Assembly: GCF_000373485.1 (NCBI RefSeq) | Contig: NZ_KB891592.1 | Span: forward strand, 1 to 64,000 | DNA length: 64,000 bases | Direction: 5' to 3' | From: Dasania marina DSM 21967 | GTDB taxonomy: Bacteria > Pseudomonadota > Gammaproteobacteria > Pseudomonadales > Dasaniaceae | Part shown: positions 1 to 64,000 of the stretch, in pieces | How the letters are laid out: each line of letters starts with the position of its first letter | Position numbering within the stretch: the stretch's first letter is position 1 | Position numbers and translations under genes: made by a program | The notes under the pieces: generated by a model | What the model was told of the DNA's origin: nothing | Databases searched by the model: none | What the model saw: the letters and a program-made list of their open reading frames with translations, nothing else

Positions 1-237
1 TAACTAGGCAGGGAGCAACGATCAGCCAGTCACGCCGTGGTAACTGCTGGGATAATGCCTGTGCGGAGAGTTTCTTCTCACTAATGAAGCAACAATGGAT
101 TTATCCGGCAGGATATGATGGTAATGAATCAAATGAAACGCTTGGTGCAGTCCTACATTAATGGTTTTTATAACACGTGGCGTGTACATGGCACCTTGAA
201 TCAGGTGCCAATGCTCTGTTATAAAGCTGCAGTCTAG
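1..237 (+). pseudogene. IS3-family transposase (OrfB) C-terminal remnant, frameshifted
   Basis: Frame 3 from base 3 reads the hallmark end of an IS3-family DDE transposase: S-R-R-G-N-C-W-D-N-A followed by A-E-S-F-F-S-L, where the Glu of AESFF is the last catalytic acidic residue. The reading then hits a stop at 159. From 154 a frame shifted by one base continues the family pattern (Y-I-N-G-F-Y-N, then R-V-H-G-T-L-N) to a TAG at 235-237. The two halves joined at about 151-154 imply a one-base insertion or equivalent small indel, so this copy cannot make intact transposase. The 5' part of the element lies outside the window. It sits immediately left of the catabolic gene run and is the only mobile-element trace I see. 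Confidence 0.85.
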
Positions 238-238
238 G

Positions 239-263
239 TGTCCGTTTTATGTGGGTCACATCA
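239..263 (+). repeat. probable right terminal inverted repeat of the IS3-family element
   Basis: Directly after the transposase stop comes a stretch beginning GTGTCCGTTTTATG and ending in TCA. It resembles the TGTCC-rich ends of IS3-family elements that finish in CA. The matching left end is outside the window, so the assignment rests on position and general resemblance only. Confidence 0.45.
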
Positions 264-440
264 GATAGTGGCCAGCTTTCAGATAGCACCTGTAGGGTAC
301 AATTGTGACATCTAATAAACTAGTAAGTTTTCAAATGAATAATGAGCCGTTAGCATTTGGAAGAATGGTGACTGATTCATCTAAGTTATTGATTCATCAG
401 GTACGTGTTAGCTGGCTATAGCAAGACGCGGTAACTATAT

Positions 441-917
441 TCAGTCATTAGAAATATTTGTCAAGATTGTTCTCAGTGCTTTGTTTACGTTCTTAACTTC
501 GCTGATGGTTAGCCCTTCATAAGCAGAGTCGTATAATTTTGAGGTGTCCTTAATAGCAGATTCAATTATGGCAGTGCCTTCTTCAGTTATGGCAACGATT
601 GAAACCCTGCCATCACCTTCAGAGGGCCTTATCGTAACAAGTCCTTGGTCCCGCATTTTATACACCAGTTTTGTGATCGTTGGCATTCGAGCACCTGCAT
701 GAGTTGTGATTTCGGTTACGCTTAATGATCCATGTATATGAAGAATCATGCCTACTCGCCAGCCAGTAATATTCAATCCAACCTTTTTAAGCTTTTTTTC
801 CATTTGCTGTGTGTAGCGATTGCTCAACTGCATCAACCAATAGAAGGGGGATTGGCTATAGTCGAAATCTTTACTAGCCGGTTTATAGGTACTATGTTGT
901 TTAGATTTTCTCTTCAT
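441..917 (-). CDS. iacR: MarR-family transcriptional regulator, probable IAA-responsive repressor IacR
   Basis: This 158-residue protein has the size and layout of MarR repressors: helical N-terminal dimerisation part, a central winged helix around residues 60-110 (ITGWRVGMIL..LSVTEIT, then MPTITKLVYKMRDQGLV and the wing with EGDGR), and a C-terminal helix. MarR-type IacR regulators control iac clusters in other proteobacteria and respond to IAA or an IAA-derived ligand. The gene is divergent from the catabolic run, with 249 bp between its start and the amidase gene, which is the normal arrangement for a repressor that also controls itself. The product assignment as MarR is firm; the name iacR is inferred from the neighbourhood. 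Confidence 0.85.
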   Translation of the reverse strand: MKRKSKQHSTYKPASKDFDYSQSPFYWLMQLSNRYTQQMEKKLKKVGLNITGWRVGMILHIHGSLSVTEITTHAGARMPTITKLVYKMRDQGLVTIRPSEGDGRVSIVAITEEGTAIIESAIKDTSKLYDSAYEGLTISEVKNVNKALRTILTNISND

Positions 918-1104
918 TATGGATCTTAAATTGACGGTTAGATTTAGTGGTTGATGTGCTGGTCAGCTGGTGTTGGGTTATGATTTTAGCAAGTTTAAGC
1001 TAAGAAATCCTTATAACGTAGGCGAATAACACCAAGCGGATAAGCTATGTTGATGCCGTCTGTAACCAGTGAATATAAATAGATGGATCCCCTTATATTA
1101 TTAC

Positions 1105-1121
1105 TTTACTTTTCAAGTGAA
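1105..1121. promoter_or_regulatory. candidate MarR operator (imperfect palindrome)
   Basis: The iacR-iacH intergenic region contains the inverted repeat TTTACTT-TTC-AAGTGAA, with six of seven positions paired. It lies about 45 bp upstream of the amidase start. MarR dimers bind short palindromes in such divergent regions, so this is a candidate IacR site. The region is AT-rich, so a chance palindrome is quite possible. Confidence 0.3.
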
Positions 1122-1166
1122 ATATATCAGTATTCTTCTTGTGAGTAAGTAATGGGTTTAGTGTAA

Positions 1167-2276
1167 ATGGTAGTTTTCATAGATAAATTTTGTCTAGGCG
1201 GTCCTGGGCCTAGGGTGGCTATTAAGGACTCTATTGATGTTGAGGGGAGGGTCACTACGTGCGGTAGTGCGGCTTATGAGCATCATCCAGCGGCTAGTCA
1301 ACATGCCGAAGTGGTCGCTAATGTGATAGAGGCTGGAGGTGAGCTTGTTGGCAAGACCACTATGCATGAGCTTGCCTTTGGTATGAGTGGTGTCAATGCG
1401 TGGGCAGGTACACCGACTAATACGCACTACCCGGAGTATATACCCGGTGGATCATCAAGTGGGTCGGCAGTGGCCGTTGCGAATGGCGATGCGGACTTCT
1501 CTATAGGGACTGATACCGGGGGGTCGATTCGAGTACCTGCGGCGTGCTGTGGTGTTTATGGCTTCAAACCGACATTTGGTCGGGTGAGTCGTAAAGGTGT
1601 GATGCCAAAAGAAAGCGAATTAGATTGTGTCGGGCCCATGGCTGCTAGCGCAGGCATGATCATTACTGCAATGAGAATGATGGATCCCAGTTTTATCAAG
1701 GTTTCAGGGTTGAAGGTGTTTAAATTGGGCTTAGTCAAAGCCGATGTTGATGCCGGAGTCAAATCAGTCTTTGAGCAGGCAATAGCAAAACTTAATTTTG
1801 AATTGGAATGTGTTGAGTTGCCATTAATGAGCGCGGCTTACGAGGCGGCCTTATCATTGATAAATGCCGAGGCCTGGAATGCTTATGGTGGTTTATTAAA
1901 TACAGGCAGTATAGGTAATGATGTCAGTGCACGTTTGCTGGCGGCAAAGAACGTAACAAGTGAAGAGTTAGACGCGGCAAAACAAATAAGAAGTTCGTTT
2001 GACGAAGATGTGAATAGTGCGTTCAGAAATGTCGACTTCTTGATAATGCCAACACTGCCCAGTTTTCCGTTGAAGCTCGATGATGCGATAAGCGGAGCAG
2101 TTGATTTAAATATTAGCAGGCTTGTTAGGCCTTTTAACTTGTCAGGCCATCCCGCAATAACAATACCTATACAGCGTTCTGGTGGTCATCCGGTGTCTAT
2201 ACAACTTATAGCAAAAAAATGGAATGACGAAGAATTGTGTGAAGCAGCCAAAATAATAGATGGTGTCATTAACTAA
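1167..2276 (+). CDS. iacH: amidase-signature hydrolase, IacH-like
   Basis: The 369-residue product carries the amidase-signature Ser-cisSer-Lys triad: Lys20 in VAIKDS, the cis-serine loop GGSSSGSA at residues 94-101, and the nucleophile Ser120 in GTDTGGSIR. Family members cleave amides such as indole-3-acetamide; iacH is a regular accessory gene of IAA-degradation clusters, although its exact substrate there is not settled. The protein is short at the N-terminus: the catalytic Lys is at position 20, against roughly position 70-80 in GatA. No in-frame start further upstream is available, because the preceding ATG runs into TAA at once. It is the first gene of the plus-strand run and ends 44 bp before the iacA start. 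It could supply IAA from the amide or act on a pathway amide. Confidence 0.8.
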   Translation: MVVFIDKFCLGGPGPRVAIKDSIDVEGRVTTCGSAAYEHHPAASQHAEVVANVIEAGGELVGKTTMHELAFGMSGVNAWAGTPTNTHYPEYIPGGSSSGSAVAVANGDADFSIGTDTGGSIRVPAACCGVYGFKPTFGRVSRKGVMPKESELDCVGPMAASAGMIITAMRMMDPSFIKVSGLKVFKLGLVKADVDAGVKSVFEQAIAKLNFELECVELPLMSAAYEAALSLINAEAWNAYGGLLNTGSIGNDVSARLLAAKNVTSEELDAAKQIRSSFDEDVNSAFRNVDFLIMPTLPSFPLKLDDAISGAVDLNISRLVRPFNLSGHPAITIPIQRSGGHPVSIQLIAKKWNDEELCEAAKIIDGVIN

Positions 2277-2320
2277 TCAATTGTACTGGCTACATGGTTT
2301 TACTAATAAAGAGAGAAAAA

Positions 2321-3469
2321 ATGTCAATAGCAATATTAGATAAATCAAAATGGGGTGGTAGCGAGCAATTCGATAATTTGCTGAGTGATATACGGGTGCG
2401 CCGTAATGAATTTGATGAACAGCGTTATATTTCTCATGATGTTGTCGAAAAGTTTAAGAGAATCGGTATTTATCGTGCCTTTGCCCCTGAGCAATTTGGC
2501 GGTGATAACAAAACCCCCGCTGAGTTTTTGCAAGCGATAGAGGCCATCTCGGCAGCAGATGGTTCTTCAGGTTGGGTTGCCAGTTTTGGCATGAACCCTG
2601 CCTACTTAGCCGCCTTGCCCTTGGGAACGATTGAGAAGGTGTGGAAGGATAGTCCAGATGTTGTTTTTGCAGGTGGGATATTTCCTCCGCAACCGGCAAA
2701 GAAAGTTGATGGTGGGTTTATTATTAATGGCCGTTGGCAGTTTGCCAGTGGTTGTATGGGGGCCACAGTACTGGGTGTGGGTATTTTACCTGATGTCGAG
2801 GGTGGCTTACCTCGCATGGCCGTACTGCAACCTGACCAAGTTGAAATTGAAAAGACTTGGAATGTACATGGCATGGTTGCTACCGGTAGCTTTGACCTAG
2901 TGGTGAAAGATGTATTTGTGCCAGAAGAGTGGACCTTCGTGAGGGGGGCTGCGCCAGTTTTAGATTCCCCCTTTTTTCGTTATCCATCAATTGCTTTTGC
3001 TTCGCAGGTTTTATCAGTAACAACGTTGGGGCTTGCCAGAGAGGCCCTGGATATTATTGTGGCAATGTCAGAAGTCCGTAAGTCAGTAACGGGGGCTCCG
3101 TTAATAGGTGATCGCGTCTATGCGCAAATTGAAATGGCAAAGGCAGAGGCTAAGCTTCGATCATCCAGAGCTTTCTTTTACGAAGCAACGGAGGATGCTT
3201 GGGCTGCGGTTACTGCAGGGGGTAAGCCCACTCCTCAACAAACTAGCATGATTCGTTTGGCAACAACAAATTTAACCCGTGAATGTGCGGAGGTTGTTCA
3301 AACCGCCTATAGATTGGCTGGGATGACAAGTACTTATTATGATCATCCGTTATCACGCATTTTTCGAGATTCGCAAATGGCAACTCAGCACGCTTTTATG
3401 GGTGAGATAACCTACCAAAATGCGGGATCCATGCTGTTTGGGCATAAACCATTACCTGGTTATTTATAA
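2321..3469 (+). CDS. iacA: acyl-CoA-dehydrogenase-fold flavin monooxygenase, IAA oxygenase IacA
   Basis: This 382-residue protein belongs to the acyl-CoA dehydrogenase fold used by two-component flavin monooxygenases (HpaB/C2, HsaA, IacA): an N-terminal helical domain, a central beta domain (GRWQFASGC, WNVHGMVATGSFD) and a C-terminal helical bundle (YRLAGMTSTYYDHPLSRIFRD). IacA begins IAA attack by hydroxylating the indole ring with reduced flavin supplied by IacG. I start at 2321 rather than the in-frame ATG at 2294 because an AG-rich ribosome site (AGAGAGAAAAA) precedes 2321 and the family N-terminus fits. The following gene is 29 bp away. The matching flavin reductase lies at 8246-9178. 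The family is certain; the IAA role comes from the whole gene set. Confidence 0.88.
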   Translation: MSIAILDKSKWGGSEQFDNLLSDIRVRRNEFDEQRYISHDVVEKFKRIGIYRAFAPEQFGGDNKTPAEFLQAIEAISAADGSSGWVASFGMNPAYLAALPLGTIEKVWKDSPDVVFAGGIFPPQPAKKVDGGFIINGRWQFASGCMGATVLGVGILPDVEGGLPRMAVLQPDQVEIEKTWNVHGMVATGSFDLVVKDVFVPEEWTFVRGAAPVLDSPFFRYPSIAFASQVLSVTTLGLAREALDIIVAMSEVRKSVTGAPLIGDRVYAQIEMAKAEAKLRSSRAFFYEATEDAWAAVTAGGKPTPQQTSMIRLATTNLTRECAEVVQTAYRLAGMTSTYYDHPLSRIFRDSQMATQHAFMGEITYQNAGSMLFGHKPLPGYL

Positions 3470-3498
3470 TTTTAGTTAAACAATTTAGGAGAGCGACA

Positions 3499-3858
3499 AT
3501 GACAGATATAAAAACACATAGAGTTTTATTTTGTATTGGTATTAACCAAAACTTCATGGATGCAAAAAAAGAAGAAATGGGGGATGTTTGGCAGGCATTT
3601 AGCGCTTTAATGAGCGGTATTTCTAATCTTCCCGGCGTGAATGTTTTGGGTGTTATGGATGATGACCGTATTCAAGTTGGGCCATCAGCAGATGCACCCT
3701 GGACAGCGTATATTATGGCTGATGTGCCCGATCTAGAAACCATAATTAGTGCTTGTGATTTCTGCCGTTCAACTCCGGTTGGCGATGGTACTTATAAGTT
3801 ATGGAAGTACTGCAAGATTGAAGCAAGAATTGGTCGCGCTTTAGTCATTGGCGGCTAA
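3499..3858 (+). CDS. iacB: IacB-like small protein of unknown mechanism
   Basis: The 119-residue product begins with a strand HRVLFCIGINQNF and ends KYCKIEARIGRALV. I recognise it as resembling IacB, a small protein found beside iacA in IAA clusters whose biochemical role is not established. It has no signal peptide or membrane segment and looks like a compact cytosolic alpha/beta protein. An AGGAGAG ribosome site stands 7-8 bp before the ATG. It lies between iacA and the SnoaL-like gene, all in the same direction with gaps under 30 bp, so co-transcription is expected. Whether it is an enzyme, a chaperone or a ligand-binding protein cannot be told from the sequence. Confidence 0.75.
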   Translation: MTDIKTHRVLFCIGINQNFMDAKKEEMGDVWQAFSALMSGISNLPGVNVLGVMDDDRIQVGPSADAPWTAYIMADVPDLETIISACDFCRSTPVGDGTYKLWKYCKIEARIGRALVIGG

Positions 3859-3871
3859 AAGGTTAATTATT

Positions 3872-4393
3872 ATGTCTGTGGAAAAAACGATTAACGCTTT
3901 AGAAAAAAGGCTAACCGCACTTGAAAGTGAAAAAGAAGTAAGAGAGTGCATGAACCGATATATGTATCTTTGTGATGATATCGGTATCGATTTCCCATTA
4001 GAAAAGTTAACCCAACTGTTTTCAGAGGGTGCAGTGTGGGAGGGTAAAGGCGGCCGATACTCAAAAAGCTTTGGTCGATGTGAGGGACGAGATGCTATCG
4101 CACAAATGTTCAAAAAATATACCCTGCCACCTGCACACTTTGAATTGAATGTTCATGTGCTAGGCAATGAAGTCATTAATGTTGATGCTGATAGTGCAAC
4201 TGGAAGTTGGGTGTTAGTACAGCCTTCCAGTTTTACCAGCGGAAAATCTCAACTGAGTTGTGCGCGCATAACCGCTAAATTTATAAAGAACAATGAGCGA
4301 TGGCTGATAGATCATTTTCAAACTGAGAGTTTATTCAGTCGCCCCATGTCAGAGCCATGGGATCAGCCGGCACTATTACCTGTTCCAGATTAA
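3872..4393 (+). CDS. iacI: SnoaL-like (NTF2-fold) protein, IacI-like
   Basis: The 173-residue protein has the SnoaL-like pattern: N-terminal helices (EKRLTALESEKEVRECMNRY), an acidic-aromatic segment (LFSEGAVWEG), and alternating strands ending NNERWLIDHFQTES. NTF2-fold proteins of this type include isomerases, dehydratases and non-catalytic partners. IacI of IAA clusters belongs here, and its role is undefined. I use the ATG at 3872, preceded by AAAAGG, not the upstream in-frame TTG at 3848, which overlaps iacB. In many iac clusters iacI lies away from iacC; here it is placed between iacB and iacC. Confidence 0.72.
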   Translation: MSVEKTINALEKRLTALESEKEVRECMNRYMYLCDDIGIDFPLEKLTQLFSEGAVWEGKGGRYSKSFGRCEGRDAIAQMFKKYTLPPAHFELNVHVLGNEVINVDADSATGSWVLVQPSSFTSGKSQLSCARITAKFIKNNERWLIDHFQTESLFSRPMSEPWDQPALLPVPD

Positions 4394-4438
4394 AAAGCCA
4401 GAGTAAACAAAGAATATTTACGTTATTAGGAGGCTCGT

Positions 4439-5716
4439 ATGAGCGCTGATGTAATTGCAAAATCGACAAAGACCAGTGCCGCTGATTTGGTGCTTGAAGA
4501 TAGAGTGCATAAGTCTCTATATTCTGACCCAGAAATATTTGAGGAAGAGTTAGATAAAGTTTTTAATAATACTTGGGTGTGGGTTGCTCATGAGAGCGAG
4601 ATTGCAGAAGTAGGTTCATACAAAACGGCAAAAATAGGTCGTCAGCCGGTTATTATTTCTCGTGATCGCAAAAAGAATATCCATGTTTTACTCAATCGCT
4701 GTCGTCACCGTGGCGCCACAGTATGTGAAGGAAATCATGGCAAAACTAAGGCTTTTACCTGTCCGTACCATGGTTGGGGTTACTCGTTAGACGGAGAGCT
4801 GCGTGCATTGCCTAAGCCAGAAGAATATGAAGGAATTTTAGATAAATCAAAATATAGTTTGGAAAGCTTACGCTTTGAAACTTATCAGGGAATGATATTT
4901 GCGACCTTCAAAGACGACATTGAGCCTTTAGAAGACTTTTTGGGCGGAGCAAAAAAATGGATAGATTTGTTCATGAAACAGGGGGGCGGCTACCCTGTAC
5001 AAGTATTGGGCACCCATCGTTTCCGTTTTCCTGGTAACTGGAAGATTCAGTTAGAAAATACCACCGACGCTTACCATTTCCCTATTGTTCATAAGTCATT
5101 TATATCGTCTGTCGATGAGGCGACTCAAGAAGTATTTGATTTCTTGGATGGCGAAGGGTTTGTTGAAGATCTGGGTAATGGCCACAGTGTGATGCTGATG
5201 ATTCCTGAGTTAAAAGATTTAGATGAAGCCTTAGATGATCCAATTCCTGATCGCTTTAAAGAATTCGCAGAGTCTTTGAAGGAAGAAGGTTGCAGTGAGG
5301 AAGAAATCAAGCGCATGGTTAAAGCCGTTGGCGGCTGTGGTTTTAATTTAAATCTATTTCCCAATATTGCTTGCTCAATGGCCTTTTTCAGAAACTTGGT
5401 ACCTATTGGCCCAGCAGAAACTGAAATTCACCATATTGCGATTGGCGGCCAAGGCGCTCCAGCTGCTTATAACCAAGAGCGCATGCGTTTGCATGAACAT
5501 TTCCAAGGCCCCATGGGTTTTGGTACGCCCGATGATGGTGAGGCGTGGGAGCGTGTACAAGCTGGTTCTATGGCAGGAACAGACGGTTGGATTATGGTTA
5601 ACCGAGGTATGTCAAAATTGAGAACATCTGAAGATGGTAATGTACAAGGCGCTGTTTGTTCGGAGACAGGCATGCGTGCCGCTTATCAGCAATATAAAAA
5701 ACAGATGTCTATCTAG
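4439..5716 (+). CDS. iacC: Rieske ring-hydroxylating oxygenase large subunit IacC
   Basis: This 425-residue alpha subunit has a Rieske [2Fe-2S] site with ligands Cys88, His90, Cys108 and His111. The catalytic domain carries the mononuclear iron motif around residues 210-218 (NTTDAYHFPIVH), with Asp210 as the bridging acid and His213 and His218 as ligands. In Iac pathways IacC, IacD and the reductase IacF take the oxidised indole-acetate intermediate towards catechol. A strong ribosome site (TTAGGAGGC) precedes the ATG by about 6 bp, suggesting high expression. The beta-subunit gene follows after 14 bp. Family assignment is certain; the substrate is inferred from context. Confidence 0.9.
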   Translation: MSADVIAKSTKTSAADLVLEDRVHKSLYSDPEIFEEELDKVFNNTWVWVAHESEIAEVGSYKTAKIGRQPVIISRDRKKNIHVLLNRCRHRGATVCEGNHGKTKAFTCPYHGWGYSLDGELRALPKPEEYEGILDKSKYSLESLRFETYQGMIFATFKDDIEPLEDFLGGAKKWIDLFMKQGGGYPVQVLGTHRFRFPGNWKIQLENTTDAYHFPIVHKSFISSVDEATQEVFDFLDGEGFVEDLGNGHSVMLMIPELKDLDEALDDPIPDRFKEFAESLKEEGCSEEEIKRMVKAVGGCGFNLNLFPNIACSMAFFRNLVPIGPAETEIHHIAIGGQGAPAAYNQERMRLHEHFQGPMGFGTPDDGEAWERVQAGSMAGTDGWIMVNRGMSKLRTSEDGNVQGAVCSETGMRAAYQQYKKQMSI

Positions 5717-5730
5717 AGTGGGAATAAATA

Positions 5731-6213
5731 ATGAATATTGATAGCCAACTAATTACAGAAGTCACTCATTTTATTAATCAAGAGTCAGATATGCTTGATT
5801 ACAAAGAGTACGCAGATTGGTTAAAACTTTGGTCTGAAACGGGGTTGTATATAGTGCCGGTTGATCACAGTAATACTGATTATAAAAATTCGCTGAATAT
5901 AGCCTACGACGATGCAGAAATGCGCGTTATGCGTACGGATAGATTACTAAGTGGAGAAGCTGTTTCTACACAATATGCTGAAAAGACTGTTAGAACTCTG
6001 TCTCGAATTCGGGTTGTTGGTGAAGAGGATGGCTTGATAAATGTACGTTGTGCTTATTGTTTGTATGAACATAAGAAAGGAAAAATTAGAAGCTTTCCAG
6101 CCAATGTTGAATTCAAGTTACGTCGCTTGGATGATTCATTTTTGATTGAGCAAAAAGTTATTAATATATTGCTGTCAGATCAGCATCTTAAAACAGTCAG
6201 CTATATATTTTAG
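5731..6213 (+). CDS. iacD: ring-hydroxylating oxygenase small subunit IacD
   Basis: The 160-residue product matches beta subunits of Rieske oxygenases in length and pattern: an NTF2-like fold starting INQESDMLDYKEYADWLKLW, then MRVMRTDRLLSGEAVS and a C-terminal SDQHLKTVSYIF strand. These subunits are structural partners in alpha3beta3 oxygenases. It follows the alpha-subunit gene by 14 bp and its stop touches the ribosome site of the next gene, which is typical of tight operons. Confidence 0.85.
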   Translation: MNIDSQLITEVTHFINQESDMLDYKEYADWLKLWSETGLYIVPVDHSNTDYKNSLNIAYDDAEMRVMRTDRLLSGEAVSTQYAEKTVRTLSRIRVVGEEDGLINVRCAYCLYEHKKGKIRSFPANVEFKLRRLDDSFLIEQKVINILLSDQHLKTVSYIF

Positions 6214-6221
6214 AGGTGTTT

Positions 6222-6965
6222 ATGTCGGAAGTTGTTTTGATAACAGGGGCTGGGCAAGGGTTAGGATTTGCTATCGCTCAAGGTTTTTATGATGCGGGCT
6301 ATAGTGTGGTATTGACTGATGTTGATGAGAATCTTGTCGCTGAGGCTGCAAAGTCAATTGACGACAGTCGCAGTCGCGCTATAGGATTTAAGCTAGATGT
6401 GCTAAAAAAAGATGACTTTCAACAAGCCCTAGATTTTGTAATTGACCGTTTTGGGCGCTGCGATGTGCTTGTTAATAATGCTGCGATGACGCCAACAACA
6501 CCAGTTTTAGATATAACTGCGGAAGAGTTTGATGCGGTAATGAGCGTTAATCTCCGTGGTACATTATTTGGTTGCCAGGTGTTTGCTAAGCACTTTTCAG
6601 AAAATGGTTTTGGTCGAATTATTAATATGGCTTCATTGGCAGGTCAAATGGGTGGCACAGCATCGGGCGCTCATTATGCTGCATCGAAAGCTGGCATAAT
6701 GACTTTAACAAAAGTGTTCGCTCGTCAGTTTGCTGATCAGGGCGTTACGGTAAATGCCGTTGCTCCAGGTCCAGTGGATGTGCCTTCGGTAAGAGATAAG
6801 GTACCAGCTGAAAAGCTTGAACATATAATCAATACCATGATCCCAGTTAAAGCGATGAGTAGCCCGGGATTAATTGCCAGTATGGTCGTTATGTTGGCGA
6901 GTGAGCAGTCTAGTACCGTGACCGGAGCTTGTTGGGATGCCAATGGTGGAATTTATATGCGCTGA
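6222..6965 (+). CDS. iacE: short-chain dehydrogenase/reductase IacE
   Basis: This 247-residue SDR has the NAD(P)-binding TGAGQGLG near the N-terminus, the NNAA structural motif, a catalytic Ser in NMASLAG and the YAASK Tyr-Lys pair. IacE proteins act on the product of IacA in IAA degradation. I use the ATG at 6222 with AGAGG just upstream (6212-6216) rather than the GTG at 6216. No segment suggests membrane attachment. The position between the oxygenase beta subunit and the reductase gene matches iac gene order in other bacteria. Confidence 0.85.
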   Translation: MSEVVLITGAGQGLGFAIAQGFYDAGYSVVLTDVDENLVAEAAKSIDDSRSRAIGFKLDVLKKDDFQQALDFVIDRFGRCDVLVNNAAMTPTTPVLDITAEEFDAVMSVNLRGTLFGCQVFAKHFSENGFGRIINMASLAGQMGGTASGAHYAASKAGIMTLTKVFARQFADQGVTVNAVAPGPVDVPSVRDKVPAEKLEHIINTMIPVKAMSSPGLIASMVVMLASEQSSTVTGACWDANGGIYMR

Positions 6966-7007
6966 GTTAGCATAGCTAGCCGACAGTGCCAGGATTAGAG
7001 ATATATT

Positions 7008-7964
7008 ATGACGATTAAATTAATTGATGTTGTGATTACTGCTAGGGAAGACCAAGGAGCGGGCATTGCCGTTTTTGAACTTGCGAGACCATCAGGGGAT
7101 GAGCTGCCGAGGTTTGATGCGGGCGCTCATATCGATGTGCATATAGGCGACAATTTTATTAGGCAGTATTCTCTGAGTGGCAATTCAGAAAATAAAAACA
7201 GTTACCGTCTAGGTGTTTTAAATGATCCTAATTCTCGAGGTGGTTCTGTAAAGCTTTATCAAGAGTTTAAAAAAGGTCAATTAATAAAAATAAGTGAACC
7301 AAGAAATCACTTTCCTCTAGATGCTGATGCCAAAAAAACAATTTTGGCTGGCGGCGGTATTGGTATTACACCGATGATTTCGATGGCTTATACCTTAAAG
7401 TCACAGGGTAAACCCTTTGAACTTCATTATTGTACGCGTTCAAAAGGCGCAGGTGCTTTTGAGCGGGAGCTATTACAGCAGTTTCCAGAGCAAGTTATTT
7501 TCCATTATGACGACGATGGAGGTGAGCAATTATTCTCGCCAGAAAAACTGTTTCTTCCTTATGATGCCGATTTACATATTTACGTGTGTGGTCCAACCGG
7601 TTTCATGGACTGGGTTATAAATAATGCAAAATCATTTAATTATCCATCGGAGCAGATTCACTTCGAATATTTTAGTGCTGATGTCGATGTCACAGGTGAT
7701 GCGTTTGAAGTTTACTGTGCAGTCAGCGACATCACTGTTTCTGTCGGTGAGGAAGATACGATTGTTAAAGCGCTAGCTGCAGCAGGAGTGAAAGTCGATG
7801 TTTCTTGTGAAGAAGGTGTTTGTGGTACCTGTATTACTGACGTTTTAGAGGGTGAACCGGACCATCGAGATCATTTTTTAACGGAAGAGGAAAGAAGCGA
7901 TAACGATCAAATGGCGTTGTGTTGCTCTAGGGCGAAATCGAAGCGCCTAGTTATTGATCTTTAA
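7008..7964 (+). CDS. iacF: oxygenase reductase IacF (FMN/NAD domain plus plant-type ferredoxin)
   Basis: The 318-residue protein has the phthalate-dioxygenase-reductase layout: a flavin-binding barrel with RQYSLSG (about residues 45-55), an NAD-binding domain with AGGGIGITPM, and a C-terminal [2Fe-2S] ferredoxin domain with CEEGVCGTC plus a distal Cys in MALCC. It passes electrons from NADH to the Rieske oxygenase IacCD in the cytoplasm. It follows iacE by 42 bp and is followed by the tautomerase gene. The function as oxygenase reductase is firm. Confidence 0.9.
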   Translation: MTIKLIDVVITAREDQGAGIAVFELARPSGDELPRFDAGAHIDVHIGDNFIRQYSLSGNSENKNSYRLGVLNDPNSRGGSVKLYQEFKKGQLIKISEPRNHFPLDADAKKTILAGGGIGITPMISMAYTLKSQGKPFELHYCTRSKGAGAFERELLQQFPEQVIFHYDDDGGEQLFSPEKLFLPYDADLHIYVCGPTGFMDWVINNAKSFNYPSEQIHFEYFSADVDVTGDAFEVYCAVSDITVSVGEEDTIVKALAAAGVKVDVSCEEGVCGTCITDVLEGEPDHRDHFLTEEERSDNDQMALCCSRAKSKRLVIDL

Positions 7965-8022
7965 GCATATATGAAGACAGGTAATCTGTTTGTTGTTTAG
8001 AAAAATATTAATAGGAATCGCT

Positions 8023-8214
8023 ATGCCTTTAGTAAATGTACAAATGATGGAAGGTCGCACTGACGATCAAAAAGAAGCATTGATAAAAGCCGTTGCTGAA
8101 GCAGTAATGGAATCAATAGGTGCGCCTGAAGAAAATATTAGAGTCTTAATTTCGGAATATCCTAAAAAACATTGGGGTATAGGATCCATTCCTGCTCACA
8201 AGGCGGGTCGTTAA
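8023..8214 (+). CDS. 4-oxalocrotonate tautomerase-like protein (63 aa)
   Basis: Starting at the ATG at 8023 (AGGAA 6 bp upstream) the protein is 63 residues, the standard length for the family, and begins Met-Pro. This leaves the N-terminal catalytic proline after Met removal. Arg11 in EGRTDDQK and the Arg in IRVLISE match the two substrate-binding arginines of 4-oxalocrotonate tautomerase, and H-W-G-I-G replaces the usual H-F-G-I-G near the C-terminus. An earlier in-frame start at 7990 would bury the proline and is rejected. Tautomerases are not part of the textbook iac set. Its place between iacF and iacG suggests it handles a keto-enol or double-bond isomer in indole-ring opening. There is no meta-cleavage enzyme here that would supply its usual substrate. 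Confidence 0.82.
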   Translation: MPLVNVQMMEGRTDDQKEALIKAVAEAVMESIGAPEENIRVLISEYPKKHWGIGSIPAHKAGR

Positions 8215-8245
8215 CGGAAAAAATAAATTTAGTGAGTGTAGATTA

Positions 8246-9178
8246 ATGAATACTTCAGAGTTTGATAGTAAAGAATTTCGCCCTGCATTGGGTCAGTTCC
8301 CAACCGGCGTAACCGTTATAACCACAGTAGATGAAAAGGGTGAATCTGTTGGCGTTACAGCTAGCAGCTTTAATTCAGTTTCAATGGATCCTCCGCTTAT
8401 TCTTTGGAGTGTCGATAAGAAAGCGTACAGCGCTTCTATTTTTGAAAGTGCCAGCAATTTTGTTGTTAGTGTGTTAAGTCGAGATCAGGTATCAATATCT
8501 AATCGTTTTGCTGGCCGAGGCGAGGATAAATTCGATGGTTTGGACTTGCCAGTCGGTATCGGTGGATGTCCTCTATTGGAAAAATGTGCTGCACAGTTTG
8601 AGTGTGAAGCATGGAGTGTTTATGAAGGTGGTGACCATCTTATTATTGTTGGTAAAGTTATTAAATACAGCCACGACCAGTCTAAATTGCCTTTAGTGTT
8701 TTCACAGGGGAGTTATGCGGTATCTATGCAGCACCCTGAATCAATAAAACGCAACAAGGTTAGTGCTAAACCTAATGATTTTCTGGCCGATTACTTGCCG
8801 TTTTTGTTGCATTTAGCTTTTACCGGATCTGGAGCTGAGCTATATCCACAGTTCATGGAGAGATATCAGGTAACGCCAGAAGAGTGGAGGATATTCACTT
8901 TATTGGAGTCTAGGGGTAGCAGTAACCTTTCGGATATTGCAGATATGTTGATGCAGCCTACGGTTTTTCTTGCTTCCGTGACAGAAAAGATGACGGATAA
9001 AGGTTATTTGAAAGTTGAACCTACTGCTGTTTTAACGCTTACCGAAAAGGGTTTAGAAATGAGCCAGAAATTGTTCGCGCTGGCTAAAGCGCATGAGAAG
9101 ATGACGATTGCATCGCTGAGTGATTCGCAATGTAAGGAGTTAAAATCTTCACTAAAATCTATTTGCGGTATTAAATAA
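8246..9178 (+). CDS. iacG: flavin reductase with C-terminal MarR-like domain, IacG
   Basis: Residues 1 to about 165 form an HpaC/DIM6-type flavin reductase (FPTGVTVITT, GVTASSFNSVS, FVVSVLSRDQ). Residues about 175-310 resemble a MarR winged helix (EWRIFTLLESRG, LSDIADMLMQPTVFLASVTEKM, KGYLKVEP, LTEKG). The same fusion is known in the C1 reductase of Acinetobacter p-hydroxyphenylacetate hydroxylase, where the MarR-like part holds the reductase back until the aromatic substrate binds. The pairing with IacA, a C2-like oxygenase, makes substrate-gated NADH oxidation by this protein likely. Shorter IacG proteins without the extension are common. A DNA-binding role is less likely but not excluded. 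Confidence 0.87.
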   Translation: MNTSEFDSKEFRPALGQFPTGVTVITTVDEKGESVGVTASSFNSVSMDPPLILWSVDKKAYSASIFESASNFVVSVLSRDQVSISNRFAGRGEDKFDGLDLPVGIGGCPLLEKCAAQFECEAWSVYEGGDHLIIVGKVIKYSHDQSKLPLVFSQGSYAVSMQHPESIKRNKVSAKPNDFLADYLPFLLHLAFTGSGAELYPQFMERYQVTPEEWRIFTLLESRGSSNLSDIADMLMQPTVFLASVTEKMTDKGYLKVEPTAVLTLTEKGLEMSQKLFALAKAHEKMTIASLSDSQCKELKSSLKSICGIK

Positions 9179-9305
9179 AAAGTTTATTTAATTTTTTCTT
9201 TCATATGAGCATAATAAAAAATATCTGATAGAGGTTTTTTTACAAGCTCTAAATAATAAACGCCACTTTTGCTGGCGAAAAATATTCCTTTAAAGGGATT
9301 AGATC

Positions 9306-10514
9306 ATGATTAAGCATGACGTATTTATTTGTGACAGTATTCGTACCCCCATTGGGCGCTATGGTGGTTCGCTTTCTTCAGTCCGTACTGATGATTTAGG
9401 AGCTCACGCGATTCGTGCTTTATTAAATCGCAATAAACAACTAGATCCCGCTGGTATTGATGAGATATTTTTTGGCTGCGCCAATCAGGCCGGTGAAGAT
9501 AATCGCAATGTGGCAAGAATGGCCGGCTTGTTAGCCGGTATTCCACAATCGGTTCCGGGTGTCACACTTAATCGTCTATGTGGTTCTGGCATGGATGCGG
9601 TGGGCAGCGCAGCCAGAAGCATTATAGCGGGTGAGTTGGGATTGGTGATTGCCGGAGGCGTAGAGTCGATGTCCAGAGCACCGTTTGTTATGGCCAAAGC
9701 TGACACCGCTTTCTCGCGTGATTCGAATTTATACGACACGACCATGGGGTGGCGATTTATCAACGACAAGCTACACCGTGAGTATGGCACCGATACCATG
9801 CCTGAAACGGCTGAGAATGTGGCTGAAGCTTTTTCTATTTCAAGAATGGATCAAGATTTATTTGCTTTACGCTCACAGCAAAAAGCAGCGCAGGCAATTA
9901 AGGCTGGCCGTTTTCAAGCAGAGATTGAGCCGGTCGTGATTCCACAGCGTAAAGGTGATCCTATCATTGTTAGCGTTGATGAGCATCCGCGCGAAACCAA
10001 TCTGGAGAGTTTGCAGTCACTGAAAACACCTTTTCGTCAATCGGGCACAGTTACTGCCGGCAATGCATCGGGTGTGAATGATGGTGCGGCAGCCATGTTG
10101 GTCGCAAACGAAATATCAGCTGCTAAAAATGGTTTAGAGCCGGTTGCTCGATTTATTACCATGGCAACATCAGGTGTTGAGCCTAGATTGATGGGTATCG
10201 GGCCGGTAACGGCTTCATTGAAAGCGCTCAAAAATGCGGGCTTGAGTATAAATGATATTGACGTCATTGAGCTGAATGAAGCTTTTGCCAGTCAAGGTTT
10301 AGCCGTCTTAAGAGAGCTAGGCGTTGCAGACGACGATGAACGAGTTAACCCTAATGGTGGCGCGATAGCTTTGGGCCATCCTTTAGGTATGAGTGGCGCC
10401 CGATTAGTGATGACAGCGGCGCGAGAACTATCATTAACGGGTGGTCGTTTTGCGCTTTGCACAATGTGCATAGGCGTGGGGCAGGGCATCGCTATCATTT
10501 TGGAACGAGTATGA
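9306..10514 (+). CDS. pcaF: 3-oxoadipyl-CoA thiolase
   Basis: The 402-residue thiolase has the acylation cysteine Cys92 in [12 protein letters not shown], the NEAFA motif, the catalytic His in [16 protein letters not shown] and a C-terminal [10 protein letters not shown] cysteine. Beta-ketoadipyl-CoA thiolases split 3-oxoadipyl-CoA into succinyl-CoA and acetyl-CoA, the last step of catechol ortho degradation. The length and the [12 protein letters not shown] segment suit PcaF. A ribosome site AAGGG precedes the ATG. Its TGA overlaps the ATG of the CoA-transferase gene (ATGA), coupling the last two steps of the pathway. Confidence 0.88.
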
Positions 10515-11869
10515 AAGAAGTCAGTATTATTTCTGCGCAGGAAGCTGCAGAAAAAGTTAAATCCGGTGATACATTATTGGTCGGCGGCTTTGGTATGACC
10601 GGTAACCCCGTGCAATTAGTTCATGCCTTGGCAGAGAACACATCGATTGATAATTTGACCTATGTCGGTAACAACGTCGGCGAAGCCGGTTTGGGTGGTG
10701 GTCGCTTGTTACGAAACGGGCAGCTAAAAAAAGCGATTGGTTCTTTTTTTACCAGTAATCGCGAAGCGGTAGAAGCTGCGCAAACGGGAAAGATAGAAAC
10801 CGAGTTAATTCCACAGGGTACATTGGCAGAGGCTTTACGAGCGGCAGGTGCAGGTATAGGTGGTTTTTATACCCCGACCAGTGCGGGTACTGTGTTAGCC
10901 GAGCATAAAGACTGCAAGCATTTGGATGGAAAAGATCAGGTTTTTCAAAAAGCTATTCATGGTGATGTGGCATTTATTCGCGCCTGGACGGCGGATACTG
11001 CCGGTAACTTGCAGTATCGTTTAACCGAGCGCAATTTTAACCCCTTGATGGCAACGGCAGGAAAAATAGTCATTGCTGAGGTGCAAAACATTGTAGCCGA
11101 AGGCGAGTTAAATCCAGACCAAATTCATACGCCGGGTTGTTTTGTGGATTACATAGTGCAGGCGGCGTTAACGGAAGAGGCATTAGGCTCATCTGCCAAT
11201 GTGGCCAGCAGTGATAAGGTGGTAAGCCCAGAGCGTATGAGCATGGCACGGGCAGTGTTGGGTGAATTACGGCGCGGCGATGTAGTGAACTTAGGGATAG
11301 GTATTCCAACCTTGGTTGCAGATCTTATTACACCCGAGCATGGCATTATTTTACATAGCGAAAACGGTATGTTGGGCGTAGGGCCTGAACCGAAAAGTGG
11401 TGGTGCTATGGATTACCCCGTAAATGCCGGGAAAATTCCGGTAACCGCTTTGCCTGGTAGCAGTTACTTCGATTCCTCTGAGTCGTTTGGAATGATTCGC
11501 GGTGGGCATATCGATGTTGCCGTTATGGGCGGATTAGAAGTTGATGGCCATGCTGACCTTGCTAACTGGGCAGTGCCGGGCAAACCCTTGCTTGGTGTTG
11601 GCGGTGCCATGGATTTAGCTAGTGGTGCAAAGCGTCTGATTGTTACTATGACCCATACCGATAAGAAAGGCCGACCAAAGTTGGTAGCTGACTGCAAGTT
11701 ACCACTCACGGCAATTGCATCGGTAGATGTCATTATTACTGAGCTGGCTGTTTTTCATCGCGATGGAAATATTTGGAACCTAACTCAGTTAATGCCGGGT
11801 ATTGAATTGGCAGAGGTCAGTAAAAAAACAACAATGCCATTTAAGGTTTCTCTCAATAAGGTTGAGTAA
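10511..11869 (+). CDS. 3-oxoacid CoA-transferase, A and B subunits fused (3-oxoadipate:succinyl-CoA)
   Basis: Both halves of a type I CoA-transferase are in one 452-residue chain. The A part comes first ([15 protein letters not shown], then [11 protein letters not shown], up to about residue 230). The B part follows ([27 protein letters not shown]), with the catalytic Glu in the SENGMLG motif. Next to pcaF and the cat genes it most likely makes 3-oxoadipyl-CoA from 3-oxoadipate and succinyl-CoA, a job usually done by separate PcaI and PcaJ. I start at the ATG at 10511, which overlaps the thiolase stop, instead of the longer reading from 10457 that runs inside the thiolase gene. An acetoacetate-specific SCOT is the alternative. 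Confidence 0.85.
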
Positions 11870-12110
11870 TTGCTTACTGAACAAGAAATTATCAATAATA
11901 ATTATTCAGATTCGAAATTATTTTGATAATGGTAATCAGTATGAATAAGTTTTAATGTTGGTTTATTTATGTAGAGAATATCAAAGATTGAAATTACTTT
12001 TTGAATTTTAAGTTTATCGTCACTGTGTAAAAAAACATTACATTTGAATTTATTCTTCATGGCTAGGATGTAAAAAATTCGATGAATGTTAACTTTAATC
12101 ACCTATTACA

Positions 12111-13250
12111 ATGGTTCTTATAATGAATGTTACAGAATTAAAAATAGAAAAATTCGAATCTTTTTTGTTGGATGTTCCAACAATACGTCCTCATATTTTA
12201 TCTATGGCCACCATGCATTCACAAACTATTGTTCTGCTAAGAATAACATTCTCTGATGGAACGGTCGGTTTGGGTGAGGCGTCAACTATTGGAGGGCTAG
12301 CTTATGGTGATGAAAGCCCTGAAGGTATAAAGGTGTCACTTGATAGCTATTTTGCACCACTGTTACTCAATCAACCTTATAAAAGTGTTGGTGGTACAAT
12401 GTTGCGAATTAATAAAAATATTGTCGGTAATAGATTTGCTAAAAACGCCATTGAAATTGCATTAATGGATGCTATGGGACATCGCTTAGGTGTTCCTGTT
12501 TCGGAGTTGCTAGGTGGTCGTATAGTGGATCATATTCCGGTTCTTTGGGTGCTTGCGAGTGGTGATTTGAGCAAAGATATTGCCGAAGCGGAAGAAATGA
12601 TTGCTAGCAGGCGACACAATGTTTTTAAAATAAAAATTGGCAAGCGATCAGTGGATCAAGATGTTGCCCATGTTGCTGCTATTAAACAGGCTTTAGGTGA
12701 TGCGGCTAGTATCCGTGTTGATGTTAATCAAGCATGGACACGTTGGCAAGCTAATCGCGGATCCGCGATGTTAGCCGATGCAGGTATTGACCTGATAGAG
12801 CAACCATTAAGGCATGATGATATTGAGGGTATGAAGCAATTAGTTCAACAGGGAAGAATCGCAATTATGGCCGATGAAAGTGTGCAAGGGCCAAAAATTG
12901 CTTTTGACATGACGACAGCTTATTCCGCAGATGTTTACTCGATTAAAATAGCGCAGTCAGGTGGGTTATCCGAAGCAGCTAGAGTTGCATCGATTGTTTC
13001 CATATCGGGAGCTGCTCCTTATGGCGGTACTATGCTTGAACCTCATATTGGAACAGTGGCGTCTGCACAGTTATTTTCTACCTTTCCTAGTTTGGAGTGG
13101 GGGACGGAGCTTTTTGCGCCACTATTATTAAAAGAACAATACGTAAATGAAACATTGGATTATGTTGATTTTGGTTTAACTGTTCCTAATAGCCCAGGTT
13201 TAGGTATTTCTTTAGATGAAGATAAAGTAAGTTATTTTAGTCGCAAGTAA
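12111..13250 (+). CDS. catB: muconate cycloisomerase
   Basis: This enolase-superfamily protein (379 residues, or 375 if the ATG at 12123 is used) has the KIKIG lysine, metal ligands in RVDVNQAW, LIEQPL and MADES, the second lysine in SIKIAQSGG, and the CatB-typical TMLEPHIGT segment. It converts cis,cis-muconate to muconolactone. A 241-bp AT-rich gap separates it from the CoA-transferase gene, so catBCAD may have its own promoter. No clear ribosome site distinguishes the two starts. Gene order catB-catC-catA is the common gammaproteobacterial one. Confidence 0.9.
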   Translation: MVLIMNVTELKIEKFESFLLDVPTIRPHILSMATMHSQTIVLLRITFSDGTVGLGEASTIGGLAYGDESPEGIKVSLDSYFAPLLLNQPYKSVGGTMLRINKNIVGNRFAKNAIEIALMDAMGHRLGVPVSELLGGRIVDHIPVLWVLASGDLSKDIAEAEEMIASRRHNVFKIKIGKRSVDQDVAHVAAIKQALGDAASIRVDVNQAWTRWQANRGSAMLADAGIDLIEQPLRHDDIEGMKQLVQQGRIAIMADESVQGPKIAFDMTTAYSADVYSIKIAQSGGLSEAARVASIVSISGAAPYGGTMLEPHIGTVASAQLFSTFPSLEWGTELFAPLLLKEQYVNETLDYVDFGLTVPNSPGLGISLDEDKVSYFSRK

Positions 13251-13278
13251 AAAAATTGTATTTTTTGGAGGTCTAAGT

Positions 13279-13569
13279 ATGTTGTTTAAAGTAGAAATGG
13301 AAGTGATTGTTCCTCATGATGTGGACCCTGAAATTTTTGAATCGATAAAAAGTAAAGAAAAAGAATATGCCAGTGAATTGCAGTCTAAGGGCGTATGGAG
13401 GCATCTCTGGAGGGTGGCAGGAGAATATAAAAATATCAGTATTTTTGATGTTGATAGCAATCAGGCGTTACATGATACGTTAATGGGGCTACCTTTGTAC
13501 CCCTATATGAATGTTGAGGTAACTCCTCTGTGTCGCCACCCATCATCAATTCATAACGATGATAGGTAG
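13279..13569 (+). CDS. catC: muconolactone delta-isomerase
   Basis: The 96-residue product matches CatC throughout: FKVEMEVIVPHDVDP at the start, KEKEYASELQSKGVWRHLWRV in the middle, and LPLYPYMNVEVTPLCRHPSS at the end. It converts muconolactone to 3-oxoadipate enol-lactone. A good TTGGAGG ribosome site precedes the ATG and the gene lies 28 bp after catB. Confidence 0.93.
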   Translation: MLFKVEMEVIVPHDVDPEIFESIKSKEKEYASELQSKGVWRHLWRVAGEYKNISIFDVDSNQALHDTLMGLPLYPYMNVEVTPLCRHPSSIHNDDR

Positions 13570-13613
13570 AATGTTTTAAATCTGTTTAGCTATAATAAAA
13601 TGAGGTGAATCTA

Positions 13614-14495
13614 ATGAGTAACGAAATAACTGATAGTGTTGAAATTCAAAAATTTCTGGATAAAGTTGCAGGTTTGGATAATGACCAAGGAAATCCGCGT
13701 ATTAAAACGATCGTGCGTCGCTTAGTAGGTGATCTATTCGCAGCAATTGAAGATTTAGAAATTAATGAAACTGAGTTTTGGAAAGGTTTACATTTTATTC
13801 AGGCGGCCGCGCCCGAATTGATTTTAATTTCTCCTGGATTAGGCTTTGACCACTTTCTTGATGTGCTGATGGATGAAGCTGATAAGAAGGCCGGTAAACT
13901 TGGTGGTACGCCACGGACTATTGAAGGCCCGTTATATGTTGAGAATGCCCCTATTAGCGATGGCTACGCTGAGATGGTGACTGATGAACCCGGTGATCCA
14001 ATGGAGTTGACTGGTGTGGTTAAAGATCAACAAGGAAACCCTATCGATAGCGCTCTAGTTGAAATTTGGCATGCGAGTGAAACCGGTGGTTACTCACACT
14101 TTGACCCAACCCTTGTGGAGTTTGCTTTCCGTCGCGGTATTCGCACAGGTGCTGATGGTGCATATAAAGCGAAAAGTATTATGCCTTCTGGTTATGCAGT
14201 GCCTCCTGGAGGTTCAAGTGAGACTCTTTTAGGTCAACTAGGTCGCCATGGTAATCGTCCTGCACATATTCATTTCTTTGTTTCTGCGCCTGGTTATAAG
14301 CATTTGACAACACAAATTAATATTGCCGGTGACCCGTTCACCTACGATGACTTTGCCTTTGCTACTCGTGATGAGTTGGTAGTTGAGTCCAGTGATGTAG
14401 ATGGTATAGCTAAGGTTAAATTTGATTTAACCTTAGTAAAAAGCCACGACGATGACGATACCGCTCGTGCTGCTCGTAATCGGATGGCTGGTTAA
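13614..14495 (+). CDS. catA: catechol 1,2-dioxygenase
   Basis: The 293-residue protein is an intradiol dioxygenase with an N-terminal helical dimerisation/lipid-binding region and a C-terminal beta domain. The iron ligands are Tyr in EGPLYVE, Tyr in PSGYAVPP and the two His in RPAHIHFFVSAPGYKHLT. It opens catechol to cis,cis-muconate. The start at 14 bp downstream of the GTG at 13605 is not needed: the ATG at 13614 has GAGG at 13602-13605 and gives the usual N-terminus. It ends 4 bp before the enol-lactonase start. Confidence 0.93.
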   Translation: MSNEITDSVEIQKFLDKVAGLDNDQGNPRIKTIVRRLVGDLFAAIEDLEINETEFWKGLHFIQAAAPELILISPGLGFDHFLDVLMDEADKKAGKLGGTPRTIEGPLYVENAPISDGYAEMVTDEPGDPMELTGVVKDQQGNPIDSALVEIWHASETGGYSHFDPTLVEFAFRRGIRTGADGAYKAKSIMPSGYAVPPGGSSETLLGQLGRHGNRPAHIHFFVSAPGYKHLTTQINIAGDPFTYDDFAFATRDELVVESSDVDGIAKVKFDLTLVKSHDDDDTARAARNRMAG

Positions 14496-14499
14496 TTCT

Positions 14500-15303
14500 A
14501 TGAGCTTAAATAGTTTACCTATAAAGTTTATGGCAAATGATGGCTGTAATATACATTACAGCCATCATGTTAATGCCGGTAAGCCAACACTCGTTCTATC
14601 TAATTCTTTAGGTACAACAATGGCTATGTGGGAGCCTCAATTAGAGGTTTTAAAAAATCATTTTAGTGTTGTTTGTTATGATTCTCGAGGCCATGGTTGT
14701 TCAGATGTGTTTCCGGGGTCTTACTCAGTAGATCGACTAGGTTGTGATGTTGTTGAACTTTTAGATTTTTTAGATCTTGATAAAGTTCATTTCTGTGGTC
14801 TCTCTATTGGGGGGATGGTTGGTCAATGGTTAGCTGCTCGTTTCCCAAGTCGAATTAATTCTCTTGTATTGGCAAATACTTCAGCCTGTATAGAGCCTTC
14901 CTCTATGTGGCAAGATCGCATTAACCATGTACAAAAAGAAGGTTTACTCAGTATTTGGGGTAATGTTCTTGCACGATGGCTGTCTTCGGATTTTATCAAA
15001 AATAATGCTGAAGCAGTTGACAATATGAAGGCCATGTTTAGTAGTATTGATAGTGATGGCTATTGTGGTTGTTGTGCGGCTATTCGTGATATGGATCTGC
15101 GTCAAGTCGCTAATTTAAATAAGCTTCCTACACTAATTATCGCGGGAGCTCAGGACTTAGCAACGCCTATTGAACATTCGGAATATTTACTGAGTCAATA
15201 TTCTGATGGCAAGCTAATCACATTAGACGCGGGTCATCTATCAAATGTTGAGCAAACTGAGGGGTTTAATCAAGCTATCCTTGATTTTTTAGTTGAACGC
15301 TAA
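14500..15303 (+). CDS. catD: 3-oxoadipate enol-lactonase
   Basis: The 267-residue alpha/beta hydrolase has the nucleophile Ser102 in GLSIGGMVGQWL, an acid in IIAGAQDLATP and the histidine in LDAGHLSN, which is the PcaD/CatD pattern. It hydrolyses 3-oxoadipate enol-lactone to 3-oxoadipate. I use the ATG at 14500; the longer reading from 14452 would overlap the end of catA in another frame. It completes the set from catechol to 3-oxoadipate. The symbol could equally be pcaD. Confidence 0.88.
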   Translation: MSLNSLPIKFMANDGCNIHYSHHVNAGKPTLVLSNSLGTTMAMWEPQLEVLKNHFSVVCYDSRGHGCSDVFPGSYSVDRLGCDVVELLDFLDLDKVHFCGLSIGGMVGQWLAARFPSRINSLVLANTSACIEPSSMWQDRINHVQKEGLLSIWGNVLARWLSSDFIKNNAEAVDNMKAMFSSIDSDGYCGCCAAIRDMDLRQVANLNKLPTLIIAGAQDLATPIEHSEYLLSQYSDGKLITLDAGHLSNVEQTEGFNQAILDFLVER

Positions 15304-15618
15304 TCCCTCAATTCATAGTGGCAATAGGTGGGTTTTTATATAAATGACTATGAATAGGTAGGGCTGGCACACTGAGAATCGGTGTGGTTCTTGTATTGTG
15401 GTAGGGGGGGGTTAAACTGCAGCTACAGAAATAAAACATATCATCGGGTAAGCGCCAGCTATTTAATTATAATACGTGGCATTTATTGTATATATACGTC
15501 TGCCATTCACGGGGATCAGCTGCCCGTTCCGGTTCTTATGAAAGTTCTTTTTCAGTTATTAGTCTATCTCATTGCTCAACACAAACTATTTAAATAAATA
15601 TAATGTTGTAGGAAATTA
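15304..15618 (+). other. 315-bp intergenic region, no convincing gene
   Basis: The gap between the enol-lactonase and the MFS gene contains an eight-G run near 15404-15411 and an AT-rich stretch around 15460-15495 that could hold a promoter. A possible 71-codon reading at 15382-15597 has no ribosome site and no recognisable features. No terminator hairpin is clear after the enol-lactonase stop. Confidence 0.5.
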
Positions 15619-16824
15619 ATGAGTCAATTAACGTATCAGATAGGTAAAAAAGAGTTTATTTGTGTCATGGCTCTGTTGATGTCCATGGTGGCTTTATCTA
15701 TTGACACAATATTGCCTGCACTAACTGAGATTGGTGGCGATCTAGGTGTTGGAGATGCCAATAATATTCAGTTAATTATATCAGCCATCTACTTAGGTAT
15801 GGCAGTTGGAATTATCTTGTTTGGGCCTTTATCTGATTCTTATGGTAGGAAGAGGGTTATCTATCTGGGCATAGCTATATTTTTAATAGGTAACTTAGTC
15901 TCGGTTTTAGCAGGTGACTTCAAGGTCATGCTTATCGGCCGGCTTCTCCAAGGTTTTGGAGCGGCCTCATGCCGAGTACTTTCATTGGCTATTATTAGGG
16001 ATAGATTTGAAGGTAAGGAAATGGGGCAGGTGCTGTCTTTAATAATGTCATTCTTTATTCTAGTGCCCATCATCGCGCCATCTATAGGGCAGGTAATCTT
16101 ACGTTTTCTAGATTGGCGATTTATTTTTATTTTTACCTCATGTGTTAGCTTAGTAGCTTTTACTTGGTTGTATGTTCGGCAAGTGGAAACATTGCCCTTA
16201 GATAAGCGCCTACCTTTTACCTTTAGTGTTATCAGGTCAGGGATGGTAGAAACGCTAAGTAACAAGTATTCGTTTTTTTATATGCTTTCGTCTGGGTTCA
16301 TATTTGGCGCGTTTATTTGTTATATCAGCCTGTCCCCCCAGCTCTTGAAGATTCAATATGATCTGGGGAAGTTGTTTTCTGTTTATTTTAGTGCCTTAGC
16401 GCTAGTTATAGGCCTAGCATCGTTTCTCAATTATCGCCTTGTTACAATTTTTTCCATGCGAGCAATTTGTTTGGTTTCAGTAATAATATTTGGCCTATCG
16501 TCAAGTATATTTTTAATTTATGTTGAGGCATTAACTGAGCAACCTGAGCTTGCCGTTTTATTGGCCTATCTGTCAATTATGTTGTTTTGTTTTGGTGTGT
16601 TTTATGGGAATGTTAATGCGCTTGCTGTCCAGCCTTTAGGGCATATAGCAGGCCTTGCCTCTTCAGTGGTGACGTCGGTACAGACGTTTATGGCTATTAT
16701 TATTGCGGGCGTCATAGGGCAGTGTTATGACGGAACAGTACGGCCTATTGTGATTGGTTTTTTGATTTGCGGTATGCTTGGATTTACCTGCCTTCTTTGG
16801 GCGGGAAGGTCGAGGAGTAGATAA
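15619..16824 (+). CDS. MFS transporter, Bcr/CflA-like
   Basis: The 401-residue protein is a 12-helix major facilitator. After helix 2 it has the signature loop LSDSYGRKRVIYLG, and helix 4-5 contains GRLLQGFGAASCRVLS, both typical of the Bcr/CflA drug:H+ antiporter branch (DHA1). Its position inside the catabolic run suggests transport of a pathway compound. Known Bcr/CflA members mostly export, so removal of a toxic indole or catechol intermediate is as likely as uptake. TAGGAAATTA precedes the ATG at 15619. Confidence 0.82.
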   Translation: MSQLTYQIGKKEFICVMALLMSMVALSIDTILPALTEIGGDLGVGDANNIQLIISAIYLGMAVGIILFGPLSDSYGRKRVIYLGIAIFLIGNLVSVLAGDFKVMLIGRLLQGFGAASCRVLSLAIIRDRFEGKEMGQVLSLIMSFFILVPIIAPSIGQVILRFLDWRFIFIFTSCVSLVAFTWLYVRQVETLPLDKRLPFTFSVIRSGMVETLSNKYSFFYMLSSGFIFGAFICYISLSPQLLKIQYDLGKLFSVYFSALALVIGLASFLNYRLVTIFSMRAICLVSVIIFGLSSSIFLIYVEALTEQPELAVLLAYLSIMLFCFGVFYGNVNALAVQPLGHIAGLASSVVTSVQTFMAIIIAGVIGQCYDGTVRPIVIGFLICGMLGFTCLLWAGRSRSR

Positions 16825-17013
16825 TAAGTTGGTAGTTCGTTGTTTTGTGGAGAAGTTTTAAGGGGGCGAGTAGCGCTGGGAAGACTCTAAGCATGCTGAT
16901 TTTTACCCTTTAGTTCCTTATAAACCATTTTTTTCTTCGCTGAGCGCCAAGATTCTATAGGCGACCCTTTGGTAGTCTGGTTACACACAAAAATACAATA
17001 ATTAGGGGAATCT

Positions 17014-19308
17014 ATGAATAAGCAATTTAGGAAAAAGTTAATCTGTGCTTTGGTGCCTGTTTCTTTGATAGCAAGTGCAAATACCTATGCAAATATATTG
17101 GAAGAAATCATTGTAACTGCACAAAAGAAAGATGAGACTATTCAAGACGTTAGCGTTTCAGTAACTGCTTTTAGTGGTGCGGCACTAAAAGAATTGAATA
17201 TGACTAACAGTATTGATATTGCGGCCCAAACCCCAGGTCTAAATATTGGTACTCCGGTTGGGGAGGGCAATAATCCCTCGATCAGCCTTCGTGGCGTCGG
17301 CCTTAATGATTTTAACGATAACAATGAAGGGCCTATCGCAATTTACCGGGACAATATTTATCAGGCGGCGATGCCTGGGCTTACTTTCCAGTTGTTTGAT
17401 TTACAGCGCGTAGAGGTTTTACGCGGGCCACAGGGCACATTGTATGGACGTAATGCCACTGGCGGCCTAGTACACTTTATATCCAACGCGCCCACTGAGG
17501 AATTTAGCGGTTACGCTGATGTGACACTTGCTGAATACAATCAGGTAAAGCTTGAGGGAGCACTGTCTGGCCCGATCACTGATAGTATTTCTGCAAGGTT
17601 GTCGGTGGCGACCAATGACCATGACGGCTATGTTAAAAACCGTATTGGTCCTGATGCTAACGAGGCTAACAGCGAAGCCTATCGACTGCAGGTTAAGTTT
17701 CAAATTAATGAAGAATTATCTGCATTAATCAATGTGCACGGCGGTAAAACAAAGACATTGGCTCCACAGTATCAGCATGAGGCCACCGATGATGGTACGG
17801 GTACGGCGGGTGTGACTGATCTTTATGGTTATAGTGATACCGATGGTGATCCATGGGCAGGTGATTATAATCGCAAGGGCATCTTGGATATCGACTCTCG
17901 TGGTGCGTCTTTGACTGTAGATTGGTATGGCGAGGATTATGAGTTTGCCTCTATCACTGCGATTGAAGATGTAGAAAAATTGCACCAGGAAGATACCGAT
18001 ATGGGGCCTTATAGTGGTATTGAACCTGACTTTGGCTCTAAAAATGAACAGTTTAGCCAGGAATTTCGGTTGAACTCTTCGCAGGATGGCTACGAATGGG
18101 TGGTGGGTGCTTTCTACTTTGAAAATGAAGTGGATGGGGATCTCTCGTTAGGTGTTTCCCACTTTGGCCCAGTGGTTGATGGCATTACGGGAGCACCAGC
18201 AGGTACTTTTGGCACCGATTTAGTGAAATTTTTTGATTATAAAATCAATTATTTACAGAAGACCGAGTCGGCGGGGCTTTTTGGCCAGGTTGATTACGAC
18301 CTTAATGACGAATGGCTAGTTACCGTGGGCTTACGTTATACACAAGAAGAACGCAGTATGGATTATCAGAACCGCACCGACGGCGATCCTAGCGCAGTGC
18401 TTAATTCTTGTTTGATTCCAGCGGGTGATGTTTGCGGGTTCGGTTTTGGTAGCTCTTTCCCTGGCACTAATACCTTCATGGATTTTACGGATAGCAACCC
18501 TGTTGTTGCTGCTGGCGATTTAAATGAGCTGGATGTGGATAATGTATCCGGTAAGATAGCTTTTGACTATCGGCCCTCACATGACCTCTTAGTGTTTTTT
18601 AATATTGCCCAAGGTTTTAAAAGTGGTGGTTTTAACGGCGGCTTTTTAGATTTCACTGATGGTGTTTCCGAATTGGATGTTCCTTTCGATGAGGAGCTAT
18701 TAACCAGTTACGAAGTAGGTTTTAAATCAACTATGGCTGATGGGGACCTGCGCTTGAACGGTACGGCTTTCTATTATGATTATAAAAACTACCAGGCACT
18801 AACTTTTGCCGGCTTAAGCCAGTTCATCAACAACTCCGACGCCACTGTTAAAGGTTTGGAATTAGAGATGGTGTGGATGCCTAGTGAGAGCTGGGATATT
18901 AGTTTGGGTATGAGTGCCTTGGATACCGAGGTTGATGAGGTCATTGTCCGAGGTGTAGGCAGTGTGACTGGTAGCGAAATGGTGCAGGCACCAGGGTTTA
19001 CTGCTAATGGTTTAGTGCGCTATCAGGCAACTGATCAGTTATCGCTACAGGTTGATTTTAGTCACCAAGCCGACCAGTACTTTGATATTAGTAATAGTGA
19101 CCTAGCGAAGGAAGATAGCTATACCGTGTTCAATGCCCGCGTTGGTTATGAGGTGAATGAGAACTTAACGCTATCTGCATTTGTTAAAAACTTAACTGAT
19201 GAAGAGTACCGTGTATACACGTTTGACTTTACTGGCCCTGCAGGGTTTAACCAGCAATTCTTTGCGCCACCACGTTGGGCGGGTGTTACTGCCAGCTATA
19301 ACTTTTAA
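17014..19308 (+). CDS. TonB-dependent outer-membrane receptor
   Basis: This 764-residue precursor has a signal peptide ending near TYAN, followed at once by the TonB-box-like region EEIIVTAQK. The plug domain follows (LNIGTPVGEGNNPSISLRGVG, then VEVLRGPQGTLYGRNATGG), and then a long beta-barrel ending in aromatic Phe (AGVTASYNF), the usual signal for outer-membrane insertion. Such receptors in marine Gammaproteobacteria and sphingomonads import diverse organic substrates as well as iron chelates. Placed between the IAA genes and the amine dehydrogenase, it probably imports an aromatic substrate or conjugate of this pathway. It has its own terminator at 19320-19352. Confidence 0.88.
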   Translation: MNKQFRKKLICALVPVSLIASANTYANILEEIIVTAQKKDETIQDVSVSVTAFSGAALKELNMTNSIDIAAQTPGLNIGTPVGEGNNPSISLRGVGLNDFNDNNEGPIAIYRDNIYQAAMPGLTFQLFDLQRVEVLRGPQGTLYGRNATGGLVHFISNAPTEEFSGYADVTLAEYNQVKLEGALSGPITDSISARLSVATNDHDGYVKNRIGPDANEANSEAYRLQVKFQINEELSALINVHGGKTKTLAPQYQHEATDDGTGTAGVTDLYGYSDTDGDPWAGDYNRKGILDIDSRGASLTVDWYGEDYEFASITAIEDVEKLHQEDTDMGPYSGIEPDFGSKNEQFSQEFRLNSSQDGYEWVVGAFYFENEVDGDLSLGVSHFGPVVDGITGAPAGTFGTDLVKFFDYKINYLQKTESAGLFGQVDYDLNDEWLVTVGLRYTQEERSMDYQNRTDGDPSAVLNSCLIPAGDVCGFGFGSSFPGTNTFMDFTDSNPVVAAGDLNELDVDNVSGKIAFDYRPSHDLLVFFNIAQGFKSGGFNGGFLDFTDGVSELDVPFDEELLTSYEVGFKSTMADGDLRLNGTAFYYDYKNYQALTFAGLSQFINNSDATVKGLELEMVWMPSESWDISLGMSALDTEVDEVIVRGVGSVTGSEMVQAPGFTANGLVRYQATDQLSLQVDFSHQADQYFDISNSDLAKEDSYTVFNARVGYEVNENLTLSAFVKNLTDEEYRVYTFDFTGPAGFNQQFFAPPRWAGVTASYNF

Positions 19309-19319
19309 TCTGTTAGAAA

Positions 19320-19352
19320 CTGAATCAGCCGAAAGGCTGGTTCAGTTTTTTT
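19320..19352 (+). terminator. intrinsic terminator after the TonB-dependent receptor
   Basis: An 11-bp stem (CTGAATCAGCC pairing with GGCTGGTTCAG, one G-U pair) closes a GAAA tetraloop and is followed by seven T residues. This is a textbook rho-independent terminator 12 bp after the receptor stop. It implies that the downstream aldehyde dehydrogenase/amine dehydrogenase block starts a new transcript. Confidence 0.93.
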
Positions 19353-19429
19353 GATTATAGAAAATAAAATTCCGCTATTTCCAGTGTTGTTTAGCTGGCC
19401 CATTTGACTAATGTCTAAGTGTTAAGTTT

Positions 19430-20851
19430 ATGAAAAAATTCAATATGACTATCAACGGTCAGCAAATTATTTCAGACAGTTATTTTGATGTCATTAATCC
19501 GGCAACTGAACAGGTCTTTGCGCAGTGCGCAAAAGGAAGTGCAGATGATGTGGATCGCGCGGTGGACGCTGCTAGCGAGGCATTTAAAAGTTGGAGCGTG
19601 ATGGCTGACGCTGATCGTAAGGCAGCACTACATGCCGTGGCAAGTTTGCTTGAAACCAATATGCCCGAATTAATGGAGTTGATTGTACAGGAGACTGGTA
19701 AGCCAATGCTGGGTTTGAATCAGGTTGGTGCGGGTATGGAAGTTGGCGGTGCTGCAGCTTGGGCGCACGTTAATGCCGATATCGATTTACCGGTTGAAGT
19801 GATTCAGGACAATGAAGATGCTCGGATAGAGTTGCATCGTAAGCCGTTAGGGGTGGTGGCGTCTATTACACCTTGGAACTGGCCTTTGTTGATTGCTATT
19901 TGGCATATTATTCCCGCGATGCGTGCCGGCAACACGGTGGTGCTTAAGCCTTCACCCTTAACGCCAGTTACGACTGCGCGTTTTGTGGAGTTGGCCAATA
20001 CGGTATTGCCGCCGGGAGTGCTAAACTTGGTGTCAGGTGATGGCGACGTGGGTGCGGCAATGACCGCCCATGAAGGTATTGCCAAAGTTGTCTTTACCGG
20101 CTCTACCGATACTGGTAAGCAAATTATGAAAGCGGCATCTGGCAACTTAAAGCGGCTGACGTTGGAGCTAGGCGGTAATGATGCAGGCATCGTCTTAGAC
20201 GATGTTGATCCTATTGCTATAGCCCCTAAATTGATTGGTGCTTGCTTTCACAACAATGGCCAGACTTGCGCGGCATTAAAGCGGCTCTATGTTCATGAAA
20301 GTATGTACGAGTCTGTCTGCTCTGAAATGGCTAGGTTAGCCAGTGGCTTGGTGGTAGGTAATGGCTTGGCGGAAGGCACTGAGCTTGGCCCCGTTCAAAA
20401 CCAAATGCAGTTGGAGATTGTAGAATCATTGGCTGAATCGGCGAGAACCGAGGGTGGCCGCTTCCTGTGTGGTGGTAAGAGGCGCGAAGGTAAAGGCTAT
20501 TTCTATGAGCCTACTATCGTCGCAGATTTGGTTGATGGCAATCGACTGGTTGATGAAGAGCCTTTTGGGCCAATTGTCCCGGTGATTAAATACAGTGACA
20601 TCGATGAGGTTATTAAGCAGGCTAATAGCAGCCCTAATGGCTTGGGTGGTTCTGTTTGGTCAACCGATACTGCCCGTGCAGTTGAAATTGGTAAACGTCT
20701 TGAGACGGGCACAGTATGGATTAACGATCATGGCGCAGTGCAACCCGATATGCCATTCGGAGGTGTTAAACAGTCAGGTTTTGGGGTGGAGTTTGGATTA
20801 CATGGTCTACAGGAATTTACCTCCATCCAATCCGTTAAAATTGCTAAATAA
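19430..20851 (+). CDS. NAD(P)-dependent aldehyde dehydrogenase, probable aryl-acetaldehyde dehydrogenase
   Basis: The 473-residue protein has the aldehyde dehydrogenase catalytic pair Glu246 (LELGGNDAG) and Cys280 (NNGQTCAALKR), the ITPWNWPL nucleotide-binding loop and the C-terminal PFGGVKQSGFGVEFG motif. Directly upstream of a TTQ amine dehydrogenase, its expected substrate is the aldehyde released by that enzyme, for example indole-3-acetaldehyde going to IAA. The amine dehydrogenase acts in the periplasm and this protein lacks a signal peptide, so the aldehyde must cross the inner membrane. Substrate is inferred from context alone. Confidence 0.87.
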   Translation: MKKFNMTINGQQIISDSYFDVINPATEQVFAQCAKGSADDVDRAVDAASEAFKSWSVMADADRKAALHAVASLLETNMPELMELIVQETGKPMLGLNQVGAGMEVGGAAAWAHVNADIDLPVEVIQDNEDARIELHRKPLGVVASITPWNWPLLIAIWHIIPAMRAGNTVVLKPSPLTPVTTARFVELANTVLPPGVLNLVSGDGDVGAAMTAHEGIAKVVFTGSTDTGKQIMKAASGNLKRLTLELGGNDAGIVLDDVDPIAIAPKLIGACFHNNGQTCAALKRLYVHESMYESVCSEMARLASGLVVGNGLAEGTELGPVQNQMQLEIVESLAESARTEGGRFLCGGKRREGKGYFYEPTIVADLVDGNRLVDEEPFGPIVPVIKYSDIDEVIKQANSSPNGLGGSVWSTDTARAVEIGKRLETGTVWINDHGAVQPDMPFGGVKQSGFGVEFGLHGLQEFTSIQSVKIAK

Positions 20852-20893
20852 TGATTGTTTTTCGGCTACTACTCTTGAGGAAAAGGGCAAAGA

Positions 20894-22201
20894 ATGAAAT
20901 TTGAAACTGTGAAAAAGCTGGTGCTGGTTAGCGCAGTGCTAACGGTTCTTTGGAGCTGCTCAAAAGATGAATCTTTAGTTGCTACCACAGAACAAGCTCC
21001 AGCCGACGCTAAAGTGGAAGCAAAGCCCAAAGGGCCTGCTATAACTGGCGCAGATTCTCTGGCGCCCCATGAAAAACCTCAAATATTGGCGGATAGCACC
21101 AGGCCGCCGCTGCCTATTGAAGAGACGGGTAATGTTGCTAGATTACCTCGCAGCTACCCTGAACATTGGGTGATGGTAAGAGAGGTTAACTTTTTCAACC
21201 ATCTTTCCGGTAAAGTTATCGTGCTTGATGTGGCTGAGACCAAGCCGCAAAAGCGTATTAAGGGAATGATGGACAGTAGTTTGCTGGGTAATTTTGGGCA
21301 ATCGAAAACCCGCGGTGAACTTTATATATTAGAGTCCTTCCACGAGCGGGGAACCCGTGGGCCCAGAACGGATGTGTTAGTGATTTATGATAAAGAGACG
21401 CTTTCGATTAAAAAAGAAATTGTTTGGTTACAGCCCAACCGTATTATGGCGTTACCTGAGCGTTATTCGATTTCACTCTCTAAGGATGAAAAATTTCTAT
21501 TTGCTGCCAATTTTAGCCCAGCGGCGTCGTTTACTGTTGTGGATTTGGATAAGCAGGAAATCGTCACCGAGATTGGAACTCCCGGTTGTGTGCTGACCTA
21601 TCCCGTCGGTCAGCGTACTGTTGCTTCGCTTTGTAGTAATGGTGGCATGTTAAGTACAACGGTGAATGAAGATGGTACATTGAAATCTCAAAAGCGTCTT
21701 AAACCGTTCTTTGATACCGATAAAACACCCATTTTTGAGCATGGCGTATTCTTCAATGGTCAAGCTTTTTACCCTAGTTTCACCGGTTTATTACATGGTT
21801 TTGATGTTAGTGGCGAAGAGGTGAAATACTTGGGTAGCAGTAGTCTGGTTTCAGAGGATGAGCAAGAAAAAAACTGGCGTCCTGGTGGCTTGTTCCTTAA
21901 CGATGTCGATGATACTGGTTTAATGTATACCATTTTTCAGCCTGATGGCCATGAAGGCACCCAGACCCATGGTGGCACAGAAGTTTGGGTACATGACTTA
22001 AAAACGAAGCAGCGTGTTCGTCGAATTGAGGTGCCTAACTGGGCAGTTTCTTTGGTGGTGACACGGGGTGAAAATCCACTTTTAGTGGTCACTAATGGTG
22101 AAATGAATCTGGATATTTTTAATGCCAATGATGGTTCATTTATTCACACGGTGTCTGACTTTGGCAATGTCACACCATTGGCCTTAGAGAAGTCTTACTG
22201 A
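20894..22201 (+). CDS. aauB: TTQ amine dehydrogenase heavy chain (aralkylamine type)
   Basis: The 435-residue protein matches heavy (alpha) chains of methylamine/aromatic amine dehydrogenase, seven-bladed beta-propellers. Repeated blade strands are visible (VMVREVNFFNHLSGKVIVLD, YSISLSKDEKFLFAANFSP, WRPGGLFLNDVDDTGLMY). Characteristic segments are EVWVHDLKTKQRVRRIE and GTQTHGGTEVW near the C-terminus. The N-terminus is a signal peptide ending L-W-S-C at Cys22, followed by a linker rich in Ala, Lys and Pro, so the chain may be a lipoprotein, unlike the soluble classical enzymes. Heavy and light chains form a periplasmic alpha2beta2 enzyme that deaminates primary amines. The aromatic-amine assignment rests on the aau-like gene order and the IAA genes next door. 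Confidence 0.85.
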   Translation: MKFETVKKLVLVSAVLTVLWSCSKDESLVATTEQAPADAKVEAKPKGPAITGADSLAPHEKPQILADSTRPPLPIEETGNVARLPRSYPEHWVMVREVNFFNHLSGKVIVLDVAETKPQKRIKGMMDSSLLGNFGQSKTRGELYILESFHERGTRGPRTDVLVIYDKETLSIKKEIVWLQPNRIMALPERYSISLSKDEKFLFAANFSPAASFTVVDLDKQEIVTEIGTPGCVLTYPVGQRTVASLCSNGGMLSTTVNEDGTLKSQKRLKPFFDTDKTPIFEHGVFFNGQAFYPSFTGLLHGFDVSGEEVKYLGSSSLVSEDEQEKNWRPGGLFLNDVDDTGLMYTIFQPDGHEGTQTHGGTEVWVHDLKTKQRVRRIEVPNWAVSLVVTRGENPLLVVTNGEMNLDIFNANDGSFIHTVSDFGNVTPLALEKSY

Positions 22202-22214
22202 GTAAGGGCGTTGT

Positions 22215-22760
22215 ATGGAACTATTATCTGCAATGAGTAATTCCGTCGCCGTGTTTATGCTCTGGCTGTTTGTTACGGCGGGTATCAGCAAACTAATGCC
22301 GGCTAACCGGGATTATTATATCGAAGTGATGGCCGGTTACGGTCTTGTATTGCCTGAGTTAGCTAAAACATTGCCAGTGTTGGTTGGCTTGGCTGAAATT
22401 GTTACCGGGGTGCTAACATTAATCCCGCATACTCGTCTGTTTGGTGTGATGGCATCTGTGTCCATTTTGTTAATTTATTTTGGCGTGATGGCGAACAAAG
22501 TTCTAGCTGGCGAAAAAAATATACGTTGTGGTTGCTCCGGACCTGGCGTCAATATGAACGTCAGCCCGGTGTTATTGGTTCGTAATGCTGTGTTAATCGC
22601 CTTGCTTATTTTTTCAGGTATGAATATTTATAGCGTAGATGTAGATGCAGGCTTGTGGCTTGTGTCAATAATATTTGCGCTTATTTTTATTATTGTTAGT
22701 TTGAGTACGGAACAGCTAATCATTAATGAACAAAAAATAAAAGTGCTTAAAGCGCTTTAA
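22215..22760 (+). CDS. aauE: MauE/DoxX-like membrane protein for amine dehydrogenase maturation
   Basis: This 181-residue membrane protein has about four to five hydrophobic helices and the family features LFVTAGISKLMPA in helix 1, GLAEIVTGVLTLIP in helix 2 and a cytoplasmic-side IRCGCSGPG cysteine pair. MauE/AauE proteins are needed with MauD for export-coupled folding of the disulfide-rich light chain. The gene starts 13 bp after the heavy chain and lies in the conserved order B-E-D-A. Confidence 0.87.
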   Translation: MELLSAMSNSVAVFMLWLFVTAGISKLMPANRDYYIEVMAGYGLVLPELAKTLPVLVGLAEIVTGVLTLIPHTRLFGVMASVSILLIYFGVMANKVLAGEKNIRCGCSGPGVNMNVSPVLLVRNAVLIALLIFSGMNIYSVDVDAGLWLVSIIFALIFIIVSLSTEQLIINEQKIKVLKAL

Positions 22761-22775
22761 ATTGAGGATGTGGTT

Positions 22776-23378
22776 GTGGATGTATTAGTCGTTTCTAATA
22801 TTTTGTTGTGGGTTGCTGTGGTGATTATGGCAGCGGTCATATATGCCTTAACCCGGCAGATCGGCGTGCTTTATGAGCGAGTTGCCCCCGCCGGAGCTTT
22901 GGCGATGAACAAGAACATAGACGTAGGGCAGGATGCGCCAGAATTGTCGTTACCAACGATCAACTCTAAGTTGGTCACTGTTGGAGGTAAATCTGCTGAT
23001 GGAAAATCTCAGCTATTGTTTTTTGCGTCGCCCGATTGCCCCGTGTGTAAAACACTGATGCCGGCGTTGAAATCGGCAGCCAAGCATGAAGCCGATTGGG
23101 TTAATTTAATTATTGGTAGTGATGGGAAAAATCAAGATCATAAGCGTTATGTTAAAGAACAAGGGCTAGAGCCTTACCCCTATATCGTTTCTGAGTTATT
23201 AGGAAAAACCTACGGCGTGGCGAAACTACCTTATGCGGTGATTATCGACGAGCAGGGTAAGGTGGCGTCTATGGGTATAGTCAATTCTCGAGAGCATATC
23301 GATAGCCTTTTTGAAGCCAAAGAAAGAAAAGTCGCTTCAATTCAAGATTACATGAGCAATAAAAATCAGCAATATTAA
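22776..23378 (+). CDS. aauD: MauD-like thioredoxin-fold maturation protein
   Basis: The product (200 residues from the GTG at 22776, which has GAGG 8 bp upstream; a GTG at 22770 is also possible) has one N-terminal membrane anchor and a periplasmic thioredoxin-like domain with the redox pair CPVC in FFASPDCPVCKTLM and a cis-Pro region KLPYAVI. MauD assists formation or rearrangement of the light-chain disulfides. It precedes the light-chain gene by 24 bp. Confidence 0.88.
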   Translation: MDVLVVSNILLWVAVVIMAAVIYALTRQIGVLYERVAPAGALAMNKNIDVGQDAPELSLPTINSKLVTVGGKSADGKSQLLFFASPDCPVCKTLMPALKSAAKHEADWVNLIIGSDGKNQDHKRYVKEQGLEPYPYIVSELLGKTYGVAKLPYAVIIDEQGKVASMGIVNSREHIDSLFEAKERKVASIQDYMSNKNQQY

Positions 23379-23402
23379 ATAACGGGTACAAGGTTTAACA
23401 GT

Positions 23403-23918
23403 ATGAAATTTCTTGATCGTTTTTTTGAAAAGTCTGCACGCAGTGTTGCTCAGAGGAGCTCTAGAAGAGGCTTGTTGAAGACGCTTGGTACCGGTTTGGT
23501 TGGTGCAGCATCGATTCCTCTATTGCCAGTAGCACGGGCTTCAGATGGTGCTCCGAAACAACCAGTGGATGAGGGTGATCCAACCAGTTGTGACTATTGG
23601 CGTTATTGTGCAGTCGATGGTTTTTTGTGTGAATGTTGCGGTGGGACTTATAATACCTGCCCTCCGGGCACAGAGATGTCACCCATTACTTGGATTGGCA
23701 CGTGTCGCAACCCGGTAGATGGCCGTAATTATGTCATTTCCTACAATGATTGTTGTGGTACAACACAGTGTGGTAGCTGCCTGTGTCAACGAGATGAAGG
23801 GGATAGGCCGCTGTATCGATCGGACAAGTCTAACGACATTAATTGGTGTTTGGGTTCCAGTAGTAGTGTTTATCATTGCTCTACTGCTGTGGTGGTTGGA
23901 GTGGCTTTCGAACAATGA
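23403..23918 (+). CDS. aauA: TTQ amine dehydrogenase light chain (aralkylamine type)
   Basis: This 171-residue chain carries the cofactor. A Tat-type leader (SSRRGLLK) runs to about residue 47. The two tryptophans that become tryptophan tryptophylquinone are Trp97 (ITWIGTC) and Trp148 (INWCLG), 51 residues apart as in methylamine dehydrogenase Trp57/Trp108. Asp72 (AVDG) and Asp116 (YNDCC) sit at the positions of its Asp32 and Asp76. The chain has 14 cysteines against 12 in classical MADH light chains; the two extra are in LCECC and TTQC. Its TGA overlaps the ATG of the cytochrome gene. Amine specificity (tryptamine, phenylethylamine or tyramine) cannot be read directly. Confidence 0.92.
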   Translation: MKFLDRFFEKSARSVAQRSSRRGLLKTLGTGLVGAASIPLLPVARASDGAPKQPVDEGDPTSCDYWRYCAVDGFLCECCGGTYNTCPPGTEMSPITWIGTCRNPVDGRNYVISYNDCCGTTQCGSCLCQRDEGDRPLYRSDKSNDINWCLGSSSSVYHCSTAVVVGVAFEQ

Positions 23919-24337
23919 AATGCTTGCTAGTGTTAGCAGTAGCCGTTATTGGGTCGACGCATATTTTTGCGCTTGAGGTGAATGAGCCGCGAGCTAAATT
24001 CAACTATCAAATGTTTTGCCAAGGCTGTCATGTTGGTGATGGTTCTGGACATAAAGGCGTGCCTGAAATCAAAGATTTCATTGGTAACTTTTTGACTTTT
24101 CAGGAGGGGAGAGAGTATTTGATCCGTGTGCCGGGATCAGCAAACTCTGCGCTTGATAGCTATCAATTAGCTGAGTTAATGAATTGGATGATTGTGACTT
24201 ATGGTGGTAGTAGCGTGCCTGAGAAATGGGCTGTTTATACTACAGAAGAGGTCGAAAAATATAGGCAAGAACCTCTTTATGAAGTTATTGATTATAGGAA
24301 GAAGTTGGTCGATTTTATATCGGAAAATAATAAGTAA
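23915..24337 (+). CDS. small periplasmic monoheme cytochrome c
   Basis: From the ATG at 23915, overlapping the light-chain stop, the 140-residue product has a signal peptide ending near IFA-LEV and a single heme site CQGCH, with a distal Met-containing helix (LAELMNWMIV). A small monoheme cytochrome also follows the light-chain gene in the aau cluster of Alcaligenes faecalis. It probably takes electrons from the amine dehydrogenase, or passes them on. The longer reading from 23876 starts inside the light-chain gene and is rejected. Confidence 0.85.
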   Translation: MKCLLVLAVAVIGSTHIFALEVNEPRAKFNYQMFCQGCHVGDGSGHKGVPEIKDFIGNFLTFQEGREYLIRVPGSANSALDSYQLAELMNWMIVTYGGSSVPEKWAVYTTEEVEKYRQEPLYEVIDYRKKLVDFISENNK

Positions 24338-24909
24338 TGGTACGAGTTATGAAAATAAATAAGTTGTTGGTTATGGTGTTGACCGTTTTGTTAATGGCGA
24401 TAAGTGGCTCAGTAATAGCCAGTGAAAATATCGATAAAGCGGTAAAGGCTTGTGCTGCATGTCATGGCGCTAATGGAGTGTCTAATAATGGCCAGTGGCC
24501 GAATCTGGCTGGTCAAAAAGAGCAATATTTAATTAGCCAAATCAATGCGTTCCGTAACGGTAGCAGAAGTGATGCCTTGATGAACGCAAGTGTTCAGGGC
24601 TTGTCAGATAAACAAGTCGCTGCGATTGCCCGATATTTTTCCTCGCTAAAGAGAGAGCAGAATGTCCCGGGTGACCTTGCTCTAGAGGGTCTCAATGTAC
24701 GAGCCCGTTGTGTTTCATGCCATGGTATGAAAGGCCGTACGGTTAACACTGAATGGCCCAATTTAGCGGGTCAGAAGTATGAGTACGTTAAAAAACAGTT
24801 AATGGACTTTAAGTCGGGAGCTCGTAAAAGCCCCATTATGGAAGTGATTGCCAATGAACTAAATGATGAGCAGATTGCAGCCGTAGCCGATCACTATAGT
24901 AAATTATAA
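24337..24909 (+). CDS. diheme cytochrome c4-like protein
   Basis: The 190-residue precursor has a signal peptide ending near SVIA-SEN and two similar cytochrome c domains with heme sites CAACH and CVSCH. Each is followed by the c4-type sequence WPNLAGQK, and distal methionines lie in DALMNASV and SPIMEVI. Its ATG overlaps the preceding TAA by one base (TAATG). An in-frame ATG at 24349 is possible. A c4 cytochrome would carry electrons to a terminal oxidase. It is not MauG-like: MauG is longer and belongs to the diheme peroxidase family. Confidence 0.87.
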   Translation: MVRVMKINKLLVMVLTVLLMAISGSVIASENIDKAVKACAACHGANGVSNNGQWPNLAGQKEQYLISQINAFRNGSRSDALMNASVQGLSDKQVAAIARYFSSLKREQNVPGDLALEGLNVRARCVSCHGMKGRTVNTEWPNLAGQKYEYVKKQLMDFKSGARKSPIMEVIANELNDEQIAAVADHYSKL

Positions 24910-24947
24910 TTGTCCATATCTTTTTTACCCTTTCTAGGTCGCCCCAG

Positions 24948-24968
24948 CCCCCGCTTTGTGGGGGATTT
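24948..24968 (+). terminator. likely terminator after the amine dehydrogenase block
   Basis: CCCCCGC pairs with GTGGGGG (one G-U pair) around a TTT loop and is followed by ATTTTC. The stem is short and the T-tract weak, but the location 40 bp after the last cytochrome gene fits the end of the transcript. Confidence 0.55.
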
Positions 24969-25506
24969 TCGTGAGATTACCGCTGGCTAATCAGCACCTA
25001 TGTAGTCTACTCTAACTTTATGTTTGCTGTTTTTCCCGCTCGTCGTGAGAGTTTTCCTGGGGTTGGCCGAGGGTGATGATTGGGTGTGCATTATAGTTAA
25101 GGCACAAGCGCCTAAGCCACTACGTCCTATAATTCCCAAACTTTGTTAGAGATAGTGTCCGTTAAATCGGGGAAGATTTAATGTTGGCTTATAAGGATTT
25201 GTTATAAACCATGGCTATGGTTTAGTTGATTATTCAAGTAACTGCCAGTATGCTTGATCATTTTTAAGGCGTTTGATTCAGGTTTACGGTAATAAATATT
25301 AATTCTATTGGTAGATTTGAGTGAGTCTTTTAAGGGGGAATGTTCTTCAGCTCTGTTTTTCTTGTGAGCTGATTTCCTCTGGCGCTAAGCTGTATATGAG
25401 AGGGGAAGCTATCAAGTTGTCGAACGTTATGGTTTTACCTAACGAGGATTGAGGCCTAGCCTTTGTTTTTTTTATTATCAAGACAGTATGTTTCAGGGGC
25501 GTTTTT
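24969..25506 (+). other. 538-bp intergenic region upstream of the AraC-type regulator
   Basis: No gene with a plausible ribosome site is visible here. The region is AT-rich near 25240-25320 and probably holds the regulator's own promoter. I found no strong palindrome or tandem repeat. Confidence 0.5.
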
Positions 25507-26469
25507 ATGCAGATGAGATCCACTGCGCTGATTTGTGAGAAGTTCCAGGGTGATACAGCTATAGAGCAGCTGGGGCAAATGGCGTCAGAGACTTTTTGCC
25601 CGCTGAGTTGTTGGGCTAACAATTCAAATTATTCTGGCTATTTCAACCAAGGGTGTTTGGATAGAGTTACATTGTCCGATGTTGGCGGTAGCGCCCTTGA
25701 GGTTGATAGAAGAAAGCAGCATATATCCCAGGTTGCAGATAGTTATTATTTGGTGAAATTTCAATTACATGGTATGTCTAAGCTTCAGCATATGGGGCGG
25801 GAATCTATTTTACATCCAGGGGACTTTATCCTTTGTAATAGCTCTGAGCCCTACAGGCTTAGCTTCAAAGATAATTATCGCCAAACTGTGATGGCCATAC
25901 CTCAGGCACAATTAAATACGCTAGTAACCGATGTTGAAGACAGTGTGGGGTATACAATGTCTGGTGATAGCCCTGTTAACGGTATGTTAAGCCAGTTTGT
26001 TTCATCGTTGATGGAAAACTACAATACCATTCCACCTGATAGCTTTCGCCGCCTAGAAGCTAACGCTTTAGACCTATTGGTGACTTCGCTAGAGGCTAGT
26101 AAAGCTCTGGGCTCTAAAGAGAAGCGGTCGGTAAAGGATGATCATTTCATGCGTATTAAGCAGTTTATTTTTTTACATTTATCGGACTCGCGATTATCGC
26201 CTGATTTTATTGCAGATATTGAAGGTATCAGTACACGTTATTTACATATGTTGTTTAAGTCGGAGGGTGTTTCTATTTCACGTTACATCCAATATCTGCG
26301 TCTTGAGGCTTGTGCTAAGAAGTTATCTGATCCTCAATATAATCGTGCATCAGTATTAGAAATTGCTCTTGATCAGGGCTTTAATGATGTATCGAGTTTT
26401 TACCGATCCTTTAGAAATCACTTCGGTATCACCCCTAAGCAATACCGTGTAAAAACACTTAATAGCTAA
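25507..26469 (+). CDS. AraC-family transcriptional activator
   Basis: The 320-residue protein has an N-terminal cupin-like ligand-binding part (HGMSKLQHMGRESILHPGDFILCNSSEPY, the pattern of FeaR/AraC_binding_2-type regulators) and a C-terminal double helix-turn-helix (DFIADIEGISTRYLHMLFKSEG, then SVLEIALDQGFNDVSSFYRSFRNHFGITPKQYR). FeaR-like proteins activate aromatic amine oxidation genes. Standing at the end of the amine dehydrogenase block, this is a good candidate for its activator. A second ATG at 25513 is possible. Confidence 0.85.
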   Translation: MQMRSTALICEKFQGDTAIEQLGQMASETFCPLSCWANNSNYSGYFNQGCLDRVTLSDVGGSALEVDRRKQHISQVADSYYLVKFQLHGMSKLQHMGRESILHPGDFILCNSSEPYRLSFKDNYRQTVMAIPQAQLNTLVTDVEDSVGYTMSGDSPVNGMLSQFVSSLMENYNTIPPDSFRRLEANALDLLVTSLEASKALGSKEKRSVKDDHFMRIKQFIFLHLSDSRLSPDFIADIEGISTRYLHMLFKSEGVSISRYIQYLRLEACAKKLSDPQYNRASVLEIALDQGFNDVSSFYRSFRNHFGITPKQYRVKTLNS

Positions 26470-26799
26470 TGGCTAGCGGTAGACTCTTTCGTAGAGATCA
26501 ATAATTACTGAATAGGCAGTGTTTATTGCTCTACGTCCAACTACTTCCATTTCGAAGGGCAGCAATTAATTTTTTATTGTTTTTCATGTGGGGCATTGCG
26601 TATTCGATTACCGTTCACATAAAGGCTAATATAAACTCATCAATTGATAAGCGGTATTACAAGACTTGAGCCTGTAGGGCCTAGCGCGCACAGGTGTTAA
26701 ATATTCGTTAAGCTGGCTAAAAGAGCATTATGTTGCAACGATCCATTGAGTCAACACGGAAGTGAGCAGCATAAAAAACAAACCCCACACCTCATATAC
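26470..26799 (+). other. 330-bp intergenic region between the catabolic run and deaD
   Basis: No coding potential or RNA gene is apparent. This is the right-hand edge of the catabolic block; I see no transposase remnant, tRNA or direct repeat that would mark an integration end. Confidence 0.5.
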
Positions 26800-26827
26800 A
26801 ACAATGCCCGCATCAGCGGGCATTGTT
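26800..26827 (-). terminator. terminator hairpin downstream of deaD
   Basis: A perfect 12-bp stem (AACAATGCCCGC with GCGGGCATTGTT) encloses ATCA, 22 bp after the deaD stop. The downstream bases on the minus strand (GTATATGAG) are not T-rich, so termination may be partial. The hairpin could also stabilise the mRNA 3' end. Confidence 0.7.
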
Positions 26828-26849
26828 AACAAACCAAATCAACTAAACA

Positions 26850-28583
26850 TCAATCCTTTTTAGCTTTCCTAGGTTTTTTCCGTGGCGCTTTATTATTCGC
26901 ACCCGGTGCACCGCTACGCTTGCCCGGCTGGCGTTGCTCACGCTTAGCTGGGCCTACTTCGCTGATGTTAATCGGCAAGTTACGTACGGTTAAGGTTTTT
27001 AACTTAGCGACTAATTCTTTAGGTAAAGCTAAAGGTAAATCCACAGTACTGTGGTCGTCGTTTAGTTTGATGTGGCCTATATCGTTTTTGTGTAAGTCGG
27101 TTTCATTCATTAGGGCACCTACGATGTCGCCGGGGCCTACTTGTTGATCACGGCCTAGCTCTATGCGGTAGCGCATCATTTGGTCGCTGTCGCCTGTTCG
27201 TGATTGGCGATTTTCTTCTACGTTGGTAAAGCCTTTTTCTTGGCGACCTTTTTGATTGTCTTTTACTTCTAGCGGGCGCTCTAGTTGGTGTAAATAAGCT
27301 AGGGCACAAGCGATATCTTCGGCAGAGCAGTCATGCTCGGTGCTGTACTCGCTGAGTATTTGAAAGAAGTAATCTAAATTGGGCTGTGACGCCAAGGTGT
27401 CAGTTAGCAATTGTTTAAATTGCTCTACACGACGGCTAGACACTTCCTTGCCGCTGGGCAGCTCCATAGGTTCGATTTTTTGGCGGGTGTTTTTTTCTAT
27501 AGAAAATAACAAACGCTTTTCGCGTGGTGCAACAAACAAAATCGCGCTGCCATTGCGACCAGCGCGGCCGGTGCGGCCTATGCGATGTACATAAGCTTCG
27601 CTATCGTAGGGGATGTCGAAGTTGAGTACGTGGCTTACTCGCTCTACGTCTATACCGCGAGCGGCTACGTCAGTGGCGACCACTATGTCTAGTTGTTTGT
27701 TTTTAAGGCGGCTGATGGTGCGCTCGCGCAGTTGTTGGTTCATGTCGCCGTTTAGGGCGGCGGCGGAGTAACCGCGGGCTTCTAATTTTTCGGCTAATTC
27801 TGCCGTAGCAGTTTTGGTGCGCACAAAAATAATCATGGCATCAAAATCGTGTGCTTCTAAAATGCGGGTGATGGCATCTAGTTTGCGCTCAAAGCCATTG
27901 ACTATCAGGTAGCTTTGTTTAATGTGCGAGCCGGTTTGGGTGGCACTGGCTATGCGTACTTCTTTAGGGTTGCGCAGATAGGTGTCGGCTACTTTTTTAA
28001 TGGGCGCAGGCATGGTAGCGGAGAATAAGGCCACTTGGCGCTCTTTGGGGGTGTGCTCTAGTATCCACTCTACGTCATCGATAAAACCCATGCGTAACAT
28101 TTCGTCGGCTTCATCCAGCACTACACACTTAAGTGCGCCTAGCTTTAGGCTGCCACGACGCAGGTGATCCATTACTCGCCCTGGAGTGCCAACAACGACT
28201 TGTGGGCCGCGCTCTAATTGCTTTAATTGGCCGCGCATGTCTTGGCCTCCGTATATAGGTAGTACTTGAAATCCCTTCATTTCACAGGCGTAGCTTTTAA
28301 AGGCTTCAGCTACTTGTATGGCCAGTTCGCGGGTGGGGGCTAATACCAATACTTGCGGTACTTTGTTCTTTACATCAATGTTGCTTAGCAGTGGCAGGGC
28401 GAAGGCGGCGGTTTTGCCCGTACCGGTTTGTGCGACGCCTAATAAGTCTTCACCGTTTAATAGGTGGGGGATGCTGGCAGCCTGTATGGGGGAAGGTTGT
28501 TCGTAGCCTACATTTTGTACGGCTTTTAACACTGGCGCAGACAACGCCAGGTCAGTAAAACTGATTGTTTCAGGGGATGACAT
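26850..28583 (-). CDS. deaD: DEAD-box RNA helicase DeaD/CsdA
   Basis: The 577-residue protein shows all DEAD-box motifs in order: Q motif (YEQPSPIQ), GVAQTGTGKT, APTRELA, TPGRVMDH, VLDEADEML, FSAT, IIFVRTKT, ATDVAARGIDV and HRIGRTGRAG. A DbpA-like RNA-binding domain (MRYRIELGRDQQVGPGDIVGAL) follows at about residues 465-540, with a basic tail ending PRKKPRKAKKD. This architecture marks DeaD/CsdA, which unwinds rRNA and mRNA structures in ribosome assembly and cold adaptation. The shadow readings on the plus strand are not genes. Confidence 0.93.
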   Translation of the reverse strand: MSSPETISFTDLALSAPVLKAVQNVGYEQPSPIQAASIPHLLNGEDLLGVAQTGTGKTAAFALPLLSNIDVKNKVPQVLVLAPTRELAIQVAEAFKSYACEMKGFQVLPIYGGQDMRGQLKQLERGPQVVVGTPGRVMDHLRRGSLKLGALKCVVLDEADEMLRMGFIDDVEWILEHTPKERQVALFSATMPAPIKKVADTYLRNPKEVRIASATQTGSHIKQSYLIVNGFERKLDAITRILEAHDFDAMIIFVRTKTATAELAEKLEARGYSAAALNGDMNQQLRERTISRLKNKQLDIVVATDVAARGIDVERVSHVLNFDIPYDSEAYVHRIGRTGRAGRNGSAILFVAPREKRLLFSIEKNTRQKIEPMELPSGKEVSSRRVEQFKQLLTDTLASQPNLDYFFQILSEYSTEHDCSAEDIACALAYLHQLERPLEVKDNQKGRQEKGFTNVEENRQSRTGDSDQMMRYRIELGRDQQVGPGDIVGALMNETDLHKNDIGHIKLNDDHSTVDLPLALPKELVAKLKTLTVRNLPINISEVGPAKREQRQPGKRSGAPGANNKAPRKKPRKAKKD

Positions 28584-28781
28584 TCAATATTCTCTATCTA
28601 GAGGCGGTAATGCAGTTGGCGCAGAGCCAAGGGATGACCGCATATTATAGGCGTTATAGGGCGTAGACGCTATCGGATTATCTGCTTTGATGGGGTACAC
28701 TGGCCGAATAAGGCTATAAAAGCGCTAATATCTTCTTGAGTTCTCTTAAAAAACTGGCTTGGTGTATCGTCGTTTTCATAT

Positions 28782-30299
28782 ATGAGTAATTTATTCACCC
28801 GTTTCCAGCAAGGCTTCCCCGCGAATAGGCAGCAGGCTTGCATTGTTAGCCCTGATGGCAGTGTCATCAGCTATGGCGATGTGCAGCGCTTGAGCGGCCA
28901 GATGGCTCACTATTTTGTAGGCCTAGGCTTACAGCCGGGCGACCGTGTCGCTGTGCAAGTGGCGAAATCTCCTATGGCGTTGCTGGTGTATTTAGCTGCT
29001 CTGCGAGCGGGTTTGATCTATCTGCCTTTAAATACCGGCTACACCGATGCTGAAATGGCCTATTTTATAGCGGACGCCCAGCCTAGTTTATTGCTGTGTA
29101 GCCCCCAGCGGCAGCAGGCCTTACAAGCTGTGCTGACCGAGGCTGGCAGTGACGCCTTACTTGAGGTGTTAGATGAGCAAGGTCAGGGCGATTGGCTGGC
29201 GCAGTTGCCAGCACTGCTAGGCGAATTTGTCGATGTGCCCTGTGAGGCTAACGATATCGCTGCCATCTTGTATACCTCAGGTACCACCGGCCAGCCTAAA
29301 GGCGCCATGCTTAGCCACGGTAACTTAGCGGCCAATGCCTATACCCTAAAGGCGATGTGGGGCTTTACTGCCGATGATGTGTTGCTACATGCCCTGCCTA
29401 TATTCCATGTGCATGGCTTATTTGTTGCCTGCCACTGTGTGTTAGCGGCGGGGGCCAGCATGCAGTTTTTACCCAGCTTTGATCTAGATAAAGTTATGGC
29501 GGCACTGCCCAAGGCCACCGTGATGATGGGGGTGCCTACTTTTTATACGCGTTTGCTGGCCGAGCAGCGCTTTAACGCTGAACAGTGCCGCAATATACGG
29601 GTATTCATTTCCGGTTCGGCGCCTTTATTGGCCAGCACTCATCAGCAGTTTGCTGAGCGCACAGGCCATAAAATCTTGGAACGATACGGCATGACCGAAA
29701 CAGGTATGTTAATCTCTAACCCCTTGCAGGGTGAGCGTCGTGCGGGCACGATAGGTTGGCCCTTACCCGAGGTGTTAGTGCGCATAGTGGATGAGCAACA
29801 GCTGCCGTTAGCCAGTGGTGAGATAGGCAGTATTCAGGTTAAAGGCGCTAATGTCTTTAAAGGCTATTGGCGCAAACCAGAAAAAACTGCCCAAGAGTTT
29901 ACCTGCGACGGCTATTTTATTACCGGCGATCAGGGCTACTGCAGTGACGACGGTTATATCAGCATCGTCGGCCGCGCCAAAGACATGGTGATTAGCGGCG
30001 GCTATAATGTTTACCCTAAAGAAGTAGAGCTAGTGTTAGATGCCATCAAAGGGGTAAAAGAGAGTGCAGTGATTGGTTTACCGCATGCTGATTTGGGTGA
30101 AATGGTGGCCGCAGCAGTGGTGATGGATGCTGCAGCTGACGCGGCGCTTGATGAGACTGAGCTTATCGCTCAAGCTAGGAAAAAACTGGCGGCCTATAAG
30201 GTGCCTAAAAAAATATTCTTTGTGGATGCCTTGCCTAGAAACACCATGGCTAAGGTGCAAAAAAACAGTTTGCGCGAGCAGTTTACCCATACTGTATAG
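28782..30299 (+). CDS. matB: malonyl-CoA synthetase (MatB-like AMP-forming ligase)
   Basis: The 505-residue acyl-CoA ligase has the P-loop AILYTSGTTGQPKGAMLSH, the ERYGMTETGM motif that distinguishes malonyl-CoA synthetases, a GDQGYCSDDGY hinge region and the C-terminal catalytic Lys region PRNTMAKVQK. MatB activates malonate with ATP and CoA. It begins a three-gene plus-strand unit with an unknown protein and a NUDIX hydrolase. No malonyl-CoA decarboxylase gene is in view, so the use of the product (lipid synthesis or catabolism) is open. Confidence 0.85.
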   Translation: MSNLFTRFQQGFPANRQQACIVSPDGSVISYGDVQRLSGQMAHYFVGLGLQPGDRVAVQVAKSPMALLVYLAALRAGLIYLPLNTGYTDAEMAYFIADAQPSLLLCSPQRQQALQAVLTEAGSDALLEVLDEQGQGDWLAQLPALLGEFVDVPCEANDIAAILYTSGTTGQPKGAMLSHGNLAANAYTLKAMWGFTADDVLLHALPIFHVHGLFVACHCVLAAGASMQFLPSFDLDKVMAALPKATVMMGVPTFYTRLLAEQRFNAEQCRNIRVFISGSAPLLASTHQQFAERTGHKILERYGMTETGMLISNPLQGERRAGTIGWPLPEVLVRIVDEQQLPLASGEIGSIQVKGANVFKGYWRKPEKTAQEFTCDGYFITGDQGYCSDDGYISIVGRAKDMVISGGYNVYPKEVELVLDAIKGVKESAVIGLPHADLGEMVAAAVVMDAAADAALDETELIAQARKKLAAYKVPKKIFFVDALPRNTMAKVQKNSLREQFTHTV

Positions 30300-30345
30300 C
30301 GTTACATTATGAACAATAAAAAACGAAATTATCGATGAGGTTGTT

Positions 30346-30858
30346 ATGACTGAGCAAGCAAAAGAAATACAAATTAATTTTTTTCAGGTACTGGATGTTA
30401 TGGGCGGCGTGATGGGCCGTATCTTGGTATCCGCACCTAAAGAAAAAGCTAAAGCTGCCTTTAAAGATTTAAAACAGGGTAAAGTATTAAGCGTGGGGGC
30501 CATCAATCAAGGCGAAAAGCTGAAGCTAGATTGCAAGCTCAAATTAGATCACAGTGAATTTCAGGGCCCCGGTTTTAACTATGATATTTTTAAGGTAGCT
30601 TTAGGTGGCTTGCTTAATCGCATAGCGGTAGATCTGAAAGCCAAAAAAGATATACGCATTATGCACAGCGAAGAGGGATTACAGTTAGTCGGTATCCCCG
30701 GCGTAGTGCGCGCCCATGAGCAAGAAAATATACTGATGATAGCGCTAGAGTTTGCTAAAGACGCCTCTATAGTTGCGCATATGATGTTTATGAATCCCGA
30801 GCAGTTTAAAGCCGCCGCAGAGCAGCCTGCTGAGCACACTAGTGATACTGGTGACTAA
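30346..30858 (+). CDS. conserved-looking protein of unknown function (170 aa)
   Basis: I do not recognise this family. The 170-residue protein has no signal peptide or membrane segment. It has a lysine-rich region (about residues 32-70) and amphipathic strands (GEKLKLDCKLKLDHSEF), with a hydrophobic ILMIALEFAKDASIVAHMMF segment near the end. AGGTTGTT stands before the ATG, and its stop is 3 bp before the NUDIX start. Good codon structure and tight spacing argue that it is a real gene co-expressed with matB. Confidence 0.75.
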   Translation: MTEQAKEIQINFFQVLDVMGGVMGRILVSAPKEKAKAAFKDLKQGKVLSVGAINQGEKLKLDCKLKLDHSEFQGPGFNYDIFKVALGGLLNRIAVDLKAKKDIRIMHSEEGLQLVGIPGVVRAHEQENILMIALEFAKDASIVAHMMFMNPEQFKAAAEQPAEHTSDTGD

Positions 30859-30861
30859 GTG

Positions 30862-31596
30862 ATGCCTGCATTAATTCCTGCCGCCACCGCGATGCTGATA
30901 CGTGATGGTGGCCAGGGTTTAGAGGTGTTATTACTGCGCCGTTCGCAGGCTATGGATTTTGCCGCTGGCTACTGGGTCTTTCCTGGCGGCCGTATCGATG
31001 CCGAGGATTACCCCGGCAGTCATTCCGATAAGCATCCAGATAAACAAATCAGCAAGCTCTCCGTCAGCCAGCTGCCCCCAGAAGCTATACACACCGCCGC
31101 CAGACAAGCAGCGGTGCGTGAAACCTATGAAGAGGCACAGCTACAGATTTGCCCACAGCAATTAATCCCCATGTCGCAGTGGTTAGCGCCTAAAGGTATG
31201 AGCAAGCGTTTTAATACTTGGTTTTTTATTGCTGAGCATAACGTGAATGATGCGGTGCAGGTTGATAATTATGAGATTGATAACCATCGCTGGTGTCGCC
31301 CGCAACAAGCACTAGCTGACTTTGAAAACCAGCAATTAGCGATGATGCCGCCTACCTATGTGAGTCTGTTAGAGTTGGCGCGGCAAGCAACCGTTGCTGA
31401 GGCGCTGGCCTTTTATCAAAGCAGAGAGCCGCTGCGCTATGCTGCCAGCTATTGGCTTGATGCCCAGCAGGATAGATGTATGCTCTATGCCGGTGATGCT
31501 GGCTATGAAGCGAATAATGCCCATATTGCCGGTGCTAGGCACCGGCTGTGGGAGAATGGTGGTACTTGGATTTATGAATGTGATTTTTTATCTTGA
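30862..31596 (+). CDS. NUDIX hydrolase with an insertion inside the Nudix box
   Basis: The 244-residue protein starts with the Nudix beta-strands (GLEVLLLRRSQAMDFAAGYWVFPGGRIDAED). The RETYEEAQL half of the Nudix helix follows only after about 35 extra residues, so the box is split. That layout is seen in NUDT19-type hydrolases, several of which cleave CoA or acyl-CoA pyrophosphates. Such a role would suit an operon with a CoA ligase, but the substrate is inferred. The ATG at 30862 is preferred to the adjoining GTG at 30859. Confidence 0.8.
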   Translation: MPALIPAATAMLIRDGGQGLEVLLLRRSQAMDFAAGYWVFPGGRIDAEDYPGSHSDKHPDKQISKLSVSQLPPEAIHTAARQAAVRETYEEAQLQICPQQLIPMSQWLAPKGMSKRFNTWFFIAEHNVNDAVQVDNYEIDNHRWCRPQQALADFENQQLAMMPPTYVSLLELARQATVAEALAFYQSREPLRYAASYWLDAQQDRCMLYAGDAGYEANNAHIAGARHRLWENGGTWIYECDFLS

Positions 31597-31627
31597 GATA
31601 ATGCCAGCAACGTATAGCCTTCAAACG

Positions 31628-31680
31628 CATTTGCTTTCCTGCAAGCAGTTGCCAGCATCCACTTACCCTGTCACATAGCG
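31628..31680 (-). pseudogene. decayed 3' fragment of a short-chain dehydrogenase paralogue
   Basis: Read on the minus strand this gives R-Y-V-T-G, a stop, then V-D-A-G-N-C-L-Q-E-S-K. It matches the C-terminus of the intact SDR at 33295-34077 (S-Y-V-T-G-Q-M-M-V-V-D-G-G-N-C-L-Q-E-S-K) apart from a 9-base deletion and several substitutions. By eye about 44 of 53 aligned bases agree. No further SDR homology is visible on either side. It appears to be the remnant of a second copy whose remainder was lost. Confidence 0.7.
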
Positions 31681-31732
31681 CGTTATAGTTTACGCAGTGT
31701 ATTGCTATCTATCCGGGTAGTACCGCAACTAG

Positions 31733-32038
31733 TTACAGCGGCTGACAGCCTTGGGTAAGCAGTATTAAGTTAGCTGCATTTTTCGCCCCGTCATAATAGG
31801 CGCTGGGGTCAGTGTTGGGGTTTTGTGCCAGCACTAAACCTGAAGCTTTGGCGATATCCCCTAAGGCACTTAACGACACCTTATCGGCATTGTAGGCATC
31901 AAATACAGCATAGACTTGGCTACATGAGTAACTTTCAGCGATACTTTTTTGGCTGGCGCTCTGTAATGTGCTAGCCGTTTGGCAGGCGCTAATATTCAGG
32001 CATGCGGCTATCATCAGTATTAAATAGACAGATTTCAT
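31733..32038 (-). CDS. small lipoprotein of unknown function
   Basis: The 101-residue product has a short signal peptide with a lipobox ISAC at residues 16-19 and a polar mature part with a second cysteine (SYSCSQVYAVFD) and a third near the C-terminus (TQGCQPL), which may pair in a disulfide. AGAGAG stands upstream of the ATG. It follows the OmpA-type lipoprotein gene in the same direction with a hairpin between them. No function is recognisable. Confidence 0.75.
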   Translation of the reverse strand: MKSVYLILMIAACLNISACQTASTLQSASQKSIAESYSCSQVYAVFDAYNADKVSLSALGDIAKASGLVLAQNPNTDPSAYYDGAKNAANLILLTQGCQPL

Positions 32039-32062
32039 TGTGCTCTCTTTTTATAAGGCCGT

Positions 32063-32088
32063 TGAGCCTTCAGCTGCGTGAAGGCTCA
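32063..32088 (-). terminator. intercistronic hairpin between two lipoprotein genes
   Basis: TGAGCCTTCA pairs perfectly with TGAAGGCTCA around GCTGCG, between the OmpA-type gene (stop at 32102) and the small lipoprotein start (32038). There is no direct T-tract on the minus strand, so it may attenuate or stabilise rather than terminate fully. Confidence 0.55.
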
Positions 32089-32101
32089 TATTAGCCTGTA
32101 T

Positions 32102-32782
32102 TTATTCAGTGATAGGGATAAGGGCGATTTCTACACGGCGGTTTTGTTCACGGCCGGTGGCGGTGCTATTGCTAGCGATGGGCTGGCTAAAGCCAAAACC
32201 TATATTTTCTATCCTATCGTTAAGTACGCCTTTCGATCTCAAATGAGTGGAGACTGATGCGGCGCGTTGCTCTGATAAGGTTTGGTTGGTAGTTGCCGAG
32301 CCGGTGTTATCGGTATGGCCAGACACGATAACTAATGTTTGGTCGTATTCTTTCAATACTAAGGCAACAGAATCCAATACCGAGTGAAAGTTAGGGTTTA
32401 AGGTGAACTTGCCTGTTTGAAAAGTGATGTTGCCAGGCATAATTAAATTAATATTATTGCCCTCTCTTTCTATGCTCACGCCACTGTCGCGCAGTTGTTT
32501 ACGTAATTTGGCTTCTTGGGTATCCATGTAGTAGCCGATACCGCCGCCTATGGCTGCGCCGCCAGTAGCAGCTCTTAATATGCGTTGGTTTCTCTTTCTG
32601 GCATCATCTTCATCTTTGTTGGCAGCATAGGCGACTACTGCCGCAAGGCCTGCACCTATACCTGCACCTTTTGCGGTGTTAGAGGTTTTTTGTTCGCCGG
32701 TATAAGGATCAAATGTTGTGCACGCGGATGCGCTTAACAGCGCTAGGGCGATAATGGGAGCCTTTATAATTGCTGCGTTCAT
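32102..32782 (-). CDS. OmpA-family lipoprotein with glycine-zipper region (YiaD-like)
   Basis: From the ATG at 32782 the 226-residue precursor has a lipoprotein signal with SASAC and a glycine-rich zipper (AKGAGIGAGLAAVVAYAA and TGGAAIGGGIGYYMD, about residues 40-95). A C-terminal OmpA domain binds peptidoglycan (VSGHTDNTGSATTNQTLSEQRAASV, then GREQNRRVEI). It should tether the outer membrane to the cell wall. The longer reading from 32935 adds 51 residues that are not signal-like and is rejected. Confidence 0.88.
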   Translation of the reverse strand: MNAAIIKAPIIALALLSASACTTFDPYTGEQKTSNTAKGAGIGAGLAAVVAYAANKDEDDARKRNQRILRAATGGAAIGGGIGYYMDTQEAKLRKQLRDSGVSIEREGNNINLIMPGNITFQTGKFTLNPNFHSVLDSVALVLKEYDQTLVIVSGHTDNTGSATTNQTLSEQRAASVSTHLRSKGVLNDRIENIGFGFSQPIASNSTATGREQNRRVEIALIPITE

Positions 32783-33294
32783 GATAATACCTATGATTAG
32801 TGTGGTGGAGTTTAGACTTGCAGTATGGATAAAGCGATAAATTAAGTAAACATGGGCTTGTAAAGGATTGTAAAACTTTGCGGTACAGCTAGTTTTTAAA
32901 AAATGACAGTAAAGGCTTATTGTATATTTAACCAAGGCCGCGGCCAGTTTGGCTATAACCCCCCCCCTTGGGCTAAGCGCATAGGTTTATCAGCGGGGGA
33001 TGATAACTTTCTTATAAGTAAGTTGCTTACAGGTTTAAATAGGCTTTTATTAGCGTAGTGTTTGCTAGCTTAATATCACGTAAATTTAAATCTAGTCCGT
33101 GTAAATGAAAACCCTATATAAACTGGTGGTTTTCAGCTCATTACTGTAAATATTTCTCTAATATGAGGGTCGGTGCTGGTATCCATAATAATGCCTAGCA
33201 CCCTATGAGTGGCATTCAGTATAGATACCCTTGCCGGGTGTTCTAATGAGCTAGATTGACACCCTGTTTTTTTGAAAGGAGTGATGCTGGTTTG
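32783..33294. other. 512-bp intergenic region
   Basis: This stretch contains a run of nine C at 32959-32967 and AT-rich segments that may hold the promoter of the OmpA-type gene. I see no gene, RNA or clear terminator. A weak open reading extension (to 32935) is described under the OmpA-type gene. Confidence 0.5.
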
Positions 33295-34077
33295 TTATGG
33301 CCCTTTGCTTTCCTGCAGGCAATTACCGCCATCCACGACCATCATTTGCCCTGTTACATAGCTTGCACCTGGTGACGCCAAATAGGCAATCATGGTGGCC
33401 ATTTCCATGGCGCTGCCGCCGCGCCCTACCGGGGTGTATTTTGAGGCTATGGCTTCTTCTTCGGTTTGTGAGGCGGTAGCTACCCAGCCCGGGGCAACGT
33501 TATTAATCGTGATGTGATGCTTGGCAACATCTAGGGCTATGCTGCGGCTCATGCCTATCATAGCTGCCTTGGCGGCGCTGTAAGCCGCCTCGCCTACGTT
33601 GCTCACCAGTGGCCCGGTTACCGATGAAACATTGACTATGCGGCCGTACTGTCTATCCACCATGCCGGGTAATACCGCGCGGGTGACGTTGTAGCAGGTG
33701 GTGAGGTTGCGTTCTATGCCCGTGTCCCACTCTTCGTCACTGCTTAAATGAAACAAACCATACACCTCTTCCGAGCCCACCATAGTCATGCCGGCGTTAT
33801 TGACTAATACATCAATTTTGCCAAAGTCCTGCTCTATGGTTTTAATTAATTCGCGGGTGGCAGGGCGGTCGGTTAAATCACAAATATAACTTTTTACTTT
33901 TGGGCTAATGCTGGCCAGATCTTTGGCGCGCTGGTGTATGCGTTCAGAGGTAGCGGTAATGGCAATCTCTGCGCCTAGCTCCGCTAAAATTTTTGCCGCG
34001 GCAAAGCCTATACCCGTATCACTGCCTGCGCCGGTAATGAAGGCGACTTGGCCTTGTAGGGAAAAGAGTGGGTGCAT
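33295..34077 (-). CDS. short-chain dehydrogenase/reductase of unknown substrate
   Basis: The 260-residue SDR has the cofactor motif TGAGSDTGIG, the NNAGMT motif, catalytic Ser in VNVSSVTG and YSAAK. It ends GQMMVVDGGNCLQESKGP. It resembles FabG-type 3-oxoacyl reductases, but the T-G-A-G-S-D-T-G-I-G loop is longer than usual. It stands alone on the minus strand. A fragment of a paralogue lies at 31628-31680. The substrate cannot be inferred. Confidence 0.85.
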   Translation of the reverse strand: MHPLFSLQGQVAFITGAGSDTGIGFAAAKILAELGAEIAITATSERIHQRAKDLASISPKVKSYICDLTDRPATRELIKTIEQDFGKIDVLVNNAGMTMVGSEEVYGLFHLSSDEEWDTGIERNLTTCYNVTRAVLPGMVDRQYGRIVNVSSVTGPLVSNVGEAAYSAAKAAMIGMSRSIALDVAKHHITINNVAPGWVATASQTEEEAIASKYTPVGRGGSAMEMATMIAYLASPGASYVTGQMMVVDGGNCLQESKGP

Positions 34078-34170
34078 AGTAGTAACTCGCTATTAGGAAT
34101 CATTATTAGGGGTGTTAAATCTGTGTAGCGATAGTAACGCTGCGCAGCGCAAACGGCTAGGGGGGGCAGC

Positions 34171-34211
34171 TAAAAACAAAAAAGGCCCTAGCCATAACAG
34201 CTAGAGCCTTT
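34171..34211 (-). terminator. intrinsic terminator of the PEP-CTERM gene
   Basis: On the minus strand AAAGGC-T-CTAGC pairs with GCTAG-G-GCCTTT (one mismatch) around a 7-base loop, followed by T-rich TTTTTGTTTTTAG. It lies 18 bp after the stop of the gene at 34229-34918. Confidence 0.85.
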
Positions 34212-34228
34212 GCGAATACGGTTTGCTG

Positions 34229-34918
34229 TTAGCTGTTTTTTCTACGAATAATTACTAAGCCAACTAAACCTAAACCTAGCAGTATGATAGGTGAGGGCTC
34301 AGGCACGGCGGTATTACAAGAGCCTTGGTTAATAGAGAAGTTACCTGCGCCCCAAATAAATGTGGGGTCAATTACGATGGATGATAGGTAAGAGCACTCT
34401 TGGCTGCTGTCGGCATAAACACCAAAGCCTGGGGTGTTGCTGGCGCTGGGGCTAAAGTAGTGTCTGCTGTTACCACTCAAACCGCTGCCATTGGTTTCAA
34501 AAGTATCTATCCAGCCTTGTGCATTTTGGTTAGCACCTACGTTAAAGGCAAAAGCTAAGGTGTTTTCGGGTAATACGATAGTGATGGTGTTAGTGCCTGT
34601 TGTGAAAATGTTGCTGTCGTTGGCTTCGCCGTTTACCCACCACGTTGTACTATCGGCAAAACCTAGGCTAACAGGGTTGCCATATTGATCGCTGAGGCCA
34701 ACGCTGCCGCTAATCGGTGAGCTGATGCTAGAGATGGCGTCGCCGGTATTGCCTGCGATGAGGTTAAAGTCCGTCATAGCGTAGCCGCCAATAGTATTGG
34801 GGTTGGCTGAGCCTGAGCTGTAGGACTCTAATATTAACGAGGCAGAGGCTGGTAGCGACACTAGGCCGGTTACAATAGTCAGGGCAAGAGCTTTTAACAT
34901 GGATGGCACCTTAATCAT
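34229..34918 (-). CDS. PEP-CTERM sorting-domain protein
   Basis: The 229-residue precursor has an N-terminal signal peptide (to about residue 26, ending ASA). The middle part is rich in Gly, Ser, Asn and Thr with a possible disulfide, and the C-terminal PEP-CTERM tail is VPEPSPIILLGLGLVGLVIIRRK. Exosortase cuts such tails to release the protein or attach it to the surface matrix. No exosortase gene is in the window. The start could be Met7. Function beyond surface localisation is unknown. Confidence 0.88.
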   Translation of the reverse strand: MIKVPSMLKALALTIVTGLVSLPASASLILESYSSGSANPNTIGGYAMTDFNLIAGNTGDAISSISSPISGSVGLSDQYGNPVSLGFADSTTWWVNGEANDSNIFTTGTNTITIVLPENTLAFAFNVGANQNAQGWIDTFETNGSGLSGNSRHYFSPSASNTPGFGVYADSSQECSYLSSIVIDPTFIWGAGNFSINQGSCNTAVPEPSPIILLGLGLVGLVIIRRKNS

Positions 34919-35118
34919 TATCTTCGTACTGGAAATTGACCAGTGTTGTTTTACTATGATTTAGATGTAGCATTATCTGTGCCAAGTTATTAAGTTATTA
35001 TTTAACAGTATGTTACTGTTAAATATACCAACTAATTGCGCTGTGTTGTAAGATTTTTCGTCACCTGTTATTTGGTTTGCTTTGGAAGTTTGTATATTTT
35101 TAAAAATTTACTTATAAG

Positions 35119-35508
35119 TTAATTGGGGTTGGTTTGCTGCCACTCGCTAATAACTTCTTGCGCCGCTCGAAAGGCTTCTTGGGCGGCGGGGGCGCCACAA
35201 TAAACTATAGAGTGCAGTAGCACTTCTTGTATTTCTGCCACGCTACAGCCGTTATTGAGCGCGCCGCGCACGTGGCCTTTTAATTCGGTAGGGGTTTTAA
35301 GTGCCGCTAGCATGGCGATGGTGATTAGCGAGCGGGTTTGGCGGGGCAGGGTGTCGCGCTGCCAAGTGGAGCCCCAGGCATGCTCGTTAATCCAGTCTTG
35401 CAAGGGTGCAGTCAGTTCGCTGGTATTGTCTATGGCGCGCTGCACAAAGGCCTCACCCATCACTTCAGTTCTTACTTTCAGGCCGTTTTTCTTATCTTGT
35501 TCTGACAT
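35119..35508 (-). CDS. carboxymuconolactone decarboxylase-family protein (PcaC-like)
   Basis: The 129-residue protein has the CMD pattern: EHAWGSTWQRDTLPRQTRSLITIAMLAAL, then ELKGHVRGALNNGCSVAEIQEVLLHSIVYCGAPAAQEAF. The conserved His in KGHVRGAL and the Cys in VYCGAPA are present. It resembles 4-carboxymuconolactone decarboxylase of the protocatechuate branch. No other protocatechuate genes are near and the catechol branch at 12-15 kb does not need this step, so it may serve another pathway or have an antioxidant-like role. Confidence 0.82.
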   Translation of the reverse strand: MSEQDKKNGLKVRTEVMGEAFVQRAIDNTSELTAPLQDWINEHAWGSTWQRDTLPRQTRSLITIAMLAALKTPTELKGHVRGALNNGCSVAEIQEVLLHSIVYCGAPAAQEAFRAAQEVISEWQQTNPN

Positions 35509-35716
35509 TGTGTGTTACTCAGTTTGTTTGTTAAAGCTTGCAAATATAACAGGTTTTTATACCCAGTTAGCAGGGCTATTGAGTAGGTTTATGGGGGTAG
35601 CGGCTATATGCTACATAGTTATAGCCTCAGGCTGCTTCAGATAAAGCTAGACCTAGCGCTTAGGCCTATAGCTGCTAGGCTAGGGTGACGTAAATAGTAT
35701 ATTAATAGGTGACCAT

Positions 35717-36532
35717 ATGGGTTTGACTATAGGTGAAACCACCAACAACGAGAGCTTACTCAATAATTTGCAGAAAACTGCAAAGAAAGAGAGTGAGGGC
35801 TTACAACCCTTAAGTTCGGGCAAAAAAATTAACAGCGCCAAAGATGATGCCGCGGGCCTAATTATTTCCCAACAACTGCTAAGCGAGTTAACCGCATTAG
35901 ACCAAGCCGCACGCAATGCCAGTGATGGTATTTCTTTAGTGCAGGTGGCGGACGGTGGCCTATCATCCATTACCGAAAATCTCACTCGTATCCGGGAGCT
36001 ATCCCTGCAGGCGGCCAACGGCACCTTAGGTGGCGCACAACGCAATGCCTTGCAGGTCGAAGTGGGCCAGCTACAAGAGCAAATTAGCAGCGTGTTGGAT
36101 AATACTAGATTTAATAATGTTAATTTGCTTAACAATAATACGGCTATAGATTTGCAGGTAGGCGGTGAAGCCGGCGAGAAGCTGACTGTGCAATTACAAG
36201 ATGTCAGCAGCAGCCTAGCGACAACGCAGGCTGTGGATATTTCCACTGCGTCAGGTGCCAGTAATGCCTTGTCGGTAGTTGATACGGCCATAGCCGCAGT
36301 GGATAGCTTTCGTGGTGATTTAGGTGCGGTGAGTAGCCGTATAGAATCGGCAATTAATAATAATCGCAGTAGCGCCGAAAATATTGCTGCTGCGCGCAGC
36401 CGTATTAGTGATACCGACTATGCCCAAGCCTCCAGTGAGCAAGTCAAACAGTCACTACTCAAAGGCGCCGGTAATGCTCTGCAAGCGCAGGCTAATGCCA
36501 GTTCACAACTGGTGTTGCGCTTATTGTCGTAA
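35717..36532 (+). CDS. short flagellin, isolated from other flagellar genes
   Basis: The 271-residue protein has the flagellin N-terminal D0/D1 region (PLSSGKKINSAKDDAAGLIIS, then NASDGISLVQVADGGLSSI and TRIRELSLQAANGTL) and the C-terminal D1/D0 region (ENIAAARSRISDTDYAQASSEQVKQS, then GNALQAQANASSQLVLRLLS). The variable middle is minimal. The N-terminus (MGLTIGETTNNESLL) departs from the usual VINTN start, and no hook, cap or chaperone gene is near. It may be a minor flagellin. A 203-codon antisense reading is a shadow. Confidence 0.88.
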   Translation: MGLTIGETTNNESLLNNLQKTAKKESEGLQPLSSGKKINSAKDDAAGLIISQQLLSELTALDQAARNASDGISLVQVADGGLSSITENLTRIRELSLQAANGTLGGAQRNALQVEVGQLQEQISSVLDNTRFNNVNLLNNNTAIDLQVGGEAGEKLTVQLQDVSSSLATTQAVDISTASGASNALSVVDTAIAAVDSFRGDLGAVSSRIESAINNNRSSAENIAAARSRISDTDYAQASSEQVKQSLLKGAGNALQAQANASSQLVLRLLS

Positions 36533-36645
36533 AGTGCGAGTGCCTGCCATAAAGTAAAAAATAATGAATATAGTTGCTACTTTATAGAGCTTACAGACGG
36601 CGCGCTGTTAGAATGCGAGCTCTATGACAGTTGTATGAGGTAGCC

Positions 36646-37509
36646 ATGCAGATACGCCCCCGCCGTTCCGTTTTATACATGCCCGGTTCACACCCCAGAG
36701 CCTTACAAAAAGCCCAGCAGCTAGCAGCCGATAGTCTTATTTTTGATATGGAAGATGCGGTGGCACCTGCAGCCAAAGTGCAAGCCAGAGAAATTATTAC
36801 ATCAGCGATACAGCTGGGCGATTACGGCACTCGTGAAATAGTGGTGCGAGTTAACGCGCTGGATACCGAATGGGGTGAGGGCGATTTAAAAGCCATGGCC
36901 CGCAGTGGTGCTCATGCCATCTGCCTACCTAAAGTTGAAACCGCAGCAGAGGTGGCAGAGGCGCTGGCTATTTTAGATAAAGCACAGGCACCGGGTAGCC
37001 TGTATTTATGGGTAATGGCTGAAACCCCTAGGGGCGTGTTAAATATTCAAGAGGTGTGTGGTGCCAGTACACGCATTGCCGTGTTGATGATGGGCACTAG
37101 TGACTTATCAAAAGAGTTGCGCCTGCGTAATCGTGATGATCGCTTAGGTTTAGTGGCCTCGCTTAATTTGTGTGTGCTGGCAGCGCGAGCGCATAACCTA
37201 GATATTATTGATGGCGTGCAACTGGATTTAAATAACGAGCAGGCTTATCAGCATAGTTGCGAACAGGGGCGAGATTTAGGCTTTGATGGTAAAAGCGTGA
37301 TACACCCCAAGCAAATAGCCTATGCCAATCAAATGTTTTCCCCCAGTGCTACCGATATAGAGTGGGCGCATAAAGTGCTAGTGGCTTGGCAGCAGGCTGA
37401 ACAAGCCGGTGAGGCATTAGTGCTGTTAGATGGTCGCTTAATAGAAAATCTACATGTAGATGAGGCCAAACGTACTTTGGCTATAGCTGCAGCTATAGCT
37501 GAGCGGTGA
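36646..37509 (+). CDS. HpcH/HpaI-CitE-family CoA-ester lyase
   Basis: The 287-residue protein starts PRRSVLYMPGSHPRALQKAQ and has the family motifs DSLIFDMEDAVAP, IVVRVNALDT, ICLPKVETAAEV, MAETPRGV and DGKSVIHPKQI. These acid residues bind Mg2+ in CitE-like lyases such as malyl-CoA or citramalyl-CoA lyase. The ATG at 36646 has GAGG 6 bp upstream; an earlier TTG at 36631 is less likely. It is not in an evident operon, and the specific substrate is unknown. Confidence 0.85.
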   Translation: MQIRPRRSVLYMPGSHPRALQKAQQLAADSLIFDMEDAVAPAAKVQAREIITSAIQLGDYGTREIVVRVNALDTEWGEGDLKAMARSGAHAICLPKVETAAEVAEALAILDKAQAPGSLYLWVMAETPRGVLNIQEVCGASTRIAVLMMGTSDLSKELRLRNRDDRLGLVASLNLCVLAARAHNLDIIDGVQLDLNNEQAYQHSCEQGRDLGFDGKSVIHPKQIAYANQMFSPSATDIEWAHKVLVAWQQAEQAGEALVLLDGRLIENLHVDEAKRTLAIAAAIAER

Positions 37510-37645
37510 TCTATTAGCGTGGCAGTAAAGCGTAGTATCCGCTGTTAGGTTTTGTGCCTAACGGTTGGCTGAGCTTAATAGATGCAGGGAAATAAAGCAG
37601 ACATTTTACCGTCAAGGTCTACACTTAGCATCAGTTGAACTAATA

Positions 37646-37663
37646 GGGAGGAGGACGCCTCCC
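37646..37663 (+). promoter_or_regulatory. leader hairpin upstream of the solute-binding protein gene
   Basis: GGGAGG pairs with CCTCCC around AGGACG, ending 21 bp before the GTG start and just upstream of the ribosome site TAGGAG. No T-tract follows. It may influence translation or mRNA stability. The left arm itself contains a GGAGG sequence. Confidence 0.35.
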
Positions 37664-37684
37664 GTTATGTTATAGGAGTATGGC

Positions 37685-38974
37685 GTGTCTACAGGTAATA
37701 ACAATAAACCCATTGATGTACCGAAAAGAAAGAGTGTAAAAGCATTGGCCGCCTTAGGTGCTTCGGTCTGCATAGCAGGTAAGGCGCCTTTTGTTTTTGC
37801 CCGTAATAAAACCACCCTGCGGGTACTGGGTACTCATGTCACCTTGCAGGAAGAAATCCGTCAGCAGGCTATGGCAGATTTAGGTATTAATATAGAGTTT
37901 CAGCCAGGAGGCAGCGCTGCCGTATTACAAAAAGCGTTTATGGCGCCACAGTCTTTTGATCTGTATGAGCAGTGGTCTAACAGTATTAATGTGTTGTGGC
38001 GGTCGGGATCTATACAATCTATCGATAAAAAACAGCTGCGTTACTGGGATGAAATTAATGATCTTAGTAAAACCGGCAAGCTTACTCCGCAGGCAAAATT
38101 GGGGGCGGGGGATGCGCCTTATAAAATATTGCATGTGCAGGCTAATGGTCAATTAGGTACAGAGCATACCGATAATATTAGCTTTTTACCCTACGTCCAT
38201 AATGTCGATTCCTTTGGTTATAACACCGATGTTGTAGCCAAAGGTATACCTTATGAAACTGAGAGTTGGGGTTGGTTATTGGATGAGGCTTATGCGGGTA
38301 AGGTGGGTATAGTTAATGAGCCCACCATAGGCTTGTTCGATTTAATTTTGGCGGCACAAGCCAAAGGCCTGGTGCAATTTGATGATATAGGTGCCTTAAG
38401 CCGTGTTGAATTGGATGCCTTATTTAAAGTGCTGATAGCTAAGAAAAAAACAGGGCATTTTAGTGGTTTTTGGAACTCGGTGCCGGAGTCGGTAGATTTT
38501 ATGGCCAATAAACGCGTTGTTATAGAGAGTATGTTCTCGCCAGCGGTAGCCGCGCTTAATGGGATGAATATTCCCGTTACCTATGCTGCCCCTAAAGAGG
38601 GTTATAGGGGGTGGCACGGAGTGATGTGTTTATCCGCAGCTACCGAAGGCAAAAGAAAAGATGCCGCCTATGACTATATGAACTGGTGGCTGTCGGGCTG
38701 GCCCGGCGCTTTTATTGCGCGCCAGGGGTATTATATTTCTAATCCGCAACGCTCTAAATCACAATTAAGTACGGCGGAATGGGATTATTGGTATCAGGGT
38801 AAAGCGGCTGCTGAGGATTTGCGAGGCACTGACGGCAAAGTATCTGTGCAGCAAGGCGAGGTGCGCACAGGGGGCAGCTATGACAAACGTTTTAGCAATG
38901 TGGCGGTTTGGAATACGGTGATGCCCAATTACGATTATAGCCTGCAAAAATGGTATGAGTTTATCAGTTCATGA
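37685..38974 (+). CDS. extracellular solute-binding protein (PotD-like), likely sensory partner of the next kinase
   Basis: The 429-residue product, starting at GTG with TAGGAG 8 bp upstream, resembles periplasmic substrate-binding proteins of the spermidine/putrescine-type: a leader with a hydrophobic stretch ending VFA, then [36 protein letters not shown], and [17 protein letters not shown] with a [11 protein letters not shown]-terminal part. No ABC permease or ATPase genes are nearby. Its TGA overlaps the ATG of the following hybrid kinase gene, so it probably presents a ligand to that kinase, as TorT does for TorS. The ligand is unknown. Confidence 0.82.
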
Positions 38975-41661
38975 CTTTAGGGAAGACGATGTTTCGCTCA
39001 TTACAGATACAAATACTATTGGTTGTTGCCTGTTTAATATCCATTTTGTTGGTGCAAGCTTTATTGTCTAAGGCGGCACAGGAAACCCTGATTGATAATC
39101 AAAGCCTCACCATGCAAGCTATGGCTAATATTGCCTTGGTGAATCGGCTAGAGCGCGATGTGGTCGATTTAAAGCGTAATGTTTTAATTTACAAAGACAC
39201 TGCTAGTGAGTCAGCTGTGTCACGGTTTAATGAACTTATCGACAGCGTTAATAAAGATCTGGGTACCTTTGAGCATAATGTCTCGGACATTAACGATGAG
39301 AGGTACAATGATTTAATTAGACGCATGCGTTCTCACCTGAAAGATTATCAAGATAATTTTGTGAGTGTTGTCAGTGGTAGAGCTAAGCGTGAAGATATAT
39401 ATAAAAATAAAATCATTAAAGGTTTTGACTATTTAGATAGCATGCTAGGCCTGCATCAGGATGATGAGGGTAATTATAAAATGCGTTATGAATTGATGTC
39501 TGCTAAGCGTTACATGCTGGGTTATATGTTAGACCCCGACTATCAATTAATAGAAAAATTTAATGGTCATATGGCTGCGGTGGAGGCGTACTTAAATAAT
39601 AGTTACCCTAACAAAGATGCGATGCGCGATACATTTCGTCACATAAGTGACGATTTTAATCAATTAACCCATCTGACCAGAGGGTATATATTTTTGGTTA
39701 ATGTGGTAATGGCTGGTTCCGCTAATGAGTTTTTGTTTTTAACGAAAGAGATTACAAAAAGTTTTACGGATAAGCAGCAGATTAATAACAACAAAATTAT
39801 TTCTGATGCCACTAAAACAAAACGTAATTCCAGGTTGGTTGTGATGGCTTCTATAGGTTTGTCCATTATGGTGGCTGTGTTTTTAATACTGCGAATTATT
39901 ATACCTGTTAGAAAGATCACCGATGTTTTTCGCAGGCTTTCTACTGGCGACGATGTTGAGGAGATTCCCTGTATAGAACGCAGTGATGAGATAGGTGACT
40001 TGGCCAAGGCGGCTAATATTTTTCATGATAAAAACAAAGAGTCGGTGGAATTATTAGAGAAAACGCAAAAGTTACATTTTGAACAAGAGGTCTTGAACTT
40101 AGAGCTGGCTATAGAAAAAGAAAATGCCGAGCTAGCGGCAGCTTCAAAAAGTATATTTTTGGCTAATATGAGTCATGAAATACGTACTCCTATGAATGGC
40201 ATTATCGGCTTGGTGCAGTTGGCTTTAAGAACTGATCTTGATAAAAAACAGCGCAGTTACTTGGAAAAAATCGCCTATTCTGGCCGTATTATGATGGGGG
40301 TTATTAACGACATACTGGATTTTTCAAAAATAGAAGCTGGCAGGCTGGATATAGAGCAGGTAGCGTTTTCGATAAATACTTTAATAGAAAACTTAATTGC
40401 TTCTGTGCGTGTTAAAGCCAAAGAAAAACAGTTGAACTTTCGGGTTAATTTGTTAACTAGTATGCCTGAGCATCTACTAGGTGACCCTTTACGTATCAGC
40501 CAAGTGTTATTAAATTTATGTAATAACGCAGTTAAGTTCACTGAGCAGGGTGAAGTGACTGTGGATATCAGTTTTTCCCCTAAACCGGTAGATGGCTCGG
40601 CATATCTTGTGGTTGATGTAAGCGATACCGGTATGGGTATGAGTGAGCAGCAACTGGAAACGGTATTTGATTCTTTTACCCAAGCCGATGACTCTACCAG
40701 TAGGCGTTTTGGTGGCACGGGTTTAGGTTTGGCTATTGTTAAGCAGTTGACAGAGTTAATGGGTGGAGAAGTTAAGGTTAAATCGGAGCAAGGGGTAGGT
40801 AGTTGCTTTACGGTAAACTGTAGCGTAGCAGAGGTAGAGAGCCTATCGGTATTGAGCGAGTTAGATGAGCGGCAGTTACATGCTTATTATTTGCCGGCAG
40901 GTGATAATGGTCTTATTTCGGATAATTATTTTAAATTTAGCCGTATGGAAAAAACAGCGCTTAGCCTAGAGCCGTTGTCAGAGCTGCCCTTGCCGGTAGG
41001 CGACGGTAAAACCTTGGTGTTAGTGGATGTAGTTAGCCAAAGCTTTGTTGACAAACATCACGTGTTGTTTGAACAGTTGTTTGATCAGGGTTATCCCATA
41101 GGCTTTATTACCGATATGCAGCCAGCCACTATAAGGCACGCGTTAAAACAGCACTTTAAGCTGCCGGTATTGTCGCACCCGTATTCGCCAGCTGATTTTT
41201 CACGTTTCATCCTGTCTATGATTTCTGGCGCTGCACAGCATAAAGAAGGCGATGCTATAGAGTCGCGCGGTAGTTTATTATTCCAGGGCCATGCTTTGGT
41301 AGTTGAGGATAATCGCATTAACCAAATGGTTGTGGGTGATATGTTGACTGACATGGGCTTGAGTTTTGAGATAGTCGAAAATGGTGAGGTAGCTGTTGAG
41401 AGAGTGACTAATGGTACAAGCTATGATTTAGTTTTTATGGATATACAAATGCCGGTAATGGATGGCCACACTGCCACCAAACGCATACGAGAGGCGGGTT
41501 ATGATGATTTAGTGATCTGTGGTTTATCAGCGAATGCCATGGCACATGATGCGGCCGACGCTAAAGTGTCAGGGATGAATGACTATGTTACCAAGCCCAT
41601 AGAGTGGGATGACTTGGTGGCGGTTGTTGAAAAGTATTTGAAAAGGGGAGTCGCTAGTTGA
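38971..41661 (+). CDS. TorS-like hybrid sensor histidine kinase
   Basis: The 896-residue protein has a transmembrane helix at about residues 8-32, a long helical periplasmic sensor domain (to about 285), a second membrane helix ([21 protein letters not shown]) and a HAMP domain. The kinase core follows with phospho-acceptor His402 ([14 protein letters not shown]) and N/G boxes ([25 protein letters not shown]). A degenerate receiver-like segment (about 640-770) precedes an intact REC domain with Asp824 ([12 protein letters not shown]). No HPt domain is present. Translation overlaps the binding-protein gene. An ATG at 38989 with GGAAG upstream is an alternative start. Confidence 0.88.
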
Positions 41662-41691
41662 CTAGCCTCTAGTCGCCAGCAAAAATTTTTT

Positions 41692-41769
41692 AAGACTAGA
41701 GACTAGAGACTAGAGACTAGAGACTAGAGACTAGAGACTAGAGACTAGAGACTAGAGACTAGAGACTAG
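41692..41769. repeat. 7-bp tandem repeat, about 11 copies of GACTAGA
   Basis: The unit GACTAGA repeats without interruption for about 76 bp between the kinase stop (41661) and the convergent small gene at 41826. Each unit contains a CTAG tetranucleotide. Partial related sequence (GACTAGCCTCTAGTCG) lies just left. A unit not divisible by three outside any gene cannot act as a coding phase switch, but the array may vary in length by slippage. Confidence 0.95.
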
Positions 41770-41825
41770 CTGTCTCGAGCACTATGGCTTGCAGCTTGCC
41801 TCTTGTAGCTGCCCGTAGGGCTGTT

Positions 41826-42251
41826 TCAAACTTTCTCTTGTTCGCGCAGTCTTGCCGCCATTCTTGATAGCCGCTCTGAGGCGGTGAGTTCTTTGGGTTG
41901 TTCTGGGGTTTGTTCTGGTTCGGCGTCAGATTTTGGATCTGTAGTGCTGTCTAGTTCTTGAGGCTGTTCTTGTTCAGATTCTTGTTCTGTTTCTAGCAGT
42001 TCGCTTTGTGGGCTGGCTACTTCTAGCGGTACTGTTACTTCTACTGTGGGCAGGCCTTTGTCGTTTAGCTCTACCAATAAAGTGCTGGCGCGTACGTGTA
42101 TGTCTTTGGAGCTGAGTTCAAATACCAGATTGATGGCTTCGTCTTTGTGAGGGCTGCGAAATAATTGCTTGGGGTCGCGGCCATCTAACCACACTTTTTG
42201 TTTGCTGGCGAAATAACCGTCTTGGTTGGTCACTACGTAAACTTCACTCAT
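41826..42251 (-). CDS. acidic-tailed protein of unknown function
   Basis: From the ATG at 42251 the 141-residue product has a compact N-terminal part (SEVYVVTNQDGYFASKQKVWLDGRDP, then LVFELSSKDIHVRASTLLVE). A Glu/Gln/Pro-rich low-complexity linker spans about residues 78-120, and a basic helix (ASERLSRMAARLREQ) ends the protein. I do not recognise the family. The N-terminal part looks like a conserved small domain. An alternative Met lies five codons upstream. Confidence 0.65.
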   Translation of the reverse strand: MSEVYVVTNQDGYFASKQKVWLDGRDPKQLFRSPHKDEAINLVFELSSKDIHVRASTLLVELNDKGLPTVEVTVPLEVASPQSELLETEQESEQEQPQELDSTTDPKSDAEPEQTPEQPKELTASERLSRMAARLREQEKV

Positions 42252-42368
42252 GCGGTCACTACTCACTACTATTTGTTTATTGCGGTATGGCTGTTGCTAG
42301 AGGGCGATATTTTAGCGCGATTTATCCTTGCGAACCATGTTTTTAAGGCAAGATTTTAAGGCACGGTT

Positions 42369-42854
42369 TTAAGCTAGATGTTTAAGCAAAATATCTTTGG
42401 CTTGGTTGATTTGTGCGGCTAGGTAATCATTACCGCCACGGTCGGGGTGCATTTTTTGTATTAGTTTGCGATGGGCGGCGATTACCGCGTCTGTGTCGGC
42501 GTCGGCGGTTAAACCCAAGATTTGGTAGGCCTGCTCCACGCTAAGGTCTACTGTACTGGCCGGTGGGGCTTGCTGATCGTTGTGCGTTTGTTGGCTAAAA
42601 TACTTTCGCAAAAAAGGCAGATACTGTAACACATGGGGCAGGGCTGACCGCAACAGCGGCACAGAGGCGGCAATGAGGCCGCCTATCCAATGTATGCGCC
42701 CGGTTAAGGCTAGCAAAACCACCACCGCAGCGCTTAAGCCTATGGTTAGCTTGAGATAAAGTTTTTTACGCTGGGCGGGCGGGGTGTTTTTAACTTGCTT
42801 AAGTACTATCACTATCGCCACAACAATGGCAATAATGAGGATGAGACGTATCAT
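42369..42854 (-). CDS. membrane-anchored J-domain protein
   Basis: The 161-residue protein has an N-terminal membrane helix (ILIIAIVVAIVIVLKQV), a second hydrophobic segment (LTIGLSAAVVVLLALT) and a C-terminal J domain (AYQILGLTADADTDAVIAAHRKLIQKMHPDRGG) with the essential HPD motif. It resembles Tim14/Pam18-type proteins of proteobacteria and should stimulate a DnaK-type chaperone at the inner membrane. Its partner is not encoded here. Confidence 0.85.
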   Translation of the reverse strand: MIRLILIIAIVVAIVIVLKQVKNTPPAQRKKLYLKLTIGLSAAVVVLLALTGRIHWIGGLIAASVPLLRSALPHVLQYLPFLRKYFSQQTHNDQQAPPASTVDLSVEQAYQILGLTADADTDAVIAAHRKLIQKMHPDRGGNDYLAAQINQAKDILLKHLA

Positions 42855-42948
42855 GCGACGCTTAACCTTATTTTATCTACGGATAAGCGCAGGATTCTAT
42901 AGCTTATGGCTGGGGCTGCATAGTGCTTAAATAGTGCCTAATCATGCC

Positions 42949-43146
42949 TCAATGCAGTGAGCCTTGCTTTGGTTGTAGCTGGTCTAGCTCCTGTTCATAG
43001 TGCCGGCGTGTACGCAGGGTAATTTTAAGCTGTGCCTTGTCGTTATAGCTAAGATTGTTGTTGTGGTTTAACAGCTCCCATAATTTACGGCTGCTGAGGT
43101 TATTTATCTCTAAGACGGTGTCTTTGTTTTTATCGATTGCTCTCAT
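42949..43146 (-). CDS. small hypothetical protein (65 aa)
   Basis: This 65-residue polar, probably helical protein has an AGAGAG ribosome site before its ATG and lies in the gap between the J-domain gene and msrA. No family is recognised. Support is the ribosome site and the lack of any competing gene. Confidence 0.5.
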   Translation of the reverse strand: MRAIDKNKDTVLEINNLSSRKLWELLNHNNNLSYNDKAQLKITLRTRRHYEQELDQLQPKQGSLH

Positions 43147-43271
43147 AGTATCGCTCTCTTATTCTCCTTATTTATCGTTTCGTGAGTCATAATGCTTGTT
43201 ATAGATGTCAGTTTGATGACAAAAGTTCCAAGCTTGTTCAGTTTTAACAGAATTATTAAGAGGAGAGCGCC

Positions 43272-43832
43272 ATGCCTACACATACGGTGTTAGCTAGTAA
43301 TATGCAGCCGCCATTTCCACCGCACTGTGAACAAGTGCTGTTTGGCATGGGGTGTTTTTGGGGGGCTGAGCGCAAGTTTTGGCAATTGCCGGGGGTGTAC
43401 ACCACCGCCGTGGGCTATGCTGGCGGCACTGGCGAAAACCCCAGTTATAATGATGTTTGCAGTGGCTTAACCGGCCATGCCGAAGTGGTGTTGGTGGTAT
43501 ACGATCCCCAGCAAAGAAGCTTTGAGAGCCTGTTAAGCTGTTTTTGGCAAAGCCATAACCCCACTCAAGGTATGCGCCAAGGCAACGATACCGGCTCGCA
43601 GTATCGCTCGGCCATCTATGTTAATAATGACAGCGCGCTAGCGCAGGCCGAAGCTTCCCAGCAGTGTTACCAAAAACAGTTGGATGCGCGGGGTCTACCT
43701 GCTATCACCACCGAAATTTTATTAATGCCACCATTTTATTATGCTGAGGACTATCACCAGCAATACTTGGATAAAAACCCCAATGGCTATTGTGGCTTGG
43801 GTGGCTTAGGGGTGGCCTACAGCGGCGCATAA
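43272..43832 (+). CDS. msrA: peptide methionine sulfoxide reductase MsrA
   Basis: The 186-residue protein has the MsrA active site [13 protein letters not shown] and follow-on motifs VGYAGG, GHAEVV and a [16 protein letters not shown] segment. It ends near [17 protein letters not shown], which carries a recycling Cys. MsrA repairs the S-epimer of methionine sulfoxide with thioredoxin. A strong AAGAGGAGAG ribosome site precedes the ATG. Confidence 0.94.
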
Positions 43833-43906
43833 TAATAAGCAGGGGTGGTCGCCACGGCTGCCCATAACACGATTGGTTATTTTTACTAGGAACAATAAAA
43901 CACACA

Positions 43907-45652
43907 ATGGATTATCTCGCCTGGTTAGATTTGCAGTGCCGTATGCTGCCCAATGTGCAGCGCGCCATTGTGGCGTTAGCGGCTGAGCCCGGTCAGTCGC
44001 TACAATTAATGGCTAGCTGGCCCCAGCAAACTATAGCGACCAGCGACTTATTAGACACCGCTACTTTGGCCGCTAGTCGGCGGGCACCGGTAGTCAGCGT
44101 GGCCGAAGATGCTAGCGGCCGCAGCATGATGTTGTTAGCGCAAACGCTAGCTACCCCGCAAGCGGCCGTTATTGTGGTGGAGTTACCCGCCCAGCATGAG
44201 CAGCAAAAGCTACTGCTACAGCTATTGGCTTGGGGCGAGTCATGGCTGCAGTTATTGGCGCAACAGCCAGCTAGCACGGCTAGTGGTGATGTTGAGGTGC
44301 CCGAACAAGATTACAGCGTACTGGCTGCAGCCTGCAGCGAGCCGCTACTCAAAACTTCAATAGAAGCTGCCGCTACCTGCTTAGCGCAATTGTTTGGCTG
44401 CCAACAAGTCGCTATAGGCCTAAAGTCAGGTGAGGATGTGGTGCTGCAGGGGCTGGCCCATAATACTGCTTTTAACGTCAAAACCAATATGGCCCGCAGT
44501 GTCGAAGAGCTAATGGCCGAGTGCCTACAGCACGGCCACGCGCTACAGGCGCCGCACACTTTAGCGGCTGCACAAACCATCGCCTGCCCTGCTCATCAAC
44601 ATTATGCCGAGTTACATAAAACCCCGATTTATAGCCTGCCTATGTGTCGGCAAGATCAGCAGTTGGGGGTGTTATCGCTGCAACGAGACCAGCCCTTTAA
44701 TGCCGAGGAAGAGCAGCGTTTGGCAACGCTTAGTGGCTTTTTGGGCGCATTATTTGAGGCTAAGCGGCTAAGTGAGCGCTCGCTACTACAGCGCGGCCGC
44801 GATAGCTTGCGGCAGGGCTGGGCGGCGGCAGTGACTAGCCACGGTGGTCGCGGCAAATACCTGTTGGTGGCGGTGGCGGTGTGCTTGGGCTTGTTGCTAA
44901 TGGGTTCGGGTACTTACCGGGTGGCGGCAGCGGCTAAATTAGAAGGCGTGATTCAACGAGCGGTGGTGGCGCCTATAGATGGTTATGTATCACAGGCGCA
45001 TGCCAGAGCCGGCGAGTCGGTAAGCTTAGGGCAGGTGATCGCCGAGCTAGATGATACCGAGCTGAAACTGGAATACCGACGCCTGCAAAATCAGCACGAT
45101 GAATACCAGCAGCAATACCGCAAAGAGCTGGCCGATAGAAACCTAGCGCAATCGCAAATCGTTCATGCACAAATGGCACAAGCGGCGGCCGAGCTGCAAT
45201 TGCTACAAGAACAGCTCAAGCGCACTCAGCTTACCGTACCTTTTGATGGCGTGATTATAGAGGGCGATTTAAGCCGTTCACTGGGCGCACCGGTGAGCAA
45301 GGGCCAGGTGTTGTTTGAAATTGCGCCGCTCAACGAATACCGCTTAGTGCTCAATATAGACGAGCGCGATGTGCCCCATGTAAAAGCCGGTCAGCACGGC
45401 CGTTTATTTCTCAACGCCTACCCTGATACCGCTATTGAGTTTGAAGTGAGCGATGTTGCCACTGTGTTCGAGCGCGATGGCGCGCGCATTAGCTACCGCA
45501 CCGAAGCACGCTTATTAGAAAACGCCTTATTTTTACGCCCCGGTATGCAGGGCCTAGCCAAGGTGGACGTGGGTGAGCGCCGCTATAGTTGGATGCTTAG
45601 CCACAGCTTTGTGGATTGGCTAAGCCTTAAATTATGGGCCTGGCTGCCATGA
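43907..45652 (+). CDS. GAF-domain HlyD-like membrane fusion protein
   Basis: The 581-residue protein has a GAF-like domain at about residues 130-290 (SIEAAATCLAQLFGCQQVAIG, then GVLSLQRDQPFNAEEEQRLATLSGFLGALFEA) and one membrane helix (YLLVAVAVCLGLLLMGSG, about 318-336). The HlyD adaptor part follows: a biotinyl-lipoyl half-motif (APIDGYVSQAHARAGESVSLGQVIAELDD), a coiled coil, the second lipoyl half (LTVPFDGVIIEGDLS) and a beta-barrel. A cytoplasmic ligand-sensing GAF joined to a periplasmic adaptor is unusual. Its stop overlaps the start of the M50 protease gene. Confidence 0.85.
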   Translation: MDYLAWLDLQCRMLPNVQRAIVALAAEPGQSLQLMASWPQQTIATSDLLDTATLAASRRAPVVSVAEDASGRSMMLLAQTLATPQAAVIVVELPAQHEQQKLLLQLLAWGESWLQLLAQQPASTASGDVEVPEQDYSVLAAACSEPLLKTSIEAAATCLAQLFGCQQVAIGLKSGEDVVLQGLAHNTAFNVKTNMARSVEELMAECLQHGHALQAPHTLAAAQTIACPAHQHYAELHKTPIYSLPMCRQDQQLGVLSLQRDQPFNAEEEQRLATLSGFLGALFEAKRLSERSLLQRGRDSLRQGWAAAVTSHGGRGKYLLVAVAVCLGLLLMGSGTYRVAAAAKLEGVIQRAVVAPIDGYVSQAHARAGESVSLGQVIAELDDTELKLEYRRLQNQHDEYQQQYRKELADRNLAQSQIVHAQMAQAAAELQLLQEQLKRTQLTVPFDGVIIEGDLSRSLGAPVSKGQVLFEIAPLNEYRLVLNIDERDVPHVKAGQHGRLFLNAYPDTAIEFEVSDVATVFERDGARISYRTEARLLENALFLRPGMQGLAKVDVGERRYSWMLSHSFVDWLSLKLWAWLP

Positions 45653-47856
45653 GTTCGCCCGGCGTAGATGCAGATATAGATTCGGCCAGTCCCAACCCCA
45701 GCCCCGGTGTCGGCATAGGTGCTGATGAAAGTATGGACCCCGCCAGTTGGGCGCAGCTAGCTGTATTAAAGCTCCAGCTGCGGCCGCATTTAGCGTTTTA
45801 TCTGCACCATTATCGAGGCCAGCCTTGGTATGTGTTAGCCGATGAGTTAGCGGGTAATTATTTTCGCCTGCCCGCCGCGGCCTTTCAGTTGCTCAGCTTG
45901 TTGGATGGCCGACATACCGTGGCCGAGGCCTATGCTCAGCTAGCGCAAACAGGCGTGGCGCCCAGCTATTACGAAGTCGCCGTGCTGCTAGGCAAGCTGC
46001 ACAACGCCCGCTTGCTACAGGGCGATATGCCCGCCGCTGCGGTGGGTGCGGCGCAACAGTCGCTACCTAAAAGCAGTGTTTGGCAGCGCCTGCGTCAGCC
46101 CTTGATGCAGCGTGTTGCGCTGATAGACCCCGACCGTTTGCTCAGCCGCTTACTACCTTGGGTGCAGCCGATTTTTAGCCCGGCGGGTTTTATGCTGTGG
46201 TTGCTGGTGGTGCTGTCGGCACTGTTGCTAGTGGGACAGCACAGCGCCGACATTAGCCAACACTTAGCCACCCGTTTTGCCGACCCGGTCAATATTTTAC
46301 TGTTGGGCCTGGCCTATCCCCTAATTAAAGCGCTGCATGAGCTAGCTCACGGTTTTGCCACCAAGGTATGGGGCGGCGAGGTGCATGAAATGGGGCTGAT
46401 GTTTATTGTATTTATACCGCTGCCCTATGTGGACGCCACCGCCAGCAATGGCTTTTACAGTAAGCGCCGCCGCATTTTGGTGGCCAGCGCTGGCATTATG
46501 GCGGAGCTGTGGTTGGCCGCTGTGGCTTTCTTGTTGTGGTCGCAGCTGGATACGGGTTTATTAAAAGATTTTTGCTTTAATGTTGCGGTGATTGGTAGCG
46601 TCTCCACGCTGTTGTTTAATGGCAACCCGCTGCTACGTTTTGATGGCTATTACATCTTGATGGATATGCTGGAAATTCCCAATCTGGGCAGCCGCTCCAG
46701 CCAATACCTAGGCTACCTGTGCAAGCGTTATCTCTATGGTTTTACTCAAGCGGCGTCGCCAGTAAGGGCTGAGGGTGAGCGCGGGTGGTTGCTGGGCTAT
46801 GGTGTGGCGGCGGGTATTTATCGTTTGTTTATTAGTCTGGTGATAGCGCTATACGTGGCCAGCCAATTTTTCTTTATCGGGGTGATCTTGGCGCTGTGGG
46901 CGCTGGCCAACCAGTGGCTGCTACCCTCCATTAAAATTGCCCGCTCGCTGTGGCAGCAGGCGCAACAGGCGCAGTTGCAAAAGCGTTTATTGGCGGTGAC
47001 CGGCGGCTTGGCGCTGGCCTTGTTGCTGATGCTATTTGTGGTGCCGGTGAGCGATAGCAGCTATGCCCAGGGGGTGGTAAGCCTGCCGGAGCAGTCCATA
47101 GTTCGTGCCGGTGCCGATGGTTTTATAGTGTCAGTACAGGCCAGCGATGGCGATGACGTGCAGGTGGGCCAGTCCTTATTCAGTCTCACTAACTATACCC
47201 TAGCGCAGCGTAGCCAGCGCTTGCAGGCCTACGGCGATGAGCTGGCAGCGCGCTATCAGCAGGCGCTAGTGCGTGACCCTGCCGAGGCGCAAAAATACGC
47301 TGCCGACCTGCGTCTTAACGCACAGGGCTTGGCCGATGTGCAGCAGCAGTTGGGCTCGCTGAAATTACTCAGCCCGGTTGCGGGGGTGTTATCCATGGTG
47401 GCGGCCAACGATATGCCTGGCCGCTATATTAAACAGGGCGATATCTTGGCCTATGTGATAGACAAGCAGTACCTGACGGCGCGGGTGGTGGTAAGCCAAG
47501 CCGATGTTGATAAGGTGAGGCGCCATACTCAGGCGGTACAGGTAAAAATTCATAACCGGCCCCAGCAAACCTGGCAGGCCAGCATCGTGCGTGAAGTGCC
47601 GCAGGCGTCCATGCGCTTGCCCAGTCGTTCCCTGGGTACTCAGGGTGGTGGCAATATAGCCGTAGACGCTAGGGATGATGAGGGTTTGGCGGCATTAGAT
47701 AGTTTGTTTCAGTTTGAAATTATCTTGCCCGCGCTGTCGCCAGAGGCGGCGTTGCCACACCGTTTGAGTGTGCGCTTTATCCATACCCGCCGGCCATTGG
47801 CCCAGCAAGGTTTAGCATGGTTGCAGCAGTTTTTGATGACTCGCTTCCAAATATAG
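45649..47856 (+). CDS. M50 (site-2-type) metalloprotease with PqqD-like and HlyD-like regions
   Basis: From the ATG at 45649 (overlapping the upstream TGA) the protein is 735 residues. About residues 30-115 resemble a PqqD-like winged helix (YVLADELAGNYFRLPAAAFQLLSLLDG). A multi-span membrane region carries the M50 zinc site HELAH (His230, Glu231, His234) and a distant Asp332 in NPLLRFDGYY, so the protease site is intact. After further helices, about residues 475-735 form a HlyD-like lipoyl/coiled-coil part (VVSLPEQSIVRAGADGFIVSV). This fusion is found in putative peptide- or protein-export systems. I infer that it handles the LEPR-XLL protein encoded downstream. Confidence 0.85.
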   Translation: MSSPGVDADIDSASPNPSPGVGIGADESMDPASWAQLAVLKLQLRPHLAFYLHHYRGQPWYVLADELAGNYFRLPAAAFQLLSLLDGRHTVAEAYAQLAQTGVAPSYYEVAVLLGKLHNARLLQGDMPAAAVGAAQQSLPKSSVWQRLRQPLMQRVALIDPDRLLSRLLPWVQPIFSPAGFMLWLLVVLSALLLVGQHSADISQHLATRFADPVNILLLGLAYPLIKALHELAHGFATKVWGGEVHEMGLMFIVFIPLPYVDATASNGFYSKRRRILVASAGIMAELWLAAVAFLLWSQLDTGLLKDFCFNVAVIGSVSTLLFNGNPLLRFDGYYILMDMLEIPNLGSRSSQYLGYLCKRYLYGFTQAASPVRAEGERGWLLGYGVAAGIYRLFISLVIALYVASQFFFIGVILALWALANQWLLPSIKIARSLWQQAQQAQLQKRLLAVTGGLALALLLMLFVVPVSDSSYAQGVVSLPEQSIVRAGADGFIVSVQASDGDDVQVGQSLFSLTNYTLAQRSQRLQAYGDELAARYQQALVRDPAEAQKYAADLRLNAQGLADVQQQLGSLKLLSPVAGVLSMVAANDMPGRYIKQGDILAYVIDKQYLTARVVVSQADVDKVRRHTQAVQVKIHNRPQQTWQASIVREVPQASMRLPSRSLGTQGGGNIAVDARDDEGLAALDSLFQFEIILPALSPEAALPHRLSVRFIHTRRPLAQQGLAWLQQFLMTRFQI

Positions 47857-47930
47857 CCAACTTATTGAATATTATGCTTTTTTCAGCTTGGCCGCTTTTA
47901 AATTAGCACTTAACTGTTATGCTTTAGGAA

Positions 47931-48866
47931 TTGTTTAGTTCATATGAGAGCCGCTACGTGTATTGCCACAAACAATCGATAATAAAAAAACCGTTAAACC
48001 GTCCATTTATGCTGTGTGTATTATTGGCGATCAACTCGCCCTTAAGCTGGGCTGAAGATAAACCGCTGCCCCCCTTAGACTGCGTAATCAGCCCCTATCA
48101 AACGGTGGACCTGTCTAGTTCTGTGGCTGGGGTGCTGGATAAAATCTATGTAGAAAAAAGCGATTTCATTGCTCAAGGCCAAGTGGCGGCAAGCCTAGAG
48201 GCTGGGGTGGAAAAATCTTCAGTGGTGTTGGCCAAGGCCAGGGCGGATATACAGTCCGAAGTTGAAGTGAGTAAGGTTAATAAAGCGTTTGATCAGCGCC
48301 GCAAAGAGCGTATAGACGTGCTCTACGAAAAGAAAAGCGTGTCCTTTGATACCAAAGATCAGGCTGAGCGCGAATACAATTTATCCACCTGGCGCTTACA
48401 GCAATCTCTGGATTTAAAAAATATACGCCAATTGGAGTTGCGCCGTGCGCAGGAACAGCTCAAACAAAAAACTATACGCACGCCTATAGACGGCTATGTA
48501 CTGCAGGTATTTAAAGAGGCTGGTGAATATGTAGAAGACCAGCCCATTATGCGTATAGCCCAACTAGACCCACTGTATGTTGAGGCCATAGTGCCTATAG
48601 AATTTTACGGCCGCATTCGTGCCGGTATGACGGCACAGGTACATCCAGAAACCAACGTGCAACAACCCAGAGTAGCGGTGGTAACGGTAGTCGATAAAGT
48701 GGGTGATGCTGCCAGCGGCACCTTTGCGGTAAGGCTTAATTTACCCAACCCTGATTATCAGTTACCCGCGGGCTTAAAATGTTCGATGAAGTTCACCGAA
48801 TCAGGCGCAGTTGCTAGCAGTGCCCAGCAGCAGAGCGCATCATCAGTCATAGCCGTGCCCCAATAA
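47931..48866 (+). CDS. HlyD/RND-type periplasmic adaptor
   Basis: This protein of up to 311 residues has a signal peptide (MLCVLLAINSPLSWA-ED) and the adaptor layout: lipoyl half-motif (SSSVAGVLDKIYVEKSDFIAQGQVAASLE), coiled coil (about residues 95-180), second lipoyl half (RTPIDGYVLQVFKEAGEYVED) and a beta-barrel. The listed start is TTG; a GTG at 47958 or ATG at 48009 is also possible and none has a well-placed ribosome site. There is no inner-membrane pump or TolC gene in the window, so partners must lie elsewhere or be the M50 protein itself. Confidence 0.82.
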   Translation: MFSSYESRYVYCHKQSIIKKPLNRPFMLCVLLAINSPLSWAEDKPLPPLDCVISPYQTVDLSSSVAGVLDKIYVEKSDFIAQGQVAASLEAGVEKSSVVLAKARADIQSEVEVSKVNKAFDQRRKERIDVLYEKKSVSFDTKDQAEREYNLSTWRLQQSLDLKNIRQLELRRAQEQLKQKTIRTPIDGYVLQVFKEAGEYVEDQPIMRIAQLDPLYVEAIVPIEFYGRIRAGMTAQVHPETNVQQPRVAVVTVVDKVGDAASGTFAVRLNLPNPDYQLPAGLKCSMKFTESGAVASSAQQQSASSVIAVPQ

Positions 48867-48948
48867 GTCGGCGTGTTAAGTGCTTATATAGCCCAAGGTA
48901 TCGATATGTTATTACTGATGCATAAATCGCTAGCTTGGAGTGCAAACC

Positions 48949-51900
48949 ATGAAGCCCCTTAGTATGATTTTTCGCCGCAAAGCGGCCGAAAAACTCCCCC
49001 TAGCGATGTATAACCTAGAATCACTGGAGCCTAGGTTACTCATGTCTGCCGACCCGCTAGGGGCCGCCGATCCCACCGGCTTATTAGGGCAAATAGACGA
49101 CCCACTGCTACTTGATGATCAAGCGGCCGCCGAACAACTGCTACAAGCCATAGCCACCAGCGCTCAAAACACGCCCATAATAACCGCCGCCAGCCCTGAT
49201 GCGATTAACCTCAGCAGCCTAGGGCAATTGTCCTATCAAGACAGCTTGAACGGCCCACAAGCCACCACTTTCCACAGCACCGATTCAGCAGCGGATGGCA
49301 GCACGGCATTAATGGACGACTTGGCTGCACTACTGCCTGCAGCCGATGACAACATCCGCCAAGAAATTATTTTTGTTGATACCAGCGTAGAGGATTACCA
49401 AACGCTGCTAGCGGGTATACCCAACAACGACGAGCAAACCCACTACACCATCATAGAATGGCAGCCCGGTGACGATGCCTTGGCTGACATTACCCATACC
49501 TTGCAAGCGTTAGGTGAGGTTGATGCCATACACATCGTCAGCCACGGTAATGACAGCGGCTTTGCCTTAGGTGACGAGTGGCTAAGCAGCAACACCCTAA
49601 ACGACTATCAACAATCGCTTAGCCAGTGGCGCGAATTTTTAGATAGCGAAGCCGACCTATTAATTTACGGTTGTGAATTGGCCGCTGGTGAAGCCGGCCG
49701 TGACTTATTAACCAGCCTAGCCAGCATCACCGGTGCGGATATAGCCGCCAGTGACGATTTAACCGGTGCGGCAGCATTAGGTGGCGATTGGCAGCTAGAG
49801 CATCATACCGGGCAAATCGATACGGCTATCGCGATTAATTTATCGGCGCAGGCAAGCTGGAATTCTACTCTTGGCCCACCGGGAACGGTGGATGCGCTGT
49901 GGTTAACCACGATAGGCGATGTGTCTGGCGCTAGCTCACCAGGCCTCGCTAACTGGAGTGCAGGTGAGTTATTAGAGGTTGCCGACCCTAACTTACGATT
50001 TGAGACTACACCTGTACCTGCTACCGGTACTACTGATGGTACCTTTACTGCTATTGTCGATTTCGATGATTTTAACCCCGTTAGCGTGGGTGGCAATGAT
50101 GATGTAAACATTCGTTCTATGCATTACGTGTCTACCAATATTACCGTAGGCACTAACGACACCTTCGATTTACAGCCAGGTGATGTGCTGGTGTCGGTTA
50201 ACGACGCCGAAACCCTTAAAAGTACTAATACTCTCGTAGTGGGTAAAGAGGATGTATTTGTCTTTAGGCCCGACACTGCCAATGACTACAGCTCAGGTAG
50301 TTTTTATATGTTACTTCAGGGGCTAGGTACTTCGGGTGATGAAGTAAGAGCTATTACTTTAGTTGAGCAACAAACGGACGTGGGGGGTACCACCCTCAAT
50401 GCGGGTACTTTCTTATTTACCCAAAAAAATGGTGGCGGTTTTAATCACGAGGATATTTTGACATTTAGCGCCGACGAGGTAGGGGCCGGTACCACCTCTG
50501 GCACTAAAACCGTGCTAATCAGCGGCGCTGACATTGGTATTTCAGAGAGTATTTCTGGTTTGGAGCTTATCGAAACTGATACCACGATTGCGGGTGCCCC
50601 GTTAACTTCTGGCAATATTCTGGTGAGTATCTGGGGTAGTGAGGATGTAGGCGATAACAATTTAGCCGCAACTGAATATGATGTATTTGTTCTCGATATC
50701 AGTAAAACTAGCTTAGAGGGGCCAGGGTTTACTGCTGAGGGTAATGCTACATTGTTATTTGATGGCGACGATAATGTCAGGCTAGACAGCGGCGGTGTGC
50801 ATATAAGCGGCCTAACGCTGGTGAGTGCACCTAATGCCGAGCCAACCTTAACCGCCACCGGTAATGACCCAAGCTTCACCGAGGGCGGGGCAGCAGCAAG
50901 TTTATTTAGTGGCGCCAGTGCTGACACCATCGAAGGCAGTCAAACATTTATCGGCATGGGACTGACCGTTACCAATGTTAATGACGGTAGCGATGAAAAA
51001 CTCAACCTTGATGGCACTGCTATTGAACTCACCAATGGCAACGGCGGTATCACCGCCACCAATAGCTTGACCTACAGCGTCAGCGTAGTGGGTTCTACGG
51101 CAACGGTGACAATTACTGGTGGCAGTTTAAGTGCCGCTGATACCCAAACCTTAGTCGACAACATTAGCTACCAAAACGACAGCGATGACCCCAATACTAG
51201 CAATCGCGTTGTTACCATTACCAGCTTGCAAGACAGCGGCGGCACAGCCAGTAGCGGCGACGATACTGCCGAGTTAAGCATAGCCAGCACCATTACCCTG
51301 GTCGGTGTTAACGATGAACCTACCTTAACCGCCACCGCCAGCAACCCCACCTTTACCGAAACGGGGGTAGCCCAAGGCCTGTTTAGTGGTGCCAGTGCCA
51401 GTACCATAGAAAGTGGCCAAACCTTTACCGCGATGACCTTAACCGTTACCAACGTCAATGATGGTAGTAATGAAAAACTCAACATCGATGGCAGCACCAT
51501 ATGGCTGATTAACACCATTCTCCCGGGGTTCACTGCTAACAATGGCCTAGTCTATAGCGTTAGCGTGGTGAGCGGCACGGCGACGATTAGTTTGAGTGGC
51601 AGCCTAAGTGAAGCAGAAACGCAAACACTGGTGGATAACCTGAGCTACCGGAACGACAGTGTTGTCCCTAGCACCAGCGATCGGGTCATCACTATTACCA
51701 GCCTGAAAGACAACGGCGGCACAGCCAATAGCGGCGATAATACCGCAGCACTCGCTCTTAGTAGTACGGTAACTATGCAAGAGGTGAACACTGAACCCGG
51801 TTTTAGCACCACGGCTACCGATCCTACGTTTATCGAAGGAGGGGCTGCTGCCAGCCTCTTTAGCGGTACTAATGCCTCGACTATAGAGCTGGGTCAAACA

Positions 51901-54042
51901 CTTACGGATCTGAGCCTCACCGTCACCAACGTTAATGATGGTAGTAACGAAGTGCTTAATATAGATGGCACCACCATTGCCTTAACCAATGGCAACGGTG
52001 GTATTACCGCCAACAATAGTTTGGTTTACAGTGTGAGCCTAGTGGGGAGCACAGCCACTGTGAGCTTGGTGGGAGGCACCATGACGGGCGCGCAAATGGA
52101 AGCGTTGGTTGATGGTATGAATTACCAAAACAACAGCGACGACCCCAGCATCAGCAGCCGGGTAGTCACCCTTGCCAACCTCAAAGACAGTGGCGGCGTT
52201 GCCAATGGTGGTGACGATACCGCCGCGTTAGGCATCGCCAGTACCGTAACCGTGCTAGCCGTTAACGACGAACCCACGCTCACCGCCACCGCCAGCAACC
52301 CTACCTTTACCGAGGGGGGGGCTGCGCAAAACCTATTTAGCGCAGCGGCGGTTGATACCATAGAGGCTGCACAAACCCTTAGCGAACTCACCCTAACGGT
52401 AAATAATGTTAATAACGGCGCTGATGAAATCCTAAACCTAGACGGCACGGCCATAGCGCTCACCAATAGCAGCAGCGGCGTCACCGCCACCAATGGTTTG
52501 AGCTATAGCGTGTCGGTAAGCGGCACCACAGCCACCATCACCCTAAGTGGCGGCAGCATAAATGCAGCCGCTACGCAAAACTTGGTTAAGGGTATTAGCT
52601 ACCAAAACAACAGTGAAGCACCTAATACCAGCAACCGAGTGGTGACCATCATTAGCTTTAAAGATAGCGGCGGCACGGCTAATGGTGGCGATGATGAAGT
52701 GGCGTTGAGTATTAGCTCTACCGTGACGGTACAGGCGGTAAATGATGTGCCTACCGGCAGTGTCACTATTACCGGCTCGGCGGTGGAAGACCAAAAACTC
52801 ACAGCTAACACCTCCACTATCAGCGATAACGATGGTTTGGGAACCTTTAGCTACCAATGGCAGCGCAATGGCGTGGCCATTAGCGGCGCTACCGGTAGTA
52901 GCTACATCCTAGGCGATACCGATGTCGATAAAGCGATACAGGTAGTGGTGAGTTATACCGACGGCAGCGGCAATGCAGAAAGCCTCAACAGCACGGCGAC
53001 AGCAGCAGTGGCTAATATCAATGACCCGTTAACCGGCAGTGTGGTTGTGGATGGCAGCACCTTTATGGGCAGCACGGTAACCGCTAACACCTCAGGGTTG
53101 TCGGATGAGGATGGCCTTGCCAGTTTTAGTTACCAATGGTTGCGTGACGGTGTGGCCATTAGCGGTGCTACCGGCAGTAGCTATTTGTTAAGCAGTGATG
53201 ACGCGAGTAGCGACATCAGTGTGCGGGTAAATGCTACCGACAGCCACGGCTCGGTAGAGGCTCGCACCAGTGCAGCGGTGGCGGTTGAGTCTGCGTTTGT
53301 AGTTGTGACTGAGCCGGTAGTGCCAGAGGCACCAGCGCCTGAAAGCCCAGACTCAGAAGAAAGTACTGAGGATACTGACGATAGTAGCACAGCAGAAGAA
53401 TCAGAAGAGTCAGAAGATGATGAAGAGAGCGAAGCTGCGGCCTATGTAGCGTCAGAGGCTGAAACGTTCGATAACCAGAGTCCAGCCTTTGGTAATTTGC
53501 AGGGTGTCGATTTAGAGGGCTTAACCGGCTTTGCTAATGAATTTGCTAATGGTGACAATGCATCCGCTAACAACAATGGCAGCGGTATTAACGTACGCTT
53601 GCTGAATAAAGATTCTGCCTTAGCCACGGCGGTAGAAGCCAGTGTGTCGGGCAGCGTTAATACTGGTTTTTCTTCTCTTATTGATCCTTTGGTGTTGGTG
53701 AGATCGCAAAATTTATCGGACAGCTTAGATAGCATGAGGAAAAATTTTATTGGCAAGGCTGAGCGCAGCCAATCCATATTGGGTGGCACAGTTACCGCTA
53801 CGGCAGGTTTGTCCGTGGGTTATGTGGTGTGGCTGGTACGCAGTGGCGTGTTATTAAGCAGTGCTTTAAGCGCCTTACCCGCATGGCGTTTTATTGATCC
53901 CCTGCCCATATTGTCGCAGGGCAATAGCGGCTTGGCGGGCGGAGATGATGAATCACTAGAGTCTATAGTGGCCAATAAAAGTAATGCCGCCAATGATCTG
54001 CCTGAACAGCAAACCGATAACAATAATAAGTTGAGTCATTAA
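48949..54042 (+). CDS. giant LEPR-XLL / DUF4347 repeat surface protein
   Basis: The 1,697-residue protein (ATG at 48949 with GGAG 9 bp upstream; GTG at 48940 is less likely) begins with a short basic segment and the LEPR-XLL motif ESLEPRLLMSADP. A DUF4347 domain covers about residues 140-307, with His199 (IVSHG) and Cys242 (YGCELAAGE). A further beta-rich region to about 630 precedes four 159-residue repeats (631-1266), two Ig-like repeats of about 93 residues and an acidic Ser/Glu/Asp linker (about 1465-1505). Near residue 1615 lies a hydrophobic segment (GLSVGYVVWLVRSGVLLSS). It has no Sec signal peptide. It looks like a secreted adhesin or matrix protein handled by the genes just upstream. 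Confidence 0.85.
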   Translation: MKPLSMIFRRKAAEKLPLAMYNLESLEPRLLMSADPLGAADPTGLLGQIDDPLLLDDQAAAEQLLQAIATSAQNTPIITAASPDAINLSSLGQLSYQDSLNGPQATTFHSTDSAADGSTALMDDLAALLPAADDNIRQEIIFVDTSVEDYQTLLAGIPNNDEQTHYTIIEWQPGDDALADITHTLQALGEVDAIHIVSHGNDSGFALGDEWLSSNTLNDYQQSLSQWREFLDSEADLLIYGCELAAGEAGRDLLTSLASITGADIAASDDLTGAAALGGDWQLEHHTGQIDTAIAINLSAQASWNSTLGPPGTVDALWLTTIGDVSGASSPGLANWSAGELLEVADPNLRFETTPVPATGTTDGTFTAIVDFDDFNPVSVGGNDDVNIRSMHYVSTNITVGTNDTFDLQPGDVLVSVNDAETLKSTNTLVVGKEDVFVFRPDTANDYSSGSFYMLLQGLGTSGDEVRAITLVEQQTDVGGTTLNAGTFLFTQKNGGGFNHEDILTFSADEVGAGTTSGTKTVLISGADIGISESISGLELIETDTTIAGAPLTSGNILVSIWGSEDVGDNNLAATEYDVFVLDISKTSLEGPGFTAEGNATLLFDGDDNVRLDSGGVHISGLTLVSAPNAEPTLTATGNDPSFTEGGAAASLFSGASADTIEGSQTFIGMGLTVTNVNDGSDEKLNLDGTAIELTNGNGGITATNSLTYSVSVVGSTATVTITGGSLSAADTQTLVDNISYQNDSDDPNTSNRVVTITSLQDSGGTASSGDDTAELSIASTITLVGVNDEPTLTATASNPTFTETGVAQGLFSGASASTIESGQTFTAMTLTVTNVNDGSNEKLNIDGSTIWLINTILPGFTANNGLVYSVSVVSGTATISLSGSLSEAETQTLVDNLSYRNDSVVPSTSDRVITITSLKDNGGTANSGDNTAALALSSTVTMQEVNTEPGFSTTATDPTFIEGGAAASLFSGTNASTIELGQTLTDLSLTVTNVNDGSNEVLNIDGTTIALTNGNGGITANNSLVYSVSLVGSTATVSLVGGTMTGAQMEALVDGMNYQNNSDDPSISSRVVTLANLKDSGGVANGGDDTAALGIASTVTVLAVNDEPTLTATASNPTFTEGGAAQNLFSAAAVDTIEAAQTLSELTLTVNNVNNGADEILNLDGTAIALTNSSSGVTATNGLSYSVSVSGTTATITLSGGSINAAATQNLVKGISYQNNSEAPNTSNRVVTIISFKDSGGTANGGDDEVALSISSTVTVQAVNDVPTGSVTITGSAVEDQKLTANTSTISDNDGLGTFSYQWQRNGVAISGATGSSYILGDTDVDKAIQVVVSYTDGSGNAESLNSTATAAVANINDPLTGSVVVDGSTFMGSTVTANTSGLSDEDGLASFSYQWLRDGVAISGATGSSYLLSSDDASSDISVRVNATDSHGSVEARTSAAVAVESAFVVVTEPVVPEAPAPESPDSEESTEDTDDSSTAEESEESEDDEESEAAAYVASEAETFDNQSPAFGNLQGVDLEGLTGFANEFANGDNASANNNGSGINVRLLNKDSALATAVEASVSGSVNTGFSSLIDPLVLVRSQNLSDSLDSMRKNFIGKAERSQSILGGTVTATAGLSVGYVVWLVRSGVLLSSALSALPAWRFIDPLPILSQGNSGLAGGDDESLESIVANKSNAANDLPEQQTDNNNKLSH
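50839..52746 (+). repeat. four tandem 477-bp (159-residue) coding repeats
   Basis: Each unit begins with Glu-Pro (E-P-T-L-T-A-T in three, E-P-G-F-S-T-T in the third), at 50839, 51316, 51793 and 52270, and the last ends at 52746. All four periods are exactly 477 bp with no length difference. Shared features are F-[TI]-E-x-G near the start, L-T-V-[TN]-N-V-N in the middle and a D-[SN]-G-G-x-A-[SN] region near the end. The bases differ between units, so the copies are not very recent, yet the length is fixed. Confidence 0.93.
52750..53307 (+). repeat. two tandem Ig-like coding repeats of about 93 residues
   Basis: Two units start T-G-S-V at 52753 and 53032, 279 bp apart. Each contains L-T-A-N-T-S or V-T-A-N-T-S, then G-x-x-S-F-S-Y-Q-W or G-x-F-S-Y-Q-W, and the identical G-V-A-I-S-G-A-T-G-S-S-Y. 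This is the pattern of bacterial Ig-like modules common in surface adhesins. The right edge is approximate. Confidence 0.8.
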
Positions 54043-54044
54043 GC

Positions 54045-56948
54045 ATGCAGGTTTTGAAACAATTTTTTAAAAGTAATGGCACTACCTTACGCCTGGCAAT
54101 GGGGCAGTGCAGTATATTAATTACCTTGCTATTAGTGGCGGCGTTTTTTGGTTTAATCCCTAACCGCGATCAAGCCATAATAGATGGCCGCGTGGCCGTG
54201 GCGGAAGCGATAGTCTCTAATGCTTCCATATTTATTACCCGTTCTGATCTAGGCCGCATGGAGGCCAACCTACGCTTAGTGCTAAGCCGTAACCCTGAAA
54301 TATTATCGGCGGCTATACGCAGAGGTGAGGCCAAAGCCATAATGATGGTAGGTGATCATGAAGCTAACTGGTTGGTAGATGGCGACAATAATAGTCAGCT
54401 GGTGGTGCCTATATGGGAAGGTGAAAGTCAATGGGGGCAAATAGAGTTACGTTTTGAGCCTCTACGGCCGCAAGGTTATTTGGGTTTTATGCTTGAACCC
54501 ATTTTTTTACTGATTGCGTTTTTATCGTTTACTTGTTTGTTGTTGTTTTTTCTTTATTTACGAAAAATGCTTAAAGATTTAGATCCATCACAGGCGGTGC
54601 CAGAGAGGGTGCGTTCAGCTTTAGATACCATGGCTGAAGGTTTGTTGGTGCTAGACGCCAAACAAAATATAGTCTTGGCGAATGAGGCATTCTCAACCTT
54701 GGTGCAACTCACGCGCGAACAATTGTTTGGCAGAAAGGTGTCGCGATTTGAGTGGTTTGATGGTGAAGATCAGCCCCTAATCCAAGCTAATTATCCCTGG
54801 ACCGAGGCTTTAAACGACAGCCTCGCACAAAAGGGCCGCACCATTAAGTTGCGCTTACCCGACAACAGTAACCGTACCTTTTTAACGAATTGTTCACCGG
54901 TATTAGGTAATGATGATAAAGCCGGCGGTGTGTTAATTAGCTTTGATGATATTACTGAGTTAGAAGAAAAAGAGCAGCAGTTGCGGATATCAAAGCTGGA
55001 AGCTGAACAAGCCAACCAAGCTAAGAGTGACTTTTTGGCCAATATGAGCCATGAAATCCGTACCCCCATGAATGCCATTATGGGCTTCACCGAAGTGCTA
55101 AAACGCGCTTACAGCAACCGCAACAGCGATAAAGTGCAGGGTGATAGCCTGCAATACCTCAACACTATCGCCAACAGCAGCCAGCACCTGCTGGAGTTAA
55201 TTAACGACATACTCGATTTATCTAAAGTAGAAGCCGGGCAGGTGGAGGTGGAAACCTTACCGTGTTCGCTGCATAGCATTATTCATGATGTGATACAGGT
55301 TATGCGGGTAAAAGCGCAAGAAAAAAACCTGAGCTTGGAATTTATCCCGGAAGGTGATTTTCCCGCGACTATACATTCGGACCCTGGACGCTTGCGACAA
55401 ATTCTTACCAACCTTATCGGCAATGCTATTAAGTTTACCGAGCAGGGTGGCGTGAAAGTGGTCACGCGCTTAGTTAGCGGCGGCAAAGATTCTATTATAG
55501 AAATTGATGTGTTGGATACCGGTATAGGCATGACCGAGCAACAGGCCAGCGCTGTATTCTCGCCCTTTGTGCAGGCCGACAGTTCTATTACCCGTCGCTT
55601 TGGTGGCACCGGCTTAGGGCTAACCATCAGTAAACGCTTTGCCGAAGCTTTGGGTGGTGACATTGTGGTTAGCAGCGAGCAAGGTGCGGGCAGTTGTTTT
55701 AAAACGCGCATCACCGCGGGCGATGTTAGCGGGGTAAGCCTGTTAAGCCCTGAGCAAATGACCACGGCGAATAAACTGGAAGAAACCCATAACCACGGTC
55801 GCTGGTTGTTTAAACCCGCCAAAATTTTAGTGGTTGATGATGGCGTTGAAAACCGCGAGTTGTTAAGCGTAGTGCTTACCGAAGTGGGCTTGGCTATTGA
55901 TACCGCAGACAATGGCCTGCAAGCGCTAGAGGCATTGGATGAACAGCACTATGATTTGGTGTTAATGGATGTGCAAATGCCGGTTATGGATGGTTTTACC
56001 GCGGTGGCTACAATGCGCCAGCAAGGCTTGCAAATACCTGTTGTTGCATTGACCGCTGACGCCATGAAAGGTGCAAGGGAAAAATGCCTACAGGCCGGCT
56101 ATTCAGGCTATATGACTAAACCTATCAATATAGAAAAATTGTTAGAGCTGGTGGCCGCAGAATTGGGCGGCCAGTGGCAGGACGATAACGATAGTGATGT
56201 CACGATTCCTACACTAGCGACAGAAAACAGTGATGTAGAATCAATTGCTACCGATGACAGCCCCATAGTGAGCAGCTTATGGGCTAATAAAAAGTATCAA
56301 ACTATTGTCAATAAATTTGTGCAGCGCTTGCAGCAACAGCTCAATACTATAGAAACTGCAGTGCAGAAAAATGAGTATAAAACTTTGCAGGACTTAGGCC
56401 ATTGGTTAAAGGGCTCGGCGGGGTCAGTGGGCTTCCATCAATTTAATGAGCCCGGTAAGGCGCTAGAGGATTTTGCAAAGCAACAGGATAACGCTGGGCT
56501 AGAGGCAACCCTAGCGCGTATTAAAAAGCTAACCCAGCGGGTGCAGGCAGGGATAAGCGATACGGAGCCAGCAGTAGTGCCGCGTCAAGCCGCGCCCGCG
56601 TCACACGTTACTAGCTCAAACCATCAGCCCGTTGGGGAGGTAACATCATCGCTGATAGGCAACCCAAAGCTGCGACCCATTATAGAGAGATTTGTTATGC
56701 GTTTAGAGGCGCAACTGCACGCTATGGATGCCGCTGTAGAACAACATGATTTTGTTAGAGTCGCCGACCTAGCTCACTGGTTGAAAGGGTCGGCCGGCAC
56801 AGCCGGTTTTGGTGTATTTACCGAGCAGGCTGCTGAATTAGAGCTACAGGCTAAGCAGCAAAGCGTAGAACAAGTTAAAGCGATTATGAAAACCATTAGA
56901 GCGTTGTTTGAGCGTATAGGAAAAGCCGAAGTTAACGACACGGTTTAA
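54045..56948 (+). CDS. hybrid histidine kinase with PAS, REC and two HPt domains
   Basis: The 967-residue kinase has a membrane helix at about 15-37, a periplasmic part, a second helix at about 148-170, a PAS domain (TMAEGLLVLDAKQNIVLANEAFS, about 185-310), HisKA with His336 ([15 protein letters not shown]) and an ATPase with GGTGLGL. The REC domain has Asp642 (VLMDVQMPVMDG). Two HPt domains carry His786 (GHWLKGSAGSVGF) and His911 (AHWLKGSAGTAGF). The gene begins 2 bp after the giant surface protein stop and precedes the REC-GGDEF-EAL gene by 29 bp, so the three are probably co-transcribed. Two HPt domains could send phosphate to two receivers. Confidence 0.9.
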   Translation: MQVLKQFFKSNGTTLRLAMGQCSILITLLLVAAFFGLIPNRDQAIIDGRVAVAEAIVSNASIFITRSDLGRMEANLRLVLSRNPEILSAAIRRGEAKAIMMVGDHEANWLVDGDNNSQLVVPIWEGESQWGQIELRFEPLRPQGYLGFMLEPIFLLIAFLSFTCLLLFFLYLRKMLKDLDPSQAVPERVRSALDTMAEGLLVLDAKQNIVLANEAFSTLVQLTREQLFGRKVSRFEWFDGEDQPLIQANYPWTEALNDSLAQKGRTIKLRLPDNSNRTFLTNCSPVLGNDDKAGGVLISFDDITELEEKEQQLRISKLEAEQANQAKSDFLANMSHEIRTPMNAIMGFTEVLKRAYSNRNSDKVQGDSLQYLNTIANSSQHLLELINDILDLSKVEAGQVEVETLPCSLHSIIHDVIQVMRVKAQEKNLSLEFIPEGDFPATIHSDPGRLRQILTNLIGNAIKFTEQGGVKVVTRLVSGGKDSIIEIDVLDTGIGMTEQQASAVFSPFVQADSSITRRFGGTGLGLTISKRFAEALGGDIVVSSEQGAGSCFKTRITAGDVSGVSLLSPEQMTTANKLEETHNHGRWLFKPAKILVVDDGVENRELLSVVLTEVGLAIDTADNGLQALEALDEQHYDLVLMDVQMPVMDGFTAVATMRQQGLQIPVVALTADAMKGAREKCLQAGYSGYMTKPINIEKLLELVAAELGGQWQDDNDSDVTIPTLATENSDVESIATDDSPIVSSLWANKKYQTIVNKFVQRLQQQLNTIETAVQKNEYKTLQDLGHWLKGSAGSVGFHQFNEPGKALEDFAKQQDNAGLEATLARIKKLTQRVQAGISDTEPAVVPRQAAPASHVTSSNHQPVGEVTSSLIGNPKLRPIIERFVMRLEAQLHAMDAAVEQHDFVRVADLAHWLKGSAGTAGFGVFTEQAAELELQAKQQSVEQVKAIMKTIRALFERIGKAEVNDTV

Positions 56949-56977
56949 CGCCGTTAAGAAAGCTCGCAAGGATATTT

Positions 56978-58762
56978 ATGAACGAAAAGATTTCTAAATT
57001 ACATGTTGATGAACTTTTTACGCAGTTGAAAGATGCTGTCATTATGATGGTCGATGATGAGCCTTTGCTAATGGAATTGCTGCAGGCTTTTTTAGAAGAA
57101 GAAGGCTATAAAAATTTTATTGCGGTAGAAGATTCACGTAAGGCCATGGAAATTCTGGATACAAAACGTCCCGATATTTTATTGCTGGATTTAAATATGC
57201 CGCATGTGGATGGCTTTGATATATTAGAGGCTGTTCGCAAGCTTAAAATGATGCAGAAGATTCCGGTGATAGTACTGACTTCCTCCAGTGACGGTGCAAC
57301 CAAGCTCAAAGCCTTGGAGTTGGGAGCGACAGATTTTCTTTCTAAGCCGGTAGATTCTAGTGAACTAGCCCTGCGTTTGCGTAACACCTTAATGGTTAAA
57401 GCCTATCAGGATCAGCTTACCTACTATGATGCGCTTACCCATTTGCCCAATCGGCAATTGTTTTTAGATAGATTAGAGTGGTCACTCAAAAAAACGCGCA
57501 GAGACCATGAGCGCATGGCGCTATTAAATATAGGCCTAGATAAGTTTAAACAGGTGAATGATAGCCTGGGGCCACGAACTGGTGATGAAATTTTAACAGA
57601 AGTCTCTATGCGCTTGATAGAAAGTGTGCGTGAGAGTGACTTGGTGTCGCGCTTAGGGATAGATGACCTATGGCGTCAGTTGGCCCGTTTGGGCGGTGAT
57701 GAGTTTTCTATCTTGCTACCGCAGGTGGCGCAGGATGATAGTGCCGCCTTTGTCGCCGAGCGCATACAGCATGCCTTAGCTCAGCCTTTTGTGGTAGATG
57801 GTGAAGAAATTTATATCAGTGCCAGCATAGGAATAGCGCTATATCCCAATGATGGCACCGAGAGTGATGTGCTAATGCAAAATGCCGGTGCTGCTACCGC
57901 CTATGCTAAACAGCAAGGTGTTAATAGCTATGCGTTTTATTCCAAAGAGATTAATGAACTATCTAAAAAACGGCTCAGCATTGAAGCCGCTTTGCGCCGC
58001 GCCGTGGAAAATAACGAGTTTGTTTTGCATTACCAACCGAAAATTGATTTGCATGCGGGTAAGGTAACAGGTTGTGAAGCTCTCATACGTTGGAATAGTC
58101 CCGAAATGGGTATGGTGCCGCCGTTTGAATTTATTTCTATAGCGGAAGAAAGTGGCTTGATAGTGCCTATAGGCACTTGGGTTATTGAAGAAGCTTGTCG
58201 ACAGCAGGTAGATTGGCGGCAGCAGGGGATTGGCGATTTAATGGTGGCGGTAAATGTGGCGGGTCCTCAATTTAAAATGGCCAACCTACAGCACGTTATT
58301 GAGTCTGCCATTAATGATTCGGGTATTGATCCGCGGTATTTAAGGCTGGAAATTACTGAAGGCATGATGATGGGCGGCGAAGATAGCCTCATAAAAAAAC
58401 TGAACGACATTAAAGCCTTAGGCCCCAGTTTTTCTATAGATGACTTTGGTACCGGTTATTCGTCATTGAGTTATCTGAAGCGTTTTCCTATTGATGAATT
58501 AAAAATTGATCGGTCTTTTATTATTGATGTGCCAGGGGTAAGAGACGATGCCGCAATAGTAAAAGCGATTATCGCCATGGCGCAGAGTTTGGAGTTAAGC
58601 GTGGTGGCTGAAGGTGTTGAAGAACTGAGCCAATTAGAGTTCTTAAAATCTTTGCACTGTGATGTTATCCAGGGTTTTTACTTTAGTAAGCCTTTGCCTG
58701 CTGAAGATTTTGCAGCGTTTGTGCTTGCAGGTGGCGAGCTGGATGCGCTGCATAAATCCTAA
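56978..58762 (+). CDS. response regulator with GGDEF and EAL domains (c-di-GMP turnover)
   Basis: This 594-residue protein has a REC domain with Asp71 (LLLDLNMPHVDG), a GGDEF domain with an intact G-G-D-E-F at residues 239-243 and an EAL domain starting at Glu367 (CEALIRWNSPEMG) with later motifs EITEGMMM, DDFGTGYSSLSYL and VVAEGVEEL. Both catalytic signatures look complete, so it may make or degrade cyclic di-GMP depending on phosphorylation. The HPt domains of the preceding kinase are the obvious phosphodonors. AAGGAT stands upstream of the ATG. Confidence 0.92.
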   Translation: MNEKISKLHVDELFTQLKDAVIMMVDDEPLLMELLQAFLEEEGYKNFIAVEDSRKAMEILDTKRPDILLLDLNMPHVDGFDILEAVRKLKMMQKIPVIVLTSSSDGATKLKALELGATDFLSKPVDSSELALRLRNTLMVKAYQDQLTYYDALTHLPNRQLFLDRLEWSLKKTRRDHERMALLNIGLDKFKQVNDSLGPRTGDEILTEVSMRLIESVRESDLVSRLGIDDLWRQLARLGGDEFSILLPQVAQDDSAAFVAERIQHALAQPFVVDGEEIYISASIGIALYPNDGTESDVLMQNAGAATAYAKQQGVNSYAFYSKEINELSKKRLSIEAALRRAVENNEFVLHYQPKIDLHAGKVTGCEALIRWNSPEMGMVPPFEFISIAEESGLIVPIGTWVIEEACRQQVDWRQQGIGDLMVAVNVAGPQFKMANLQHVIESAINDSGIDPRYLRLEITEGMMMGGEDSLIKKLNDIKALGPSFSIDDFGTGYSSLSYLKRFPIDELKIDRSFIIDVPGVRDDAAIVKAIIAMAQSLELSVVAEGVEELSQLEFLKSLHCDVIQGFYFSKPLPAEDFAAFVLAGGELDALHKS

Positions 58763-58770
58763 ACGTAGGC

Positions 58771-59481
58771 TTAGTTAAACAGCTTGGCGGTCAATACGGT
58801 TAATGCATTTTCCACTTTTAAAATGCGCGGCCCTAGGTGTATACCGCTAAAGCCCGCTGCTAAAAACTTATCTACCTCATAAGCTGTGAAGCCACCTTCT
58901 GGGCCTATGGCTAAGGTGGTGGGGCAGTTAATGGCCAATGGGCAAACCGTACCGGTATCGGGATGGGCGATGAGTTTTTTACTACCGGCACTGAGCGTGG
59001 GTAAGTCGTCCTCTACAAAAGGCTTAAAGCGCTTATAAAAGCTAACCTTGGGTAACACGGTATCTTTGGCCTGTTGTAAACCATCGATTAAATAGCTGCG
59101 TATCTTGGCTTCATTGATCGCTGGGCTTTGCCAAAAACTTTTTTCAACTTTGTAGCTGTTGATAATGATCAATTCGCTGACGCCCAGTTCGGTAATAGTG
59201 CGGAATATACGGCGTATCATTTTAGGCCTGGGCAGGGCTAGGATGATGGTTAAAGGCAGCTTCTCTGGTGCTGTAATTCTGAGGTCTACCGCTAGGCTGA
59301 CTTGCTGCTCGTCGATAGCTAAAATTTGCCCTGTGCCCATTAGGCCGTTAATCATGCCCACACGTACACTATCGCCTGCTTGTGAACGGTGGATATGACG
59401 TATTTGCTGGTAGCGCTCATCACTTAAGCGCAGCTGTTGCTGCTGATTGAGCTCATGGGCAGAAAATAAGATTAAATTCAT
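58771..59481 (-). CDS. rsmE: 16S rRNA m3U1498 methyltransferase RsmE
   Basis: From the ATG at 59481 the protein is 236 residues, the usual length. It has an N-terminal PUA-like part (RYQQIRHIHRSQAGDSVRVG) and a SPOUT-type knotted domain (LALPRPKMIRRIFRTITELGVSELIII, then LAIGPEGGFTAYEVDKF and LGPRILKVENALTVL). It methylates U1498 of 16S rRNA. The longer reading to 59601 adds 40 unlike residues and is rejected. It is convergent with the GGDEF-EAL gene, 8 bp apart. Confidence 0.93.
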   Translation of the reverse strand: MNLILFSAHELNQQQQLRLSDERYQQIRHIHRSQAGDSVRVGMINGLMGTGQILAIDEQQVSLAVDLRITAPEKLPLTIILALPRPKMIRRIFRTITELGVSELIIINSYKVEKSFWQSPAINEAKIRSYLIDGLQQAKDTVLPKVSFYKRFKPFVEDDLPTLSAGSKKLIAHPDTGTVCPLAINCPTTLAIGPEGGFTAYEVDKFLAAGFSGIHLGPRILKVENALTVLTAKLFN

Positions 59482-59670
59482 GGTGTTGAACAACATCGTG
59501 TGTGAATATAAAGGGTAATTGTACCGTATATTAGTTGTGATCATAACGATGGTGGTTTTTAAGCCATAGCTGATCTGGCTACTGTTTTTGGTTATGTGCA
59601 CTAGTTGTGCATTTAATAGCTATTGAGTCATCGCGGTGTTTACGTATTTGAGGCTTTTAACAATCATCTT

Positions 59671-61824
59671 ATGAAACAACTCTCGCGCTTACAATTATTG
59701 CTTATCTGCCTGCTTTTGGCGGTGGCTAGCCAGCAGCTGTTTAGTTTTATGGTGCGGCTAATTGATGAGGCCCACTATTCCCGCCAGCGTATGGATGTGG
59801 TGAATCAGCTGGGGCGTTTCCGTCTAGATTTAGAGCAACGGTTAAACTCCACTTTTTATATTACCCAGGGCATAGAGATCTTAATCTCCACGCTGATAGT
59901 TGAGGGCACCTCGCTATTAAGCCAGCAGGATAAGATAGAGGCTTGGGCAAGAGAGGCGACTACAAGGCTGCCTTATATTAATAATGTGGCTGTGTCAGAA
60001 GCCTATATCATACGTTTTACCTATCCCATGGAGGGTAACTCCGCCGCTCTTGGTCACAATTATCGGGATATACCCACGCAATGGCCTACTGTGCAACGCG
60101 CGGTACAGTCGCGTATGCCGGTAGTGGCAGGCCCTTTGCAATTAATACAGGGCGGCACCGGTATTATTTGTCGCATTCCTCTATTTAGTCATGCGCAGGG
60201 CAAAAACCATGGTCAGTTTGTAGGCATAGTGAGTATGGTGGTTGATTATCAGGCCTTGTTGCAGAGTGCCGGCCTAGCGGAGGCTGAAAAAACCTTAAGC
60301 ATAGCTATGCGCGGTAAAGATGGCCTAGGCGCAAGTGGTGATATTTTTTATGGGGAAGACGATTTATTTGCCGTGGCTAATATTAGCCAAAAAGTCAGCT
60401 TTCTCGGCGGCGAATGGTTGTTAGCGGCCAAGCCTAAGACTGGGTGGTCGCATGAATCGCCTTATTCTATACGCCTCAGTATATTGGGCTACTTAGTGTC
60501 CCTGCTGATTGCGGTGCTGTGCTATTTTGCGGTGCGCGGTATGCAGCTACGTATAGGGGCCGCTGAATATTTTTCCAAAGCCTTGGAGTTGCGTGTTGCC
60601 GAGCGCACGCAACAGTTAAGTATAGCGAAGACCGAGGCGGAAAAAGCCAATGAGGCTAAGAGTGACTTTTTGGCAGTGATGACGCATGAGTTACGCACGC
60701 CACTTAATTCAATTTTAGGCTTGGCGCAACTGACTGAAGCTATGGAGCTGGGTGATTTGCAGCGTAGCTATATTGCTAAAGTTGTTTCCTCGGCAAACTT
60801 ATTGCTTAGTTTAATTAATAATATTTTGAGTTATACCAAGGTGGAGTCCGGTAATGCTGGCCTTGAGCCGCAAGCGTTTGTTGTTGCCGATATTCTGCAG
60901 AAACTGAATGATGTTTTTGAAATTCAGGCTACGGAAAAAGCCTTGTTGTTCAGTGTAGAGGTGGCCTCTGATGTGCCCAGTTTTGTTGAGTGTGATAAAG
61001 GTAAATTATTACAGGTGCTGACAAATTTATGTGGCAATGCGATGAAGTTTACCGAACGTGGGGCTGTTTCGCTTTCGGTAAGACGCATAGCCAGTGATGA
61101 TGAAGGTGATGATAATTGTTGGCTGCGTTTTGTGGTGAGTGATTCTGGTGTAGGGATTAGCGAGCAGGATCAGCAAATAATATTTAAGCCTTTTAGGCAA
61201 ATAGATAGTAGCGTAGCCAGACAATATCAGGGTTCGGGTTTGGGCCTAAGTATTTGCCAGCGTTTTGTGCAGTTAATGAATGGCCGTATAGGGGTGACTA
61301 GTCAGTTGCAACAAGGTAGTCAGTTTTACTTTGAAATACCTGTGCGCCCATTAGCCAATAGGCCTGCAGAAAGTGATTTGTCTTCTGCGCAGCGCTTGCA
61401 AAAAGCGGTGGCCGCTAGCCAGCCCCTGTTGCAAGGGATGACGGTAATATTGGCGGAAGATAACCGCTTTAATCAAACCTTGGCGGTAGCCTTATTAAAT
61501 AAAGTTGGGGTCACGGTTAAGGTTGCCGAAAATGGTTTGCAGGTTTTATCGCTATTAGAGCAGATACCTGTGCATGGCATTTTAATGGATATACAGATGC
61601 CGAAAATGGATGGCTTAGCCACCACCGAACAGTTACGTGCTGATAGGCGGTTTTATGATTTGCCGATTATTGCCATGACGGCTAATGCCATGCAAGAAGA
61701 CAAACAGAAGGTATTAGCGGCTGGCATGAACGATTTTGTCGCCAAGCCTATAAATTTTGAGCATTTGTACCGGGTGCTTATCAGCTGTTTACAGCATGAA
61801 AAGTTATATCCTGAACAGGTCTAA
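59671..61824 (+). CDS. CHASE-type hybrid sensor histidine kinase
   Basis: From the ATG at 59671 the protein is 717 residues; the reading also extends to a TTG at 59623. There is a membrane helix at about 6-26 and a CHASE-like periplasmic domain (about 40-250, RLNSTFYITQGIEILISTLI, then MEGNSAALGHNYRDIP). A second helix (ILGYLVSLLIAVLCYFAV) precedes HisKA with His339 (AVMTHELRTPLNSIL), an ATPase (DSGVGI, GSGLGLSI) and a REC domain with Asp640 (ILMDIQMPKMDG). No HPt. It ends one base from the end of rimO. Its signal is unknown. Confidence 0.87.
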   Translation: MKQLSRLQLLLICLLLAVASQQLFSFMVRLIDEAHYSRQRMDVVNQLGRFRLDLEQRLNSTFYITQGIEILISTLIVEGTSLLSQQDKIEAWAREATTRLPYINNVAVSEAYIIRFTYPMEGNSAALGHNYRDIPTQWPTVQRAVQSRMPVVAGPLQLIQGGTGIICRIPLFSHAQGKNHGQFVGIVSMVVDYQALLQSAGLAEAEKTLSIAMRGKDGLGASGDIFYGEDDLFAVANISQKVSFLGGEWLLAAKPKTGWSHESPYSIRLSILGYLVSLLIAVLCYFAVRGMQLRIGAAEYFSKALELRVAERTQQLSIAKTEAEKANEAKSDFLAVMTHELRTPLNSILGLAQLTEAMELGDLQRSYIAKVVSSANLLLSLINNILSYTKVESGNAGLEPQAFVVADILQKLNDVFEIQATEKALLFSVEVASDVPSFVECDKGKLLQVLTNLCGNAMKFTERGAVSLSVRRIASDDEGDDNCWLRFVVSDSGVGISEQDQQIIFKPFRQIDSSVARQYQGSGLGLSICQRFVQLMNGRIGVTSQLQQGSQFYFEIPVRPLANRPAESDLSSAQRLQKAVAASQPLLQGMTVILAEDNRFNQTLAVALLNKVGVTVKVAENGLQVLSLLEQIPVHGILMDIQMPKMDGLATTEQLRADRRFYDLPIIAMTANAMQEDKQKVLAAGMNDFVAKPINFEHLYRVLISCLQHEKLYPEQV

Positions 61825-61839
61825 CTTAGGCCTGTTCAG
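61811..61839. repeat. palindrome spanning the convergent stop codons of a kinase gene and rimO
   Basis: CTGAACAGG at 61811-61819 pairs with CCTGTTCAG at 61831-61839, and the inner T-CTA/TAG-G extends the pairing (one G-U or T-G). The TAA of the kinase gene (61822-61824) and the TAA of rimO (61828-61826 on the minus strand) sit symmetrically inside. Both proteins therefore end Glu-Gln-Val or Glu-Gln-Ala. It may act as a bidirectional terminator, though no strong T-tract follows on either strand. Confidence 0.8.
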
Positions 61840-63244
61840 CTTCATAATCCGCCTCGTCTTCATAACCAGGCTCGTCCTCATAAACAGGCTCGGCCCACAA
61901 GTCGTACTCATCAGCGCCGGTAATGGTGACCAGTAGTGCATCGCCGGGGAAGGTGTCGGTAAAACCATCGAGATAAACCTTACCATCAATTTCTGGGGCG
62001 TCGGCATAGCAGCGGCCTATAGCACCTTGCTCGTCAACCTCATCAATCAACACTTCAACTTCTTGGCCTATGCGCGCTTGTAAGCGAGCGCTGGAAATCT
62101 TTTGCTGAGTTTCCATAAAGCGTTCCCAGCGCTGTTGCTGGATATCTTCTGGTATGTGGTCAGGGAGTTCGTTAGCGGTAGCACCTTCTACCGGTGAGTA
62201 TTTAAAGCAACCCACTCTGTCGAGCTGTGCCTCTTCTAACCAATCCAGCAACATTTGAAATTCTTGTTCCGTTTCACCGGGGAAACCAACGATAAACGTT
62301 GAACGTATAACTAACTCCGGGCAGATTTCGCGCCAAGCTTTAATGCGCTCTAATACTTTAACTTGGTTGCCGGGGCGCTTCATTAATTTGAGTATGCGCG
62401 GGCTGGCGTGTTGGAAGGGGATATCCAAATAGGGCAGAATTTTGCCTTCTGCCATTAGCGGAATCACTTTATCCACATGCGGGTAGGGGTACACATAATG
62501 CAAGCGCACCCATACGCCTAGCTCACCCAAGGCTACCGCTAAGTCTTGCATGCGGGTTTCATGGGCGCGGCCATTAACAAAATCTAATTTGTATTTTACA
62601 TCTACGCCGTAGGCGCTGGTGTCTTGTGAAATTACCAGTATTTCACGCACGCCAGCGGCTACCAGTTTTTTGGCTTCGTCTACCACTTCAGAAATAGGGC
62701 GGCTAACTAAGTCGCCACGCATGGCGGGGATAATACAAAAGGTGCAGCGGTGGTTACAGCCTTCCGATATTTTTAAGTAGGCATAGTGCTTGGGGGTGAG
62801 TTTAATCCCCTGTGGTGGCACTAAGTCTATTAGCGGGTTGTGCTCGGCAGCTGATTTTTGCTCTATGGTGGGCGGGATATAGTCATGCACCGCGCCCAAA
62901 ACCGTCTCGTAATCGGCGGGGCCACTAATGCTGAGCACATTGGGGTTCGCCGCTTTAATCGCCTCGGCATCGCTGCCCTTACCCATACAGCCGGTAACAA
63001 TCACCTTGCCGTTCTCCTTCATGGCCTCGCTAATGGCATCCATAGACTCTTGCTTGGCACTGTCTATAAAGCCACAGGTGTTCACCACCACCACATCGGC
63101 ACCGTCATAGCTGGGGCTAATGTCATAGCCCTCTAGCTTGAGCTGGGTCAGTATGCGTTCGGAGTCAACGAGGGCCTTGGGGCAACCTAGGCTAACAAAG
63201 CCGACTTTTTGTTTGGGTGATGATGTTTCAGGGGTAGATGACAT
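61826..63244 (-). CDS. rimO: ribosomal protein S12 methylthiotransferase RimO
   Basis: The 472-residue radical-SAM enzyme has an N-terminal UPF0004 domain ([38 protein letters not shown]), the radical-SAM cluster CNHRCTFC and a C-terminal TRAM-like domain ([13 protein letters not shown]). The SLGCPK..DSE signature separates RimO from MiaB. It adds a methylthio group to an aspartate of ribosomal protein S12. The C-terminus is extended by an acidic Glu/Asp/Tyr-rich repeat ([16 protein letters not shown]). Confidence 0.95.
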
Positions 63245-63405
63245 GGGCAGTACCGATTACCGATTGTGCGGGGCTAGCTAAAGGAGGCGCATTGTACAGA
63301 ATTAGGGCGGTGTAGGCTATTGAGTAGTTATGCCTACCGGGGCTAGGGACATACGGGTGCTAAGGCTATACACGCTAGCTCAATAAGCCTTGCCCCTAGC
63401 TGAAC

Positions 63406-63430
63406 CTAGGTTCTATACACCGAAACCTAG
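63406..63430. repeat. inverted repeat upstream of the permease gene
   Basis: CTAGGTT and AACCTAG lie 11 bp apart, about 85 bp upstream of the permease ATG. It may be an operator or a leader hairpin, or chance. Confidence 0.3.
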
Positions 63431-63514
63431 ATATTTCCCCCGCGCCCTATAATGGCCGCCTTCGATATTGCTAGCTTTAGCCGTATCTTCGCCAGCTAGC
63501 TATAGGGCTAATAA

Positions 63515-64000
63515 ATGGACAGTGTTATTCACCATATAAAATCATTGAGGTTGAGAGACCTTACCCTTTTCACCGTCTCCGCGATTTTACTGCTAGATAC
63601 TCTAGCCGCTGCTGCCGCGGTGGGCGCGTCCAGTATTTTTTGGTGGCTATTTCTAGGGATTATTTTTTTTATACCCTTTGGTTTGATCAGTGCCGAGATG
63701 GGGACCACCTATCCCGAGCAGGGCGGCATTTACGCCTGGGTGCGTGATAGCTTTGGTGGCCGCTGGGCCTCTAGGGCAACCTGGGGCTATTGGGTGAATA
63801 CGGCATTATGGAATCCCGCCATTTTTATTTTGTTTGCGGCGGTGTTTAGTCAATTATTTATCCCCGACCTAGCACTTAAATGGCAAATTGTCCTGGGCAT
63901 AGCCCTGTCTTGGATTGCGGTAGCCATTAATATTATTACCCTAGAAGTGGGTAAGTGGATTCCTAATATAGGTGCCATTTTAAAAGTGGTTATTTTTATT
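63515..64000 (+). CDS. APC-family amino acid permease, 3' end outside the window
   Basis: The open frame from the ATG at 63515 runs off the window after 162 codons. The visible part starts MDSVIHHIKSLRLRDLTLFTV and has several hydrophobic helices (AILLLDTLAAAAAVGASSIFW, LFLGIIFFIPFGLISAEMG, then IAVAINIITLEVGKWI). The loop TYPEQGGIYAWVRDSFGGRWA is characteristic of APC-superfamily amino acid/polyamine transporters. Substrate cannot be judged from this part. Confidence 0.82.
   Translation, partial: MDSVIHHIKSLRLRDLTLFTVSAILLLDTLAAAAAVGASSIFWWLFLGIIFFIPFGLISAEMGTTYPEQGGIYAWVRDSFGGRWASRATWGYWVNTALWNPAIFILFAAVFSQLFIPDLALKWQIVLGIALSWIAVAINIITLEVGKWIPNIGAILKVVIFI

Follow-up and report, generated by a model that had tools for sequence, protein, structure and literature searches.

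Gene clusters for the catabolism of indole-3-acetate (IAA), the iac clusters, are usually read as a means to use or destroy plant auxin. In Enterobacter soli LF7 and Pseudomonas sp. LY1 they have the gene order HABICDEFG with the catechol genes adjoining, as in the locus described here, but the term "amine dehydrogenase" is absent from the main text of the paper on these strains (PMC8383072). The cluster of Marinomonas, likewise from a marine host, has the order iacABICDEFG; it differs in containing transporter genes, in having its cat genes elsewhere, and in that Table 1 of the respective paper lists no amine dehydrogenase (PMC11373566). For the iac island of Pseudomonas putida 1290, "methylamine" and "phenylacetaldehyde" genes have been reported, the amine genes being read as serving methylamine use (PMC6624763). 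In the open-access literature we found no paper pairing iac with an amine dehydrogenase; among the matches listed, no title or beginning of an abstract joined iac with a TTQ, aromatic or aralkylamine dehydrogenase, a result that is confined to open-access work and does not prove absence.

We analysed a window of 64,000 nucleotides from the marine gammaproteobacterium Dasania marina DSM 21967 (contig NZ_KB891592.1). The block at 441-26469 consists of a divergent MarR gene, an iac set, the catechol ortho-cleavage branch, an MFS gene and an amine module (TonB receptor, aldehyde dehydrogenase, TTQ amine dehydrogenase, two cytochromes c and a FeaR-like regulator; Table 1). Its gene content, order and strand are those given in a preliminary description of this DNA. 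The plus-strand run noted there is also real, except that it comprises 25 genes over 1167-26469 and not 24, besides a 63-aa 4-oxalocrotonate-tautomerase-like gene (8023-8214) that had been left out. Family matches provide, as had been claimed, a candidate gene for each reaction that leads from an arylethylamine via IAA and catechol to 3-oxoadipate. The gene identities rest on homology; substrate, flux and regulation we infer. We put at roughly 0.6 the probability that this is an acquired catabolic island which joins arylethylamine oxidation with the iac-cat route to central metabolism.

Table 1. Features of the island and of the adjoining contig edge
Feature	Coordinates	Strand	Basis or remark
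Probable decayed IS3-type transposase (integrase core) remnant, contig edge	1..440	+	translation; rve_3 E=1.5e-5
iacR, MarR-family regulator	441..917	-	PF01047
iacH, amidase family	1167..2276	+	family match, homologues
iacA, flavin-dependent monooxygenase	2294..3469	+	family match, homologues
iacB	3499..3858	+	homology to marine iacB
iacI, SnoaL-like	3872..4393	+	PF13577; start = first ATG within TTG ORF 3848
iacC, Rieske dioxygenase alpha subunit	4439..5716	+	family match; 77-82% to marine iacC
iacD, dioxygenase beta subunit	5731..6213	+	family match, homologues
iacE, SDR	6222..6965	+	family match, homologues; start = ATG within GTG ORF 6216
iacF, ferredoxin reductase	7008..7964	+	family match, homologues
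4-OT-like tautomerase, 63 aa	8023..8214	+	PF01361, 66 bits
iacG, flavin reductase, C-terminal extension of HPAH-C1 type	8246..9178	+	NF045919, PF01613
pcaF/catF, 3-oxoadipyl-CoA thiolase	9306..10514	+	691 bits, cut-off 605
pcaIJ, fused 3-oxoadipate CoA-transferase	10511..11869	+	start = ATG within TTG ORF 10457
catB, muconate cycloisomerase	12111..13250	+	503 bits, cut-off 335
catC, muconolactone isomerase	13279..13569	+	142 bits, cut-off 131
catA, catechol 1,2-dioxygenase	13614..14495	+	364 bits, cut-off 392
catD, 3-oxoadipate enol-lactonase	14500..15303	+	290 bits, cut-off 256
MFS transporter, Bcr/CflA family	15619..16824	+	family match
TonB-dependent receptor of amine module	17014..19308	+	Pfam, homologues
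Aldehyde dehydrogenase	19430..20851	+	aminobutyraldehyde 428 bits, StyD 419 bits, both below cut-offs
AADH heavy chain	20894..22201	+	AADH 171 bits, MADH 85 bits (sequences of solved structures)
mauE-like	22215..22760	+	PF07291
mauD-like	22770..23378	+	TIGR02661, 189.7 bits, cut-off 188.6
AADH light chain carrying TTQ	23403..23918	+	family match, solved-structure sequences
Monohaem cytochrome c-like, one CxxCH	23915..24337	+	start = ATG within TTG ORF 23876
Dihaem cytochrome c, two CxxCH	24337..24909	+	family match
feaR-like AraC regulator	25507..26469	+	NF007243, 161 bits, below cut-off 199

The first genes of the block belong to the iac systems: iacA to iacI are all represented by homologues, collinear with known iac clusters and accompanied by a MarR regulator, and judged by homology the set is complete. 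The product of iacA, which would convert IAA to 2-oxo-IAA, is 75% identical to that of genome G390 and 40-71% identical to the other IacA matches of the order sample. Identities to the iac genes of G390, Paraglaciecola arctica and Aliiglaciecola lipolytica are 77-81% for iacB (no Pfam match in a Pfam search of the protein); with genome G258 added they are 38-55% for the iac-adjoining MarR genes, and with both G258 and the Pseudomonas genome G191 added they are 48-54% for iacH. The match of iacG to NF045919 reaches 257 bits (cut-off 340). Immediately 5' of iacG in G390, P. arctica and A. lipolytica lies a homologue of the tautomerase (83-84% identical); preceding iacG in four marine clusters, this protein may take part in converting the oxindole intermediate to catechol.

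Membership of the next genes in the ortho-cleavage branch is upheld by the thiolase, CoA-transferase, CatB, CatC and CatD, all above curated cut-offs. CatA, the sole copy detected in the genome at E 1e-30, falls short of its cut-off, yet this is its best family match by 200 bits. The CoA-transferase is a single fused protein, in which residues 23-236 match the subunit A model and 260-463 the subunit B model (ORF from 10457). A homologue of the MFS gene (42% identical) adjoins iacG in G258.

The amine dehydrogenase had been described as a TTQ enzyme of the aromatic type. The heavy chain supports this: it is far nearer to aromatic than to methylamine enzymes (MADH), and its sequence is clearly of the aralkylamine type (AADH), whereas the light chain, slightly closer to AADH, hardly tells the two apart (163 bits to AADH against 156 to MADH 3c75, with a longer aligned stretch for the latter, and at most 130 to other MADH). 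The gap between the heavy-chain scores is smaller in G191 (172 versus 143 bits). Both TTQ tryptophans, the cysteines and the catalytic aspartate of SYxDCCG are retained in the light chain, MauD and MauE are also encoded, and the second tryptophan is preceded by Asn, a position that is likewise Asn in AADH but Ile in the aligned MADH. The AADH of Alcaligenes faecalis (PDB 2agl and other structures) shares with the Dasania protein both subunits, the TTQ tryptophans, the aspartate and this Asn. Close to its second TTQ tryptophan the Dasania light chain differs by a Thr-to-Ser and a Phe-to-Tyr change, and its heavy chain has a lipoprotein-like N-terminus. A Pfam search of the monohaem cytochrome c-like protein gave no match.

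The block looks acquired: it has a low GC3, and a sister species lacks it next to the corresponding flank; odd composition and absence at the same place thus both uphold horizontal acquisition, although the comparison covers the right edge only and a single sister, in which loss is possible. The sister keeps the amine module elsewhere in its genome, in which a homology search found no iacA and no catA. The left edge of the island is the contig end, base 1 of the window being the first base of the contig, and the rve_3 match there (25.1 bits) lies just below its cut-off of 26.5. A plasmid-borne joint cluster was considered and rejected: among 72,556 plasmid records, IacA occurred in 42 (E 1e-60) and the light chain in 30 (E 1e-20), and the four records in both sets among the matches listed (best 20 of 42 and best 20 of 30) have the genes more than 300 kb apart.

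The combination had been thought new, which it is not: its parts are already known, and a similar pairing is present in many Pseudomonas. The adjacency of iac and cat is published, and of 298 Pseudomonas genomes 61 encode IacA, 49 the TTQ light chain and 37 both (Fisher p 7e-21, kinship ignored); this association is in part shared descent. In 25 of these 37 genomes, and hence of the 61 with IacA, the two genes lie no more than 30 kb apart. Novelty is also countered by P. putida 1290, with its "methylamine" and "phenylacetaldehyde" genes on the iac island and catBCA nearby (PMC6624763). Auxin-degrading genes were first discovered in this strain, which apparently shares a similar pairing. In the genome taken as that of strain 1290 (G676), a stretch of about 35 kb holds catB, catA, iac, FeaR, a StyD-like aldehyde dehydrogenase and the TTQ amine dehydrogenase; the FeaR match scores above cut-off and lies between iac and AADH. 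It differs from Dasania in gene order and in having an OprD-like protein in place of the TonB receptor; its light chain is 55% identical, and of the 483 positions of the StyD model its aldehyde dehydrogenase ORF (418 aa) covers only 5-363. A TTQ amine dehydrogenase beside iac recurs in other lineages, which supports a route from tryptamine to IAA.

Nor is the outer-membrane receptor special to this combination, as had been supposed, since in marine bacteria this set of amine genes has a similar receptor (64-70% identical) next to it, in most cases without iac. Colwellia, Pseudomaricurvus alcaniphilus and P. arctica have the receptor, aldehyde dehydrogenase and AADH genes in the same order, while the A. 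lipolytica version is devoid of the aldehyde dehydrogenase. Neither iacA nor iacC was found in the marine module loci (up to 10 kb on each side). The module of P. arctica lies 25 kb from iacA; in G390 and A. lipolytica the iac and amine genes are on different contigs. These three genomes were reached via the light chain, so they provide no independent test of co-occurrence. The 14 kb locus of the A. lipolytica AADH operon contains no aldehyde dehydrogenase gene, and the one adjoining iac in this genome shares 79% identity with its counterpart in the P. arctica module.

In the pathway that we propose, the TonB receptor of module 1 (17014-26469) would import a ligand, perhaps the amine itself. 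The TTQ aralkylamine dehydrogenase would oxidise arylethylamines (tryptamine, probably also phenylethylamine) to arylacetaldehydes, with the two cytochromes c as putative electron acceptors, and the aldehyde dehydrogenase would convert arylacetaldehyde to arylacetate. Activation probably falls to the FeaR-like protein. Module 2 spans 441-15303 and probably includes the MFS gene as well; here iac is predicted to convert IAA to catechol under IacR control, and CatA, CatB, CatC, CatD, PcaIJ and PcaF would yield succinyl-CoA and acetyl-CoA. Phenylacetate, if formed, would enter the paa pathway elsewhere in the genome. Most likely, the amine enzyme oxidises arylethylamines in general, and iac-cat is its outlet for indoles.

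The name of the matching NCBIfam families, methylamine dehydrogenase, the methylamine use listed for the P. putida 1290 island (PMC6624763) and the closeness of the two light-chain scores might suggest an enzyme for methylamine or short aliphatic amines, unrelated to indoles. Given that the curated MADH cut-offs are missed (109/454 and 158/197 bits) and that the heavy chain is far nearer to AADH, we regard this as highly improbable. The amine module might otherwise be a general phenylethylamine and tyramine system with phenylacetate degradation as its outlet, iac-cat being adjacent only from gathering on one island. Because the Dasania genome encodes PaaA (phenylacetate gene paaA), as does the sister, phenylethylamine is as possible a substrate as tryptamine. 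FeaR is known from phenylethylamine use, and the occurrence of the module in the sister without iacA or catA points the same way, as does the absence of IacA from 47 of the 50 searched genomes with a close light chain. Its presence in the remaining 3/50 is near the rate in the order sample (19/390), though above that in the class sample (2/369, the two being Dasania itself and G073, too few to test), and the marine module is therefore not generally tied to iac. In a hand-picked set of 22 genomes that encode a TTQ light chain, 18 (Dasania and its sister included) encode PaaA and 10 carry iac, but the latter comprise 6/18 of the PaaA-positive and all four of the PaaA-negative genomes. This last count, the co-occurrence and proximity in Pseudomonas, the separate cases in Dasania and Paraglaciecola and the iac-adjoining aldehyde dehydrogenase of A. 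lipolytica lead us to consider a phenylethylamine system with incidental iac-cat genes unlikely, albeit deserving attention.

It is very doubtful that iac and cat serve free algal auxin while the amine genes are used independently, with no joint pathway. One module is expected to make what the other consumes, and the same evidence that favours a joint pathway opposes this explanation, although there are two separate regulators (MarR and FeaR-like) and most genomes with the amine module are without IacA. Independent use also agrees with our search of eight intergenic regions for a shared operator, in which 9/100 shuffles did as well as the top-scoring pair (the regions 5' of catB and feaR); as this is not beyond chance, a joint operator for both blocks was dropped.

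Returning to the joining of arylethylamine oxidation with iac-cat, we find the arguments evenly balanced as to whether tryptamine mineralisation via auxin is a recurrent, unnamed bacterial route, in which Pseudomonas, Dasania and Paraglaciecola each joined TTQ and iac genes on their own and tryptamine enters, in P. putida 1290, through the "methylamine" genes. If this is true, IAA would be an intracellular intermediate of amine use, besides a hormone taken from plants or algae. Should many iac clusters carry out the later half of tryptamine breakdown, the iac-adjoining genes of the founding strain would change their meaning, and the distribution and inducer logic of iac clusters would in part need to be re-read.

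Open reading frames and family searches upheld the block at the start of the window, as set out in the preliminary description: a MarR gene, the iac genes (indole-3-acetate, IAA, to catechol), the cat genes, an MFS gene, a TonB receptor, an aldehyde dehydrogenase, a TTQ amine dehydrogenase, cytochromes and an AraC gene. The plus-strand layout also stood, but not the number of genes, which we counted as 25, or 26 with the tautomerase, instead of 24. The names iacA to iacI are based on similarity to and collinearity with iac clusters, together with the NCBIfam/Pfam classes assigned; the matches listed included no model that itself bears the name iac.

Features of the block and its surroundings
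Feature	Position	Content
Integrase-core fragment, apparently decayed	1-440	rve_3, E 1.5e-5, slightly under cut-off
Whole block	441-26469	
iacR (MarR)		start of block, divergent from the rest
iac genes		iacH-A-B-I-C-D-E-F, tautomerase, iacG
Tautomerase	8023-8214	63 aa, 4-OT-like
iacG	8246-9178	
Lower pathway, after iacG		pcaF, fused pcaIJ, catB, catC, catA, catD, then MFS gene
Amine module		TonB receptor, aldehyde dehydrogenase, AADH heavy chain, MauE, MauD, AADH light chain, monohaem cytochrome c, dihaem cytochrome c, FeaR-like AraC gene
Heavy-chain N-terminus	20894-20960	
Four blocks colinear with sister contig C9	between 26773 and 39565	76-86% nucleotide identity

The block looks like an acquired island, because the corresponding flank of a sister genome lacks it, its GC3 is unusual and a possible integrase-core remnant lies beside it. 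Only its right edge was seen, the left being the contig end (the window starts at base 1 of contig C18 in a genome of 4.1 Mb). The search of the family covered 10 genomes, with a single further member of the genus, G099, whose light-chain contig was taken as NZ_JANHAP010000007.1, Dasania sp. GY-MA-18. In contig C9 of this sister, the 9.8 kb that follow the helicase gene showed no nucleotide match to the window and no match to any block protein; the single iac-named match in this locus, an SDR at 28%, lies on the opposite side. Neither IacA (E 1e-60) nor CatA (E 1e-30) was found in this sister, which carries feaR-TonB-ALDH-AADH-cytochromes on a different contig. GC3 was 0.37 in 14 island genes versus 0.51 in 13 flank genes (Mann-Whitney p 5e-5; mainly longer genes chosen per side). 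As the comparison rests on one sister, loss or rearrangement there, instead of acquisition in the host of the window, may also account for the absence.

Against solved structures, the heavy chain scored 171 bits with aralkylamine dehydrogenase (AADH) and 85 bits with methylamine dehydrogenase (MADH). The light-chain scores hardly separate the two enzymes (AADH 163 bits; MADH 3c75 156 bits over a longer stretch; other MADH at most 130). Both chains fell under the curated MADH cut-offs. The light chain retains the TTQ tryptophans, cysteines and catalytic aspartate, and an Asn precedes its second tryptophan, which agrees with AADH (Ile in the MADH shown). By eye, the heavy-chain N-terminus resembles a lipoprotein signal (LWSC); lipobox-like ends also occur in Vibrio galatheae, Photobacterium ganghwense, Aliiglaciecola lipolytica and Pseudomaricurvus alcaniphilus, and other heavy chains have ordinary-looking signals.

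Light-chain relatives in named genomes numbered 582, of which the best 80 were examined. Among these, TonB-ALDH-H-MauE-MauD-L-cytochromes, whole or partial, was recurrent in marine gammaproteobacteria. The TonB receptor showed 64-70% identity in Colwellia, Paraglaciecola arctica, A. lipolytica and P. alcaniphilus and about 34% in the Dasania sister; in other genomes identity was lower or the gene lay elsewhere. Since a similar receptor recurs with marine amine genes, it is best read as a component of the amine module. IacA was present in 3 of 50 genomes searched, drawn from the same best 80. In the sample of the order, IacA occurred in 19/390 genomes and the TTQ light chain in 44/390, with both in four (G000, G094, G170, G191). 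These counts do not show a general bond between iac and amine genes in marine bacteria.

The genus of G191, taken to be Pseudomonas from its member G676 (see below), gave IacA in 61 of 298 genomes, the light chain in 49 (one a weak fragment) and both in 37 (Fisher odds ratio 29, p 7e-21, without kinship correction). The preliminary description had proposed a search for iacA and the light chain within 30 kb; such proximity was found in 25 of these 37, the others having them 150-164 kb apart (3) or on separate contigs (9), and in two genomes of the order sample (the window and G191). In a quick light-chain tree of 79 chosen rows, with many open forks, the window fell inside a marine clade (22 rows, 97% SH-aLRT), in which tree P. 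arctica adjoins A. lipolytica. A separate clade (35 rows, 99%) took in every one of the 23 iac-linked Pseudomonas rows, together with most of the unlinked ones and four rows from two other families. The linked/unlinked label needs at least eight changes, gain and loss being undistinguished and some "unlinked" rows perhaps being broken assemblies. From these changes and the separate clades, we read the pairing as having arisen more than once.

In the IacA tree, the window groups with G390 (a genome with marine-type iac), P. arctica and A. lipolytica (100/97, 27 rows). The tautomerase, absent from the preliminary list, has homologues (83-84%) immediately ahead of iacG in the same three genomes; the five other loci examined that contain both iacF and iacG (G191, G037, G590, G676, G679) gave no match at E 1e-2. 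IacG belongs to the HPAH-C1 type and has a C-terminal extension that may serve in ligand sensing; in the four Pseudomonas loci where IacG had a match, this spans the flavin-reductase part only, within residues 7-157.

Among 22 hand-picked genomes with the light chain, PaaA, a marker of phenylacetate degradation, was present in 18 and iac in 10. The four lacking PaaA (G191, G679, P. arctica, A. lipolytica) are all iac-positive, and the other six iac-positive genomes also have PaaA. No CatA homologue was found at E 1e-30 in G390 and P. arctica (G402), though iac is present, and catechol may therefore take another route there. An aldehyde dehydrogenase adjoins iac in A. lipolytica. Next to this iac (locus L193, 4540-8419) lie an AndR-like AraC-family gene (under cut-off) and a PQQ-dependent alcohol dehydrogenase scoring 669 bits (cut-off 480) with the aldehyde dehydrogenase; the two dehydrogenases could be a tryptophol inlet to IAA.

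The combination had been presented as not known before, a claim that fails against P. putida 1290, whose iac cluster is part of a ~30 kb island with methylamine, phenylacetaldehyde and opine genes, preceded by catR-catBCA, an OprD-like protein, an MFS gene and a chemoreceptor (PMC6624763). The genome taken as this strain (G676, chromosome 6,495,886 bp) carries at ~2.716-2.751 Mb CatB and CatA over cut-off, iac, FeaR (372 bits, cut-off 199), AADH and a StyD-like aldehyde dehydrogenase (378 bits, under cut-off). It also has a second partial set, iacC, iacD and iacF, next to the full cluster (locus L202, 967-3693), as reported (PMC6624763). In E. soli LF7 and Pseudomonas LY1, catechol genes have been described as following iac (PMC8383072), and PMC3390384 reports an iac island equipped with an outer-membrane porin and ABC transporter of its own. 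The arrangement of amine, iac and cat genes is therefore already known. Tryptamine is absent from the text of the P. putida 1290 paper (PMC6624763), and an interpretation of the arrangement as one tryptamine pathway was not found in the literature searched.

To conclude, the island is a complete, plausible set leading from amine through catechol to central metabolism, and is most likely used for arylethylamines, with tryptamine supplying iac. As a catabolic assembly it is of an ordinary kind; its link between amine and iac has so far gone unremarked and is testable.

Follow-up and report, generated by a model that had tools for sequence, protein, structure and literature searches.

An aromatic-amine-dehydrogenase-type TTQ cluster of Dasania marina without MauG or MauF, and a monohaem cytochrome as candidate partner in cofactor formation

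The window, a stretch of 64,000 nucleotides of Dasania marina DSM 21967 (contig NZ_KB891592.1), belongs to an assembly of 4.1 Mb which is rated 99% complete. Its positions 20894-24909 code for a heavy chain, MauE, MauD, a tryptophan tryptophylquinone (TTQ) light chain and two c-type cytochromes, all of which, like the two flanking genes described below, lie on the forward strand. The aauB-like heavy chain of the TTQ amine dehydrogenase (20894..22201; PF06433, E 2.2e-32) is followed by a MauE-like membrane protein (22215..22760; PF07291, E 4.8e-20), a MauD-like thiol-disulfide protein with a GTG start (22770..23378; TIGR02661, 189.7 bits vs a cut-off of 188.6) and an aauA-like TTQ light chain with a twin-arginine leader, recognised by inspection (23403..23918; PF02975, E 3.2e-52). 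The monohaem cytochrome cytA (23915..24337; 140 aa, with a leader peptide recognised by inspection) most likely starts at ATG 23915, which overlaps the light-chain stop as ATGA, and not at the upstream TTG 23876 of the mechanical ORF list. The last gene, cytB (24337..24909), encodes a dihaem cytochrome c4-like electron carrier, which matches PF00034 twice and contains two CxxCH motifs, each with a methionine after it at the usual place. An aldehyde dehydrogenase (19430..20851; PF00171, E 9.4e-148) precedes the heavy chain, as a similar gene does in many near relatives, and probably acts on the aldehyde product, while an AraC-family, FeaR-like gene (25507..26469; NF007243 FeaR, 160.7 bits, under the cut-off of 199) is a probable regulator of the cluster.

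The light chain is closest to the chains of aromatic amine dehydrogenase (nearest solved chain 2agl_D, E 5e-47). Both precursor tryptophans and both key aspartates, named as present in a first-pass annotation of this DNA, were indeed found conserved in the alignment: Trp97 (23691..23693), Trp148 (23844..23846) and Asp116 (23748..23750) are invariant in 130/130 aligned light-chain rows, and Asp72 (23616..23618) is kept in 127/130. These residues presumably correspond to betaTrp57 (Trp97), betaTrp108 (Trp148), Asp32 (Asp72) and Asp76 (Asp116) of methylamine dehydrogenase (MADH). The light and heavy chains share one cluster with MauE and MauD, MauF and MauG are absent from it, and all four residues are in place, as in the aromatic amine dehydrogenase type; the MADH equivalogs TIGR02659 (158.2 vs 196.85 bits) and TIGR02658 (109.3 vs 454.45 bits, far under the cut-off) were not reached. 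This gene content is best explained by a TTQ enzyme of the aromatic-amine-dehydrogenase type, the cofactor of which would be completed without MauG.

The aau cluster of Alcaligenes faecalis shares with that of D. marina the order heavy chain, MauE, MauD, light chain, and it is to solved chains of aromatic amine dehydrogenase that the D. marina light chain is closest. As described by Chistoserdov in 2001, the aau cluster reportedly lacks MauF and MauG, and is said to carry a small monohaem cytochrome gene (orf-2) near the light chain. In D. marina, however, a dihaem c4 follows, and the absence of MauG is genome-wide, while Alcaligenes was compared by cluster only. The mau cluster of Paracoccus denitrificans PD1222 likewise contains the heavy chain, MauE, MauD, the light chain and the TTQ residues, but differs in having MauF, amicyanin, MauJ, MauG and two ferredoxin-type genes, with no cytA on the plasmid.

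That the cluster is without MauF or MauG, as first annotated, is borne out by its gene content and extends to the whole assembly: the genome-wide search for a MauG homologue proposed in that annotation turned up no PF03150 or TIGR03791 match (E 0.001), with E. coli and Methanosarcina controls positive. The P. denitrificans MauF query matched nothing in the genome, in a search holding no positive control of its own; the same query was positive in 5/5 MADH loci and in 0/119 other loci. Since none of 59 TTQ genomes, three MADH genomes included, passes the curated cut-off of TIGR03791, this cut-off is useless as a divider, and MauG absence was thus scored only as no match at 0.001. PF03150 (the CCP_MauG family) found no match in 20 of the 65 cytA-type TTQ genomes checked, D. 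marina included, and two of the other 19 (G464 and G590) are single-contig assemblies rated 100% complete. Therefore a MauG-free route must exist, provided that these enzymes are active. Under the same condition the earlier statement that the cofactor must be formed holds for D. marina, TTQ then being made without a clustered MauG or MauF. To our knowledge, the origin of TTQ in aromatic amine dehydrogenase without MauG has been an open question since its cluster was sequenced, and the literature searched, which covers subscription papers to a limited extent and so cannot establish that none has been published, yielded no account of a partner specific to this enzyme.

No Pfam or NCBIfam profile matched cytA at 0.001. 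The protein has one haem-binding motif (CQGCH, 24017..24031; CxxCH occurs in 86/86 sequences, the motif being the inclusion criterion), is about 120 residues long when mature, folds differently from MauG and does not match PF03150. It thus falls outside the MauG/CCP_MauG family, which it resembles only in the proposed role, the completion of TTQ by a periplasmic c-haem protein. Its fold is that of cytochrome c552: the AlphaFold model (pLDDT 95.6) aligns with Thermus thermophilus cytochrome c552 (1c52), the best match in both fold and sequence, over 108 residues (Z 11.5, 2.7 A), the two have a C-terminal extension in common, and the match has E 4e-22 by profile, with E only 5e-3 by Foldseek. 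About 18 residues which bear the Met ligand of the Thermus protein (which we take to be Met69) are deleted from the cytA sequence, so that the loop of class I c552-type cytochromes is missing, and a Val-Pro-Gly (24128..24136; V 85/86, P 85/86, G 86/86) stands at the place of the Met-ligand loop of related cytochromes. The distance from the haem histidine to the asparagine of the last helix is 50-52 residues in 102/104 cytA proteins vs 68-70 in 30/33 other matched cytochromes, 32 of these 33 having a methionine at the loop place. A methionine lies 1-3 residues after the Pro-Gly in 6/104 cytA proteins, which form three sequence types (L018; L178/L182/L185; L184/L186). Tyr12 and Tyr89 are common among cytA proteins, an alternative axial ligand being judged from conservation alone, and catalytic residues of the peroxidase type were not recognised in cytA. 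The deletion suggests that the distal Met ligand has been removed along with its loop and that the haem probably has an open sixth site.

The occurrence of cytA follows the type of TTQ enzyme, as it is found in 68/68 non-MADH TTQ genomes and in 0/3 MADH genomes, the latter being 78-82% complete. In a class sample of 369 genomes, the cytA profile scored at least 126 bits in 10/10 non-MADH TTQ genomes, and although it also matches ordinary cytochromes weakly, with 150/369 genomes giving a match at 0.001, these ten were the only ones above 40.7 bits. All 49 further non-MADH TTQ genomes were positive, with 0/3 MADH genomes at 1e-12. In a phylum sample of 398 genomes, 11/11 with a full-length light chain scored at least 92 bits, followed by a next match of 45.5 bits; the profile was built partly from genomes on which it was then run, and 9 of these 11 were new to it. 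In neither sample did a genome lacking the full-length light chain exceed 46 bits. Among plasmids, a single-sequence query detected cytA in 15/16 records with a non-mauA light-chain relative and in 0/15 mauA records, MauG is present in 15/15 mauA records, and the two never occur together. A laboratory strain with a cluster of this kind is Novosphingobium aromaticivorans DSM 12444, in which the match H32 falls in SARO_RS19985 on pNL2. No light-chain relative was found in viral contigs.

By profile count, cytA stands behind the light chain in 107/114 loci, a set in which at least one place is counted twice (as L156 and L071; the set of 119 loci has a second such pair, L161 and L070). Clustering of same-strand ORFs within 5 kb left three clusters exceeding 66/114 loci, namely merged heavy and light chains (114), cytochromes (113) and MauD (97); it fused the two chains, gave no separate MauE cluster and merged cytA with other cytochromes, for which reason cytA was counted by profile. 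The fetched stretch is without cytA in seven loci. Two of them (L019 and L021) belong to G120, which carries cytA in L020; L064, L079, L092 and L101 come from G415, G400, G416 and G417, all of which have cytA elsewhere; and L094 shares its MAG with L076, where cytA is present. The L101 stretch stops about 130 bases past the light chain. In the phylogenetic tree, MADH with MauG forms a single well-supported clade (100/99), the neighbour of which has cytA. The MADH-type genome G333 (82% complete) has MauF and MauJ but neither cytA nor MauG within 9.5 kb downstream, and the MADH cluster of G312 runs off the contig end.

The two cytochromes had been annotated as likely electron carriers, a description which suits cytB, with its methionine for each haem, and is incomplete for cytA, where the Met-ligand loop is absent. 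Since it is missing this loop and is the additional gene that accompanies TTQ enzymes without MauG, cytA should be regarded as the foremost candidate for the partner, not as a bystander. We propose, with confidence evenly divided, that cytA is an open-site haem protein completing TTQ in place of the MauG of MADH. MauE and MauD would assist export and folding of the light chain, their family roles in MADH; cytA, supplied with O2 or peroxide, would oxidise the precursor light chain (with hydroxylated Trp97 and Trp148) to TTQ, thereby substituting for MauG and MauF; and cytB or another carrier would then accept electrons from the mature enzyme. Both the reaction of cytA with peroxide or O2 and its action on the light chain are predicted from sequence. 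Against such a maturase, the bis-Fe(IV) state of MauG is out of reach for one haem, and the co-occurrence of cytA would be expected equally of a dedicated electron acceptor or of a structural subunit.

The main alternative, which we consider rather unlikely, is that non-MADH TTQ dehydrogenases pass their electrons directly and obligatorily to cytA, as acceptor or electron-entry subunit in the part of amicyanin, with TTQ formed otherwise. This agrees with a small c-type cytochrome with a leader adjoining the enzyme in 107/114 loci, and with the mau clusters of Paracoccus and Methylobacterium, where amicyanin directly follows the light chain. However, the Met-ligand loop typical of carriers, deleted in cytA, is kept by the c552-type carriers of the same operons, and azurin is usually named as the acceptor of the Alcaligenes enzyme. 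By pattern, 57/107 cytA loci have an ordinary c4 or Met-type c552 carrier as well, so that at these loci cytA is not just the carrier, and such additional carriers vary between lineages while cytA is constant; the other 50/107 have no other ordinary haem carrier adjacent, and there cytA may be a carrier.

Considerably less probable is the formation of TTQ autocatalytically or by a general periplasmic oxidant, with cytA in a side role such as quality control or peroxide removal. For MADH and for LodA/GoxA an autocatalytic first hydroxylation is assumed (PMC7876137), but the alternative explains neither why cytA goes so strictly with these enzymes nor why it is absent from MauG-bearing MADH plasmids.

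Tryptophylquinones are made without MauG in cysteine tryptophylquinone biogenesis, by QhpG, LodB and GoxB (PMC7876137); these are flavoproteins, and no further family occurs in more than 66/114 loci here besides the TTQ genes and cytochromes. Completion of TTQ by an unlinked MauG or by a shared quinone-forming enzyme such as QhpG, the former raised in the first-pass annotation beside a different mechanism, is very unlikely and, for the MauG-free genomes, nearly refuted, leaving the different mechanism: sub-cut-off TIGR03791 matches occur in 39/56 cytA-type TTQ genomes, but the 99%-complete D. marina assembly and 19 others have no CCP_MauG match, single-contig G464 and G590 argue against a gene in a missing part of an assembly, and the QH-AmDH gamma subunit (PF08992; 0/14 control genomes positive), the substrate by which the QhpG route was judged, is present in 4/20 MauG-free genomes and absent in 16/20, D. 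marina and 15 others.

The preferred reading of cytA as TTQ-forming partner names one gene as the companion of MauG-less TTQ enzymes in all genomes examined, with the probable open haem site as a structural ground for testing it. If it is true, a protein of about 120 residues with one haem performs a step for which a dihaem bis-Fe(IV) enzyme seemed necessary, and MauG, the model system for the biogenesis of protein-derived quinones, is the exception. Tentatively, and with a little less than even confidence, the Met-less monohaem cytochrome may be the general, perhaps ancestral, TTQ-forming partner, MauG and MauF being a single later replacement in MADH only.

At one locus (L023 of G006), the light chain has no recognised heavy chain, MauE or MauD beside it. 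The light-chain relative of Thermomicrobium roseum is weak (40% of the query), and neither MauG nor cytA is annotated nearby. Sphaerotilus (H30) carries cytA; its light-chain match is only partial (53%), and no heavy chain is annotated in the vicinity.

The tryptophan tryptophylquinone (TTQ) amine dehydrogenase cluster of D. marina comprises six closely spaced genes in the same direction (20894-24909, +), in the order heavy chain, MauE, MauD, TTQ light chain, cytA (23915-24337, +), which encodes a 140-aa monohaem cytochrome, and finally cytB (24337-24909, +), which encodes a dihaem c4-like cytochrome. The light-chain stop and the cytA start codon overlap (ATGA), and the cytB start falls on the final base of the cytA stop. 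The light chain scores under the methylamine dehydrogenase (MADH) equivalog cut-off, and its closest solved relatives are aromatic amine dehydrogenase chains. It contains both precursor tryptophans and both key aspartates, as the first-pass annotation had stated, where Trp97, Trp148 and Asp116 are identical in 130/130 aligned rows and Asp72 is kept in 127/130. Ser or Asn replaces Asp72 in the light chains of three fetched loci (L155, L162 and L181), all adjoined by cytA.

The first-pass annotation also found neither MauF nor MauG, the known TTQ-finishing partners of MADH, in this cluster, and proposed a full-genome search, which bears out and strengthens that view. The D. marina assembly (4.10 Mb, 18 contigs, 99.14% complete; the window belongs to contig 18) has no match to the MauG-family models PF03150 and TIGR03791, for which E. 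coli and Methanosarcina controls were positive, and none to a Paracoccus MauF query, a search without a positive control of its own. In the set of 59 TTQ genomes (56 non-MADH, 3 MADH), PF03150 is found in 3/3 MADH genomes, while TIGR03791 is missing from 17/56 non-MADH genomes, the same 17 also lacking PF03150 (completeness given for only two). PF03150 is missing from three of nine further genomes from a phylum sample, two of them single-contig and rated 100% complete. Of the 65 genomes whose TTQ light chain is of non-MADH type, 20 show no MauG-family member; the remaining 45 contain some member, which is uninformative as to its role. Among 124 loci searched, MauF occurs in 0/119 non-MADH versus 5/5 MADH loci and MauG in 0/119 versus 3/5, one of the two MADH exceptions running off its contig, and no ORF of at least 280 aa with two MauG-like spaced haem motifs is present in the 119 non-MADH loci. 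In L028 (5000-13535), a MADH-type cluster with MauF and MauJ, MauG was not found within 9.5 kb downstream; cytA was not found in its genome (G333, 82% complete).

MauG completes TTQ by long-range oxidation of a precursor already containing a mono-hydroxylated Trp, and other tryptophylquinones are made with the flavoproteins QhpG, LodB and GoxB (PMC7876137; PMC6405878; PMC7699789); the consulted portions of these sources name no aromatic amine dehydrogenase partner. Of the two candidates put forward earlier, an unlinked MauG is made very unlikely by the lack of a family match in the assembly, and a different mechanism is favoured. The best-supported proposal from the sequence comparisons is that cytA may take over the role of MauG in TTQ completion. 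Its chief rival is that cytA is the dedicated electron acceptor of the TTQ enzyme; by an approximate, pattern-based count, an ordinary haem carrier lies near cytA in 57/107 loci (20 of c4 and 37 of c552 type) and none in 50/107, although a CxxCH frame of some other kind is present in seven of these 50. Sequence data alone do not separate these two readings.

The AlphaFold model of cytA is confident (pLDDT 95.6), and among solved structures it is closest to Thermus cytochrome c552 (Z 11.5, 108 residues, 2.7 A), with no Foldseek match better than 5e-3. The profile aligns on both sides of a c552 stretch of about 21 residues, where cytA has only about three; the GVM Met falls inside this stretch, as judged by alignment of an operon neighbour to c552. 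In pattern-matched proteins (104 cytA and 33 other cytochromes), the distance from haem His to last-helix Asn is 50-52 in 102/104 cytA versus 68-70 in 30/33 others, and a Met lies within 14 residues before the last helix in 32/33 others versus 9/104 cytA, six of these nine, of three sequence types, having it in the short loop. Val-Pro-Gly occupies the Met-loop site (85/86, 85/86 and 86/86, diverged cytA left out), and among these 86 full conservation is seen in no further column of Met, His, Lys or Tyr; Tyr12 (72/86) and Tyr89 (75/86) are common. We infer that the cytA haem would have an open sixth site. In cytB, unlike cytA, a Met follows each haem motif; the earlier view that both cytochromes look like electron carriers thus fits cytB, while cytA is the best partner candidate.

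In a class sample of 369 genomes, 10 have a non-MADH light chain, and the 69-row cytA profile reaches at least 126 bits in these 10 and no others; 140 others match weakly at 0.001 (top score 40.7 bits). In the phylum sample of 398, it reaches at least 92 bits in all 11 genomes whose light chain is full-length and in no others, while four others match at 1e-8 (top score 45.5 bits); nine of these 11 had no share in profile building. G663 and G693, genomes with only weak, fragmentary light-chain matches, have no cytA match at 1e-8. With 49/49 further genomes (lowest 121 bits), cytA is found in 68/68 genomes, and in 0/3 MADH genomes (78-82% complete). Because the 80 named loci were the top scorers among at least 597 stretches, they are skewed to the window's own type; the plasmid set and both genome samples test the association with less bias, and simple co-occurrence probabilities are too optimistic because of genome relatedness.

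At the locus level, cytA scores at least 75 bits in 107/114 loci. These fall into two groups, with its haem motif 83-237 or 533-817 bases past the light-chain stop, the longer distance mostly where an extra cytochrome gene intervenes. Six more diverged TTQ clusters from Novosphingobium genomes contain a diverged cytA (77-91 bits) with Leu-Pro-Asn instead of Val-Pro-Gly, the Met loop likewise missing; their fetched stretches contain no MauG, and 5/6 of the genomes belong to the MauG-free set. Tandem dehydrogenases (heavy-light, then a second heavy-light) with a single cytA each occur in L054, L061, L063, L066, L074 and L080, and L023, from a small 1.7 Mb genome (G006), has a light chain and cytA with no recognised heavy chain, MauE or MauD adjoining.

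MauG and cytA were never observed together in one cluster. The plasmid set comprises 31 records with a light-chain relative. Among the 15 annotated mauA, cytA is in none and MauG in 13 by tblastn at 1e-40, the gene at the mauG place in the other two being annotated MauG (Methylobacterium DM1) and cytochrome c peroxidase (Indioceanicola); MauF is annotated in 3/3 of the mau clusters inspected. The other 16 records have cytA in 15 and MauG in none at 1e-40. This cut-off is stringent and overlooked two genuine MauG as well; the survey of 124 loci is a better negative. The sixteenth is a weak partial light-chain match from Thermomicrobium. The T. roseum record NC_011961 (L192) contains an annotated light-chain gene (717-1169) and an unannotated partial match (6001-6216), close to large hypothetical proteins and a MauE/DoxX-annotated protein of 596 aa; the annotation of this neighbourhood shows neither a heavy chain nor MauD, cytA or MauG. 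Ten Azospirillum plasmids (H60-H69) encode a protein that shares 54-57% identity with P. denitrificans MauG, with no light-chain relative in the plasmid search; this is possibly a MauG with another target.

In the light-chain tree (75 rows), the five MADH rows form a single clade (100/99) adjoining a cytA-bearing clade (99/90). An evolutionary order of cytA first and MauG later is a suggestion only, because the tree has 112 usable columns and a midpoint root.

The cluster is flanked upstream by genes for an aldehyde dehydrogenase and, by inspection, a TonB-receptor-like protein, and downstream by a FeaR-like AraC regulator, a setting which suits amine catabolism. Further upstream, an intradiol-dioxygenase-like gene is followed by an enol-lactonase-like hydrolase gene (13605-15303, both by inspection), suggesting that aromatic ring cleavage is encoded upstream of the amine dehydrogenase.

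Follow-up and report, generated by a model that had tools for sequence, protein, structure and literature searches.

Our analysis of a 64,000-nucleotide stretch of Dasania marina DNA (hereafter, the window) leads us to favor, with some reservation, the view that four adjoining genes form a SecA-less variant of a widespread module that exports, processes, and displays giant LEPR-XLL proteins. While the individual parts of this module have already been named, the module as a whole is apparently undescribed: we found no description of it among open-licence literature on LEPR-XLL, DUF4347, or combinations of M50, HlyD, and SecA.

Gene organization of the module

The four genes occupy positions 43907-54042, all on the plus strand (as are their domains and the two signaling genes described below). 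Inspection of the window's open reading frames placed them where the initial annotation had, as consecutive genes with an ATGA overlap between the first two, and led to small start-site corrections. The first gene (43907-45652) encodes a GAF-HlyD protein of 581 aa, in which Pfam and NCBIfam profiles delineate a cytoplasmic GAF part (residues 154-280, 44366-44746; Pfam PF01590, 26.2 bits versus a cut-off of 22.4), a single transmembrane segment (residues 318-336), and a periplasmic adaptor domain (HlyD_3, 68.4 bits). The second (45649-47856, starting at ATG 45649) encodes a PqqD-M50-HlyD membrane protease/adaptor of 735 aa, recognized from profiles, a conserved site, and a structural model. The third (47931-48866, with an uncertain TTG start) encodes a periplasmic adaptor of the HlyD type (RND_mfp, 105.7 bits, above the cut-off of 94.9), whose N-terminus is Sec-like. 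HlyD_3/RND_mfp profiles scored above cut-off in the first and third proteins and HlyD_3 in the second, while no HlyD-type protein of the four-gene set reached the type_I_hlyD cut-off in profile searches. The fourth gene (48949-54042) encodes a giant protein of 1697 aa with profile matches to LEPR-XLL and DUF4347; its start is likelier at ATG 48949, which has TTGGAG ~8 nt upstream, than at the listed GTG 48940.

Two signaling genes follow. A hybrid sensor histidine kinase gene (54045-56948, encoding a periplasmic sensor domain at 54081-54614 and PAS, HisKA, REC, and Hpt domains) begins 3 bases past the stop codon of the giant gene, and domain profiles identify the product of the next gene (56978-58762) as a REC-GGDEF-EAL response regulator, the likely output of the sensor kinase. 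These two genes and a conserved C-terminal domain in the giant were absent from the initial annotation. On the other side, a methionine sulfoxide reductase A gene (43272-43832) lies immediately 5' of the module and has kept this position in the genus's other genome (L068). Further upstream (37685-41661), a periplasmic solute-binding protein gene overlaps a hybrid histidine kinase gene, forming a second likely sensory pair.

Conserved pairing of M50-HlyD proteases with LEPR-XLL giants

The pairing of M50-HlyD proteins with LEPR-XLL giants is strongly conserved. In a survey of 245 genomes of the window's order (with LEPR-XLL matches accepted at E 0.005 or better), M50-HlyD was present in 56 genomes overall and in 24 of the 25 with a clear LEPR-XLL match (hypergeometric p 8.5e-17). 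Where a LEPR-XLL match shared a contig with an M50-HlyD gene, the two lay within 7 kb of each other in 17 of 20 cases. One genome (G166) encodes a strong LEPR-XLL protein (L045, 34.9 bits) and yielded no M50-HlyD gene; since this is a draft of 220 contigs, the M50-HlyD gene may fall in a gap.

A scan of public genomes extended the pairing well beyond the order, returning 80 named relatives from Proteobacteria, Desulfobacterota, Myxococcota, Nitrospirota, Rokubacteria, and Omnitrophota. Of 40 genomes in which named relatives occur, 36 have LEPR-XLL, and in 32 of these 36, from several phyla, a LEPR-XLL giant lay within 8 kb by coordinates, assuming contig identity. The neighborhood search proposed with the initial annotation was thus run and passed, and hypergeometric tests reject a chance association of M50-HlyD and LEPR-XLL.

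Six-frame profile searches within 10 kb of the M50 gene found GAF-HlyD at 76 of the 80 loci, a SecA-like gene at 66, HlyD at 58, and giant or LEPR frames at about 47, while ABC-signature frames appeared at only 4 and an adjacent TolC gene at about 10. As the loci had been ranked on how closely they resemble the query, the counts describe the near family and are no unbiased survey. Other genes recur in these neighborhoods. SapC-family (PF07277) genes occur in or beside many SecA-containing modules, and DUF3467 genes lie directly 5' of GAF-HlyD in many further modules (loci for the two together: L152, L154, L166, L176, L181, L188, L193, and L208).

The PqqD-M50-HlyD protein and proposed leader recognition

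The initial annotation had reported that the protease keeps its HELAH and FDG motifs, and our alignments bear this out and locate the catalytic residues. The HELAH zinc site (residues 230-234, 46336-46350) supplies His230, Glu231, and His234 and is invariant in alignments A1 and A5; the FDG motif (46639-46647), the second part of the M50 site, contains Asp332, which is invariant in alignment A5. None of these four residues varied in an alignment of 50 relatives. The Pfam M50 score (20.8 bits) lies under the cut-off of 27.2; support comes from the daptide HExxH model NF041824 of NCBIfam, which gave 160.9 bits, itself below the equivalog cut-off of 300. In an AlphaFold2 model (mean pLDDT 88.5), membrane helices follow the PqqD-like part and precede the adaptor, with the HExxH and the downstream Asp within helices. 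We interpret the protein as a predicted M50 peptidase with intact active-site residues. Its C-terminal region (about residues 475-717, 47071-47799) is a HlyD/MexA-like adaptor domain, recognized by profiles and by a Foldseek match to MacA/MexA (E 1e-10).

The N-terminal part of the protein is the likely leader-binding domain. A PqqD/RRE-like domain (about residues 61-123, 45829-46017) has a Pfam PqqD score of 18.1 bits, which is also under its cut-off, and a profile match to solved PqqD structures (3g2b, E 9e-4); the model places three strands and then three helices at residues 49-119.

Leader and protease also vary together. The M50-HlyD tree (FastTree) contains two well-separated clades, with a support of 100 for clade B. 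On contigs that carry both genes, the leader beside a clade A M50 gene is LEPRxLxS(A/G) in 28 of 28 pairs and that beside a clade B gene is LEPRxLxD(G/A)A in 14 of 14, so that the motif matches the protease clade in all 42 (Fisher p 1.9e-11). As each M50 clade is a single branch, this match may reflect one ancestral change; it fits leader recognition by the protease, short of proof. In clade B loci, whose substrates carry LEPRxLFDGA, the M50 gene is often separated from the giant gene by one to three small genes of the phage tail-collar (MdpB-like) type (seen in L092, L094, L096, L097, L099, and L101).

The giant protein and its sensory partner

As first described, the giant protein begins with LEPR-XLL and has no Sec signal. 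The leader motif (LESLEPRLLMSADPL..., 49012-49074) scored 32.2 bits against the LEPR-8K/NF012209 model (cut-off 17), and no Sec signal was found in the protein, whose leader lacks a hydrophobic core. The search of the window's genome for a second clear LEPR-XLL protein came out negative, giving one strong match and three weak, chance-like ones (10.7 to 17 bits). A Vibrio genome paper describes a LEPR-XLL giant of ~8000 aa that carries RTX and serralysin-like domains and, in its passages on that protein, names no export route (PMC10868602).

Downstream of the leader lies DUF4347 (49366-49872; Pfam, 175 bits), a caspase/legumain-like domain with a putative dyad of His199 (49543) and Cys242 (49672), the latter being the sole cysteine among the giant's 1697 residues. 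The His and Cys of the H-G...Y-G-C pattern are invariant across 27 relatives, 4 of which gave weak matches to Peptidase_C80. The leading Foldseek matches of the DUF4347 model, to the T6SS effector Tce1 and to legumain, had low TM-scores. From sequence and model together, DUF4347 is likely a caspase-like self-processing domain. PA0256, which has DUF4347, appears in an earlier list of putative T6SS toxins (PMC8262886). Repeat analysis delimited four tandem copies of a 477-nt (159-aa) unit at 50832-52700.

Within the final 120 residues of the giant protein lies the conserved C-terminal domain (53677-53955, alignment A3), which has moderately hydrophobic segments and ends in PAWRFIDPLPIL, conforming to the pattern PAWRxxDPLPIL. 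A different ending, of the HExxHxxGxxH metzincin-like type, occurs in the giants upstream of five other modules (L072, L074, L176, L184, and L188). The adjoining kinase carries a periplasmic sensor domain, about 180 residues long and undescribed, whose outputs vary: it is joined to a histidine kinase in the window and close relatives, and to PAS-GGDEF or PAS-GGDEF-EAL elsewhere. Among the 245 genomes, the sensor domain and the C-terminal domain occurred in 14 each and together in 13 (p 1.5e-19), usually in adjacent genes, and all 14 sensor-domain genomes also had a clade A M50. In the sole sensor genome with no C-terminal match, the giant gene is masked by N (L086). These patterns are strong evidence, drawn from gene co-occurrence, that the two domains are a partner pair, and they point to c-di-GMP.

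A truncated SecA-like ATPase in most relatives

The initial annotation had left the energy source of export open. For the family, the SecA-like gene near the M50 gene at most loci supplies a likely candidate; the window has no such gene. The SecA-like protein (about 660-720 aa) matched the SecA_DEAD, P-loop, and preprotein-binding domains. Among 17 aligned proteins, wing/scaffold and SEC-C regions were confined to the housekeeping SecA control, and the SecA-like proteins had neither. Walker A (TGEGKT) was letter-perfect in 52 of 61 SecA-like copies. Three SecA-like frames (L072, L168, and L192) showed neither Walker A letters nor a DExD motif, as if the ATPase had decayed and kept its place in the operon.

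In the order, the short SecA-like gene was found in 12 of 245 genomes, all with a clade A M50 (p 2.3e-13), and this restriction makes it the likely motor. We conclude from this association that the family probably draws its energy from the SecA-like ATPase. The window's genome yielded only canonical housekeeping SecA and no SecA-like gene. Its M50 protein sits in a SecA-less clade of seven (FastTree support 99), and no SecA-like gene was found near the M50 gene in relatives of this clade, so the motor cannot be essential to every variant. SecA-less members are spread over several gammaproteobacterial groups, and the M50 tree requires 8 changes to account for the SecA label. Our guess is that the window variant draws its energy from housekeeping SecA.

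Proposed mechanism and alternative readings

We propose that the PqqD-like part of the M50-HlyD protein would bind the LEPR-XLL leader in the cytoplasm and that the M50 site would trim this leader at or near the conserved S-A-D step. Judging by their domain types, the GAF-HlyD protein, the M50-HlyD protein, and the periplasmic HlyD adaptor, together with a TolC-type channel encoded elsewhere, could make up an envelope-spanning conduit. The GAF domain might, as the initial annotation suggested, render export responsive to a ligand. In most relatives, the push would come from the truncated SecA-like ATPase of the same operon, and in the window's genome the proton-motive force or housekeeping SecA would have to supply it. 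Once the giant is across, its single-Cys DUF4347 domain may carry out self-processing, and the C-terminal domain may hold the giant at the inner membrane beside the partner sensor kinase; anchoring is uncertain since the segments are only moderately hydrophobic. The kinase, in turn, would report to the GGDEF-EAL protein.

A bolder form of this proposal, possible but tentative in our estimation, makes LEPR-XLL proteins the substrates of a separate secretion class built from a SecY-independent truncated SecA-like ATPase, PqqD-M50-HlyD, and HlyD/TolC, with the window holding a motorless variant that has a C-terminal tether and a c-di-GMP sensor. Alternatively, LEPR-XLL could be an atypical Sec signal, such that SecYEG/SecA carries the giant across the inner membrane while M50-HlyD and the adaptors trim the leader and serve outer-membrane passage. 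This would suit a genome whose only SecA is the canonical one, with relatives adding the SecA-like motor, but the missing hydrophobic core of the leader and the missing wing/scaffold part, which serves SecY, make it unlikely. Regulated intramembrane proteolysis offers another reading: M50 proteases commonly have signaling roles, and the window's subtype has, next to the module, a sensor gene whose periplasmic domain is conserved, so M50-HlyD might be a signaling protease acting with that sensor and taking no part in transport. Most relatives, however, have no such sensor and yet keep the giant, the adaptors, and the SecA-like ATPase, and three HlyD-type adaptor domains are poorly explained in a purely signaling unit; we consider this reading improbable.

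Classical type I secretion through an ABC transporter encoded elsewhere would account for the HlyD proteins, as its adaptors, and for the several TolC-type OEP proteins in the genome, none of which is encoded beside the module genes. The initial annotation had noted that no type I secretion ABC ATPase lies nearby, and at curated cut-offs this extends to the whole genome: no exporter of the HlyB/LssB/PrtD type scored above the TIGR03375 cut-off, and the best three ABC candidates, MsbA-like proteins of about 600 aa, fell under the TIGR03375, TIGR01846, and TIGR01842 cut-offs. A hidden type I ABC exporter was rejected on these grounds. With ABC frames rare near the module and the conserved signal at the N-terminus, we hold classical type I secretion to be very improbable. 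We give equally little credence to the idea that the M50 and HlyD genes serve the maturation and export of a small peptide, with the giant only a neighbor. The nearest NCBIfam models are indeed peptide-maturation proteases (daptide HExxH and YydH/LiaK), but the daptide match falls below the equivalog cut-off, it is the giant protein that is conserved across phyla as a substrate-like partner, and M50-HlyD and the giant co-occur at the genome level almost without exception.

Relation to known systems and biological meaning

The module acts like a dedicated secretion system and, with no ABC ATPase, falls outside the definition of type I secretion. Like HlyB-HlyD-TolC and LapBCE/LapA, it combines HlyD-type adaptors, an expected TolC channel, and a giant repeat-rich substrate, but its leader is N-terminal and a membrane protease stands in the exporter's place. 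A link to c-di-GMP recalls LapA/LapD, though the window giant has a conserved C-terminal domain whereas LapA has an N-terminal retention module. With SecA2 accessory systems, the module shares, in most relatives, an extra SecA-type ATPase beside dedicated large surface proteins; it differs in that the SecA-like protein is truncated, that no SecY2 gene was seen among the conserved neighbors, and that the window's genome has one full SecA only and no second SecA.

Like the M50 proteases that act on leaders in RiPP pathways (daptide HExxH and YydH/LiaK epipeptide), the protein places a PqqD-like part ahead of an M50 membrane protease with HExxH and a downstream Asp. Unlike them, it is fused to an HlyD domain, scores under the equivalog cut-offs, and is paired with a protein of 1,000 to 14,000 aa, where they have a short precursor. 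DUF4347, through its invariant His and Cys, its legumain-like Foldseek match, and its weak C80 matches, resembles the clan CD autoprocessing domains (MARTX CPD/C80 and legumain) but is a separate family, and its cleavage is a prediction from sequence.

LEPR-XLL proteins run to thousands of residues, and their database names rest on the N-terminal motif alone. Our data provide a concrete, conserved candidate machine for their exit from the cell. It consists of a protease that has a likely leader-binding domain, of three adaptors and, in the majority of species, of a dedicated SecA-like motor. If this proposal is true, it would add a secretion route for giant surface proteins of Gram-negative bacteria, and the window's subtype would hold a direct wire from the giant protein to c-di-GMP control.
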